Source of the DNA: Quercus robur
Lineage: Eukaryota > Streptophyta > Magnoliopsida > Fagales > Fagaceae
Assembly: GCF_932294415.1 (NCBI RefSeq)
Contig: NC_065541.1
Coordinates: 67,114,695-67,178,694, forward strand
DNA length: 64,000 bases
Direction of reading: 5' to 3'
The notes below the pieces were generated by a model, which searched no databases, was not told the DNA's origin, and worked only from the letters and a program-made list of their open reading frames with translations. This document shows positions 1 to 64,000 of the stretch, in pieces. Position 1 is the first letter of the stretch. Every line of letters begins with the position of its first letter. A program made the translations under genes and the position numbers.

Positions 1-1257
1 ATATATTTTTTTCCCAATTGAAAGATTGATTTGATTATTGATTAATTTTCTAACCAAATCCGCAATTAGTTTTTTGTTTACAAAACGTGTAGTGTTGGTG
101 CTTTGACTTGTTAGTTATCCACAGTCAATAGTCTTGATTCCTAAATTCATTTTTAGTCGGAGGTCAAGCTGATTTGATTAATAACTAGTAACGACCAACC
201 CAGCTATACGCCATTAATGGGCCATCATATTGTACATGTTTGAGACATTCTAACAAAAATGGCACAACCCACACTACTACAACTACCAATCTAAAATCAT
301 CATTCAAGAATCGATTTGTTCATACTAAGATCCCAGTCATTTAATTATTTTTTTAGTTAGTTAAGTAAGTTTTAGGTTAATGGGAAGTCTTGCGCTCTTT
401 AAGTCATGAACTAATGAAAATGCAATTGCCCATTTCACACAAAAAAGGTAATTGCTATTGGAGAGAATTGAATTAAGTTATAGAGGAGAAACTGAGATTT
501 TGAAGAATTGGGTAATATCATTAAACTACAAAAAACCCTAACCTTTAACGTTTGTTACTTGAACATTTCTTTTTCAAGGAATATTTTGATAATCTAAAAG
601 TACTTAATTATAATGGTCTGATGGATCACGTCCACTAGATAAAATATCACTATTTTTTTCACATTGCAAAGTAATTAGATGATAAAATTGATGATTAGTT
701 GAGATCGAGATAAGCACAGTAATCACTGATCCCTGCTTTTAATTTGTTTATGGGGTAAAGCCTTCTCAATTGGCGGTTCCATGCCCCACTATATTTGCCT
801 ATGATAACCGAAAGTGTATAAAAGATTGGGATTCCTCTCTCCTGATCTAATTTATTTCATAATATATCTCTTGTTTAGGTGAAGAAGTAAGAGACGCAAA
901 GTCTCAAAAATCTGACATTTGGAGGAGACACCCAAAATGGCGACCCCACACAATCCTTTACCATGTGTTTCCATATGCTCTTATCCACTCCAGAAGGATC
1001 TCTTGAATACAAATTCTTCCAAATTTTCATTCATAAACCATTCTTTTATGATCGCTTACCCCACATCTTTATATTTTGCTTTTGACAATTGTGATATCAT
1101 GTCGTAATATATTTTATCAAATATTTTCAAATCTTAATCAGAACCAAGTATCATTTTCACTTGTCTAATTAAACAACTGGACATATAATAATCGCATGCA
1201 TTCTACAAATTAATGACAAATAATAATAAAAGAAAATTCTGCTAGATGAATATTCCG

Positions 1258-1309
1258 TATGCGTGTTCTCTTCTCCAAAAAGAAAAAAAGAATATGCGTG
1301 TTCTTCTCC
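1258..1309. repeat. Short A-tract insertion between direct repeats
   Basis: The sequence tatgcgtgttctcttctcc (1258-1276) recurs as tatgcgtgttcttctcc (1293-1309), two bases shorter. The two copies are separated by a 16-base A-rich spacer (1277-1292). This resembles the better-defined TSD-flanked A/T-tract insertions elsewhere in the window, but the repeat is imperfect, so membership in that group is tentative. Confidence 0.5.
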
Positions 1310-1323
1310 TTTTTATTTTTTTG

Positions 1324-1388
1324 GCGGTCGAGACTTTTTTTTTTTTTTTTTTCTTTTTTGAGAGTAAACGGCAGAGCGGTCGAGACTT
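1324..1388. repeat. TSD-flanked T-tract micro-insertion
   Basis: The direct repeat gcggtcgagactt occurs at 1324-1336 and 1376-1388. Between them lies a 39-base insert: 16 T, C, 6 T, then GAGAGTAAACGGCAGA. Read on the other strand, the insert ends in ...GTTTACTCTC followed by an A tract, which is the longest non-A stub of this insertion group in the window. The paralogous block at about 4687-4703 has the flanking sequence without the insert. Confidence 0.75.
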
Positions 1389-1629
1389 GAGAATACTAAT
1401 TTCCGAGAGTGCTAGGCAGAAGCTTCATAGTTCATACAGACTTTAATTTATTGTTCTTCTTTGATGCGTAGAGATCAACCTGAAGAAGTCAAGAAACCAT
1501 GTTTTTCACAATCTGACCCCCATGTGCCATGGAATTTTTCAACTAGTGAATAGTTGTTTCTATAAATATCTGACACTGCAGGCTTAGTGCCCCAACACAT
1601 GCAGCTACGTTTAATTAATGAGAGCTCAT

Positions 1630-1673
1630 AAAACCTAGTGTTCTTTTTTTTTTGAAAGGAAAACCTAGTGTTC
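1630..1673. repeat. TSD-flanked T-tract micro-insertion
   Basis: The 14-base repeat aaaacctagtgttc at 1630-1643 and 1660-1673 flanks a 16-base insert of 10 T plus GAAAGG. On the opposite strand this reads CCTTTC followed by A10. Confidence 0.75.
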
Positions 1674-1733
1674 TTGTTTTTTGTAATTCCTCTGCCGTTA
1701 ATATGATTAAACAGCAACCTTGTACCCTCCACA

Positions 1734-1774
<41 letters not shown>

Positions 1775-3484
1775 AAAGAAGTCAGGTTAATGTGTGCCCT
1801 GCACACATTATGTTTTTTAAGTATTTTTGAAAATATTCGAGAATTAAAAAAGTTGTTGTTACTTTTTCAATTCCCAAGAAATTTTTTTCCAAAAATGGAA
1901 ATTAATGTGGCACACATTAGTAAAATCCAAATAGTAAATGTTGTTAACAGTTTTTTATATTTCCCATAAAAGTGGTGTGCGTCAAATTTTTCCTATTATG
2001 GTTTATTAATAATGGGCATCCGCTAACATGATCCCAACAAAAAAAAGCTTATACCCAACCTGACAGACATAGTTTTTATATCTTACACACAAATTCATGA
2101 GTCAAGACAACATATATAGTTAATGCAAGGTTCATGGCACACCTGTACGTATGGCTGTAGGTCCACCAAGAGGACTGCTGACGTGGTCCTCCCTGACCTC
2201 CCAACCAATAAAATGTTATTATTTATGCAAATTTGATATCACTTGATAATTTTTATTTTCTATTCCTTGTGCTGATTAGGGAGCTCACTCACACATTTGT
2301 ATAGATGGTTTTGTCTCATTGGTTAGAAGGACTACATTAGCAGTCCTCCTGGTGGATCTAATAATTTCTCATCATTGCATACATGGGATGTGTTTATTTT
2401 TGGAAAAAGTTAACAAATGACTTAAAGGTATTGACAAAATTTTTTTTAAATTTTTTTTTTTTTTTTTAATGTTTCTCATAGAAGTGATATTAAAACTTTT
2501 TAAAAATGATTAATTAACAAATCATCTATTAATCGGATTCTTTATTTTTTATAATGGATGTAAATTATATGGAAAATTATTCATTATTTTAGGAACAATG
2601 TTTATTCCTCTATTATATTAACGGTGAATTAATTTTACTATAAGTGTAGTAAGATTCATTATGAATTTTGTTAATAGATGTTCTAAATGCATTCGTTTAG
2701 GAAACATTTTTAAAAACCACTATTTGAGCAAAGTTAGATTGCACATTGCGAAGCATTCATTATTATGTAAAATAAGAGCATTAATTTGCTCTAGAAGTAA
2801 TGAATAATTCACTCTAGTTTCTACTACATCACAACTCACAATGATTGATAAGCATAGACTATGGGCTTTGAGAATGAATATAGGAATAAGGGATGATGCT
2901 GGTACAGCCAATTTGGAGTCAATTTCGTGTTTTAATTTTTAATAAATTATAGAAAGCACTCCTCATCATAATCTACAATTCTCATACATATGAGGGGTCA
3001 AACCTCAAACTCTCTTCTTTTTAACAAAGAAAGTACTATTAAACCTCAAGGTTATTGGTAATTTGGAGGGTACTAGGTAACTTTGAATTATCTTGGACAA
3101 CATAATACTTATAAGCTTTAGTGTAATAAGTGGCTTTACCAAAGCTTTATATATAGTATAGGTAATGACATCTTTACGTACATTGCAAGTGTCTAAACAA
3201 GTGAGCCTAATTTGACGCATGCATGATGTTGCCGAGTAATAAGTAATAACGGATAGATATATTAACAAGAAATAAAGTTAAGGGAGCGTATGGTGTGGTC
3301 AAAAGACTTTTTATAACATAAAAGTGATGAAATGAAATTTGGTCAATAACATTCGTTGATCATTACCAATAAAAAAACTGGAAATGCACTACATGAATTC
3401 TATATCATGCATGGCCCTCAGGCCTTATATACCTACCACTAGCTACTTTATCTTTTCCAAAATTCTATCACCATGATGATGCCG

Positions 3485-3492
3485 TATAAATA
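3485..3492 (+). promoter_or_regulatory. TATA box of first peptide gene
   Basis: TATAAATA lies 103 bases before the ATG at 3588. The surrounding bases (catgatgatgccNtataaa, then gtcaaattNgg) are conserved before the second peptide gene, which supports a functional core promoter. Confidence 0.6.
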
Positions 3493-3587
3493 AGTCAAAT
3501 TTGGTATTTGCCTAATATTAATTATAGATCTAGATCCTCCTTTTTAAACTTTGTTTTTACTTAATGTGAGACTTCTTCAATTGTGAA

Positions 3588-3842
3588 ATGGCTAGGAGGG
3601 TGTTGATGAAGGCCATTGCTGTGCTACTTGTTTTGGTTGCTCTGTCTTTGACAATCCAAATAAGGATCACAGCTGCAACAAGGTATAGCAAAGTTTGCAG
3701 TCCAGCTTGCCATTTGGAAGTAAAGGCAACAAGGAAGGCTCTAGATATGGAGACTACTGATCCAGGAGATGATGCTGTGGGTGATGATTATGATTTTTCT
3801 AGACATTATGGTGATGTTCCTAGCCCTGGAGTTGGTCACTGA
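3588..3842 (+). CDS. Small secreted signalling peptide precursor, copy 1
   Basis: This intronless frame encodes 84 aa. A basic start (MARRVLMK) and a hydrophobic stretch at residues 8-24 form a signal peptide. The middle has two cysteines (VCSPAC, near residues 37-41). The acidic C-terminal part reads GDDAVGDDYD and ends PSPGVGH. The last six residues match the end of CEP hormones (...SPGVGH), and GH ends are also typical of PIP/PIPL peptides. The FRPT core of CEPs is absent. DDYD fits the acidic context used by tyrosylprotein sulfotransferase. The likely product is an apoplastic peptide processed from the C-terminus. The start at 3588 is favoured because the second copy starts at the equivalent codon; an internal Met at residue 7 is absent there. 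A partner 2.76 kb downstream is about 70% identical. The exact family is uncertain. Confidence 0.7.
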   Translation: MARRVLMKAIAVLLVLVALSLTIQIRITAATRYSKVCSPACHLEVKATRKALDMETTDPGDDAVGDDYDFSRHYGDVPSPGVGH

Positions 3843-3989
3843 AGTGGGTGCTGGTTTTTCTTTTTCTTGTTTGATTCTCCTTTTTGTACATACTATAGAT
3901 ACATACTTCATCTTTTGGATGATTCCCTTCTTGATTTTGTTCTTCATCCATCAGTTTTATCCTTTGAATATGTGCTTAATATTGTCAAA

Positions 3990-4580
3990 AGTTCAAGGGA
4001 AATCCTGGCTAAAGCAATAGCATCATGCAAGCCATGCCATTGTGTTTTAGGCCAAATAAATAATGTTATGTGTAACATGTTTGTTAACAAATTAATAATA
4101 CCCGCAGTGGATGCAATAAACATGTCAGAGGTATATTAATGGTGGCACGAGGCGTTAACGTCTCGGATTTAGACTTGATGGGTTGATGGGTTCATTAAGA
4201 CTTAAGATGTAAGGGTCAAGTGGGCTTATGAGTGAGCTTTAAGACGGACTTAACTGTGGAAAGATGAGGGAGCAAGTTTTGTGATGAGCTTGGGTTAGTA
4301 CTGTTTGGGCTAATACAAATTAATTAAGCTTAATTGGGTATGATCCTATATATAATATTGTTATGGCTTGAATTACATGCAACAGAACTTTCCTCAGAGA
4401 TATATGGAGACTGATTTTCAAAAGTTTTTTGGGGGAATTCTGGCTAAAGCAATATATATAGCATCATGCCATGCCATTATGCTTTTAGGCCAAATAAATA
4501 ATGTTATGACTTATGCGTAACATGTTGATGTTTGTTAACAAATAATACACGCGGTGGATGCAAAACATGTCTGGGTAATC
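3990..4580. repeat. Duplicated 3' flank, trace of a third peptide-gene unit
   Basis: The sequence downstream of gene 1 (about 3997-4128: ctggctaaagcaata, then gccatgccatt, then aggccaaataaataatgtta, then gtggatgca) occurs again at about 4440-4575 with small indels. It is not seen after the second peptide gene. The second copy therefore looks like the 3' flank of a lost middle unit. The 4140-4430 spacer has no match I could see. Confidence 0.55.
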
Positions 4581-5611
4581 GTGCTTTTGCTGAAACATCA
4601 ATAATTAGTTTACCATAAGTGTTTTTTTTTTTTTTTTGATACCATAGTTCATGTGTTTCATAAGCAGTGAAAATTCTCTCTCTCTGATTTTGAGACTTGA
4701 GAGTACCAATTTCCGAGAGAGAGCATAGTTCATACAGTAGAAAAATTAAATTAAATTTTATTGTTCTTGGTTTGATCGATATGAATAAATCATGTTTTTC
4801 AGTTCTTGCCATGATTTTCACAAGACTCCTTGGCATGTTTTTCAGTTCTTGGTATGAATTTCACAAGACCCCCCTGTGCCATGCAAATTTCCAAGTAGTG
4901 AATAGTAGTTGCATGTTCCTTAGAATATCTGACACTGGCTTAGTTTACCGACACATGAAGACATGAAGCTACTTTTAATAAGCTCAGACCACCTTAATTA
5001 GAGCAAATTAAACCTTGTAACCGTTTTAACAGACATATATAGTTTTTAATTATATCTTACACAGAAACTCATCACCATGGCCACATATATAGTTAATATA
5101 AGGTTCCATGGAATTTCACCTCTATATAAATTATACAATATTTTTAAATTAATTTAAAACCACGTTAAATTAACCATTGCCTCAAAAGTTTATAATATTA
5201 AAATTTAATAAATTTAATCATTTAACTACACAATTCTAAGTTTCTAACAAATATAATAGCTTCATACCTCTCATCCCCTACAACATAACACTAGTTCATG
5301 TACTAGTTTGTAACTGTGAATTATTTTGGACAACATAATATTTTTAAGCTTTTGGTGTAATCAATGCCTTTACCAAAGCTTTCTGTATAGGCAAGGACAT
5401 CTTTTCGTATATTGCAAGTGTCTAAACAAGTAGGCAAATCTCTTTTTAGTGAGCCTAATTTGAATTGGTTTGGCATTTCAAGCAATTTTAGAATTTTTAT
5501 GATTTTTTCTATTTTTCAACTGTCAAAAATCATATGCATGATGTTGCCTAGTAGTAATGGATATACAAACAAGGAAAGGTAATGGAGTCTCTAGGAGAGT
5601 ATATGGTGAAA

Positions 5612-5875
5612 GAATGTTACTTCCATAACATTTTCATAACAATTTTATAACAAATTCTAAGTATCAATTTTTTATTGATTTTAATATGGGTCAATTATTA
5701 AAATTATTTTTTTGTCCACTAGTAGTCATAACAATTTTACAACAAATCCCAAATATTGAGTTTTTATTGATTCTAATCTAGGTCCATTATTGAAATTATT
5801 TTTCTGTCTACTAGTAATTGAATTTGCCACATAAGATTTGTTGTTAAATTGTTATGCACGTAGCATTTCTCATAC
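5612..5875. mobile_element. MITE-like segment with internal 92-bp tandem duplication
   Basis: Ends carry roughly inverted motifs (cataacattttcataacaa at the left and ttgttgttaaattgttatg at the right). Inside, a unit beginning cataacaatttta is repeated at 5635 and 5727, a period of 92 bases, with about 80% identity. The segment is absent at the equivalent place in the first copy of the tandem block, so it was probably inserted after the duplication. Confidence 0.5.
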
Positions 5876-5904
5876 GTGATGTGGTCAAAGACTTTAAAGT
5901 ATAA

Positions 5905-6070
5905 GGGAAAAACTAATGGATGTCCTAAGAGTATTAGTTTTGAGAATTTTTTATTGGGAAAGAAAAAAAATTAAAATTTTTGACTTCTTTTTTTTTATAT
6001 TTTCTATAAAAATAGTGTTAAAACTTTCTTAAAATAATTTATTAATAATTAAGTCATATGTTAACATAAC
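5905..6070. mobile_element. MITE of the gttaac-ended family, copy in peptide block
   Basis: It begins aactaatggatgtcctaag and ends near catatgttaacataacc. Its central part (tattttctataaaaatagtg, then ttaaaactttcttaaaa) resembles copies near 2405, 34535 and 48920. It is absent from the equivalent position upstream of the first peptide gene. Confidence 0.5.
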
Positions 6071-6259
6071 CAAAAACATAAATGCCTCTGAGTTGTCAGT
6101 GACATTCATTGCTCATTACCAAAAAATTAATAAACAAACTTCAAATGCATTTACTCCTTCATGAATTTTATGTCATGGCCCTCCAGGCCTTACTTTTACA
6201 AGCCTAATAAAACTACTTTATTTTTTTCAAAAGTTAATGCTATCACCATGATGATGCCC

Positions 6260-6267
6260 TATATAAA
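6260..6267 (+). promoter_or_regulatory. TATA box of second peptide gene
   Basis: TATATAAA lies 87 bases before the ATG at 6347, within the same conserved context (catgatgatgcc, then gtcaaattgg) as the TATA box of the first peptide gene. Confidence 0.6.
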
Positions 6268-6346
6268 GAAGTCAAATTGGCATTTTCTGTTCAAGACCAC
6301 CTTTTAAACTTTGTTTTACTAAATCTGAGACTAGTTAGTTTGTGAA

Positions 6347-6595
6347 ATGTCTAGGTGGGCGTTGAAGGCCATTGCTGTGCTACTTGTGTTGGTTATTGTG
6401 TCTTTGACAATCCAAACAACTACAGCAACAGCGAGATACAGCAAAGTTTGTAGTAGTCCAGAGTGCCATTTGGAAGTATGGGCAACAAGGAAGCCTCTAA
6501 CCATGGAGGCTGGTCCTGGAGATGATGCTGTGGGTGATGATTATGATGTTTATGGAAAGTATGAAAGTGCCCCTAGCCCTGGAGTTGGTCACTGA
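6347..6595 (+). CDS. Small secreted signalling peptide precursor, copy 2
   Basis: This intronless frame encodes 82 aa and is the tandem paralogue of the gene at 3588. It has a signal peptide (MSRWALK, then a hydrophobic run at about 8-23), the same Cys pair with one extra residue (VCSSPEC), and an acidic tail (PGDDAVGDDYD) ending APSPGVGH. The two proteins agree best in the signal peptide, in YSKVC...CHLEV.ATRK, in DDAVGDDYD and in the last six residues. They differ at the FSRHYGDV/VYGKYESA stretch just before the end. That pattern suggests the 15-20 residue C-terminus is the mature ligand and has diverged between copies. It is probably secreted and acts through a receptor kinase, which is inference from peptide-hormone families in general. 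Confidence 0.7.
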   Translation: MSRWALKAIAVLLVLVIVSLTIQTTTATARYSKVCSSPECHLEVWATRKPLTMEAGPGDDAVGDDYDVYGKYESAPSPGVGH

Positions 6596-7526
6596 AGTGA
6601 GTGTTTTTCTTCTTCGTCTTTTCATTTTTTTTAACATGGTACAAGTGTTTCCAAAGCCATGAAAATTGTACCATTATAAACTATATTGTGATTTCTCTAT
6701 AACATCAGTTTACTGAAAGTTTATACCATTATAATGGTCATACTTCAAGCCACTGACACGCTTCACAGACAACCTATTTTGGGCATCCCAACTCTCGCGC
6801 AAATGAGACTGCTGAAAAGATGTGGAATCCATCTTCATGGCATCACAGGCGTTCATTTTACAAAATTCAGTTTATTTCAGCTTTAATCACTCATTTTCTA
6901 TTGTCCTCCTAATTTGAGATTGGCCACATCAAAATACTAATAGTTTAGTAGCTGGCTCATTCTATTCTAATGCTCAAGCAGGAAATTGGTATATAGATTA
7001 CACAACGCGGCACTACTTTAATAATAATACTAGTAATAAGTAAAGGAACATGATCACTGGCTTCAAAGTCAAAAACAATTGGACCAAAACTTGTTTGTCC
7101 CAGTTGAGCCCACTTAGTTGTTGCCCTCCGGTAAGTTCTCACTTGTTAGCATAGTCTAGAGAGGCCTAATTATGTGAGTCTGATGTAAATCCACTAATGG
7201 GCCTTTGAAGGTTGCTCTATTTAATCATAGACCCAGTATTAAATCCACTAGTATCTTAAATTGGAAGGACGTATTAAGCCGCACTCACACTAATGTGTAT
7301 AAATTAGCGTAAGATGTTAATTTTACACATTTTGAGCTCAAAATTTACCCACATAAGGCAGTTTAAAAGTATGGGAATCTACATTTTTTTTTTACAAAGT
7401 TTTAACCTATGATGTTCGTTCCTAATAATAGTTTTTTATTATCAGATCAAGACATTAATCGATTTTTTGTATAAATATATATAGTTACTATTCACTTGCA
7501 AAGCCAATTTTTAGTACTTCTTTACT

Positions 7527-7633
<107 letters not shown>

Positions 7634-9595
7634 GGTAAAAAATAATATTTTAATGAAATGTAGTGTAAAAGAGATAATTTGATGTTAATGCTTTTGAAAT
7701 ATGGTTGTGGAAAATAGTAAAAACAGGTTCTTATACTAAAATGGACATGAATTTTTGCACAAGCTGATATAAATGTTCTTACATTTCTAAAACCAATCTA
7801 CACAACTATTGAACTACTGGCTAATCTGACTTTTTTGCAAACGTTATGGGACCAATTTTGAGTTAAGTTGAATATGATTAATGCTATGAGCCATACCTAG
7901 TTCATCTTGGCATAAAATGCAATAGGATACGGTAGTCCAGGTGCCAAATCTAACCAGAAAAGTAAAAGAAAGAAAGTTCCAAAATGGTCCTAACTCAGGA
8001 CTTTCTAGATGTCAATTTAAAACAAAGATTAGATACCCTCTATAGTGGTGGGGTTGTATTATTCATGACCATTAGGATGGTGGCTGAACTTTGAGATTAA
8101 TTAAGAGATGGTTTATCTATCATTATTTCAACACTGGGGTTTACTAATTTGATGGTTAAACTTGCATGATGTTTTAGTGATGGTTTCTTACTTAATTAAA
8201 GTGCATTATATCCTGGACTAATTAAGCCTACTTGTGGATGATTAAAGGTTTTTGTTGCAGGAGATTGCTCATACGGAACTACTCAAACATGCTTAGAAGA
8301 AAGTTAATAGATGTGTTTAGTACTGTTAATGCCTTGGTTGGTCTGGTATGAGGAAGAGTCTCGGTTGGAGGGTTTTGTTTTGTTCTCGTCTCCTCTTCCC
8401 CTATTGTAATGTTTTGTTGATTTTGATATTTCGGATGATGTTACTCTTTAGAGATTGACTAATTTTTGAAGTGATTGCAGTTCTCTCTTCCACACATATC
8501 GAATAATATATATGGAATAATCTGGTTGAGTAGAAATGAAATGAATATAACATTCCGTTCTTGGAATCTAAAGTAAAGATCAAAATTGTTTAAATATATA
8601 CTAAGATTCAAATTATTCTCTTTTGAGAATTAAGTATTAATAAAATATAAAACAAATAAAAATACTAAAGTAAATGTTGCTGTTAATATTTTTAACACAA
8701 TAATATATTTAAAAATATTTCGACGCCATTTTCAAAACGAAATTATCTATGATTGTTTTTGGTCTAAATTTTGTAATAAGTTTCCATTTTGTCATGAAGT
8801 CTAGTTTTTATTTTATTTTAGGAGTGAAGTTTAGTTTTAAAAATATTTATTGTTGGAAAAGTCAAATATTTAAGCTTATTTTCTCATTATTTAAAAATAA
8901 AATAAAAGTCATATTTATTATCTTATTATATGTCAAGTGTTTTTTTTTTTTTTTTTGCACTAAAAAATTAGTTAAAATAAAAATAAAAATAAATTCACCC
9001 AGTCATAGAATACAGAAGTTCGAAGCTAACCAATCTTTTATGGTCTACTTGGACGCTATTTATTTTACTGAAAATTAAAAATTTATTATTAAAAATACCG
9101 TAATAAAACATTTTTTTATTACTAAAAATATTATTCACGCATTTTTCATTACATGGTTGGTCTATAAACATTCAGCCAAGTGAAACGCAAACACGGACAA
9201 AACGCCACTCTGCCCCTACGCAAACGCTCACTTATTAGTCAACCAAACACGGCAACATTGATTTGAAAAAAATAAACAGTAATCCGAAATGGAGAAGTCA
9301 AACAAGTTCACTTCCCAATAACACTTAACTATTTATTATTTGTCTTTGTAAATAGGGATTTTTGTTTCTTTGCTTTGAGAGAATTACGGATCATTCAAAA
9401 TTGAAATGGGCTGAATTGCCTTTTTCTTTTGTTCTTTTTCTTTTTAAATTTTGTGGAACCTAACCTAACCTAACTTAGTCTAATAAGACAATCACATTAG
9501 GTAGCGGCCCAACCCCCCCCGGGGCTGCCGCCTCTACTATAAGATTAATAGTCCCTATAAGATTAATGGTCTGTTTGGATAACTTATAAGATTAA

Positions 9596-9722
9596 TGGTT
9601 TGTTTAGATTGAGGAAGAAAGAGAAGAGTAGAGTAGAATAAAATAGATTTAACACAAAATTAGTTTATTTTTAATCAACTCTACTATACTTCCCTTCACT
9701 CTCCCTCCATCCAAACAGGCCA
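9596..9722. mobile_element. Tourist-like MITE with TAA duplication
   Basis: Terminal inverted repeats start tggtttgtttagattgagg at the left and end ccatccaaacaggcca at the right. The similarity continues for about 45 bases inward. Both ends abut TAA (9593-9595 and 9723-9725), the target duplication of PIF/Harbinger-type elements. Confidence 0.7.
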
Positions 9723-9754
9723 TAAGATAGGGTGATGGCTAAATTTGATGCTTA

Positions 9755-9956
9755 AGGTTTGTTTGGAATCCGTTTATTTTACTGAAACTAATTTTTTTTT
9801 TGTTAAAAATACTACAGATAAAGATAAAAATTAGTTAAAATAATACAATGAGACTTATAAATAGTACCAAAAAGTGCAGAAGAACCCATAAATAATAACA
9901 AAAATAAATTAAATAGTAAAATAAGCTGGTTTTATTTAATTTTTGCCAAACACACT
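9755..9956. mobile_element. Tourist-like MITE with TAA duplication
   Basis: The left end ggtttgtttggaatcc and right end ccaaacacact are inverted relatives, each next to TAA. The interior (tactacagataaag, then agttaaaata, then ccataaataataacaaaa, then aatagtaaaataa) matches the element at 58840-59030, so the two are members of one family. Confidence 0.7.
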
Positions 9957-10105
9957 TAATAATTATAAAATATTGGTGGTTTTGGTTTTGCATAGTAATA
10001 AGATTGAACTTCTTGTTCTTTCCAATATATAATTATTATATAGTTAGTGGTTGAATCTTAGTCCCAATTATGGGGTAACAAAATTCTGCGACTTACTCAT
10101 ACTAA

Positions 10106-10169
10106 ACTATATGAAATGATGTTTCTCAAAAAAAAAAAAAAAAAAAAAAAACACACTATATGATATGAT
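10106..10169. repeat. TSD-flanked A-tract micro-insertion
   Basis: Repeat actatatgaaatgat (10106-10120) and actatatgatatgat (10155-10169), matching at 14 of 15 bases, flank a 34-base insert: GTTTCTC, 24 A, CAC. Confidence 0.8.
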
Positions 10170-10685
10170 ATTATATTTTCTCTTCCTTCAAATAGAAGTC
10201 CCACTAATGACTGAACTAGTTCAGTAGTGGAAACTTGCCCATATGATAGGCTTAGTGCTTACGCTGGGATTATTCTATTTTTGTACAGTACTTAAGGTTA
10301 GGTAAGATAATTTATGAGTGAAATCCTGTGTCACATTACCTTGCACGTCCTTTATGTTCTAAAGCCTACAAACCAACCACGTGTCTCTTCTTCTTTTTTC
10401 TTTTTTCTCTCATTAATTATTCCCTTCAAAGGATACAGGATTTTCTGTTGAAAATAAAATAAATAAAAATAGAGGATTTTGATCCACAAATGACGACAGA
10501 TTGTCGTGGGCAGTCTAGTCTAGGACACATAATTGATTATTTACGCAAACTATACTCCTATTTATGTGGTTGGTTTTTAGGCATGGCACATAGAGTGAAT
10601 GAATAGCAATGACACGAAGGATATATGGTCCAAGTTTTTTTTTTTTTTTTTTTTTTTAAATAAATAGTAATAAAACATATTCAGC

Positions 10686-10722
<37 letters not shown>

Positions 10723-12041
10723 CATATTTTTCAGATTCATTATCAATGTACCATCATTAATTAGGAAACCATAAAAGTTTAAAAAAAAAATTGTACTTTT
10801 TCAATGAAAATAAGTTATAACAAACAAATATTAAAGATTAAAGATAAAAAGTTGTTATTGTTATTGTTATTGTTATTTTTATAAATAAAAAAAAAATCAA
10901 TCAGAAGGAAAAAAAAAAAAAAAAAGTTTAGAAAAGACATTAAATATTTTAAAGTGCAATATTCCCCCTCATGTGAATGTGAATTATATTGCTAGCATTT
11001 TACACAAGGAATCAAAATCCTTGACTTATCCTCTTGCTCCCTCCTTTGTTGTTCAATTTTTAGTAAAACAATGTAATGATTTTTGCTTAGGACATCCAGT
11101 GCTGTCGGTTAGGTGGAGGACTATAAGTCATTCTCTGAACCGTTCATTTAATCTGCTACAAAATACAGCCAAAATTATCATTCTCCCCACTGTCTTTTAA
11201 CTCTTAAACTATAGTATATCTAAAAAAACAAAAAGGTTAAAAAATTAAGCAGGCTCATGCTCATTCTCAGATCTTCAAGCTTACGTATATGAATTATATC
11301 TTAAAGCTTATCAAGGGGTCAGAGGATTGATCACTAAATAAATGTTGAGGTTGAACTTCCTCATGTTCACATATTCATGTTGATCTGAAAACATTCATTA
11401 ATCAAAAGTCCAAGCAAGGAAGTACTAATATTGGTAACTTGTATAAATAAAATTAACTTATACTTGTGTAGTAATATCATAAGAGTGTCATACCATCTAA
11501 GAAATATGGACACTTCAAAATTACTAGTGTGTCCATGTTGAACACACCAAAATATCCAGCATGTGTGTAATAGGAGGAAACAATATATTCATTTATAAAA
11601 TATTAAAAAAAAATTGATTTTATGAATGTATTTTAAAATTTTGAAAATTATTATTTATTTTGAAAACTTATAATATACAAAAAAAATATTTATAAAAAAT
11701 ATATATTTAAAGATATTAATTAATTGTCATATTCTCATTGGTCTTAAATTTTCAAGAATCATTGTGTTGTGTATCCTAACTTTTTTTTTGTTTTTGTTTT
11801 TGTTTTTATATATACGATAGAATTTCAATTTATGACGTTTACTCTTAATGATTGTTTTTTATTATCGGAACAAAATATCAATTAATTTTTTTATATAGGT
11901 AGAGATTGAATCCGAGATCTCTTATTTAAGAATAAAATATTTTACCTATTGAGCTAACAAAAACCCACTTGTATCCTTACTTTCTTAGTACCCATTATTT
12001 GTGTAATTCTTTTCATATTTATAATCTATAATAATACATAT

Positions 12042-12728
12042 TGTGGGTCCGGGAAGTTTACAATCTGGCCCAAACTCTATCTGGGCCCAGGGCCCGTGCC
12101 GAGGACGAATGATCGAAGGCTGAGGTGTCAAGGGGAACGGCTGAGGACTACACTGTCCTCGGCACTCCAGGACTTCAATGGGAAGATCAACGTCTTGGTA
12201 AAGGCTATCTCCAAACAGCCCCCTGAAGGGGATGTGAGTGGAATGGGGCCCACAGGGAAGCAGGGTGCAAAATTGGATTAAGGAAAATGCGTCCCCTCCG
12301 CATTAAATGCACCTGCCAACGTCCAGATCCGGTTAATGAGAAAAGACGTTTGGACGGTGTAACTTCGATCTTCGCAACTAGCAGAAAGTAAGAGGGGACG
12401 GTTGATGGGATGGATACAGAAGTAAGCACCTGCCCAACCAACAAGTGGAGGGCTAGGATCAACCAAGAATGATTATATAATGAAAAGGTAGGTGCGCCAA
12501 AAGAGGAGGCTGGGAAAAATGGCCAAAAACCAGAGCCTCCCAGCCTGCCTCCTAGAGAAAGACTCCTAGGGCGAAAATGACCTAATCATGTATGAACACC
12601 ACGAAAGACTCACCGCCTGGTGACTAAGACCTAACCTTTCAAACCCACGCTCTACAAATGATATTGTTTGGGCCTTTTTACGTGCGAACCCAACACTGTT
12701 GTGGTTCGATACGAATCGTGTCCTTACA
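12042..12728. mobile_element. Solo LTR (LTR retrotransposon fossil)
   Basis: A GC-richer block starts TGTGGGTCCGGGAAG and ends TGTCCTTACA. It contains a TATA-like motif (attatataatg) about two thirds along, as expected of an LTR. The same family occurs at 54622-55368, with strong matches at both ends (for example ttgtttgggcctttt and cgtgcgaaccca). No internal retroviral domain lies beside it, so it is a solo LTR. The flanks show atat at both sides if the element ends one base beyond CA. It is an old, diverged copy. Confidence 0.65.
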
Positions 12729-12959
12729 TATATAACCAAAAATATTGGACTTTTGATTGATCTTATAATATTTCGCCACATAAAATTTTGTGTCATCAAA
12801 ATTTTACATGTCAATAGTTTAATATATGTTTTTACTTGGACTTAAATTCTATTCTAAATTTAATCCCTAAATTAAATGATAAAATAATAGTCTAATATAC
12901 AAACACAATTGTTAATAAATATATATTAAAAAACCATAATTATTTATTAAATAGTTTCA

Positions 12960-12993
<34 letters not shown>

Positions 12994-15193
12994 TCCAATT
13001 AATAACTATCATAATTCATATTTAATATTTAATAATTCATATAAAAATAAAATCAAAATAAATGTTCATTAATAATTGTCATAATTACCAAATTTTATGT
13101 TATAAAAAGATTTTGACTTTGAATTTTAATTTTTTTTTTTATTTTTTTAGAGATTTGCTTACTAGTATACATATAAAATGGTTTAATTTACCTTTAGTAC
13201 TTTTTTAACTGGATATATATTTTTATTTTAAATATACAATAATAAGTGGTAGTGGGTTTTAATCTACACATTTTATTTAATTAGTGAATGATGGGACTGT
13301 CTTTCGTTAAAATAAAACTATATACCTTTGTAAAAAGTATAGGAGGTAAGCAACCCCATATAAAAAATGAATATAACCATAATTACGTTACTTTGGTATT
13401 AGATTGTTATTTGAGGAAAAAGATTTTCTTGGGTACCAACTTGGCCTGTTAATTTTTGTATGATGGAGTTCTTTTTCTCCTTTTTCTGGATTGACTTGGT
13501 TGGTGCTTCAAAATGTAAGGTGGAAATGGAAGGTATAGTAGTACAGAATTTGCTATAATAATGTGCTTGGGATTCTTCCAGATAAATGTGAAAAATTGAA
13601 CGTCACTCCTCACTAGCCACTATATATCTAAATATCTATCTTCCAGCTCTGATCGAAATGATGAAAAAAATATGATAATGGAGTGGAGCCGAAAAGCTAA
13701 AAAGGACAAAGTGGGTCAGAAAGGGTAGGCCACTGGCAGAGGCAGTGGAAGGGGCAGGGCTTAATAAGCATAGAGAGATTTTTATGCATGTTGTGATAAA
13801 GGTTTTAGGAAAAGCTGGTGCTCAGTACATTTTGGTATGGAAACATGTTCAGCTCTCATGGCCTTTTGTGATTCACATGGTTTTGTCTGTAAGATAGTCC
13901 TACTCTTTTTTATTTTTTATGGACCCAATCTTTTATTTTTATTTTTTATTTTTTTATGGACCTAATCTTTTTTTTGGAAACGTTTATGGACCTAATCTTA
14001 TTCTTCATTAATCACGCCATTTCAGACAAAATAAGCTTTGGTAAGTTTTCAAAGAAATATATGATTATGCTCTCTTTTAGACTTTAGCACGTTTCATGAA
14101 GCTGTTTTTTTTCCCACCTTTAACCACTCCTTTTAAGTTACTTAAATCTCATTTTTTCTTTTCTTTTTTTTTTTCTATTTCTTATCCACCCAAGAAGCTT
14201 TAGAGGAAAGAGAATGAAGATTGGTGGGTACGTGGAAAGTGATGTATCATCTTTCATTCACAGAATGCTGCCTAATAAAACTATTAAATTAGGAAAAGTT
14301 GTAAACTTGTTCATGTGTGTGTGCGTGTGAGAGAGAGAGAGAGAGAGACTGAGAGAGAGAGGGTGGGTATGATAAAAGATAAACGGTCATTGGAACCAGC
14401 TTTATTTTCGAGGGCACTAGTTGAGTTGTAGTTGGTGTGATTGTTTTGCTCATGTAACTGTCGTTGAATCACGTGAATGTGCCTTTTCATTGTCATCAAT
14501 TAAAATAGAACCGTTCGGTTTATTTTCCGTGTGAGAACTGAAACTCTTCTGTATATATGCATATAAAACTGTTCATTAGAGTTTTCCTGTTTTTTTAGCG
14601 TCTTTGTCCTTTATATGAGTTAAAACTTTGGACATGTTACAAACTTTCGTGCTGGACTAGTCGTCTCGATGAAGGTGAGGTATTAGGTACTTTGTTATTT
14701 TCTCTTTTCATCAACCAAAAAAAAAGGTAAAATAAAAAACAAAACTGCCGGGCAAATTAATGAGGGCCCTTCTACATTTATTTTGCTCTGTCTAAATAAT
14801 TCAGTGTAGTTGAGCTTCAATCATTTGGAAATTTACAATTTCACCACTAGTTGTAGGGGTAACTCCTTGAGTTATCTTGTTGCTTTTCCTGGGTTCTAGT
14901 GAATGGTGAATATTGTGCTCCATTTTCTATGATAAAGACCCGCGTGTTATAAGAAGAATGGATGTCATGTGGGTTCATTGAAAAGTGGGTGAATGTGTCA
15001 TTCTATCTCCTTTTTGCACATTTAAAGTGGAGAGCTTTATGAGTGTCATTGGAAGTGTCATCTTGAAATTCCTCAATTTTGTTTTCTAGAAAAAAAGTTG
15101 ATTCTATTTGAGAGTGCCATTTCAGCTTCTATTTTTTAAGTGCAGATCTGCAGGTGACTTTGCTCAACATCATAACTTGAGGGGTGAAAAAAA
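12729..15193. other. Gene-free region upstream of the potassium transporter
   Basis: There is no coding frame with recognisable similarity. It holds TAA microsatellites (near 12960-12990), a GA tract (14331-14362) and repeated tttatggaccYaatc motifs around 13915-13997. The last 1-2 kb probably include the promoter and 5' untranslated exon(s) of the transporter, but I could not fix a transcription start. Confidence 0.5.
13953..13997. repeat. TSD-flanked T-tract micro-insertion
   Basis: The 15-base repeat tttatggacctaatc at 13953-13967 and 13983-13997 flanks a 15-base insert of 8 T plus GGAAACG, which on the other strand is CGTTTCC with A8. A related tttatggacccaatc lies just upstream (ending 13930), so local tandem duplication is an alternative for this case. 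Confidence 0.65.
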
Positions 15194-18100
15194 ATGGATC
15201 TTGATTATAGCAAGTGTTGGAAAACTCCAAAGGTTTGTGCAGTTTGTTGCTTGTATTGGTGTAATTTGTGTCTTCTTTTTGCTCTGGCTTTGTCCCTCTC
15301 TTCTTCTTCTGGGGCAAATAGAGTTTGGCAAAAATTATTGGTAGAAATTTTTGTTCATAAAAACAGTCAGTAGCTATATAATATACTACTTTAATTGACT
15401 GAATTCATGCAATGTTGGTGGCTTAATGCATTTCAGAAGGAGTCTTGGAAGACAGCCCTCCTCTTATCCTACCAAAGCCTTGGTGTGGTATATGGGGACC
15501 TGAGCATTTCCCCATTATATGTCTACAAAAGCACATTTGCAGAAGATATTCAACATTCAGATTCCAATGAAGAGATTTTTGGCGTTCTTTCTTTTGTCTT
15601 TTGGACTCTCACTCTAATCCCTCTATTCAAGTATGTCTTTATAGTACTTCGAGCTGATGACAATGGAGAGGGTAAGTACAAGAAGAAATGAGCCATATCT
15701 ATATCATCCAGTCTTTAGGTTGTCACTTGTAACTTATGCATGAACAATAATTTTGCAGGTGGTACTTTTGCCCTTTATTCATTGATATGTAGGCACGCCA
15801 GAGTGAGCCTTCTACCCAATAGACAGGTTGCAGATGAAGCACTCTCTACATATAAACTGGAACAGCCTCCAGAGAAGAAAAACAGTTCAAGGGTGAAATT
15901 TGTGCTTGAGAAGTACAAATGGTTGCACACTGCTTTGCTAATCTTGGTTCTTGTTGGGACTTGTATGGTAATTGGAGATGGAGTGCTCACTCCAGCCATT
16001 TCAGGTAGACTTTCTGGTTATAAATGTGCTGATAATATTTAATTATAGTTTTTTATTTTTTATTTTGGTTTGCTGACTATCTAGTTTCTATTTGATGTAG
16101 TTTTCTCTGCGGTTTCTGGCCTTGAGCTATCCATGTCCAAGGAACACCACCAGTGTAAGCTTATGAGCCTGTACTCTCTTGCATATCTAATTCTGCTTGT
16201 TTCAATCATATTTAATCCTTCTGGGTGTTATATGAGAATCTGCTTTTATAGTTTTATAGCATTATTACTTTGTATTTGATTGTACTCGTGTCTGCAATTT
16301 TTTTGGTTGAGATAATACTATTTAATCAATCAGCAGCCTTCTGTTTTTGATCTTTGAAAGTGATAATTGGATATAGGGATCCACTTCGTCATTCTGGCCT
16401 AGTGAACAATAGCTATTTGGCCTGAGGTGGGGGAACCGTCCAAATTGCTTGGATGTCTCAAAGTATAATATGATTGTGGTGACTGAAATTCTGTTTTGGT
16501 ATATATGGCGTTAGATTTTACTATGTTAAATTCTAACAGTAAGTAAATTGTGTGTTTTACATGATCTATTTTATCTTGTACATTTATACTATGCTGCCAT
16601 TTGCAGATGCGGTGGTTCCAATTACTTGCTTCATACTATTGTGTCTATTTGCGCTTCAACACTACGGCACACATCGTGTTGGGTTTTTCTTTGCACCAAT
16701 TGTGTTGACATGGCTACTATGCATCAGTGCCCTTGGCTTATACAATATAATTCACTGGAATCCGCATATCTACAAAGCTCTTTCCCCATATTACATGTTC
16801 ATATTCTTGAAGAAGACAAGGATAAGTGGATGGATGTCTTTGGGTGGAACATTGTTGTGCATCACAGGTAAATTTGAAAACACAAACACATGGTAAATTC
16901 ACATTTCTTCTAGTGCTTCCCCCCATTCCCCCCTGCATATTTTATGAGTTCTAGATGATGGCTATGGTATGAACTGTGTTAAGGCCTCCAACTATCAGCC
17001 TCTAAAAGCCTAAAAATCTGAAATTGACATGTCAACACTCAACAGGGAAACATGCCAAGTAACACTAAAAACTTCCCTTCTCTTCCCTGGCAAAATATAA
17101 GCAATTTTACGTGTAGATATATTTCTGACTGAAACCTCAGTGATGGTTAAGGTAGAAATTCTCAGGTGTAACTAATCTGTTTGTTATTTATAAGAACTGG
17201 TTCCAACTTGAGGTGCAATCTAATTTACCATGTCTAGCTAAGCTAAAAGTATACATGACATTATGCAGGTTCAGAGGCAATGTTTGCTGATCTTGGCCAT
17301 TTCTCATACACTGCAATTCAGGTAGCTCTGACTTCTTCTTTTGGTGAAAAACTTATCCTTTCAAGCTTTGGTTCTAGTAATGTTGTCCAGTGTCCACCCA
17401 TGGAAATGTCTGACTTGCCTATGAATGAGTGGAGTTTAACTACTCTTCTTATTGCAGATTGCTTTTACCTTTCTGGTTTATCCAGCACTTATATTGGCTT
17501 ATATGGGTCAAGCTGCTTACTTGTCACAGCATCACCACTCCAGCCACGTCATCAGTTTTTATGTCTCAGTTCCTGGTATACCTCAATCATTCATGCATTT
17601 TATTATGCATGGTGTTAAAAATTGAAAGGTCTATTGCATTGAATTGTGTAAAATATTGTACAAGGGACTGCCTTTATATAGGTAAAGCTATGAGTACTGT
17701 ACAAGCAATAGGAGTGCAATACAAGTTAGTAAAGCACAATAGGCCTAAAGCCCGTTGGGCCTGTATTTTAACACGTGGAATGGGATAGGCAATTAAAAAC
17801 CTGCATACAAGTCCATTTTATATTATTTACGAACAACCCAAAATCATGTACTTGTCTAGGATTTTTACTTATTATGGAAGGCTTAATGGTTTAAAGTTTT
17901 TGGGTGCAGCACCCGTGAGGTGGCCGGTGCTTGTAGTTGCCATTCTTGCTTCTGTTGTTGGAAGCCAGGCAATCATAAGTGGAACATTCTCTATCATAAA
18001 CCAAAGCCAATCACTTGGTTGCTTCCCAAGAGTCAAGGTCATTCACACCTCTGACAAGATACATGGCCAGATTTATATCCCTGAGATCAACTGGATGCTC

Positions 18101-19672
18101 ATGATCCTCTGCATTGCTGTGACCATAGGATTCAGAGACACAAAACACATGGGGAATGCATCTGGTAAGTTATGCTTTTATATCTTTTTTGCCAGGATCC
18201 TAACAGAAAACTTATCATTAAATTCTATAAATTTCTACCTAAGCTTAAGCCTGAACTAAATCATGAAAACCCTCAGAACCATCAGAGAGAATTGTTGGAA
18301 GGTCATCTTCTTTGTAAGGATCATTGACAACTTCTACTGAGATCTTCTGGGGAAAGCATTGCATCACATTTATGACTTTCAAATTCATCACTTTAGTCTT
18401 CAACCTTGTGCAAAAGTTCAATTAACTTTTCATTTACTCGGATGATATATAGTTGTTGAGAAGATGTTTGTAGTGTATTTGGGTTAAAAGGAAGGGATGG
18501 GTTAATTTAAATTACTTCCAATTATAAGAGTAACAATTTTTTTTTTCTTGTTTGTTGCAGGGTTAGCAGTGATGACTGTGATGTTAGTGACTACATGCCT
18601 CACATCCTTGGTTATCATCATTTGTTGGCAAAAGCCCCCTATTATAGCTATCACCTTCCTGCTCTTTTTTGGCTCTATTGAATTACTCTACTTCTCAGCT
18701 TCGCTCACCAAGTTCAAAGAGGGTGCCTGGCTTCCCATCCTTCTAGCCCTGATCCTCATGACTGTCATGTTTGTTTGGCACTATGCAACCATCAAGAAAT
18801 ATGAATACGACCTTCACAACAAGGTTTCATTAGAGTGGCTTTTAGCCTTAGGACCAAGCTTAGGAATTGCTCGGGTTCCAGGAATTGGTCTAGTATTCAG
18901 TGATCTCACCTCTGGTATTCCAGCTAACTTCTCACGCTTTGTGACTAATCTCCCTGCCTTCCACCGTATACTCATCTTTGTGTGTGTAAAATCAGTTCCT
19001 GTCCCACATGTGCCCCCTGCTGAGCGGTATCTTGTTGGCCGTGTTGGTCCTACGGCTCATAGGTCCTATAGGTGTATTGTCCGGTATGGATATCGTGATG
19101 TTCATCAGGATGTCCATTCCTTTGAAACTGAGCTAGTTGAAAGACTAGCGGATTTCATTCGCTATGATTGGCATCAAACAAATTGGACTAATTCTTGCAA
19201 TGGGGATGATGCATCAAGATCAAATGAATCATCCAGTGAGAGTAAATTAGCTGTGATTGGAACAGTGGCATTCTCTGGGCCACCAGCTTATGAGATTGAG
19301 GAGAATGTGCAGCCAGAAAGTGTATCCATTGAGTTCCCAACTGTAGAAAGTGTTAGAGATGTTATTGAGATGGAACCAGTAGGTAAAAGAGTGAGGTTTG
19401 CCATTGACGACGAGTCTGAAACTGATGTGCAAACTGAAGTGGAAGCACAATTGCAAGAAGAGCTTGCATATCTCTATGCCGCTCAACAAGCAGGTACTGC
19501 ATTCATATTGGGGCATTCCCATGTCCGAGCAAAGCAAGGTTCTTCTCTCTTCAAGAGACTGGCCATTGACTTTGGATATAATTTCTTGAGGAGGAATTGT
19601 AGAGGGCCAGATGTGGCACTCAAGGTGCCAACAGTGTCTCTTCTTGAGGTTGGCATGGTTTATGTAGTGTAG
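15194..19672 (+). CDS. KUP2: KUP/HAK potassium transporter, KUP2/SHY3 type
   Basis: Nine coding exons with GT-AG introns: 15194-15232, 15437-15671, 15759-16004, 16101-16154, 16607-16867, 17269-17321, 17458-17575, 17910-18164 and 18561-19672. They join in frame to 790 aa, close to the 794 aa I recall for Arabidopsis KUP2. The product is a plasma-membrane or endomembrane K+/H+ symporter of the KUP/HAK/KT family, implicated in cell expansion. GDLSISPLY at residues 33-41, [14 protein letters not shown] spanning the exon 2-3 junction, hydrophobic segments through exon 9 and the C-terminal [12 protein letters not shown]...[10 protein letters not shown] are family hallmarks. The start [13 protein letters not shown] parallels MDLNLGKC... 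of KUP2. The ETG1-type gene downstream is also its neighbour in Arabidopsis, which supports orthology rather than only clade membership. No break or missing exon is seen. Confidence 0.95.
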
Positions 19673-22145
19673 GCCTCATATGTAGCTAGCTTTCTTTTGT
19701 TTGCCAATGTCACATACAGATAAACCTGGAAGAGGTGTGAATGTAAGGTAATACAGTGATTGTGCGGATTAATGAGGATTTTAGAAATATTAACTCTACT
19801 TTCATAGCTAGCTTTCTGGTTTCATAGATGATTCAATTGCCATCACATTCATTGAACTCTATGGAAAAATGAAATTGCTACTATAAAATTTTAAAAATTC
19901 TATTAAAAGCTGTCAAGAAATTCTTGGATAAATTCTTGATGATGAAAGTTGAAGGCCGACTAGCAATTCTTGTAAATAAGATTTCCAACTCCAAACTGCT
20001 TTTGGCTATGGAATGTAGATGGCATCCTTTTTAAAGCCAATTTATGTAAAAATTTCTTAAATTTTTACCTTTTTTTTTTGTCCTAGTTATAGTGGTAGTT
20101 TTATCCAATATATATTCTAAGTGAAATAAACCAATGAATTTAGGCTATTCCAAACGAACTTAAAGGTAGTTGATGTAGAATCTAGCGGTTTGACGGAAAT
20201 AATTTTGATCGTCAGAAAAAAAAATAAAAATCAAGTATTTAATAGCGTTTCTAAAAATGCTATGAAAACATATTTTTTACTACTTTTCCTACATTTTTTC
20301 ATCTCCCAGGTATATTTAAAGTTTTTTTTTTTTTTAATTTAGATTAAAAAAAATTGTGAGTGGCGACTGGTGGTGGCGGCAGCAATGGTTGGTGACCGGA
20401 GATTGGAGACGTTAGTGGGAGCGATGGAGGGGTGGCTAACAGTGACGGGTGGGGGTGGAAAAGTTGACAAAGTGGTGAAGCATTTTGGAAAGTTTGATTT
20501 ATTTTTCCTTGCATATAAGAGAGTTACACTAGTTTTGTTGCTTTTATTTACAGGGTGATGAAACTCATATTGGACTGGTGGGGAAACCATGAATTTCCTG
20601 GGGGAAGCATCACGTGAGAGTTATAGGATTATTACGTATTGTCACCTTTTGCTTAAGAACCTAGTGCTCTATCATGCTCTTGTCATGTACAGATGTTTGC
20701 ATTATTTAAGAGTTATAGGATAATTACGTATTTAGAAGAAGAACTCTAGGCATTTACGACTTAGATACACCAAAACACTTGATTTTCCACTAGTCAAAAT
20801 CTTTCCTTTGAATGTGATGGATCATATTATATAGATTTTATATTTTTAAATTTTAATCATTCTTCTAAGTTTTGGACCCTTTGGAGTCCTAATTTGGACA
20901 TAAAATAATAAAACTCATAGACTAACTTAAAACTCAAGTAAACACTCCCTAGACACTTTGAAGCTTCTAGAGAACTGGACCGAATTTTATGTTAGTCTTG
21001 TTTGAATTAAAAGTGGAATGCTGGCCCAACAAAACAACATTCATTGTTGTCAAAACTGAAAGCTACACATTAAAGACCATCAAAAAGCTTTTCTTATGAT
21101 TACATCAAGTAATGGAAAGGAAGTTCCTCAAAAAAAAAAAAAAAAAAAAAAAAAAGTAATGGAAAGGATTTCAATGAGATTAGAAATTTGAGAAACATTT
21201 TGAGTTAGGAGTTTGAGAGATCTAGCCAGAATATGTTGTCTAAGGTCCTAGAAGGGAATGTTTGTTTCTAGAATTTTTTTGTTTTGTTTTTTTAAATAGT
21301 TTTGCTCGGATGTATACTCATAGACACTTGTCACTGCAAATAAAGATACTTTGGCTCTTCTATTATTTATAAACTTGTTTTAAGGTTTAAACTGAATTTC
21401 ACCTTTTTTATTGGGTAAAATGCAAAACAAGCCATTTGGGATTTGGTTTTTTGGAAAAATAAACGAAACTTTCCAAAATGACCTTGTTCATAAATCATAG
21501 TCAGAAGGAAAATAAAAGGACCGCAAATGAAAATGTAAAACGTTTTCCACTAAAAGTGTCTTTATTTTTGTGATCAACCCGATTAACCAACAATTGATCG
21601 TACTAAACACGAAAAAGTTCATAAACTGAATTGAATAGGAACGAATTTTGTCCTCTCCCCTTCTTTTTGATTCTTTTTAATACCAAACTAAAAGAAATGA
21701 AAGGAAGACAATAATACAGTATAAATTTAGGACAAAATTGAGTCACAATTACTTTGATTCAATCACTTGGCTGTAATAATAAAACCCAAAGTTCATAAAC
21801 TAATTTGGGTTTTTTTTTATTATTTTATTATTTATTCTGGATTGGTCATTATAGCCACATGACTTTTAGTCCAGGATATTTCTGTCATCAACCGATGACT
21901 GACCCAAGGGCAAAACCAAATGCTCCTCTCAAACTATAATAGTCTGGTAGAGCACCACGTAGTCTTGTACTAGCCACCAGATTTGCTGAGTGGCGGCCAT
22001 GCTATATTGAACACTACGTGGCCGTAATTTAATGGTCCAAACAAGCAAAACGTAATTATCCCTACACAAACATTTAAGGAGCAGGTAGCATAGCTGCGTA
22101 GAGAACATAGTACAACAGCTTCTGCTAAGGGTAGTAAACATAAAC
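19673..22145. other. Gene-free region after the transporter
   Basis: The first part is the transporter's 3' untranslated region. The rest is AT-rich DNA with a G-rich stretch at about 20355-20470 (tggtggcggcagcaatgg and similar) that encodes nothing I recognise, and a TSD-flanked A-tract insertion at 21107-21168. Two opposed ACGTG-type motifs (about 21955 and 22015) lie upstream of the next gene and could be light- or ABA-responsive sites. Confidence 0.5.
21107..21168. repeat. TSD-flanked A-tract micro-insertion
   Basis: The 15-base repeat aagtaatggaaagga at 21107-21121 and 21154-21168 flanks an insert of AGTTCCTC followed by about 24 A. Confidence 0.8.
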
Positions 22146-23238
22146 ATGGGACTGAGAACTCTTCCCTTGACACCACATGTCAATCTCCCTTCAAATTTTG
22201 GAGTTGCACAAAGCTTGTCTAACCACAGGGTCAAGTTCAACAAGAGCTTTAAGTTCACAGTTTCAGCTAAATCAGAGAAGGATGATCAGAAGGAAGAACC
22301 CAAGGAGAGCAACCAATCTTTGTTTGGTAATATAACCGAAGCTCTCGATTTTTCTCAAGTTAGATCTGCTGAGGATGCTCAGCTTCTGGACGAGGCTAGA
22401 GAGTTCACCAGGTCTGGAGGGAGAATGAATAGGGAACAGGTGATTTTGGCTTATTAAAACTCATCATTTGTGATATATTTTGTGTGCCATTGTGTGTGTG
22501 TGTGTGTGTAATTACTTAGCACTTGTGTATTTTGATTTAATTTGCATGTTACTTATAGGGCTATGTGTGCATGCAACCTATATGATCTAACTGGGTCTTT
22601 CAATTCATGCAGTATGGGGCTCTAAGAAGGAAAATTGGAGGGACATACAAGGATTTTTTCAAGTCCTATGTTGAGGGTATGAACCACAACTTTACAATTT
22701 TGCTTTAGCAATGTAATAATTTTGGACTCATCAATTTGTGTGACTAATTCTTTGCTTAATATCTGCCTCCAATGAAGTCAATTCATAATTCCTAAATCAA
22801 AATTTATTTAGTTTTTACCACTTTATATTTGAGTTTGAGCTTGACTGTGTCTCTTTTAGAGGTTTTTTATGAGTTTAGTCCTGTGATTACCGAAAATAAG
22901 CCCATATATTGGTTTCTTTAATACTAGTGTTCTAGTACCAACCTAAAGTTAAATTACTGGCAGAAACTAATTAAGGTCTACCTTATATGTTAGTACCCTG
23001 ATAAATCTTTTACACAGAGGTAATTTTCATAATCTTCAATAATCTTTATTCTTTCTATTTGATTCTAGTGGATGGGCAATATGTTGAAGATGGTTGGGTT
23101 GACAAAACGTGTAAGGTTTGCAAGAAAGATACAAAGGGTGAGGCAAGGCAAGTGGACAAGCTTGGAAGATATGTTCATGTAGCATGTTTGGAGAGGTCAA
23201 AATCAGGAAACTTCTTTACCAGACTTTTCTCAAGATAA
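22146..23238 (+). CDS. Putative plastid protein with C-x2-C...H-x2-C motif
   Basis: Three exons (22146-22439, 22613-22676, 23069-23238) with GT-AG introns join to 175 aa. The first 40 or so residues are rich in Ser, Asn, Lys and hydroxyl residues with few acidic ones (MGLRTLPLTPHVNLPSNFG...), like a chloroplast transit peptide. An acidic, hydrophilic linker follows (KSEKDDQKEEPKESN). Residues 75-119 look helical (EDAQLLDEAREFTRSGGRMN, RRKIGGTYKDFFKSYVE). C134 and C137 pair with H156 and C159, a possible zinc site. I do not recognise a named family and assign no function. The exon phases and the compact gene argue that it is real and intact. It sits between the KUP2 and ETG1 genes, which in Arabidopsis I remember as adjacent. 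Confidence 0.8.
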
Positions 23239-23538
23239 AGATGATGGTTGGGTTAAAAATTTTCTTTTCTAGTGATTGTACTTCATTTAACATGCATGGT
23301 GGGAGAGAATTGGAATTGCCTTTCCGTTGTATACCCTAGAAACTCTATATATATAGACATTTCAATTCAGAATTTTGTTCATCTTATGAGCACCCTTGGT
23401 TCTTTAGTTCTTGTGTTGTGGCCCTTCCATCTGATGCTTAATTTCATCAATAACTAAATGTTTGAACTCTAGAGAACATTGATCGATCGAGCACGCTCAT
23501 AAAAGCAATTGCATTTCATTTACACAAGAATATGTGTT

Positions 23539-24038
23539 CAGGGCCGGCTCAAGGCCTAGGCAAGTTAGGCCTAGGCCTAAGGCCCCACTAAAAAACAAAA
23601 TTTTTCTTGAAAAAAAAGGCCCCATTTTTTATAGTTAAAGGCCCAAATTTTTATAAAATTATATATATTTTCTAAAGGTTGTACATTTTTTTTATTAGTG
23701 ATGTACAAATTTTACTATTAGCTTACAAATTGCCATGTTATTAATCACAAAAAATGTAATATAAACATTCATTAGTTAAATTGATGAAATTCATCAATGA
23801 GAAACAATATCACATTATATTTTGAACATTTTATAGTACTTTTAATTAGCGCATTTTTCTTTTTCATTTTTATTAAGACTCTCAAAGTACGAGACAACCT
23901 TAACTCAATTGAAACCCTAAAATATTTCAAAAAGATGTTGCAAATGTGTTAAATCATCAATTATAGATTAATCTCCCCTAATAGTTTGAGACTTTGATTT
24001 TTGTAAACTAATATCCTACAAAACCATACACCAAATAA

Positions 24039-24092
<54 letters not shown>

Positions 24093-24402
24093 TCAAAATA
24101 TAAAATTAAAAATTAGATTACAACTTTATTTAACTATACATCGTCTTATATCCAAAATAAAGTATCTTTTCCAATCGCAATATATTTTTATTTCTTTTTA
24201 TTAATATTTATAATTTAACTATGATATTCAATTCTCTATATGAAATTAACATTAGTCTAGTTGGTATTATTTATATATTTAATGTATCAAATTAACCTTA
24301 ATTTGATTAGTATTAAATAATTTTATTTAATTAATATTTATCTATTAAAGGCCCTGCATAAATTTTTCGCCTTAGGCCCCTAATTATGTTGGGCCGCCCC
24401 TG
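23539..24402. mobile_element. Non-autonomous hAT-like DNA transposon
   Basis: The left end CAGGGCCGGCTCAA and the inverted right end CAGGGGCGGCCCAA match at 12 of 14 bases. Further inside, taggcctaaggcc and its inverse near the right end also correspond. The element is flanked by a perfect 8-bp direct repeat, tatgtgtt, at 23531-23538 and 24403-24410, the hAT target-duplication length. The 864-bp interior has no coding frame but carries a CT microsatellite (about 24034-24087). The intact duplication suggests a fairly recent insertion. Confidence 0.88.
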
Positions 24403-24410
24403 TATGTGTT

Positions 24411-25542
24411 GTTAATTAATTGTGATGGAAAGTGGAAACTATAGTTTACTACCACCTACATATTTTAGATTGAATTCAAAATTGTAATTGAGTTGTTAAT
24501 TTTTATTCTCTTTCCTCTTTCCTCTTTTCTATGAAATATGTTTGATAGTTTACATATAAATTGCATGAACATACGTTTATTTATGTTTTTAAAAATGTCC
24601 ACTAACTATTTGGGTAAATAACTGATGATACCAAAATTGTCAGTTGGATCACTCGTCCAATCCGAAGCATTAGACGATTTTGTAAGACCTGCAAGATGAA
24701 AGAGAGATAAATCGAAGAAACCACTGGGTTGTGCCCGGTGGGGGAGCCTCCAATACTTAAGTTAGTATCGGCCCATATATTATGTATATAGGTAGTGTTT
24801 TGTAGTATTTTGTACTAGTTTTTGACATACCTTAGCTAGTGAGACAAATTGTCCCTTTTATAGGTGACTTAGGTAGCTGTTGTACATAAATTAGGGTGAT
24901 TATTACCTTGATTGTAACGTTCTTTGTCTTGATGAGAGTTTAAGACCTTTGATAGTCATTATTGAATGTGTTGAGTGGTTCTCTTTGATGGCCTGCTAAT
25001 GATGCAAGGTTGTCCATATTAATGGATGACCTTAATGATTTTTCTAGACTCATCAATAACAATGAAAAAAGAACATTTAATTGAAGGTAGACTCGCTAAA
25101 GAAGGAGAACGTCAGCTAAGCAGTTATTTAATTTTCAAATGTAAACTTCTATTAAGCAAACAAATTCAACCCTATAATAATATAATATTTCTTATAAAAT
25201 TTATGTAAAGAAAAAAAACCTATAGTTGTCTAGAGACTAATATGCACGCATTTACAAATAAAAAAAACTCGCGCAAAGCACGGGTCAATCACTAGTATTT
25301 AGAAAAGGACGGAACCAGATGAAGAGCACACAAATTGCATTGCCAACTACTCCCAAGACTTGAATAATTTCAGCTGCACAAGCTTTAAACCTGCCCGGTT
25401 ATATATCCTTGTCCATATATATATATATGGTTTAATTAAGCTATTGTTGCAGATTTAAGTATAATGCTTCAACTTTCTCAACAAAAAAAAAAAAAAAAAA
25501 AATAGTATAATGCTTCAAAGTCATACGACAATCCTTCCAATA
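24411..25542. other. Gene-free interval
   Basis: No recognisable coding sequence. It contains a TSD-flanked A-tract insertion at 25458-25518 and the short TATA-rich repeat tatatatatatatgg near 25417-25430, which could have served the broken glucanase gene that follows. Confidence 0.5.
25458..25518. repeat. TSD-flanked A-tract micro-insertion
   Basis: A perfect 15-base repeat, agtataatgcttcaa, at 25458-25472 and 25504-25518 flanks CTTTCTCAAC, 20 A and T. It lies just upstream of the glucanase pseudogene start codon. Confidence 0.85.
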
Positions 25543-26336
25543 ATGGCCATCAACTTTCGACTGCTACGTCCTGGCTTCTTCATTCTTTTAGCAGTCGGAC
25601 CAGACTTAGCAAGTGAGTTCTTATAAACTCTTATTCAATGAATGTATTTTAGTTGTACTATATACTCACTACCTTCTAAATACTTGTATATTTATAATCT
25701 AAAATATGACCAATGTGAAATTGTATTTGACCAATGCTCATTTTCTTTCATTTCATTCATGTATTGAGTTGTCAGAGCTCATTTCTCACAAGTTTTTATA
25801 TTAGTATCTGAGAGCTTCAATGTTGAAAGCTTATACTAAAGTTAGGATTATACAGACGCGATACAATTAATAGAAAAGGCAAACCATGTCAAAATTGCCA
25901 AATAATACAAAAATCACTTTTGGAAAGACAAATGACAATGAACAAGCAATAAAGATATAAATGTAACAAGCAATATTAAGGATATTATAAATTTTATTAC
26001 AATAATTTTATAATTCAAATAGGAGAAGGTAGAAAATTTATTTATTATAATATTGATATAGCACCAGTCAGGTTCATTATTACTTCAATTTATAATTTTT
26101 TTTTTTGTAAAATTGATAATAATTTTAATATTTTTCAAAAAGAATTATTCTATTGACTAGGTGAAGAGTCCACACACTTTCCCAATGAAATGAACAGGAG
26201 GTTGAACCCGAAGCTAAATGGGATACCTTAAGTGTTAAGTAATAAGTGCTAAATTGATTTTTAATTATTGTCCTAAGGTGGTTCTTCTATTTGAGTATGC
26301 AATGGATTGATTGGTGACAATTTACCGTCACCAAGG

Positions 26337-26438
26337 GAGGTAGTTGCCATGTACAAATCATATAATATTGGACGAATGAGACTAAACGAGGTAGTGGCCA
26401 TGTACAAATCATATAGTATTACAAGAACTTCGAGGGTC
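26337..26438. repeat. 51-bp tandem duplication inside glucanase pseudogene
   Basis: The string gaggtagtKgccatgtac starts at 26337 and again at 26388, and the following tacaaatcatataRtatt matches as well. The period is 51 bases, so 17 codons (EVVAMYKSY...) are repeated in frame. Confidence 0.85.
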
Positions 26439-26635
26439 TGGCATTCGAGTCCTGGTTGGAGTGGCAGATCAGGATATTCAAAGGCTTGCAAATTCCTATA
26501 GTGCGGCACAAGATTGGGTCCAAAAGAACATCAGGTCTTATTGGCCTGATGTCCACTTTCGATATATAGCTGTTGGAAATGAAGTTATCCCAAGAGTGCT
26601 GGCTGAACAATGGAGCAAGAAATGCAGTCGTTTAA

Positions 26636-27237
26636 GGTCCCAAGTAAAAAAAAGACCCCAAATTTTAACCAATAAGGTTATTTATAATCAATAAATAAAA
26701 TGATATTTTTTTTTTCAAATGAAAAACAAATAAAAAATAGAGAAAAATGCAATGTCCACAATATTTTTTACAACACTTTTACAATTATACTAAGTAGTAG
26801 GTTGTTACAACCTGTTATTGATGGTAAAAAAATAATTATAGTGATATTTTCAAAGAAAGAGAGAGAGAAAAAAAAAACTTCAAAAATCTAGGATTTGTTG
26901 TAAAAAAATATTGTGAATGTTGTACTTCTAAAAAAATAAAAATAATAATAAGAGTTTAATTAGCAAATTTTTACTAGTTCTCATCTAAGTCTACCACTAA
27001 CACCATTTTTTTACTTACTATTATCAATTTACCATATCAACCTTATCAAAAAAAAAAAAAAAAATTTACCATATCAACAAGTATGGAAAATTTTGTCAAA
27101 TTTTTTCTGTTTATAAAATTTCTAAAAAAAGAAAAATCTCTATGTAGTTTTTGTTAATTAGTAGTAATTTTGCATATAAAACAAGATAATCAATTTTCGC
27201 CTTAGCCCCCTAAATATATTAAGCCGCGGTCCACTCT
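26636..27237. mobile_element. Decayed hAT-related insertion with nested MITE
   Basis: It interrupts the glucanase pseudogene. The left edge (ttaaggtcccaagtaaaaaa, then agaccccaa) and the right edge (ttttcgccttagccccctaa, then ttaagccgcgg) resemble the subterminal sequences of the hAT-like element at 23539-24402 (ctaaggccccactaaaaaac and ttttcgccttaggcccctaa). Outermost termini and a target duplication are not clear, so this copy is older or truncated. A smaller MITE lies inside at about 26756-26917, with near-inverted ends cacaatattttttacaaca and tgttgtaaaaaaatattgtg. Confidence 0.6.
27026..27078. repeat. TSD-flanked A-tract micro-insertion
   Basis: A perfect 16-base repeat, aatttaccatatcaac, at 27026-27041 and 27063-27078 flanks CTTATC plus 15 A. 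It lies within the foreign DNA that interrupts the glucanase pseudogene, so it is younger than that insertion. Confidence 0.85.
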
Positions 27238-27690
27238 TAGCAAATGTGTACCCTTATTTTAGCTACATTGGAGATCCTATAAACATTTCACTAGCTTATG
27301 CATTGTTCACTTCCACAAGTGTGGTTTTAAGGGATGGTAATTTTAAGTTATATTAACCTGTTTTTGATGCCATAGTTGATGCATTGCATGCTTCACTAGA
27401 GAAAGCTGGAGCGCCCCAAGTCCCAGTGGTGGTGTCGGAGTCAGGGTGGCCCTCAGACGGCGATGCAGGAGTGGCAAGCATTCATAATGCACAAGTGTAC
27501 AATACAAACCTAATAAAGCACGCGCTCTCAAATGGTGGAACTCCAAAACGGCCTGGAAATCCAATTGAAACATGCATATTTACTATGTTTAATATGAGGA
27601 CTTCAAGGGTGGTGCTGCAGTGGAGAGACACTGGGGGTTGTTTATCCCAACAAGTCACTAGCTTACCCCATTAATTTCATGTTAGAATGC

Positions 27691-28557
27691 GTTTGGATTT
27701 CACACTTGTTTTGTTGTAAGGTAACCTCATTGAAAACGAGTGTACTACTGCCACCATAACTATGATAAGAGAACTTAATTATCATTTTCAAATACAAAGT
27801 TAGCTAAATTAGGAGGTCTCTGCTTTATTTTTTTATTAAACGGTTTTGAATAAAAATCTCATATCTCAAAATGGAAGGTTCATTCAATATTCCACCAACA
27901 ACACTTTGCCACAAATATTTTTCTCTCCTTATAAAAAAACCAAAGTTGTTGATGGAGTATAAAGTCGAATACCCCTAGTGGACATTGTTTAAAAGGATTA
28001 AGGGCACTATAATTACTCCTTTGATGTTCTTTAGGATTTAAATTTCAATTAAAAAATAATTAGCAAGTTGCTTAAATGATTAAGTATTTTCAAATCTTAA
28101 TTCCATGAATGAATTGCTAAGGATGGCAATTGAGAAGGGAAAATTATGGGTGTCCCATTTGAGTCCAATACTCTTTTTAGGTCAAAGTAAACTCATGTGG
28201 GATAAAAGCAAGACAAACCAAGTTAACGTAAGATAGAGACTTTTTATTACTACGAGCGAAACCAAAATATTTTATTTGGGAGGCTAATATTAAACTATCT
28301 TATTGATTAATCACTTTGGTATAAGAATATAAAATTTTTCTATTGTATTGATTCGATAAAAGCCAATATAAATTATAGATAAGAAATAAATAAATCAAAT
28401 CAAATCAAAACACTATTGTATTGACAAAAGACCGTTGATGAAGAAAAAGAGCAGGTAAGAGATTAGATTTATGATACAATTGGGCTGGTAGCTTAAGAAG
28501 CCCATTTGATTTGAGAGTCCAGCTAGAACTCCGGACCATGACTACGGTATATAATAT
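27691..28557. other. Gene-free interval upstream of the ETG1-type gene
   Basis: No coding sequence recognised. AT-rich DNA; its last 150 bases become GC-richer towards the ETG1-type promoter. Confidence 0.5.
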
Positions 28558-28565
28558 GGCGGGAA
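28558..28565 (+). promoter_or_regulatory. E2F-like site, distal
   Basis: GGCGGGAA lies 151 bases before the ETG1-type ATG. It is the core of E2F/DP sites and sits one base from the full TTTSSCGS consensus on the opposite strand. Confidence 0.6.
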
Positions 28566-28587
28566 CACACACCACCCAATTCCCAAT

Positions 28588-28600
28588 TTTTGGCGGGAAA
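28588..28600 (+). promoter_or_regulatory. E2F site, proximal
   Basis: TTTTGGCGGGAAA matches the plant E2F consensus TTTSSCGS on both strands and lies about 110-120 bases before the ETG1-type ATG. The Arabidopsis orthologue was named for being an E2F target, so conservation is expected. Confidence 0.8.
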
Positions 28601-28607
28601 ACCCTAA
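28599..28607 (+). promoter_or_regulatory. Telo-box motif
   Basis: AAACCCTAA directly overlaps the end of the E2F site. Telo-boxes are common in promoters of plant genes active in cycling cells. Confidence 0.55.
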
Positions 28608-28708
28608 CTCTATTTAACCACCGCTTTTAGGTTTAGCGCGAACGATCGGAATCGACACAGACACAGTGAAAGAACGTCAGAATCAGAATCAGAATCAGAA
28701 TCAGAAAA

Positions 28709-31700
28709 ATGGTGGGATTAGCGTACGATCTGCTAGCAAATCCACAGGGAGCCGTCCGATCAACATTCGAGAAAGCAGTAGCTTCATCAGGATTGGATTT
28801 CGATCCAGCCTCACTGGACGGCAAGGACTGGGGCGCACTCGATCTTTTCCGCCAATTCCTCTCCGACCAAACCCACCTCTCTCAGGTACATTTTTACATT
28901 TCTTTTGTTAAGGTTTTAAGGTTAACAAAAACAAAACGTCTTTTAATTTTTTTTTTTTTTTTTTTTTTAATGTGTGGTAAATGAATTTGATTAGGTTCCG
29001 ATTCTGAATGGTGAAACTATCAAATGGGTTCAGCCCAATACATTGGTTCGGTTCCGAGGAATGATACAAGACATGTTGGGTAATGAATTTTACGTTGGTG
29101 CTTTTAAGGATGGTGATGTTTGGAGAACCAACAAGTTTATGGATGTTTCTCACTTCCCTATGCCTATGGCTTCCACTTCTTCCCCTCATATGCGAGTTTG
29201 GGAACGCCGTTTACTTTATTGCGTTCCTGTGAGTTCTCTTCTTATATATATAAAACATGCCCACCTAGCTTCTTTTGTTTCTAACTAAGTTTTCTTTTGG
29301 TTTGATGTTTTTTTTTTTTTTTTTGATTGTCTTAAGGTTCCGGGGCGGAATTCTTGGACTGAACCATCATCTGAATCGTTGGTGAATCGATGTGTGGATT
29401 GCTCATCCCAACAGAGAGAGAAGCGTCGGAGAATGGATGATGAACCCGTTGATCACATGGATATGCTTGTGAGTTCCATCCCTGCAATTGTTTTTTTTTC
29501 ATTTGAGTAGCTGCTCAAGAATGATGAGCTAATGAGTATCAAGAACAAATGCTAAAGACAGAATTTTTCACAACTTTCTAAAGCGACATGTTGTGATTGG
29601 AGCACTGTTACTTTCACACACACTGAAACCACTAATCTAGTATGTACTAATACAATAGGTAATGTCAGCGGTTGTGGAAAAAAGGACTTGATTTAAGATT
29701 TTAAGTATGAAAGGGTAACTACTAACTGCAATGTGCTTCCCCTTTCATTACTTTGAGGGCGTATTACCTTCCTAGTTTAGGTTGGCTCCAAAGTAGTTAT
29801 ACGTCAATGTTTTAGTTTGCAATGTTCTATGGGGTTAATGTGATAGAATTATACACTAATCACACTCACTTTTTATTTGGGCTTTTCTTTGGATATTGGA
29901 TGATTTCTTGGGTTTTAAAGTACTCGACTTCCTTTTGCTTTAAAAATGTGATTTTGTATGTCCTTGATTTATCTAACTGACATAGCATGTTCAATGTCAG
30001 GTCTCAGATGAGGGATTTCAAGGTTCCCCTAGTACCAAAAAGATGGTAAGTAGAGATGATGATCAATTGTTTTCTTTTTTGGTTTTCTTTCTTTCCATTG
30101 GTTGGATAAGAATCTGCTGATATTTTGAGTCCTATAGTTAATTAATGTTATTAACACCAGGTATGCCTAACCTTAATTCAAATATGTTGGGAACCATGAA
30201 AATTCTGGGTTGTTTGGTTAAAAGGAAAGGTGTCATGGACTGCCTTGATCTTAGGGGCCATAATGGGCTCACTTCGTTAATTGCATTTCATCCTGGACAG
30301 ATATAGGGATGTGACAAATTCTGTAGTTTCTGTCATTTGATTCCTTTCAACATTTGCGCATCTGATATAACGAACCAATTGTTTGCCATTGATATGTATA
30401 CTTTTAATTATTAGAATATCTTTTTCTATGCTAGAAAGAGGATGGACACCCTTCCATGTCTTCTCAGACTACAGAGCCTATAAATGAAGGCATTTGCTCT
30501 CATTTGAGTATGGTACCCAGCATTGACAGTGATTCTCTTCCTTGTCTTGTTAAGGTAAGTGGTTGGTCATTTTCTTAATTTAATTTAAGACTATTTACCA
30601 ATATTAATGGTGTTGAACTTATTTTGGTTTCTCAATTAACAATTTTTGTTGATGATTTTTTTTTTTTTTTGATACAGATATATGATTCTCCAGAGTCTGA
30701 CTTGAAACTGAATGATGTTTTTGAGTTCATTGGAGTCCTCACATTTGATTCAGAGGTTTCAATGGACAAGGATGACCAGGATGAGTTATCTAATGGTTTT
30801 AGTGAAGATGTCTTGGTCCATTTACCCCCTCACAAGGTATTGACTCCTTGCTGCTCCAATTTATTTTTGGTTCTTCATTGTATTTGTTGATGGCAGCTAA
30901 CTATACTCTAAGTAATAGCTGAGTTGTGCTTCTGTAAGTTCTCATTAGATTCATTATTAGTAATGTGAATGTCAACAACTTGTCATGTATTAGTCTAGTT
31001 ACTAATTGGTTTTGTGATTCATTGTTTTCTTAAATCCTCACCTTATTATTTCTTTTTATTTTGTGTTTTTTGGTGAAGGTGCCACGCCTCCATTGTCTTA
31101 TTCACAGGAAGCTCACAGTTCCTGACTTTCTTCATAGTTCCCCTATTATAGAGGTGACTTTATACACCTTAGTTTCATCTTATCCCTATGAATTAATTTT
31201 TGTGACCTTTGCAGTAATTTCTGATCTTTAAGGTCTCCTTCTTCTATTTTAATTCCTTTACATTGTTTAATTGCCATTAATTATTTGTTCCCACAGCTAA
31301 AGCCCCATGTGGTTAAGGAAATAAGGGAGGCTCTGTTGAGGCATCTTACAGCTGTCCTGGGTGATGATAGTGTTGCTGCTCATTTCATGTTGTTGCATCT
31401 TCTGTCCAGGGTAAGTGGTTTTCTTTCATGATAATGATGATTTGTCAGTTGTCCATATCTCATCTCTATAGTCTTAATTAAGTCGCTTCTCCAAATCTCT
31501 TGTACCTATGAGTTGACATTAATGAGTTTTTCTTGAGCAGGTGCATACTAGAGTAGAAAATATTGCTGTGGGAAAGCTTTCACTAAATCTCACTGGTTTT
31601 AGCAAAGAAAGTGTGTCTCTGTTTGGCCATCGACTTAGCCTTGCTGTTAAAGACCTCCTACCTGTCACACATTGCATACCCCTTACAGTGGAGTATCTTA

Positions 31701-33749
31701 ACTCTGCCTCACTTGCCCCAATAAAGGATTATGAGACAAACAGGTAATGGGATTTTTCATTTTGTCACTAGGAATTGATTTTGATTTTGATTTTGATTAA
31801 TGACTTGAATTTACAATCAATTCTTTCTCATTGATTTTTCTCGACTTCCCATATTTGATGCTCCAGGCTGATTACTGGAGTTCTGCAGCTAGCTGAGGGT
31901 TCACACTTAATCGTTGATGAGACCCAATTGAAAGCAGGGACCCTCAACTCTGTTGGAGTGGATAATACAAGGTTGTTAAAAAATCTGATGGAGCTGCAGA
32001 AGGTACTTCATCATTTGTATATGTATGCATGTTTACATGTATATATCCCCTACTCCTTGTATATTGGCCTATATGAATTGAGACTTGAGAGAGATGTGCT
32101 GGACTGCTTAGTGCACAATAGTAGGAAAAATCTGCATTACCTTTTCTGCTAAAGTCAGATTATGTTGCAAGAAATATTACCTGTGCCTTTGCTTCATGGG
32201 GCTACTGGATGGGTGTTGCTCATAGACATGATTTGCAATATATGAACTTGATATATTTAATCACCTGTCTGTCTGTTTGTCTGTCTAGCTTTGCATTGAG
32301 GAGGGGCTTAAAGAACTTTAAGCTCTCTAGCAAAATTTACCATTTGCTTGGCAATTTTGCTAAAGAGCTTTAAGAACCATCTAAAAGTTGAGAAATAGCT
32401 TTAAGCTAAAGTTGATATCCGAGCTTTATTGTGAAACCTCTTTAGTGCACTGTGCCAACTTTTGATAGAACTCATGAATTAACATTAATTCCCACTCATT
32501 TTAAGAGAGAGAGAGAGAGTGATACTACTACTAATATTAATATTATTGACATTGTTATTAATTAAATAAATATCGACCATTAGTTAGAGTAAAGTTTGAA
32601 AATATAAAACACTTATTATGTCTTCTCCTGTCATTTCTCACATCTAAAAGCTCTTCTTCTTATTTTATCAATTCGCTTACCAAAGGGAGTAACAACTCAA
32701 AAGTACTTTATCACTGTTGTTTGCCAAATGCTTTAAAGGTCAAAACTCTTTATTACAAAAATTTGCAGCTAATGCTCTATAAATGGAGTTCTACTTACTA
32801 CAACAATACCAAACAGACCCCTAAAACTCTATTTATTTTCAGGTGGAATATGATTTTAAGTACTATAAAATGGAGATGGCAGCTGATGTCCAGTTGCTAA
32901 TTATTTCTGAGGGGAAATCAAACATCTTGCCAGCTGATATAGTTATACCATTCCAGCCTACTTCAGTGGATTCCTCTGAAGTAGTGGCTGCAGAAGCACT
33001 AGAAGCTTGGAGATGGTATTTGGCTACTGTTAAATCATTGCCACATTCTATTGAGTCAGAAATGCAGAAGGTATGAGTTTGCTTAATGTCATTTTTGATT
33101 AACAAGTTTCTTCTAGAACTGGAAATGTAATGTAACTTATTGATAGGGGCTCTGGCTCAAGAATTCAGTCTTTAAAAAAATTCAAAGACCTTTCCATTTT
33201 ATGGTCCTAGAACATCTTGGAGCATTCATGCTGATGTAACAAATCTGATTTAAACAATATCTTCTGGAGGCACCTTCCATTAAATTATTCTTTGGTCATT
33301 TTATGTGGCCTAACTATGCTAGTGTGTTACAGCACTGTTTGCGCTTCCCTGTTTCCACAAAGTGATGTATTAGATGCATTTTGGAATTTGAAGTTTCATT
33401 TCTGCCTTTGTTTCTGTATATGGCTGAAATATACCTTTAGAAACTTAATGTTGTTGGATGATACTTTATAGGTGGTAGAAAATGACTTGGTTGAAGCAAG
33501 GCAATCTGATCGGAGCATAGGGAGCCAAGATTTTAACAGGTTAGAGGCTGACTTCTTCTGTGATGTTAGTAAATTGTTTCATTTCAAATTTGCAAATTTG
33601 TTGCACATTGGTAATATTCTTTCTCGTGTAACAGATGGCTGACAATGGGCCGGCTAATGTCTGTTAGTTTTGGTGAAAACTGCCTGTCATTGGAACACTG
33701 GCAGATGGTAAAGGAACTGGAGAGACTACGCAGAGAGAGGCTCAAATAA
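28709..33749 (+). CDS. ETG1: MCM-complex-binding protein, ETG1 orthologue
   Basis: Thirteen coding exons with GT-AG borders: 28709-28885, 28995-29228, 29337-29468, 30001-30045, 30435-30554, 30678-30836, 31079-31153, 31297-31410, 31541-31743, 31867-32002, 32843-33070, 33472-33539 and 33635-33749. They total 601 aa; I recall about 589 for Arabidopsis. ETG1/MCMBP binds the MCM replicative helicase in the nucleus and is needed for helicase removal, genome stability and sister-chromatid cohesion. Recognisable stretches are VRFRGMIQDMLGNEFYVG (exon 2), FEFIGVLTFDSE, LHCLIHRKLTVPDF, LPVTHCIPLTVEYLNSASLAPIKDYE and LITGVLQLAEGSHLIVDET, the last from the AAA-like region of the family. A CAGAAT hexamer array (about 28678-28702) lies in the leader just before the ATG. 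E2F sites and a telo-box lie upstream. All exons are open and the gene looks intact. Confidence 0.95.
32280..32826. repeat. Foldback/MITE-like sequence in ETG1 intron 10
   Basis: Intron 10 (32003-32842) is the longest of this gene. It contains opposed arms ttaagctctctagcaaaatt (32318-32337) and aattttgctaaagagctttaa (32353-32373). Its 3' part ends taccaaacagacccctaaa, a MITE-type terminus. I could not define the left end. Confidence 0.45.
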
Positions 33750-34534
33750 TGCACATGACTTACTTATTGATAATGGTTTGAACTGGTGTAAATTGTAGCT
33801 CTGATCTGTGGATCAGGTTAAGTTTGTCGAAAGTTTATGTATGAAAATGTTACTTCCCATTTAATAGTAGCATGCTGCTATTTAATCAATATCAACATTG
33901 CTTTAAAATTGCAGGGTCTTCTTGGCTACCGACAACTCTCTAGATTGCTCTTTCAGAGGATATTCAAGCTCTGTTAACCAAGCATCTATATAACATGCAC
34001 TTGTTAGTCACATCAGTGTAACACTTCGGTCTACTTTAGTTCATTCAATCCATTTTGGTCCTATTTCGGTTCATTTCAATTGTAAAATTTATTAGTAAAT
34101 AACTAATTGAGTTAATTTAACTATTTTTTCCAAATCTATTAGTATAAGAAGTCATTTAAACTTTTTTTTTTTTAAATTAATATTAATCAAATTATAAGAT
34201 TTTTTAAAATAATGCATCTTATGTATATTTTCATTTAAAATTTGAATAGTAAAAAGAACATTTAAACGATATCGCTCACCAATTAAAAATTTTACAAAGT
34301 GACATGACTGGTTAGTTTCACATCAAAAATATAATTAAAATATTTTTTAGTGATACTATAAACATTTATTGTTGTTACGTTTCTAATAATTATATAATTT
34401 AAATATTTTTCTTAAATTACGTTTATATATATTCCATTACTTAAAACTTATAAAAATAGAAAATATTTTTAAATAACACATGCATTATTTAACCTACAAA
34501 TTTTATATTATATTTTTATAAAATATTTATAAGG

Positions 34535-34710
34535 TCATGCTAACGAGTCCCTTAAGGTCATTGGTTTACAATCTATTTTAAGAAAATTTTGACACAATTT
34601 TTATGAAAAATAAAAAAATCTGTTAAATATTAATGGTTTTTTTTTTCTTCATAAAAACATTCTTTAAATTGATTATTAATTAATGTTCTAAGGGCATTCG
34701 TTAACATTTC
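34535..34710. mobile_element. MITE of the gttaac-ended family
   Basis: The left end tcatgctaacgagtccctta and right end ctaagggcattcgttaacat are approximate inverted repeats, with an AT-rich centre. Related copies are at about 2405, 5905 and 48920. Confidence 0.55.
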
Positions 34711-34810
34711 GCATATTTATATTACATTTTCTCATACGTCACATGGGATTGTGTCTGGTATAACTAATTTTGAGGTCGTAAAAAATGATTAAATCTCTCA
34801 TGTGCAAAGT

Positions 34811-34931
34811 GCATGAGACCTGCCTCTCACAGGCAGGTGGGCCCCACACGTGTGGGACCCACTTGCTTGTAAGAGGCAGGTCTTATGCGCCAGTGTGGGA
34901 CCCACCTACTTGTGAGAGACAAGTCTCATTC
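34811..34931. repeat. 39-bp inverted repeat with adjacent third copy
   Basis: Arms at 34811-34849 and 34850-34888 are inverted copies with no loop (centre cacacgtgtg, outer gcatgagacctgcctctcac). A third copy in the same direction as the right arm lies at 34893-34931, a 43-base period. This could fold into a stable hairpin. It looks like a foldback element rather than a microRNA precursor, because no loop of normal size is present. Confidence 0.75.
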
Positions 34932-36178
34932 ACTAGGCGCATGAGATACCAAGAAAGACATTTAGAATGATTAATCAGAAAGAATTGAGCTGGCTTTCGT
35001 GAGCCAACCAAATTTGTTATTCACAATTTCTTTTGTGAAAAGAAAATTATGGGTCCGTGTGAAATATTATGGTGTCTATAGATGCCACAGATTCAGTGGT
35101 ACTGGCCTTTGGTGTTTGGTCTGCCCAACGCTACTATTGCAGATTTCATTTATGCATTATGCTATTTAATGATGTCTTCCATAAATCTGAGCTTGTTATT
35201 AGACATAAATGGTGGCCCACGGTTATATTTTCTGATAAAAAGTCAATGTATTGTATGCTGTTGCTTATGTTCCTGTCTGGTTTCTTAAGTTCCTTTTGGA
35301 GTTATGGTTTTTGTCCACTAAATGTAAAATGTTCACATCTCTTGCTGGCAAAATAAATGTAAAATGTTCACGGCTCTTGCTGGCAAATAAATATTCTCTG
35401 TATATAGTTCAACAAGTTATTATTTGATGCCGACCTTATGCAAATATTTGTTGAGTTTATGTTGTTGGTTCCCCCTTTTAATAATGTAAGCTACAGCCGC
35501 CTACAGGCTTTAGTACTGTTATTTAATTTGGATACAAGTAGGGTAGACTGAGAGGTACGCAAATTTATTAGCTAGCAATTCACATACGAGCCTTGGAGAA
35601 GTTATGCACTATGAATCGGAGTAAACTAGACTAGTATGTAAATATATGGGTAGAAGTTGACATAAGAGCCTGGGAGTAGTTATGCTCTTACAAAACTGCA
35701 CAAACCGCTAATCCTTGTTCCTTGGCTTATCTGCTTGGTTTTAGGTAGTATTCGCTCAAAAAACATAAAAGTGAAGCAGGTAATTTTGATCTTTGAAACA
35801 CTGGAGAAGACTTCCTCCACAGGAATCTACGTAGGATAGTCAAAAAGTGACAATAACCAACCCCAACAGAGTTTGGTACCAACTTGAAAATAGAAACTTA
35901 CAGAGAAATTGATGGCCTTGATTTAAATAAAAGGCAATTTGATAGAATGACAATGTTTTCTTTATGAGTGATAGCCCACAAAGTCACAAATTCTCACTAA
36001 ATATATAATAGGCCTAGCGGGTGCCAGTAAGGCCACCTCAGCTATAAACAGCCATGTAGGCCAAGACCCCTCTACTCTACCCTGTGTATCACACCCTCAC
36101 TGTCACAAACAATGGCATAAATACCAATTGAACATATACATATATCAGTAAAAAAAAAAAAAAAGTAAAAAAAAAAAT

Positions 36179-37505
36179 CTAGAATTGACCACCCTCAAAT
36201 GTCTGTCCAAATTGCCAATTTCCTGGAACCACGTCGGAGCTAGTGACAGTCCTTCCATCACTGGTGGTGACTTGGAATGAGAGACTTTGTCCATTGAGGT
36301 AGTTATTGCTCTGCCAGTTCTGGCCCCAGTTCCTTGACATGGTTTGCCACCCTGTGTTAGACCCCTTGATGGACACTGATTGAACATCTCCTGCGCCTCC
36401 AACGTTGGTGATCAACACCAAGTTGAAGTAAGAGTGACCATTGATGGTAAACCTTATTCCTCCTTTCTTCACACAGGGGACCCTGTTTTTACCAACACAA
36501 GCAAGTAATTGAGATTAGCATACCAAGCATTTTCATGACGAGTAATGCTAGACAACATTTTTCACTATTGTTGACATGGATTGTTGTGATAGAAGTAGAG
36601 GTTAATGATTCATTCTTGTTGTGTTCATTACCTTCTAAATGCTATGGGAACAATTCCAGCTTTGTATTGAGCAATTTGCAAGAAAGCAGGCTCAGCCAAG
36701 TCAAAGTGTTGAAGAGGAGGATTGCACCACCCACCGTTGTCGTTAGACAAGGCAGAGTTAGGAGGGCAGAAGTTAGTGGCAGTGACGGTGAGAGTACCAG
36801 GGAGACACCATCTGGGATCATCATTGCATCGCATCTCATAACAAGCTCCACAGCTCAAGCCATTGTTGAATAGAGCAGTGCTGAGTGCTGCAGTGTTAGT
36901 CCCATATCCTTGGCTATAAAGATTGCCATACCCACAAGCACCCCCTGCAAGTAATACCAAGATATATAGCCCCATGAGAAACCACTCTCCATAGAACACT
37001 CATTTTAAATGAAACTTATGCTTATGGTTACTTTATGACCAAGTAATATGTTTGACTTGTATACCAACACCCCAAAGCAACCTATTCTAAATGAAACTTA
37101 CGCTGATGGTTACTTTATGACTAAGTAATATGTTGACTTGTATACCAATGCCCTAAAGCAACATAATTTAACTAACTTTTACTTGCTCCCAACTTTTTTC
37201 TTCTAAAAAGAGAAATTCTAAAAAGTGTAATTTATTTGTATATTTGTTGAAAGTTGATTAATGTATCTTTGTATCTGAAAAAAGGATGAAGTTCTAAAAA
37301 GTTGTACATAAACAAATAAGTTAAAAAGTTAAAAGTAAAAGTTGTTGTCAAATAAACACTGAAACTTACCCATTGTGCCAGAAGCGTCTCCCCCACCATA
37401 GAATGTGGCATGACCAGTTACCCACCCTCCATCATCTCCATAAGTGCTTTGGAGGCATAGGGCAAAGACTAGAAGAGAAATGGTGGAGAATGCTGTGATG
37501 GCCAT
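36179..37505 (-). CDS. EXPA8: Alpha-expansin, EXPA8 type
   Basis: Three exons on the minus strand, 37505-37370, 36944-36632 and 36482-36179, join to 250 aa. Expansins are secreted wall-loosening proteins that act on cellulose-xyloglucan contacts during growth. Residues 1-23 are a signal peptide ([20 protein letters not shown]...). The double-psi barrel domain follows, with [27 protein letters not shown] split by intron 1, the Cys set ([21 protein letters not shown]) and the HFD motif in [11 protein letters not shown]. Exon 3 encodes the CBM63-like C-terminal domain with exposed Trp ([16 protein letters not shown]). Length and intron positions are normal for alpha-expansins. EXPA8 rather than another member is inferred from linkage to the bZIP18-type gene. 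Confidence 0.93.
37003..37165. repeat. 82-bp tandem duplication in expansin intron 1
   Basis: Two units start at about 37003 and 37085. Both contain aaatgaaactta, then atggttactttatga, then aagtaatatgtt, then cttgtataccaa. Identity is about 90%, so the duplication is moderately recent and sits wholly in the intron. Confidence 0.8.
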
Positions 37506-37602
37506 TGTGTCTATGCTTGTGTTGAGAGGAAGAGACTAGAGAGAGGGTTTGAAGTTTGAATGGAAAGTGCTTAGTGCTTAGACCAAGGGGAATGGGGATA
37601 TA

Positions 37603-37610
37603 CTTATATA
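37603..37610 (-). promoter_or_regulatory. TATA box of the expansin gene
   Basis: Read on the minus strand this is TATATAAG, 98 bases upstream of the ATG at 37505. Immediately farther upstream lies a G12 run (37621-37632) followed by GTGTGGGGG. Confidence 0.6.
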
Positions 37611-38674
37611 GGAAAGCGGCGGGGGGGGGGGGTGTGGGGGCGTAAAGTTTGGACCTTTGAGGCGTTAGAGAAGTGGGGTCATGTTTTAGAACAAGACAAG
37701 TTATTCATTCTCACATTTGACAAAAGAGCCAAGAACCACAAAAGCGTATTCATATTTTCTGGTCATATACATAATACAAGGATCAAAGTGCACATGCAAA
37801 TGTTCTGGTTAGACTACCAACTGTTTAGCCATATGACCCCACATGCACATGCATTTCTCAACCGTTTTCTTTATCCTTTAATATTTTCCTTCTTATAATT
37901 ATAATATTTTTATGCTTGTTACGTGTGGTTTTTGTGGTATTTACTTCTTCAATGCCTGAGATTATGCAATCAGTTAGCCAACAATTCAGCTATTCAAGGC
38001 CTTTGATTGAGGAGCTCTTGAGGTCACAGAAGTCCAACTTGGTGGGCTACTGATATACCAAACGGAACAGAAGAATAAGGGTCATTTATACATAAAGGAA
38101 TAGTGCATGCTATTTTACACATGTTTTGCACCAATTACTCCGTTTGAGAATGACAATTAACAGATTAACAAGTAGCTCATTAGATGTTTACTAAATTGGA
38201 AATATTGCTGGTGTTTAAAGCCATTTTGTAAATGTTTTACTTTCTCATTGCTGAAAAGTGAAAACCAAACAACAAATTAAAGTAACATTCGGTAAAAAGG
38301 TACCACACGAGCTATCTTAAACCAAGAGGTCGAATTTTTCAGTTCCACGAGTTTGATAATTGATCTGATTGTGTTAATTAATGAGATACGGAATCTGATA
38401 AGAGTTGATGTGCCATGAATAACTCCAAAAAGAATCATATATCATATGTCATACCTAAATAATAATGTAATAATAATCTCACTTACTTACCAACCATATT
38501 AATCTATCTAGTAGTTACATATAGCTCATCATCATCAGGGTTTCTAGATTCGATTGTCGGTTACTTAAACTAATGAACTATCTTGTAAGTAAATTATTAT
38601 TATTATTATTATTATATATGTCATGAATAGCATCAAGACAGTGAATTGTCAATGCAAAACCATATTGATTACTA

Positions 38675-38839
38675 GTAGACATGGCAAAACGGGTTAGAAT
38701 TTTCTGACTCGACCCATTTGACCTGCAACCCAATTGACCCATTTAAAAATGACGTGTTTTGACCCATGACCTGTTTTGACTCGCGACCCGATTGACCTGA
38801 CCCGAATTCGACCCAACCCGCCCGTTTTGCCATGTCTAC
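38675..38839. mobile_element. MITE with perfect 19-bp terminal inverted repeats
   Basis: The left end gtagacatggcaaaacggg (38675-38693) is the exact reverse complement of 38821-38839. The 165-bp element is built of short gacccgattgacc-like motifs. A partial relative ends at 39338 (cccgttttgccacgtct) and shares these motifs. I could not see a clear target duplication. Confidence 0.75.
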
Positions 38840-39850
38840 CAACGTTGATTAGATTGAGATTGAGGTGTAATTCTTATAAAATATTTACTTATTCTTCTTT
38901 ACTTTATATGTTATGTACTCTATTATAGTTTGTCATTCTTTACTTGCCACCTTCATTTTCTCTTCCTACTTTAAACAAATCGAAAATTATACCAAAATTA
39001 GCTTCTAGAAGCTGGAACAAGAGTTGCGCCAAATTTGGGTATCAAGTGTTTAGTGGTAATTGGTAAATACTAACAGTATCACCAGTAAGAATCTAATCAC
39101 AGTTAAGGAACTCAGAAACAATTAACAGATTGCATCTATTTCAAAAAAAAAAAAAAAAAAAAAAAAACTTGTTTGAAAATTATGAGTTAATTCGACCCGT
39201 TCCGCGACCCGACTCAACCCGCGACCCGATTGACCTGCAACCCAATTGACTCGTTTAAAAATGACCTGTTTTGACCGACGGCCCGATTAACTTGCAAACC
39301 CAATTGACCTGACCTGATCCTCCCGTTTTGCCACGTCTATTGACTAGTGTCATGGGGTTGTCACTTGGACACGTGGTTACTTCTGATATAAATTAAGAAG
39401 TGATTGTTAGTTAGTTATTCTAATGATTCATTATAGAATTTTTAGAGATTAATTATGGGAGTAGCATATGTCATATCATATGACCTTTTTTTTAGTCATA
39501 ATTATTTTTCCACAATAATTTAACATTCTTTTTTATATCTCATCTAATCAATACTTTGTTCTTATTTGACAAAGTAAGGAGGGTTTGAATATCTATAGGG
39601 CCTACCATGTTAGTAGCACATGCAAGTCCCGATCTTCGCGGTCCCCTGTATCCATGCACATCATTTTCAAATAAACTTTGGGATGCTTTCGTTTTCTAAC
39701 CCAATATTTAAAAAAATAAAAGTTGGAATAAACAAACAAAACATATATATAGTAGATTATGACTTGCAGATAATAAAATCAAAATGAACAATCAGGCTGC
39801 TGCGGTTACAATTTTTTCTCCTTAATTTGTGTTAATATCATGTTATTGAG

Positions 39851-40014
39851 TAAGTCTAGTGGTACAAACTTTTCCTCAGTTTTGCCACAATTTTGTTACG
39901 TGACAACTCGTGAGTGGTGAAATCATGGATCTACACAGACCCACTATTTTATCATGAGTTACAACATAGCAAAATTGTGACAAAATTGTGAAAAAGTTTG
40001 TGACACTAGACTTA
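39851..40014. mobile_element. MITE with taagtctagtg ends
   Basis: The left end taagtctagtggtacaaact and the inverted right end taagtctagtgtcacaaact match at 18 of 20 bases. The interior is rich in inverted ttgccacaattttgt-type motifs. 164 bp, non-coding. Confidence 0.7.
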
Positions 40015-40728
40015 CTTCACATTATCAGAAGAAAATGGGACGTGGAGAAAAAATGAAGCATTTCTCTTTCACCCTTAATTACATTTTACTCCCTCTCCAA
40101 ATCTTCCAACTTGTCTCTTATGTATGGGAATATTATAGAGGTGGGATTTTTTTTTGGGTAGAATCAACGATTTGTATGATTTATGAAGTATCATATTTTC
40201 CCTTTTTTTTTTAGAAGATAATATGAGCAAGGCTTTTATTATTTTTTTTTTCTTTCTCTATTTTGAATATTAAATATGCAATAAAATGAAGAAGATCCAA
40301 CGTGATTTGATTCCACCAAATTTCGGTGTCAAGTCAAAATCTATGGCTTTACTATTATATGTCAAAGTCTCAAATAAAATCAAAATGACACACCTTTTCT
40401 TACTTTGATGGATGATGGGAGAAATATTAATTATGTGTGAAAGAAGAAAGAATAAGCTACACCTTACGTTAATAAGGTCTAAATTTTAAGGTATTTTAAA
40501 GAATATAAAGCCTGCTGTAATGCTCTTACCTTTTAGAGATTTGAGACGAAAAAGAGTTCAATCCAAGAAATAATACACGCAATTGATTAAGGATAACATC
40601 TCATGAAATGAAGTTTTGCCGACAGCAGTTGTTTAATGACAATTAATGGTAATTTGGTCTTTCTTTATGGATTCTCTACTTGTTATAACAACTGAATTAT
40701 AAAAGATTAAAGTTCTATTTATTTATTT

Positions 40729-40800
40729 AAATCTCCTATCTTTTTTTTCTTTTCTTTTCTTTTTTTGCTTTTTTTTTTTTGGAGAAACAAATCTCCTATC
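40729..40800. repeat. TSD-flanked T-tract micro-insertion
   Basis: A perfect 12-base repeat, aaatctcctatc, at 40729-40740 and 40789-40800 flanks a 48-base insert. The insert is a T tract broken by single C and GC bases and ends GGAGAAAC. On the other strand it starts GTTTCTCC and runs into A. Confidence 0.82.
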
Positions 40801-42556
40801 TACTTTGCTTGGGCCAAACTCGTTCTATATATATTACAATTTTTTTTTTTTTTTTTCATTTATGTGTTTTGTTGTTGGGTGGCTTTATAAGAACCAGCAA
40901 TTTGAGCCGCATGAAGCAGATTTATTGCTATGATATATACACACACTAATAAAAAGGATCAAAATTTGGGTCCAATAGTTCCAAAAGAACTTGTATGGGG
41001 ACAAGGTTGATCAAACTTGAAATGAGATCCACAAAAGGCATGTGGATATTTTATCCAAAATGTTGTCTGTTAGGCACAAATGAAAGTGCCCTTCACAAGG
41101 GATTGTCTAGTAGTCCCAGTAGTGAGAGACTTAAGAACCCCTAGACATAGGAAGGACCATCGACAAGAGGGGCTTCGTATGGTCACTTTCAAATGGCAAT
41201 TAATGATATTGGTCACGTACAATAGCCACACACAGTTCCCACATGAGTTTCCAATATGATGCAAATTCTGACTGCAGGGTCCAACCCCTTCCATGTGCAT
41301 TTAAATGGTCTGCTCAGAGTGTAGGCCATTCATGACCCTTGTAAGGCGACATCTTGGTTAGGTATCATATGTGATGCATGCATTTAGCTCTACTTTTATG
41401 CAACTGATGAAAGAATTTGTTGCACAAGGTAAAAAAATTACTTTTCTGAAAGAATTGATGGATAACCTTTTCGAAAGTGAAGGGAGAAACAAACTGCATT
41501 GATTTCTTTCACCTTTGAAGCACTTTTATTGAATAAAATGTGCAGGTCTTTCCTTCTAACAGTTCCAAGGAAAAAGAGCAATAGAAGAGGAAAATCAAGC
41601 TCCTCTTGATTGCTCTTCTTATTTCATTGTCAACAAGAAGTTCAGAAAGATCCTAAGTATTTGATTCCCTTTTGTTATTTAATATTAATTAATTGTTGGT
41701 GTTAGAGATAATATGACCCAAGAGACCCATGCATCCTTATGTAGCCGCTCAAGGACTTTCCACTGTGGATGTAAGTCATCAAGCTGAACCATGTTAATTT
41801 TGGCTTTTTCATGTTAAACAACCACTAACGTTAGCATAGCCATTCGAGATATTAGTGCATCGATGCATTTTTCATCCACCTATGACATTTTAACTTGCTA
41901 ACTCATTTTCCAACAATTGGTGTCAACTATCATCACCGACTATTGTCATTTGATACCACCAACATTTATCTAATGTGTTCTAACCTAGTAACGTTCTAGG
42001 TTCACAATCTTAGATTCCAAATTCAAACTTCCACATTGAGTTTAAGGGGATGTATGTGACATTATCATCCAAGAGGCCCAAACTCATTGTAAGCCTATGT
42101 ATCCATGTACATGTAGAGCAACTAATCATAACCCTACTTGTAGTGCAAATATTACAGCTCCAGGGTTAATTACTATTGAATAGATCAAATGTAATTCCGC
42201 TTATTAAATTTCACTTATGATTAGATTAATGTGTAGGTTTGAGACAAGTTTAGATTTTTTTTTTCCCAAATATAAATAGTATTGTTTGGGATAGAGTCCT
42301 AGAATTTATTATGGTTTGGTAATAATTAGTATGTAAAATATTTAGAGGGTTAAGGTTTAGAAATAATTTTCCCAAGAGAGAGAAGGGAGGGGTAGGGTTT
42401 AGAAATTGACTTGAGTGTTAATTTAATAAGTGGACTTTTGATTTGAACAATTAACCACTGAAGATCAAATTTGCAATGATTCAAACCTTTTATAAGGTTT
42501 ATTAGCATTTTCCTTAAAGCCAAACAAACTTGATCACATGTACACGTGACAATAAT

Positions 42557-42693
42557 GTCATTTCAAAATTGTTGATGATATGTTCAATTAATTTCTGATA
42601 AATCAAACATTTTGTTAGTATGTCCAGTAAAAAATAAATGGATTAATCATGTGAGATGTGACGTGCACATATCATCAACAATTTTGAAATGAC
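42557..42693. repeat. 26-bp perfect inverted repeat
   Basis: Arms 42557-42582 (gtcatttcaaaattgttgat...) and 42668-42693 are exact reverse complements, separated by 85 bases. This could be a small foldback element or MITE. Confidence 0.75.
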
Positions 42694-44096
42694 ACAAATG
42701 TTAAAGTTCTAAATTAATATTTATCACATCTCTCATATGAAACTGACACATTGCCATTCCTAATTCAAACTACCAATTACTCGGAGTGACTTACATCATA
42801 AAGTGACTAGTGTGTAGTGTCTAGTAGTAGTCCATATTAAGCAGTGGATTTAGTTTTTTTTTTTTTTTGGGTGTCCCACAATTGTAGGTACATGCACCTG
42901 CTGAAAGGATATATTGCATAAAGTAAAAAGTTTTATCTTTATGGGACTATTGATGGATACCCTTCTTTCCTATGAAGATAAACAGTATGCTTTTTGACTT
43001 CTTTCACCAGTTGAAGCTCTTCCTTCCGTTGAATATGAATGTGAACTGTGAAGGTCATTTTCTTTGAAAACCTGATCTGGGTTTGATCTCCACTAGTCTT
43101 AATAGCTAGAAAAGCAGCTGCCTTGTTTTTCTATGGGAGCTGCTTTATTTCTCTCAGGAATGCTGATTTTCCAACGTGAAGACTGGGAAATTTTGTTAAG
43201 TTGTGGAAAGTTAACATTTACTGTTTTGGAAAGTTTGTAAAGTTGTGGACCATCAGGTTTGAATTTGTATATCATGGCCAACAAAAAGGATGTGATTTTC
43301 AAAGGAAACGCACACATGGTAGGTTAACATTCCTTTTAGTCGTTAGTCGATCTATATTTTACGTGAGTTATTTTTATTTTTATTTTTTTGATGGCGCGTA
43401 TTATGCAGTGATTACATACATATTTCTATCCATAATTTTTATTCAAATATATGTAACATATATTAACACACATATAATATATTCATAATTCAAAGTTCCA
43501 AAATTTTCATTCAATACTGTACTTTTGTCATTGACACTGCCAAACAAGAGACAAAATAAGAGTACAACCTTTCCCTCCGAAACTGGGTTTGGATTATGTT
43601 TAACGGAATTCATGTTTTCATCCTCTCCTACCTATCTCCAAATTAATTTAGGATTAAAAAATTGAAAACAAAAAGTACAGCTTATATTCAAAGTCTGACA
43701 CCATATAGTGCTTCAGCTCGAAGTCAATTGATTATAAATACATCAGGATTTAATAACAGTCATGCTACCTTGCTCTTCAAGTTTTTATTGGCACTGATTA
43801 CGCATTCAGATACATCAGAATTGCCTCTCGCATTTGCTATTCAATCCATCTCTATTTGCTTTGGTTCTTAAGTTTTAACTCTGCTTTTTTGGGGTGGGGA
43901 GAGGGGGGATCACGTCCACCATATTTCCCTTTTGTTTTAGGGTGAGAAAACCACCACAATTCACAACATTATAACATGACCACAATAGATAGCCATAGAA
44001 GTTCACAACCGAGTCAGTTACTTTCAGGGCCAACATCATATAACTGTTATAACTCTAACCTAAAACAAAATGTTTCTCTGCCATGATGATGGCAAT

Positions 44097-44133
<37 letters not shown>

Positions 44134-44477
44134 TCACAGGTTGCATAACAAACAGATTTTTTTTTTTTCCCTTAGAAATATGATTTTAAACAACAACATA
44201 AAGAACAGAATATTGAGAAGTGCCTGGCATGAAATGCTGCATCTTTCTAATCATTGGAAAGCCCTCTATTTCCAAAAGAAAAAGCCCCAAAAACTCAAGA
44301 TTTGGAATGGAATGGGAGAGAACTCATGAGTGTATAAGACCTGAAAAAGCTACTAAAATTTAAAAGCCAGTTGATTTAAAAGAATTAAATTCAAATAAAT
44401 AATACCTTCGGCTGTCAATATGTCAGTCTATGAACAATCCAACAAATACGGCCACGTGGAGGTTGGCAAAATTTGCA

Positions 44478-47400
44478 TCAAAATGAGTTGCTGCTTTCAC
44501 TTACAGAAATGGAAGTGCCTTCAGGTTTAACCATATGGGACCCTCTTCCACTGATATCAAGCCCCTGCAACCGGCCAAGAGGATCCTGCTGCAACATATC
44601 TGTGAAGGCGTGTGAGTGGGCTGCAGCAAGCAGGGGCTGATGGGCTGTTGATGAATTAGACTGGAATTGATGAAATGGTGATGGCATTTGAACGTTCTGG
44701 GGGTCACCTGGCTGAGGTTGTGGCTGATGTGAAAAGAAGGAAGATGAAGGATATGAAACATGATGCATTCCCAAATTGTAAGTAGTATCATTGTGTGTCA
44801 TTATTTCTCCGGTTGCAATCTTGAGCCTCTCAACTTCCTTCTTCAATGCTTCATTTAAAGCTGTTTGGGAACAGTCATACAAAGTGCATTGCCACTTAGC
44901 AAATTTTCTTGCCATTTTACATAGAACAGGTAACACACATTGACAATAATAGATGGCTAGAAGTCAGAAGTAGATTGGTAAGATCCTTTGCACCTATTAG
45001 ATTAGCAATGTGAGGTAATAGTAGGAAAAAGAGGGACCAATTAAATATCCATAGAAAGTAAATTATTGCATTGGTATATAACATGGATCAGCACCAAAGG
45101 TACTTCATCTTTAGCAGGCATCAAAAGAGAAAATAACATAGAGCCAGTTTCAGCACTTCTGTAACATCAACCATCAAACAAAGATAATAATGCACTGGCA
45201 GCACCGCTCACTTGTGATACAGGTGATCAGTGGAAATACTAAATATTCAAGAAAAGGTGCACAAAAAAGAGAACATAGATTGACCTCTAGCATGGATATA
45301 ATTTTTATCAGAAAAGGAAGACATTTATTTTTCAAAACTACCATGAATGATGCGTACCATCACGTAACTGAGCTTGTTGTTCCATAGCTTGTAACCGAAG
45401 CTTAAGCTCTGTATTTTCAGTACTCAGGCCTGTTGTATCTCTCTAAAAGATAACACAAAGAAAAAAGACACAAAGCCAACAGTTAAATGTCCATGAAAAA
45501 GAACTCTGACAAAATACATAGACAACAAAACCTAAAACAAAAGTTTTTGGATCATTAGAATCATGAAAGGAATACATGCGGCCAAAACTGACTAGTTTGT
45601 TGGGAATAAGGCTTTGTTGTTGTTGTAGGATCATGTAAAGATACTACAGAAGGATAAATAACTCACTGGGGCATATAACCTTCATGAGAGGGACTTTGTA
45701 GTAATCTCCCCACCCTGAAAGTTAGATGTGTTAATAAAGAAAAAGCCTCTGTTGTGGTCAAATCCTCCACCCACCCCCTGATTTTCTCTGTTGTTTGTCA
45801 CACAGTTGCACTTGCATCTAGGACCAAGCAACAAAGCCAATCACACATACTGGTATGGCACAAAGTCAAAAACAAGTTGTCTCCATATCCATGGTTGATG
45901 TGATACTTCTTCAGATACTTCCATTTGCATATCCAATAGGACCAAAACTAGATAAGCATATTGCTTTTAACTTTTAGCAATGTACCAAATATTTCTGAAA
46001 TACTCCGGGACATTTATAGGACACAGCTTGAACATTAGTATCGTTTTGTGGTTTATAACTATGTTGTCAACACATTTCCTTTTAGATTCCCATCAGTTGA
46101 TATATAAATTAGGCAATGAAACTAGAGTAGAGGGTACCAATAATGACCATTTTTATTTCTTCCTTTTTTTGCTTGGTAAGACATAAACCTAAGACCAGAA
46201 AAACCGCACCCCATCTCTTAGCAGTTACCAACTTAACACTTGAGCTAAAGCCCCCTTGATCAGCCTTTATGCATTAACTTTTTTTGAAAAGTAATAGAAT
46301 TTTATTGCAAATGAAAAGGATTACTTTATGTTCATGATGATGAACATAAAGCACCTTGATGGATTACTTTATGCATGAATTTAAAGCATACAATATGCAT
46401 ACAACTGGAAGAAAAAAAAGGGCAAAAGTACAAAACTACTACAAATTGGTTCGTGCATCATGGCGAAGGGAGTCTATGCATCCATGTGAACAGGAAAAAA
46501 ATTGTCATTGAGCAGGTCAGAGTATTTCAATAAGAACCTGAAACAGAGTTAGTTGTGCAGAAAGAGTCGTTGCTTCCGTTTGAAGGGTTTGAACTTTTCT
46601 CTCAAGTTCTAATATGTAACGAGCTTTCCTCTCTTTTGAGCGAGCAGCAGACTGTCGATTTGCCAATATCCTGTACAAAAAATGTTGTTAAATTGTATGC
46701 TTTAAGTGTAGACCCAAATAAAACAGATGTTGGTGTTTCAAACAAAAATCACAATCAACACTATGAAAGAGATGTTTAACCTTACTAAAGAACAAGATAT
46801 TTTAATTTATTCTCATCAAGCACCAGCTCAAAAATTCTAAGATTATAAAAGAGAATTTCATTTAGTGTACAAGTGAATTAACTTTATAAAACAGTATTTG
46901 AATCTTCCTAGAGAACCAAATGTTAGGATTTCTTCCCTTAAAGCTCTGCCTAAAAATATAGTTCTGTAAGCTTTTGTGGAATATAACTTTCATCAATTGT
47001 TCAAATATTGAATGGACAAAACAAAGTTCAACAACTGGTGCACAACATTAAACCTGGTCATAAAAATTAGTTTTTTTTTTTTTTTTTGGTTCCCTTTCTC
47101 TTATGGCAGAATGGGGCCTTCAAACAAAGGAACAACAGAAGCAGTGACCAGAATAACATCAGTCAGCCATTTGAATGACTTATTGAAGGACAGTGCAGAC
47201 TTTCCGAAATACCAAATTTCACTTTCAAGGTATATGTAATCAATGCTCTTCATTATTTTGCTCAAGTTTTAGAAAGACTTATGCTATTGGCTACAAACAT
47301 GGAACATTTTCAGAAGTTCCAACTCATATGTCATAGACTGCGGCATTCAAAATATATGAAGAAACCACATGATTATGTTCCAAGTGTCAACCCGATCCCA

Positions 47401-48333
47401 TTGGCTCATCTTAATTGCATGTACAGCTACATGTTTCAAATTCCAGTAAATGCAAGTAAAGTAGTAATTAGTAAACCATAAATGCAAGCGAGTCAGCAAC
47501 TCAAAATAGGCCAAATCTCCAAAATAGATATTACCACATTGACTTTGAGATAACAAACAAAAACCTACAAATTCCACGTTGAGATCAACTTGGATTACCC
47601 CTATTAAACTTGTGACTTCAATATTAGCTGGAATGTATCATTGAAAAAAAAGAGAAAGAAACCCAACTTTTAGTTTTCATAAGGAACCCTTTAGCCTAAA
47701 GGCCTAGACTTTATCATTGCAGCAAAATAGAAAAGATCCCAACCCAACAATGAGAACCCAATTCTGAAATGAAAAAAGTCAAAATTTTGAGAAGTGAAAA
47801 CAGCAATTCAGTGTGACCCAGAAAGCCAATGTTGTTAAAAGAGGTGGATAAAACGTGTGAGAGAGAGAGAGAGAGAGAAACCTCTTGGCTCGTTTGGGAT
47901 CAACGGTCCACAATTCAGCGAGCTTATCAGGAGCCATTGCTTTCTTGGCCTCTATGCTATCCATCAAATTGAGGGCACCCCCATCCACCGAATTGCTATG
48001 TCTATGCCTCGTCCTCGAGCTTTGCTCTGCTTCTCCTTCTTCACCCGCATTGTCGGGTTTGGTTACGGAGCCGTGTCCGTCGGGTCTGGATCCAAGCTTC
48101 TCAATATCCATGTAGGTACAAAACAGGTCATCCTCGTCGAAACCCGCGGCGGAGGAAGGCCCACCATCGAAGCCCAGATCGAGGTCGTCTGGGATCCGGA
48201 AATGGACCTCGGAGTGGGCCCGGCGGTGGTGCCCGGCACGCAACGGGTTTGATAAACCCATATCGGAATCGGGTTGTTGTTGTTGTTGTTGGGTCTGAGA
48301 GATTGGCGGGTTTTTCGGAGTCGGATGATCCAT
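44478..48333 (-). CDS. bZIP18: Group I bZIP transcription factor, bZIP18 type
   Basis: Four exons on the minus strand, 48333-47882, 46670-46538, 45442-45358 and 44860-44478, join to 350 aa. It is a nuclear DNA-binding dimer of the VIP1/RSG/bZIP18 class. The N-terminus has a six-Gln run and [35 protein letters not shown] and [10 protein letters not shown] follow; RAHSEV and HSNSVDG are the kind of phospho-sites bound by 14-3-3 proteins in this class. The basic region [15 protein letters not shown] has Lys where most bZIPs have Arg, a group I trait. The zipper runs through [21 protein letters not shown] across exons 2-4. The basic region is cut by intron 1 after KRAKR, as in relatives. The tail carries [10 protein letters not shown]. 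No break is seen. Tandem linkage to the EXPA8-type gene supports the name. Confidence 0.94.
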
Positions 48334-48919
48334 TTTGGGGTTGGGTGATTTTAGAGTGTTTATTCGTCTTCTACACTCATCATCGTCACATTTTCATGCT
48401 TTTGGACACGGTCATGGTTTTTATTACAAAAGTGTGGACCCCAGATAAAGCGATGTCGTTTTCCTTTTTTGTCTATCAACCGGCTAATCCGCCTATTATT
48501 ATGTCTCATCCGAACTGGCATTTGGCAGAGGATTGGGAAAATTTGTGTTTTGGGATTGGGACACCACTAATTTTGGGTCTCCATGTTTTTGGGTTCATTG
48601 TAATAAGACCTGCTGACTGTTTAAATTGTGTAATTATATAACTTGGGCTTCAATTTAAGTTCTTATTAACAATTTAACACAAAAGAAGACTGGACTGAGC
48701 CTAACTCATTGGTACATGGCCCAATGGCCCCAATCCATGTTTAATAATCGTCAGTTTGTCACTAGTGGGAGATGTAGAAAGAGATGCCCAACACAGTTTA
48801 TCAGTATCTTTTTATTTTTTATTTTATTTTTTTTTTTTTTATAATCATGAAAATAGCACCACCCTTCGTTGTACTTTCCTTGGCTAATGTACTTAACTGC
48901 TGCTATATTATATAGGAAA

Positions 48920-49098
48920 AAGTTAACAAATGCCAAAGCAATTAAGCATTTGTTTAGAAAATATTTTTAGAAATTTTTATTGAATAAAAAAAGTAATTGA
49001 TTTTAATGACAACTTTTTATATTTCTATGAAAATAGTATCAAAATTTTTCTAAACTTGTGCATTAACAAATTCTCTAAGGGCGCTCATTAACATGACC
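48920..49098. mobile_element. MITE of the gttaac-ended family
   Basis: The left end aagttaacaaatgcc and the right end agggcgctcattaacatgac are approximate inverted repeats. The centre (tttctatgaaaatagtatca, then aaatttttct) matches the other copies in the window. Confidence 0.55.
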
Positions 49099-49746
49099 CA
49101 TATATATAATTGCTCTATCTCATAAGACAAGAAACTTGGTTTAAGTGCTAGGACTTTAGGGAGAACGATTTGGTAATAGTATCATGAAATCCATGATTGG
49201 TACACTAGGGAATCCGGTTATGCATGAGCCGAGTCTAGTATTGGAGCTTGTTCGATATTAGAGCTTGCTAGAGATTCCCTTCCCATGTGGGTGAAGACAA
49301 TGCATATGAGGTCAATAAAATGAGAATTGGTGGGAGATGGAGATCTACTGAAACCTAGTGCCACATGGGTCTCGCACATAGGGAGAGCTTTGCCACATTG
49401 GGCACCTACCTACACGTGAGGCCTAGTAAGGGAGAAAGTATACCCTATATTGGGTATATGCAGCATTTCCCTTACAACAAGTTGTGCCCACCTATTGTGA
49501 GAGAGATAATATATATACCTGATACAGTGTATAATTCTTCATGGAAGGAAGGCATTATTGCCCTATAAGGCTAGCCCTGGATGATGGGACGCCTCCTAAT
49601 GAGATAGTATAGATTGGCCATGACTTTCTTGGTTGATCTTAATGCATAGTGTCGTTGTGAGGTTAGGTGTACCATATCGTGGCCAGTCCTACCTTTGGCG
49701 TGCTTCCACTTATACCCTCATGCATAGTTCATACCTCCCACGGTTG

Positions 49747-49787
49747 GTATGATGCTATTTTTTTTTGAGAAACTAGTAAGATGCTAT
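49747..49787. repeat. TSD-flanked T-tract micro-insertion
   Basis: Repeats gtatgatgctat (49747-49758) and gtaagatgctat (49776-49787), matching at 11 of 12, flank 8 T plus GAGAAACTA. On the other strand this is TAGTTTCTC with A8. Confidence 0.72.
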
Positions 49788-51017
49788 ATGAAATAAAATA
49801 ATTAAGAATTTTTTTTGAGAATGCACTTATTAGGTGGACCATGTTTATAATGTCTATTTGAAATTATCCAATGCTCAATTAAATTCATTCATGTGATTCC
49901 ATTGATCGAATGAACCATATTGTCAAATTTAATTAGTTGTATTATTCAATACGAGCATGTGATTGAATCCAATTGAAGAACTTAAAAGTACAACACTCAA
50001 TGGATAGTATAAGTTTTGTTCTTATATATTTTGAAAATATATATTTTTATTTTTCTTTCATTAAAATATTTTTTATTTACATTCTTGAATGGTTAAATCC
50101 AATAATGGAGTCTGTGTTGTACGAAAATATTGTTGATGTAAATGGAATATAATTTCAAAGGTAAAATCAAAATTTTGAAATTTCAAAATATAAAATATAA
50201 ATATCTATAAACTTCATGAGTATGTTTTGCAATTTAACCTAATTATGTTTATGCTACTGGGGGCCTGCAGGCCGTGTTATAATCGTGCTTCGTGGGCTTC
50301 ACAGTTCTAAAACATGCTTGAACGGTTAAACCCAACAACAACGAGTGTGGTATTGATATATTTGATGCCCAACTACGCTGTACGCAATTACCTCTACCAT
50401 GTGGGCAGTGGCTGCACGCAACTCAGAACCATCTTTATTGAGTTGAGAGTCGGCTGTGTCTGTGTTTTGGGTGTGTTTTGTTTCTTGTATTTGTTTCTAA
50501 AGTGTTCCCCTCATATTAAGTTATATCCTTCACCTAACAAAGGTATTAGATTTATTGTGAAGGTAGCATAGTAGGTGAAAACATTAAACGTGGGTGATGG
50601 GTCTGATGGAACTGGTATGGAGATAGTCAATCTAGATGGACAGGGGGAAATTTCAGTGAATTTGAGGGGTCCATTGTTTTAGCAGAGTGAATTGGGACTA
50701 GACAAAATGTGGACCTATCAACACGCTCTTGGTTGGCCATGGAGGGAGTGTCTGCCTATGCCACATGATTGATTTCCATGTCCCAATCTTTTCTTCACAC
50801 GCCACACAGGGCTAAACTAAACCGACTCACACTCACAGACATATCTCAATAGGATACTGTCAATTCATTGACAGGAACTCCATAACCGCTGCCATAGATT
50901 TAGCTCTTTGTGTACCTAAATTGACAAGGCGGCCTAAGCTTACCTTCTTTCCTTTTCGTTGTCCTCATCGGATCATTAAGTCAATAAAGAGTAAGAGTGG
51001 TTGATCACTATTACTAT

Positions 51018-51061
51018 TACTTTTACTTTTTTTTTTTTTTTTTTTTGAGGAGTACTTTTAC
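51018..51061. repeat. TSD-flanked T-tract micro-insertion
   Basis: Repeat tacttttac at 51018-51026 and 51053-51061 flanks 20 T plus GAGGAG, which on the other strand is CTCCTC with A20. The duplication is shorter than in the other cases and lies in low-complexity sequence. Confidence 0.6.
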
Positions 51062-52381
51062 AGTTTTACTATTATTATTGCTACAGAAATAATGGAATGT
51101 GTCATGCAAAATTGTACAAACACATGGCGACATTCGCATTATCTCATATAGGGATCCAACGATGATCATTGGCCAAAAACCAACGAACATTTTACTTAAC
51201 CTTTAAATTAAAGGAAGAGTAGTAGAGTGGGTGAAGGATTTGGTGCCCAGAATAAGCATTTTTATTTAATAAGCTAATTGAGATTTGGTGGGATCAGGTA
51301 CCATAATCAAAATTCCAGTCCAGGTGACCTTTTTCTTCAACTTTATCAGTAAGAAAATAAAAATCTAACAATCCTTTTTATGCAACTTGTTTTGAAGCTC
51401 ACCCCTCTATGTGTCATTTCTCTCCACCATAAAAATGAAGTGAAAAGACAGCCGAAACCTTATCTTACATCCTATGACGACAAAGCACTTTAAAACACAG
51501 CCCCCTCATAGTCTACCAAAGAACCAACCAAACCATCCCTCTCTATCTCTCTCTTTCTCCATTTGCTTCACTGAAATTACTAGAAAATTTCCATCCCCCC
51601 GTGTGGGATAAGTTTAGGAACTTCAACGCCACGGTAAGGCTAAATAATTGTCTCTCTCTCTCTCTCATCTTCCTAGTGGTTATCATTTCTTCTTTAATGG
51701 GTTAGAGTTGGCCTGTTTGTGATTTAAGAAGCCATAACTTTTGCCATTCATGCTTGCCAATTAAGATTATTGATTCTTATCCTTTAAAGGTCTCAAAGAC
51801 TATTAGTATTTCACCCACCGTTTCCTTATCCCAGTGACCAACAAGATGCTTTTTGGAAAAGTCTTAATTTTTTTTTATCTAGTTGGAATCCTAACAGGCA
51901 GTGTTTTAACTCAAAAAGCCCATCTATCTCCCTTTAGTTGAAAGCAGATCAAAGGTTAGAGAAGAACCAAAGGAAATAAACCACATACCCCTACTCAAAT
52001 CTTTTCCTTTCCTGCTTTATATCTATTATTTATTATTCACAAGCTTCATCACACATCGAGTCCAGCTTCTAGAGTACTAGTCCTCCTGCATCTAAAGAAG
52101 CTGAAACTAATAAGGCAAGGCCTTGTTCTATACATGAGTGACATGAAATCCCTTCTTTCAGTCTCCTTTGTGGTTCGATTTGCCGCTAAAAAACCGTGGA
52201 GGAACGAGATGTCAAGCCTCTTTTCTTAAATAATTAGTTTCGTAGACTACCTACCAATTACCTTTCTCAAATCTTACAGAAGTGGGAAGTTTTGTATACT
52301 GCGTACGACCTTTTTTAAGCTAGAAGCCACAAGTTAAGAATTTTTTCTTTTCTTGAAATTCCATATTAGATCATTTGAAAA

Positions 52382-52996
52382 ATGGTGATAAATCATCTTC
52401 CACATGGTCCACACCGTTTACTCCTCGATGCAGAAACAAGTATTGCGCCACCAGCAAATGAAGGTAATAAGGCGAGTAGAGGGTATGGTAGCGAGGCAAA
52501 CTTTGACACCAACATGGTGATTATCCTAGCAGCCTTGCTTTGTGCGTTAATATGTGCACTTGGACTAAATTCAATTGTGCGTTGTGCTCTAAGGTGTAGC
52601 CGTAGATTTGCTTTCGAAACCCCAGATGAGACTGCTGCGCGTTTAGCTGGCACAGGGCTTAAAAAGAGTGCATTGCGGCAAATCCCAGTTGCTGTATATG
52701 GATCTTCAGTGCTTAATATTCCAGCTACAGAATGTCCAATTTGCCTTGGGGAATTTGCGGATGGTGAGAAAGTGAGAGTGTTACCAAGATGTAATCATGG
52801 GTTCCATGTAAAGTGCATAGACACATGGTTGGGGTCACACTCATCATGTCCAACTTGTCGCCAGTCTTTGCTAGAACAACCAACCAGTTCTCATGATGCT
52901 GGGGATGAAGATGCTGCTGATGTTGAAATTAGACATCCTTCGATTGCATCAGAAGGACAAGGGGATGTGGCAATAGCTGTGGATGAGGTAGGCTAG
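52382..52996 (+). CDS. ATL73: RING-H2 E3 ubiquitin ligase, ATL72/73 type
   Basis: Intronless, 204 aa, as usual for the ATL family. Residues 42-63 ([20 protein letters not shown]) form one transmembrane segment. [15 protein letters not shown] (about 93-107) matches the GLD motif. C118 to C159 form the RING-H2: CPIC, then CNHGFHVKC, then CPTC, with Pro before the first Cys of the third pair and the conserved W in DTWL. It acts as a membrane-anchored E3 that passes ubiquitin from an E2 to unknown substrates. The [21 protein letters not shown] start is characteristic of the ATL72/ATL73 (DAF/ODAF) subgroup, linked in Arabidopsis to anther dehiscence. Linkage to the CHIL-type gene 9 kb downstream favours ATL73, since At5g05280 and At5g05270 are neighbours. 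No break is seen. Confidence 0.9.
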
Positions 52997-53572
52997 CTAG
53001 CTAAATCTTGAATTCCAAAGATTTCTCATTTTCACAACTCCTAAGTAAACTGTAAAACTGTAAAATTAAAGAAATAGTGGGGAGTACTTTTTCTTCCTTT
53101 TTTTTTTTTGGTTGCTTTATTTATTTATTTTGAAATAGTATAATAGGGTATTTTCTTTTCATACTGTTAGCTTAGTTTTAGTCATGTAATTATGCATAGA
53201 GATATGTGTTGTTACGATTTGAATACCTATATATATGAAGGTTTATGAGGCAATACTGTCTGTGTGTGTGTTGATGTTCATGCTAAGTGGGATGAAGAAA
53301 TTAATTACTATTGTGTTCTCTCAGCGTTTGCGTGTGTGAGAAATATCAGCATAATGATTTTTTTATACAATTTAATCATAAGAGAGATTCAAAACCCGAG
53401 TGTTTCTGTTGAAATACTATTTGACCTAAAAGTCATGGGCCATTTCTATATTTGTTAGGCAGTCAAAATGTTAATCATTTGATGAATGATATTTTCCCAA
53501 AAAAAAAAAATCCATTTTAAGAATGTATGTCCACTACAAAAATGTGTTCAGAAGTAACGTATGTAAGTTAAT
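52997..53572. other. 3' region of the RING gene
   Basis: AT-rich 3' untranslated and flanking DNA. No further gene is seen. It ends at the target duplication of a transposon at 53573. Confidence 0.5.
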
Positions 53573-54577
53573 GCTTTGTTTGTTTTGGCATTAACGTTTT
53601 CTGAAAAATGATTTATTTTTCAGAGAATATTTTCCTGAAAAACTATCTCATTTTCTGGTGTTTGGTAATAACCTTCAAAATGGACTTGAGAATGTTTTCT
53701 GGTGTTTGGTATCCACAATTTTTATAACATTTCTTATATAATTTAAAACATGTATAATATGTGTATTTTGTAAACTCACCTAATGTAATCAATTTAAATA
53801 AATAAATAAATAAATAACCAAGAATGAATTTGGTTTTCAAACTAAAATTTTGACAACGAATACAATCAAAATTAGCTATCCAATTTTCATGATCTCAAAT
53901 ACTCATCTTGCTCATGTATATAAACAGTAACGTACATAATATATATATATATATATATATTGATTATGCAAAGAAAATCAGTAAGCTAAATGCTCTGGGC
54001 TTCAATGAACTAGTAATTGCTTGGAAGGCCTGAAAAGAAAAACACATGATCAAAGGTGATAGGGGTGGACCGGCCAAGGACTCTCTGATACTTAAAATTA
54101 GTTTCTTTCTTAAATTCTAGAATTTCAACTTTTTTTGGAGTCGTGAAAAACCTACCTCCATTTGATGTGGATGTGTGCTTATATAGTGTGCTTTTGAAGC
54201 AGTTACTTGTCTCGTAACTTCTCCAATATTTGAGGAAGTCAGAAGGTTCAGGGCTAACTTCCACAACCGCTATAGGAGTTAGAATGTTCAATCTTATCTT
54301 CTACAACTGTCGTTGGAAATTAAGTACTTAGTAGAAAGTTATAGCGATGAACTAAGATCTTGCTCATGTTTCAAAATAGTAACATGTGGTTCGATTCACT
54401 AGATTTTGTAGATAAATCTTTCTAGAACTTCCCCAAGTGCCGAAGGTCGTCCAGGCGCTTTCCTGATGGACGACCCTCATGCCTATGGACGACTGTCCTA
54501 CTAGGGATGACCATCCTTGTCTTCTTGACTTGGACAACTCTCATGGACGAATTGGAGTTGGTTCCATTTTCAGTTCA

Positions 54578-54609
<32 letters not shown>

Positions 54610-55973
54610 AGCCATACTTATTGTGGGGCCAGAGAATTTGTGACCCCGACCCACTTTACATTAGGGCCCAAGGCCCGAGTCGAGGAAAGACATTGTCGAG
54701 GACCTGCAATGAAAGTCCAAATGGCCTAGAGATAAAGCCAAGGTTGATGCTGTCCTCAGCATCCCAAGGCGCTCCTAGAAAAAAGGGCGAGTATGGTATA
54801 GGAGCGGTGCATGGAAAAGCCAAACACCTCCGCATTAATGTGGAAAGGACCCTTGAATAGTGTGGCGACGAAGGATAAGGGAAAGGTTATCATTACTGCA
54901 ATTAAGTACTCTGCGCCTGACAGAGCAATGTTTTTCAGCTTTTGCAACCACTCCCAACCACTTTGGGTATGGGCTGATAGGACAAGTATCAACCTTAGAA
55001 AGTTGAACCTACACGAGGATGTAGGAGGAAAGGTAAAGGTTAGTATAAAAAGGAAAGAGAAGCAATTAAGGAAGAGGGGGGGACATATCGTCTCCCAGGC
55101 CATTGAATCCTAAAAAAGGGAGAATAATAAGAACATGAAACTCCTCGGACGAGGTCTAAGGACCAGAGCCGCTCAGGTCGTGCCGGGGGAAAAGTCTTAT
55201 AAGATACGCTAAGTTCACCCTCGTGCGACTACCATGAGCACCATGACCAACCACTGTCCGGTGACCAAGACCTAGCCTTTTAACCCACGCTTTACAAATT
55301 TTATTGTTTGGGCCTTTAACGTGCGAACCCAATATCAGTTTGGGGTCGTTACAAATTGAGTCCTTACATTTATCATAATTCAAAATAACCATTATAACTT
55401 TAAGTTCCATTTTAAATAGTTTAAAATGCCACATAGGCAAACTAATCTAGTACAAATAGTTTGATAAATATGTCAAAAATTGTTATAGAACCGTTGACCA
55501 ATCTGCGAGAAAAAAAAAAAAAAACTTATTAAAGAATGGTGTTATAGAGGGGAGAAGAAATAGGGAGAAAAAAAGAGAAGAGAGGCAGATAGAGAGAGAA
55601 ATCTGTGGGAAGAGAAGAGGCTAAAGGAGATGATAGTGAGGGTGTGAGAAGAGAGAAAAAACAAAAAAAAAAAAACAAAGGGAGGAGAAAAAGTGAGAGA
55701 GACTATTGTAAGAAATGCTGAATGAGCGAAAGAAAATATTTTTTCCTAGGAGAAGAAGATAGTATTTATAGAAGTTATGCACTGCGTGAGAGAGAGATTG
55801 TTTTCCAAAAAAAATTTTAGAAAATAGCTTACAGAAAATAAGCCTTATTTTTATAAGAGTTTTCCGTTGACTAAAAATAGTTTTCCGTTAACCAATTTTT
55901 TTTTATGCTACTAAACACTGGAAAATGTGAAAAACTATTTTTATAGAAGGTTTTCCAACTAAACAAACAGAAC
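53573..55973. mobile_element. Long-TIR MULE-like element with nested LTR
   Basis: The left end gctttgtttgttttgg and inverted right end gttctgtttgtttagt begin terminal regions that stay similar for about 100 bases (for example cattttctggtgtttggtaa against cattttccagtgtttagtag). The flanks are gtaagttaat (53563-53572) and gtaagttgat (55974-55983), 9 of 10 identical, a length typical of Mutator-like elements. An LTR (54622-55368) has inserted inside, so the original element was about 1.65 kb. No transposase frame is seen. Confidence 0.68.
54622..55368. mobile_element. Solo LTR (LTR retrotransposon fossil), nested
   Basis: It starts TGTGGGGCCAGAG and ends GAGTCCTTACA, with a TATA-like motif (gtataaaaagg) near 55042. 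It is the same family as the LTR at 12042-12728. Flanks read ttat on both sides if the end is taken one base past CA. No internal coding region accompanies it. It is younger than the MULE-like element that contains it. Confidence 0.65.
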
Positions 55974-56235
55974 GTAAGTTGATATCTAACGCCGAGCAAA
56001 ATAAAAAATGGTTTCTCATAGTAATTCTTTGTAAACGAGTGGTTTATTTATTATAATTTTTTTTGGTTAAGACATATTGATATTGCCATGTCAGAGTAGT
56101 ATAGGTGCTACATCAAGCAATATATTTAAGACCTTTCAAACTTGAGCTTTCATCTTTAGTTTGAGGGTAGATATTAGCAATATTATTGTTCAAGTAACTC
56201 AAATTAATTGTAGGTTCATATACTTGTAAAACAAG

Positions 56236-58368
56236 TGTTGAGGGTCATTTGTGAGAATCCAAGTAGAAAGAAGAAAAACCCAACAACAAGGGCAGCAAAG
56301 AATTGGCAAGAAGATGGCAAAACCATTAAGGCCCAAGTGGTAGGAATAATGGATCGCAGGCCCATGAAATAAACAAATAGGTCTTGAAGAGGCAAGTGGG
56401 TTTAAAGAAGCCCAGAAAGAGAGAAATAGCATACCCATGGGCAATATATGATGTAGAAAAGTGAGAAAGTGTCGCCGCAAATCCAAAGTAATGCAAACAA
56501 AGAAAGTAAGGGGTTTATAACAGGCCCATGAACCCCAAGGATGAGAATAAGATAATTGGACCAGGAAAGCCCAATGAAGTTAGTAAAAACCTATGGGAAT
56601 GCAAAGTTAGTAAAAGGGTCAAAGAAGCCCAAAGAAAGCAGGTGGGCCAAGGATGCCCAAGAAAAAGACAAAAGGGACACAGGAGCCCATAAGTAGGAAA
56701 ACCAATGGTCATACCAAGCCACTAGGGGAAAAAGTAAACGGCTGGCCTAAAGAGGCCCAGTAGGATTGAGTCATTACAGTAGGAATAACAGAATAATATG
56801 GTAGGAAATTAGAGAAATCAAGAAGTAGGCCAAAGAAATATAAGGTCCATCATCAAATAAGGCCCAGCTCCTAAGAGGAGCGGGAAATCGAAAAGTAACC
56901 CACATAAAAGGTCAAAGAAAACGGACGGCAGGCTACGTAGGCAAGCTTCCAGACCATGGCAGACAAATGGGTAGTAGACAAATTTTGGACACATATGAAA
57001 GGAAGGCACGAGCAAGGCCCAGGCACTACCAGCCTGTACCCAGCCAATACAGAGCATGGAAAGGTCGGGGGTCAAAAATTCAGAGGGCGTGGTTTGGTGG
57101 TGGGGAGAGGGGAAAAATCTATTTTTGAGGTTCTGGCTCAGGCTTTTTCGGGGAAGTGTCCTGCTTGGATGACTTACTACCCAAAAGAAGTAAACTGAAT
57201 TGGAACCACTAGGTGCATGCCATGAGGGATAGGGAGAAAGAAAGAACTCAGACCGTAGCAGGAAAGGGTGTCACAGCAGACAAGCAAACAAAATACCTTT
57301 TTTTGTCTGGTGATGGGGAGGTGGCACACAAACGGAACAGTGATGGTCGGCCAGTACATCTAGACCAGACAAATGAGGTTAAGGGCTAAAACAGTAAAAT
57401 CCGGTCATGGCAAGCACTATAAAAAGAGGATCTTGCAGTGAACAGAAAAACAGAGCAACAACGGGAACCTTAACTAAAAAATAGAAATTTGAAAAGAGAA
57501 ACCCAGTAATAGAAAAGAAACAAGTGGGAGGGAAAGAAAGAAAACAACCCGAAAGAAAATAAAGTGAGAATTAGAACGGCAAGCATGCACCGGTAGATTG
57601 ATTTCCTCTCTCCCTCACGAAATCCTGCTCTCTGTGAAAACCACAAGGAGCCTCTGTGCATAAACCATTCAGGTCTGTTTCTCTTAGGGCAGTTAATCTC
57701 CACGGCAGGACTTTTCCTGAGAGATTAATTGCGTTGAGAAGGAACGTTCTTTCCTCTCCGGTTTTGCTCTTACGGACCAGATTTTAGTTGATTTCTTCAT
57801 CTTCTGATTAACCCATACATATTAATATTTGTTCACTTTTGTTTTGTTCTTTTCCTTCTATAGAAGTGATTATTATTGCTATAATTATGTTTGAGGGTTG
57901 TTTGGTTATTTCCCACTGAGTGGCTAGATATTTTATTTATTTTATTATTATTATGTCTGTCTGTTACAACTTGTCTGAAACAGCTCTGCCTGCCACAAGC
58001 ACGTTCCTGGCAAACCTAGCTTAGTTTGCGCACAAGCCGGACCAACTTGAGTTGTAGCTAGACCGATCCCAACTCCCTTATCCAAAAAACTTGAGCCTAG
58101 TGCCGTAGGAAGCAGCCCAACACCACTAGCACAGCCTACCACTTCACAACAAGTAACTTAATATTGGATTAGTCTAGGGTTAGTCAATTATTATCTAATA
58201 TATAAACTCTACATTGGGTTCATTGTAAACAATTGCTTAATATCCATATGTAGTCATTCAAGGGCGTTCATACCGTGAACATAAGCCGTTAGGCCAAATT
58301 GCGTAAACTTTCATTTGTTCTCTTTTTTGTCTTCCACACATCATTTAATCATTACACACAACCACACA
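56236..58368. mobile_element. Possible long solo LTR
   Basis: A purine-rich, GC-richer block begins TGTTGAGGGTC and ends near CCACACA. It has a TATA motif (ctataaaaagagg) at about 57418, followed by a pyrimidine-rich, transcript-like segment. Flanks acaag and acaat agree at 4 of 5. No protein domain, primer-binding site or second LTR is evident. Boundaries are tentative. Confidence 0.35.
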
Positions 58369-58839
58369 ACAATTTTAACTTTTATATATATATATATATA
58401 TATATATAGGAAATGAGAAAATTGTTAAATAGATAAAATTTGGTTTTCTAGTACAAAAGAATCAGCTTTTGGACTCCACAAAGATATGAAATCATGTCAA
58501 GTTTCTACTTTCTATCACAAATTGGAAGTGTTGCATCTTTTAAACTGAAAATATTAAGAAGACCATTGACCCTTGAGCAAAATTGGATATCTTGACAATA
58601 CAAATCAAAGCAGCTGTAGACTTCATTTCAATTGGGCAGGTAGTAATTGTTGCCCTAAAAGCAAATTATAGTTTTAAACACACTTCTCCATGTGCCAACC
58701 CTCTGGTCAATTATTATTCAAAGTGGTTTGCATTGCCAAGTGCCAACTGAGGAGTGAGAACGGTTCAAAGGTTTCGATTCCCCTTTTGTTGTAAGTTAAA
58801 AGGTAAAGTAGAGTTATTGGGAATAAAGAAAAGCATATA

Positions 58840-59030
58840 GGGTCTGTTTGGATACCGCTTATTTGACTGAAATTGAATACTTATAGCTAAAAGTACTGTA
58901 GATAAAGGTAAAAGTTAGTTAAAATAGTACCTATGAATAATATCAAAAAGTACAATGAAGCCATAAATAATAACAAAAATAAGCTGAATAGTAAAATAAT
59001 TTATAATTTTAATTGGTTCCAAACGAACAC
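58840..59030. mobile_element. Tourist-like MITE
   Basis: The left end ggtctgtttggatacc and right end ggttccaaacgaacac are inverted relatives. The interior matches the MITE at 9755-9956 (tgtagataaaggtaaaagtt, then ccataaataataacaaaa, then aatagtaaaataa). Confidence 0.7.
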
Positions 59031-61714
59031 ATAATCTCTCTTTTTGCTTTTCAAAACTTTGAACTTCTATTTCTATATTCTCTTGTATAGAATCCGTGGG
59101 CATCTTAGCCACCTTGTGCATGACAATTGATAGTTGTCACGCTGACACCATTCTGAAGTGAACTATTTTTCATTCTCCATCATCACACATGGCAAATGTT
59201 ACAAAATTTCTCCAGTGAGAGTTTCAGTTCTGTTAATGTTGATGCAGAAAGAGTCGAGCACTTAAAACTGGATTTTGTCTAATGTTGCATGCCTAAATCT
59301 TGGAGAGAGCAAGTTCGAGGTGGGATTTGGATCAGTTAATTAAGGAAGTCAGAAAGAGAAATTATTCTAATTTCCACTTAGAAGTCCCAAGGATATCTTG
59401 CTTTATCCTTTGTGTCAATATAGCATACAAACTTTGTTAATTATAGAAGAAATTAAAGAAAGGAAAAGCTGATGGAAAAGGAAGCACTTCTCAATTAGCC
59501 CAGGAAGGAGTTAAACTTATTCTTCCTAACTTTCCTTTTAAACCCTGTTTGATTTGATAGCCATTTGAGTAGAAGCGTAAAGACACACACAGAAGAATCA
59601 TCATTTTTGTGCTTGAGGAATGGAATCCTAAACTCTTGTTTTTTTCAAAATTACTTTGTGGGACTACTATCGTGCTAGGCCCACATCACAATCAAAGAAA
59701 TTTAATTTATTCATGCACTACCTCTAGACGATGTCTCGAGCAATGAGGATTCCTGTAGTGCATTGAGGATATTTTTATTAAAAGCATCATTCATCATTGG
59801 ACCCCTCTCCCCCACTTCTCCTTTTGTACCCTGATCGACTAATATCAGATTTTTTCTTGATTCGTAAGATTGCGGCTAAGAATTTTATCTTGGGGTTTCC
59901 TATGGAACAACCTGACGATGATGACTAACATCAATATGTTTCAAATCCCTTTTAACCTTTACATGTATTGTCCACTATATCTATACATTTTTGTGCCACT
60001 AGGTACTGTTATCTTATGAGACTCATAGCAACTACATCGTACAAGGACACACACATACCACTTTGGTACAAAGTTTGTCAAGGATTTGCGCCCAATTGAC
60101 ATTGGACAGCTACAGACTAAGTACTCTAATTGTAGGTTGTAACAGTTACATCAGATGGGAGCTAAGCTTTAATCGAATATTTCCAGTGGCCATAGCCAGT
60201 GGAACATATTTCCTTGTTTAAATTTCAATGGGTAAAGAATAGGACATGACACTCGCCTATGGTTATCATTAGATCGGTGGTCTAAATCATATGATTGGAA
60301 TTCTTTCTTTGTATAATTCGATTTCCGCTGAAAATATTTCTTGATTTTTTTTTTTTAAATTTCTGTTTTGATTTGGTCATGGATTTTGGTGGGCTAATGT
60401 GTTATTAGAGGTAGCAAAGATATGCGAAGTGGGGCTACGCTGGGTTGGGCCACCATAATTAAACATATATGACATGCCTTGTCAAGCAGCCTATAACCTC
60501 CAACGTTTTTTTTTTTTTGAGAAATATAACCTCCAACGTGGTTGAGCTTGGACCATATACCAATTATAGTTTTAATGGGCTATGTTTCCAGTCTAACAAC
60601 TTTCTTTATGGCTGGGCCAATACAATTTTATTTTTGAGTCTCTGAGAGAAGCAAATGGCCCCACCACAGACCACAAAAAACTTTTTTTCCCTCTAAATAA
60701 TTAAGAATAAGGAAAGCAGTAGATGAAGGATTTACTATTTTAAGTAATGGGTCCACCCCAAATGAGAGGGGTGTATGCTTTATGCAACCATTACCTATGA
60801 GGATTTGGCTTGGGTCCAATGCCTTGGAGCAATTGGACCTTAGTAATGATCACATAACAGACTTACTTAACAAAAAATTTGTAAGATGAAATAAGGTTCT
60901 ACTTTTAGCCTAGTCTAGTGCAAGACCTAATTGAAAAAGATAAATTGCTTATTTTTCTCTCTTTTTTAGCAAAAAAAACTTAAATATTACATAATTCCCC
61001 TATAATTTGAGAAGACCTCCAAATTAACTTGGACTTTACTAGTTTTTAATCAAAATTCTAAATTGCTTCAATCAGTGAGCCATATGAACCCAAAATAAAT
61101 AAATAAATAAATAAATAAATAAACCTTACATAAATGGTATTATATTTTATGCTTGTGCCAAGTGACTCAACATAAGTGCTACATATCATACAATGTATTT
61201 TTGCACATAAGATTCTTAATTTGATACTTAATGCTAAACTTAGAACATTTCTAGATATTTAAAGAACTATCATATGAACGTCAACTCATTAAGGGGTATT
61301 TTAGTTGGGGGGGAATCATACAGTGATGGCAACTTCACTAAACTGTGCTTGTTTATTAGGGGTTTTGTAAGCCATTTCATAAGGTTTTTTAATGTCAAAA
61401 AACCATCTGTGATTCACATGAAGTTTTAAATCCGAATATGCCCTAAGAGAAAAACACATCTGTCATGTGCCTCATCTTAAGCTAGCTTCGAGGGACACCA
61501 AGCTCACAAGTGCTACTATAGAGGCATTAGCTGCAGAAAGTGCAGAGGCAGTAATGAGTCATTGGTCAGTTAGAAATAGCTGTTAGAAATTAGTTACTGG
61601 TAAATGTTCATTTAGCCATTCCAAGTTACCAATCCTAGTGCAGGCAATGCAACAGCCTCTCAATAAAGGCTGAGATTCATACCAGTGAAATTTTGGGATT
61701 TGTTTTGAAACTAA
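59031..61714. other. Gene-free interval
   Basis: No protein recognised on either strand. It includes a TSD-flanked T-tract insertion at 60492-60538, an AAAT microsatellite near 61096-61122 and AT-rich unique-looking DNA. Confidence 0.5.
60492..60538. repeat. TSD-flanked T-tract micro-insertion
   Basis: A perfect 14-base repeat, tataacctccaacg, at 60492-60505 and 60525-60538 flanks 13 T plus GAGAAA, which on the other strand is TTTCTC with A13. Confidence 0.85.
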
Positions 61715-61757
61715 GGTTATGTTTGGATTGGGCTGAAAACCCACGTTTGCGTCTACG

Positions 61758-61815
<58 letters not shown>

Positions 61816-62054
61816 CACGCGTTTGTGAGACTTGCGGCTACTGTTCATGCACGGTTTAATGAACAGTAGCCGCAAAGTTTGACTTTTCTCACTTTTTTTA
61901 GCCAATCAGTGCACATCGTGTACTGTTTACGAACCCACAAATTTCACTTTTCAGTAACTTTTTCATTAAAAATGGGTCCCACGGTACTATTCACACATTT
62001 AAAAATTATTTTGCTACAATGTTTTTCAGTTTTCAGCTGTATCCAAACGGACCC
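61715..62054. mobile_element. MITE with 52-T tract and internal palindrome
   Basis: The left end ggttatgtttggattggg and the right end (inverse gggtccgtttggatacag) are inverted relatives continuing through gctgaaaac on both sides. Ends abut TAA and TTA. Inside are a run of 52 T (61764-61815) and a perfect 17-bp palindrome, ttgcggctactgttcat (61832-61848) against 61859-61875, with a 10-base loop. Confidence 0.68.
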
Positions 62055-62363
62055 TTAGGTCAAATTTCAGGGTTTTTTTTTTTTTTAATGTAATTATCCC
62101 AAATATCGATAGATGTAAGCATCAAAGAAGCATAGAAATTCATTCGCTATGATGTTTATAAATTGTTGCAAGAGGAGAACAGATCGAGAACAAAAAGTAA
62201 GCAACTTTTAAGTTCATAATATTCTTAAAAACTTAAAAAGGAGACTCATATTATATGCAATATTATTGGTAGAGAAACATAGCAAGCACGATTTTTCCAT
62301 TGACAAAGCTCAAATTAGACTAGCAAACAAGCACCACAAAGTTCATATTTAGACAACAGATGT

Positions 62364-63242
62364 TCATTTAGATAATTCGGCTGAAAGGGTGTTAGCCAAT
62401 GAGGTTATGGTTGAAGGAGACACCCCCCTAGTCCCTCCCAAGTACCATTTCTTGATTGTCTCAACCACATTTGCATTCTCCACCTTGATTTTTGAGTCCT
62501 CCTTCCCTTCAGTCGAAAAAGCAATCTGACACATACACAAAAATGCAATGGCGGATTAGTCTGGTGCTCTTAAGAGATTTGGGCACCCACATCAGGAAAA
62601 AGAAAATTGAAGACAGACAAGGCCATGGGCATCAACATTAACATATACCTAAATGAGCTAATGATACTAATTAATTTTACCTCAGCGGTACCAGAAGTTG
62701 CTGGAAAATGAAATGTGATGACAGAATCTTTCTTTAAATATTTAGACTGGAAGAATTCAACAACTTTCTCCAATGCTGCCTCCTCCTCATCTTCATACTT
62801 GTCATCAGCAGCCAATCGATCCCTCACCGAACTCTCTAGCTGCACTCCGTATTGGGAACCCTTGATCTCCTTAATCACCACAATTCTCAGAAATTTCTCC
62901 ACTGGAGCTGTATATATAGATTGAAGAAGTTGTTCTTAGCAATAACCAAGTGACTAATATGATATGTTCATTCCCACGACTCACTAGTACTAGGAAAATT
63001 AACCTTTTGGGCAAGTAGGACTAGACACAGTCCTAATTTCATTTGTAGCAGCAAACCATAGTTTTGGATAGCAAAAATTATTGTACCTGAAATAAGGGCC
63101 TCAAAGAAGTCATCATCTTCAGCTACGACATTGCCAGGTTTGCCCTTCCACTGCTGCAGATGCCCCACAATTTCAGGTTCCAAGTAAACTCCAATTGCTG
63201 TGAACTTAATTTGGAGAAAGTGTATCTCAATGTCCGTAATTC
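62364..63242 (-). CDS. CHIL: Chalcone isomerase-like protein, type IV (CHIL), partial
   Basis: Three minus-strand exons, 63242-63087, 62907-62681 and 62525-62364 (stop TGA at 62364-62366), encode the last 181 aa. The first exon (about 28 aa by comparison with the roughly 209 aa Arabidopsis protein) is not found before the window edge and must lie beyond 64000. [55 protein letters not shown], and the tail [26 protein letters not shown] match the CHIL family. Type IV proteins lack chalcone isomerase activity and instead bind chalcone synthase and rectify its product, raising flavonoid output. They act on the cytosolic/ER flavonoid metabolon. All junctions keep frame and no damage is seen. Confidence 0.92.
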
Positions 63243-64000
63243 CTGTTACACCAGGAGAGGAAAAGGTGTGATTTTCCAAGAATTCAGGCAGGTTAAGCTA
63301 CTGTTGAGCTAAACAAAGTAGAACATCATCATATTAATAAGTTATATTAATAACAGTGAGTGCTTAACTAACGGTAATTTTGTGGAGTCAAAAATCAGTT
63401 GGGAATAAAAGGAGTAAACAACGAAAGAAACAAGTAAATATTAATGAACAAACTTTAATGGTTTAGAAGTATGAAATCACTATCCTTAGATTATATTTGT
63501 CCCCACACATGAGTTGCTAGAAGTTTACTTCAAATTTGTCCAGAAGATACAACTAGGCATATATCCAACTCTTCAAGTAGATTCACCCCTAAAGGCCTAA
63601 ACCATAACTTTGGTTCACTCCTATATTTTTCGGAAAATGCTAAGAACACAAAAAGTGAGGTCAAATGGTGGGTCCACATTTTCATCAGTCACAACTCATC
63701 ACGTGACGAACTGTGACAAAAGTTGTGAGACTTTATGTGTCCCTAATATTATTCATATTTTTCACACAACTCACACTAACATGATCTAATTAGAATATAT
63801 CAGACTAGTTTACAAAACCTGTAGAGTTGTGCCACTGAACATAAAATTAAAATTAGGTGAAATGATATATCAACGACGACATACACTCTCTCTAAAACAA
63901 AACAAGCATTTGTGGGTAAGTGACATGGTCCAATTCCAATCCTCCGCTCCCACTTCTTATAGTAAATAACTAAACCTAACAGTCTTAAAGTTGACAATTA
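63243..64000. other. CHIL intron 1 (continues past the window)
   Basis: The sequence starts with a proper acceptor (minus strand ...gtaacag) and contains no match to the expected first exon. A short MITE-like segment (about 63640-63735) carries gtcacaactcatcacgtgac and related inverted motifs. Confidence 0.55.

What the first reader, a model, noticed from the sequence alone, without database searches (positions are those of the whole stretch)
1258..60538. A dozen TSD-flanked micro-insertions of one A-tailed stub
Seen directly: very short A/T-tract inserts sit between direct repeats at 1258, 1324, 1630, 10106, 13953, 21107, 25458, 27026, 40729, 49747, 51018 and 60492. Repeat lengths are 9-17 bases and six or more are perfect over 12 bases. 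Oriented with A at the 3' side, the non-A stubs are similar: GTTTCTC, TTTCTC, TAGTTTCTC, GTTTACTCTC, GTTTCTCC, CGTTTCC, AGTTCCTC, CTCCTC, CTTTCTC, CCTTTC, CTTATC. Both orientations occur. Known: LINE machinery makes target duplications of this size and 3' A tails. Inference: one source RNA (SINE or LINE) ending about TTTCTC-A(n) is retrotransposed with almost complete 5' truncation, at roughly one copy per 5 kb. I know of no named plant family of this kind.
Basis: partly seen in the sequence, partly recalled or inferred. Interest (0 to 1): 0.72.

Follow-up and report, generated by a model that had tools for sequence, protein, structure and literature searches.

The report
Seven-base LINE retrotransposon micro-insertions
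This plant genome is peppered with tiny insertions, about seven bases plus a run of A between duplicated target bases, that look like reverse-transcription events of LINE-type jumping genes which stopped at a nearly fixed point just inside the element.

Summary
All 12 sites have the stated anatomy. In the window 9 of 83 A-runs have flanking repeats around a 3-12 base stub; swapped flanks give 0.017. The 786 Mb genome has 3,086 GTTTCTC+A12 sites against 59 for the backwards pattern. One window insertion and one elsewhere are missing from related repeat copies.

Target duplications, mostly 13-17 bp and starting Y|AA, plus A-tails point to L1-type target-primed reverse transcription. The source is not one RNA. 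Of 48 GTTTCTC+A12 sites read, 5 are 3' ends of different LINE ORF2s, 10 belong to a SINE-like repeat, 20 are micro-insertions with clear duplications, 13 are unresolved. Twenty-two of 33 stubs found without the motif match no 3' end I hold.

The surprise is stub length: of 38 such stubs up to 20 nt, 27 are 5-10 nt and 3 are 0-4 nt; constant drop-off predicts 11.8 and 17.9. A tRNA-like SINE is often copied to its 5' end. I favour abortive reverse transcription near the LINE's 3'-terminal motif; that cause is inferred.

The parts
1258..1304 (+). Micro-insertion: TSD TATGCGTGTTCT, stub CTTCTCC, interrupted A-tail
1324..1388 (-). Micro-insertion: TSD AAGTCTCGACCGC, stub TCTGCCGTTTACTCTC, A6-G-A(n)
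1630..1675 (-). Micro-insertion: TSD AAGAACACTAGGTTTT (16, perfect), stub CCTTTC, A(n)
10106..10169 (+). Micro-insertion: TSD ACTATATGA(A/T)ATGAT (14 of 15), stub GTTTCTC, A24
13953..13999 (-). Micro-insertion: TSD AAGATTAGGTCCATAAA (17, perfect), stub CGTTTCC, A(n)
21107..21168 (+). Micro-insertion: TSD AAGTAATGGAAAGGA (15, perfect), stub AGTTCCTC, A24-26
25458..25518 (+). Micro-insertion: TSD AGTATAATGCTTCAA (15, perfect), stub CTTTCTC, tail AAC-A20
27026..27078 (+). Micro-insertion: TSD AATTTACCATATCAAC (16, perfect), stub CTTATC, A15-17; empty site seen in a related repeat copy in L024
40729..40801 (-). Micro-insertion: TSD AGATAGGAGATTT (13), stub GTTTCTCC, long interrupted A-tail
49747..49787 (-). 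Micro-insertion: TSD ATAGCATC(T/A)TAC (11 of 12), stub TAGTTTCTC, A8-9
51018..51061 (-). Probable micro-insertion: 9-bp low-complexity TSD GTAAAAGTA, stub CTCCTC, A20
60492..60539 (-). Micro-insertion: TSD ACGTTGGAGGTTATA (15, perfect), stub TTTCTC, A12-13

Best explanation
Shown: these are insertions, not slippage or chance repeats. Strongly supported: they were made by L1-type target-primed reverse transcription (TPRT). An endonuclease nick at Y|AA lets the target's T-rich 3' end prime on a poly(A) tail, the enzyme copies the tail and 5-10 nt of the RNA body, and joining duplicates about 15 bp of target. Shown for the commonest class: the RNAs ending in GTTTCTC-A(n) include several LINEs and a roughly 155-nt SINE-like repeat, so GTTTCTC is a shared 3'-terminal motif rather than the end of one RNA. 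Inferred (about 45% against other causes of the stop): the reverse transcriptase holds this terminal segment when it starts, and often fails to pass from initiation to elongation. Synthesis then ends near the end of the motif and the short cDNA is joined to the upper strand at once, giving TSD-GTTTCTC-A(n)-TSD instead of a longer copy. Stubs of other sequence, two thirds of those found without the motif, are read as the same event on RNAs with other 3' ends; this part is not shown.
For: TSD excess over swapped flanks. GTTTCTC+A12 3,086 against 59, TAGTTTCTC+A8 344 against 5. Of 48 GTTTCTC+A12 sites, 20 have TSD score 8 or more with stub 12 nt or less, 0.33 expected from swapped flanks. TSD start A 77%, A 57%, preceded by C 43% or T 39%; 16 bp the commonest TSD length (56 insertions). 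Two empty sites in related repeat copies: window 27026 against L024, L010 against L048. Five of 48 sites lie downstream of LINE RNase H (RVT_3) coding ends, all five over the Pfam cut-off. An EN+RT LINE ORF2 with an upstream DUF4283/CCHC ORF is present in L047. Stub length 3:27:8 for 0-4, 5-10, 11-20 nt against 17.9:11.8:8.4 for constant drop-off; 0 of 200,000 simulations as extreme. Stub length does not correlate with A-length (r 0.03, 32 insertions), which fits a stop counted from the A/body junction. Extra stub bases match particular LINE ends: GGTTTCTC = L078/L058, CTGTTTCTC = L077. A tRNA-like SINE (s1) in the same DNA shows 5' ends at model position 1 in 5 of 10 matches, so the machinery can copy further.
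Against: 22 of 33 stubs found without the motif match 4 bases or fewer of any 3' end I hold; their sources are unknown. Three LINE 3' ends found without using the motif end in TTTGTCTC, TTTTCTAT and TTCTTCTAT, not GTTTCTC. Only 1 of 9 RVT_3 matches in the listed part of C1 (from the 150 scored of 16,810 candidates) is followed by GTTTCTC+A12 (positions compared by eye). No contact between enzyme and motif was or could be shown. A-tails change by slippage, which weakens the correlation argument. Thirteen of the 48 sites were unresolved. The exact boundary is blurred by chance matches between target and template.
Confidence: 0.72

Rival explanations
1. The reverse transcriptase does not stop early: its templates are already short. 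5'-to-3' decay of polyadenylated RNA leaves the poly(A) tail plus a few protected bases (under poly(A)-binding protein or the enzyme itself), and these remnants are copied to their 5' ends.
For: Stub length is narrow and similar across different stub sequences. Stubs are pyrimidine-rich and diverse, and two thirds match no LINE or SINE end held, as many RNA ends would give. The tRNA-like SINE is often copied to its 5' end. Human L1 uses a bare 30-nt poly(A) RNA efficiently in vitro (PMC7617806, passages).
Against: C precedes the tail in 29 of 32 and TTCTC in 9 of 32, which looks like a limited set of sources rather than mRNAs at large. GTTTCTC as the commonest single stub needs those RNAs to be frequent among the fragments. 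No RNA data.
Confidence: 0.27
2. A stem-loop just upstream of the terminal motif in LINE RNA blocks the enzyme, so that the stub is the single-stranded flank between stem and tail, as in the stringent 3' ends described for one grass L1 lineage.
For: Obvious stems end next to the stub in L058, L077, L078 and L012. Ohshima describes a hairpin with a conserved 3' flank in a monocot L1 lineage and its SINEs (PMC3747384, passages).
Against: Of 11 LINE or SINE-like ends folded (plus one tRNA-like SINE) only those four look convincing; z-scores against base-composition shuffles are mostly near zero (best -2.34, L058). The last 45 nt of the SINE-like repeat, which shares the motif, have none (z +1.45); its whole body does fold better than shuffles (z -2.91), but the main stem is internal.
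Confidence: 0.15
3. Chance: A/T tracts in an AT-rich genome happen to lie between short direct repeats, or slippage created them.
For: The window is AT-rich with many A-runs; a few calls (23579, 34239, 51018) may be chance.
Against: 9 observed against 0.017 expected in the window, replicated in other loci; motif 3,086 against 59; empty sites.
Confidence: 0.01
4. Ordinary 5' truncation: the short inserts are just the tail of a broad length distribution of LINE and SINE insertions.
For: 5' truncation is a known feature of LINEs; premature second-strand synthesis is the published picture (PMC7617806 figure legend), and NHEJ factors shorten LINE inserts (PMC2666801 passages).
Against: Constant drop-off predicts most stubs at 0-4 nt; 3 of 38 observed. 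Only two matches to the SINE-like body, 33 and 19 nt, lie outside the selected centres of the 329 kb, against 33 short insertions of all stub kinds.
Confidence: 0.15

Closest known systems
5'-truncated L1-clade LINE insertions (plants and mammals)
   Same: TSDs of mostly 13-17 bp, A-tail, Y|AA target, source ORF2 with RNase H and an EN+RT LINE in the same genome
   Different: Truncation leaves 5-10 nt in a separate narrow class rather than hundreds of bases; recalled plus PMC3747384, which gives 100-1,000 bp for most LINE members (passage)
Stringent 3'-end L1/SINE pairs (grass L1 lineage 'monocot 1a' and maize SINEs)
   Same: A short 3'-terminal motif before poly(A), shared between LINEs and a SINE-like repeat
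   Different: Motif GTTTCTC here, CGAG there (PMC3747384 passage); a conserved hairpin not shown here
A-tail microsatellites born from retroposition
   Same: Each event seeds a mononucleotide repeat
   Different: Here almost nothing but the tail is inserted; comparison recalled, no source read

Membership tests
L1-clade LINE retrotransposition product | Target-site duplication flanking the insert | tested here: met
L1-clade LINE retrotransposition product | 3' poly(A) tail in constant orientation to the stub | tested here: met
L1-clade LINE retrotransposition product | Endonuclease target preference (Y|AA on the A-strand) | tested here: met
   56 insertions; no background correction made
L1-clade LINE retrotransposition product | Longer elements with LINE coding sequence and the same 3' end | tested here: met
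   5 of 48 sites; clade assigned by domain order and recall, no tree built
L1-clade LINE retrotransposition product | Empty target site | tested here: met
   two related repeat copies; a third candidate there (L047 against L039) did not support it; no sister species available
L1-clade LINE retrotransposition product | Every stub class traced to a LINE or SINE 3' end | tested here: inconclusive
   GTTTCTC class yes; 22 of 33 stubs match 4 bases or fewer of any end held
Stringent-type 3' end (hairpin plus terminal motif) | Conserved hairpin next to the motif | tested here: inconclusive
   4 of 11 ends, weak z-scores; no covariation test made
tRNA-derived SINE (for the ~155-nt SINE-like source) | tRNA-like head or known RNA family | tested here: inconclusive
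   ARAGORN and Rfam found nothing in L062, L080, L056 (L066 by ARAGORN only); ARAGORN and Rfam also found nothing in L048 and L010, which hold the box-B-bearing s1 SINE, so the test is weak

The most novel reading that the evidence does not exclude
A plant LINE group whose reverse transcriptase has a true abortive phase: it grips a 3'-terminal heptamer shared by several LINEs and a SINE-like repeat, and a very common genomic product is an abort fragment of about 7 nt plus the tail, leaving of the order of ten thousand or more A-tract insertions (rough extrapolation) that repeat annotation cannot see.
Probability: 0.33. Interest if true: 0.75.

Novelty: new variant of a known kind. Interest (0 to 1): 0.6.

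Why it matters
Why LINE copies are truncated is an old open question, usually studied with inserts too long and varied to show a mechanism. A class that stops at a nearly fixed distance from the tail gives a countable, sequence-level readout of where target-primed reverse transcription fails. It is also a large, overlooked source of poly(A) microsatellites and of presence/absence markers with perfect target duplications, since such inserts are shorter than the seeds used in repeat annotation (inference).

Tried and rejected
Chance or slippage: rejected by swapped-flank controls. A single source RNA: rejected by several LINE ends plus a SINE-like end. Hairpin roadblock as a general cause: not supported by folding 12 ends; the SINE-like body folds better than shuffles (z -2.91) but its main stem is internal. 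A generic mRNA-3'-end source: considered because stubs are pyrimidine-rich and two thirds match no end held; the C before the tail (29 of 32) seems too uniform, but it is not excluded. Non-templated stubs: rejected for GTTTCTC because it recurs thousands of times. Genome-wide counts for other stubs, and for how many GTTTCTC sites carry a body, could not be had: the search machine did not answer. Rfam and tRNA scans of the window gave nothing. Ten literature searches (searches returned no paper) listed no paper that I recognised as being on such insertions; apart from passages of three papers I saw only listings and abstract starts, so absence from print is not established.
Full report
What was checked. 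All 12 sites were read directly. A scan for an A-run of 7 or more with a repeated 9-mer on both sides found 11 of the 12 plus two low-quality extras, at 23579 and 34239; the twelfth, 49747, was found by a scan allowing mismatches. Nine of the 12 repeats are perfect over 12-17 bp. Swapping right flanks among A-runs gives almost none: 0.017 against 9 observed with stubs of 3-12 nt in the window, and 0.45 against 18 in the flanks of the first 38 loci.

Genome-wide. The window lies in a 785.7 Mb genome held in 42 contigs. GTTTCTC followed by A12 occurs 3,086 times (both strands), the pattern read backwards 59 times; TAGTTTCTC plus A8 344 against 5. I read 48 of the first 53 listed places (L001-L008, L050-L089); the other five were held through other calls (L009, L010, L011, L012, and one inside L044) and are not in these counts. 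Of the 48, 20 have a TSD of score 8 or more with a stub of at most 12 nt, against 0.33 expected from swapped flanks. Ten carry 40 nt or more of a SINE-like body. Five follow LINE RNase H coding ends. Thirteen are unresolved (L050, L052, L055, L057, L061, L065, L068, L070, L072, L079, L081, L082, L087): nine of them gave no TSD, and L082 looks like the SINE-like end but was not counted.

Anatomy. Over 56 insertions (including ones chosen by motif) TSDs run 9-22 bp, 37 of 56 at 13-17 with 16 the commonest length; they begin with A in 77% and A again in 57%, preceded by C or T in 82%. Median A-tail is 13-14. The stub is pyrimidine-rich: in 32 insertions found without the motif, C at -1 in 29 and no G at -1 to -4; in 419 other A-runs, C at -1 in 108 and G in 13-29%.

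Empty sites. A related repeat copy in L024 lacks exactly 37 bases at window 27026, the stub, tail and one TSD copy. L010 carries a GTTTCTC-A22 insertion inside a tRNA-like SINE whose copy in L048 has the unbroken sequence. A third candidate, L047 against L039, lacked only 15 bases and neither the stub nor the tail, so it does not support an insertion.

Sources. L058, L067, L076, L077 and L078 read as the C-terminal part of LINE RNase H (RVT_3 by Pfam, all five over the cut-off), a stop codon, a 3' UTR of roughly 20-50 nt and then GTTTCTC-A(n). Two loci chosen by the TAGTTTCTC pattern, L012 and L019, look the same. LINE ends met without using the motif finish in TTTGTCTC, TTTTCTAT and TTCTTCTAT (L048 twice, L083), so the motif varies. 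A LINE with a DUF4283/CCHC ORF and an EN+RT ORF2 lies in L047, without its 3' part. The SINE-like source, about 155 nt, occurs singly and in tandem (L062 three units); ARAGORN and Rfam found nothing in it. Outside the selected centres of the 329 kb scanned without the motif, its body matched only twice, over 33 and 19 nt. Of 33 insertions found without the motif (TSD score 10 or more, stub up to 12 nt), 11 have stubs matching 5 or more bases of a held LINE, SINE-like or SINE end, and 22 match 4 or fewer. Exact GTTTCTC is the commonest single stub, 5 of 33.

Stub length. In 328.7 kb scanned without using the motif (window; flanks of L001-L038 with their centres dropped; L039-L049; L094-L097), 488 A-runs gave 45 with TSD score 10 or more; 38 have stubs up to 20 nt: 3 at 0-4, 27 at 5-10, 8 at 11-20. 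Constant drop-off with the same mean predicts 17.9, 11.8 and 8.4; none of 200,000 simulations was as extreme. The flanks lie near GTTTCTC sites and L044 happens to contain a listed place, so this sample is not fully random; five mid-contig stretches gave few insertions. Stub and A-length are uncorrelated (r 0.03), as expected if the stop is counted from the A/body junction, though A-tails slip. Among 21 insertions ending in TTTCTC that were not chosen for an upstream base, stubs are 6-10 nt; that search required TTTCTC, so it could not show stubs cut shorter inside the motif.

Contrast. The tRNA-like SINE s1 has 10 matches in the same 329 kb; five begin at its first base, though one of those (L019) is cut by the locus end and another (L006) stops short of the 3' end. 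No stub of its 3' end (TTGTAT) is among the 69 insertions listed. So very short copies are not the only product of the machinery in this genome, if both are made by the same enzyme, which is not shown.

Mechanism. TPRT by an L1-type enzyme is strongly supported. Why it stops near 7 nt is open. I favour abortive initiation at a 3'-terminal motif; decay fragments as templates are the main rival; a hairpin block is weaker. Published work says premature second-strand synthesis would give 5' truncation (figure legend of PMC7617806), that NHEJ factors limit LINE insert length in chicken cells (PMC2666801, passages), and that plant L1s range from stringent to relaxed 3'-end recognition (PMC3747384, passages).

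Limits. Any total copy number is a rough extrapolation (3,086 sites, 20 of 48 clear micro-insertions, and 4 of 33 motif-free insertions having GTTTCTC+A12 give about ten thousand).

Noticed in passing
L062 with L090 (C1 near 4.75 Mb); also L066/L091, L080: The SINE-like source forms short head-to-tail arrays (three units in L062) with short A-tracts between units.
   Followed up: partly
L012, about 1280-1510, minus strand: Several A-tailed LINE-end units sit in series at one target (repeated TTAAGAGTATTG), as if the same site was hit or expanded repeatedly.
   Followed up: no
L013, L016, L034: Two or three GTTTCTC-A sites within 3 kb of each other, against about 4 per Mb genome-wide: clustering of insertions.
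   Followed up: no
L048 9295-9441 minus; L030, L010, L007, L018, L006 and others: A 147-nt tRNA-like SINE with a box-B-like GGTTCAAGTC and poly(A) tail, ending TTGTAT; ARAGORN does not call a tRNA in L048, L010 or L030.
   Followed up: partly
L047 657-4423 plus: LINE with an open DUF4283/CCHC ORF and an EN+RT ORF2 piece, lacking its 3' part, just upstream of a gene resembling a splicing factor subunit (recalled).
   Followed up: partly
C1:14072214-14072582 (+): RVT_3 match followed about 107 bases downstream by GTTTCTC-A12 (14072689), another likely LINE 3' end with the motif, seen by position only.
   Followed up: no
window about 49809-49826, minus strand: A second tail, GTGCATTCTC-A8, without a detected TSD, lies close to the 49747 insertion; the CATTCTC stub recurs with perfect TSDs in L029 and L095.
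   Followed up: partly
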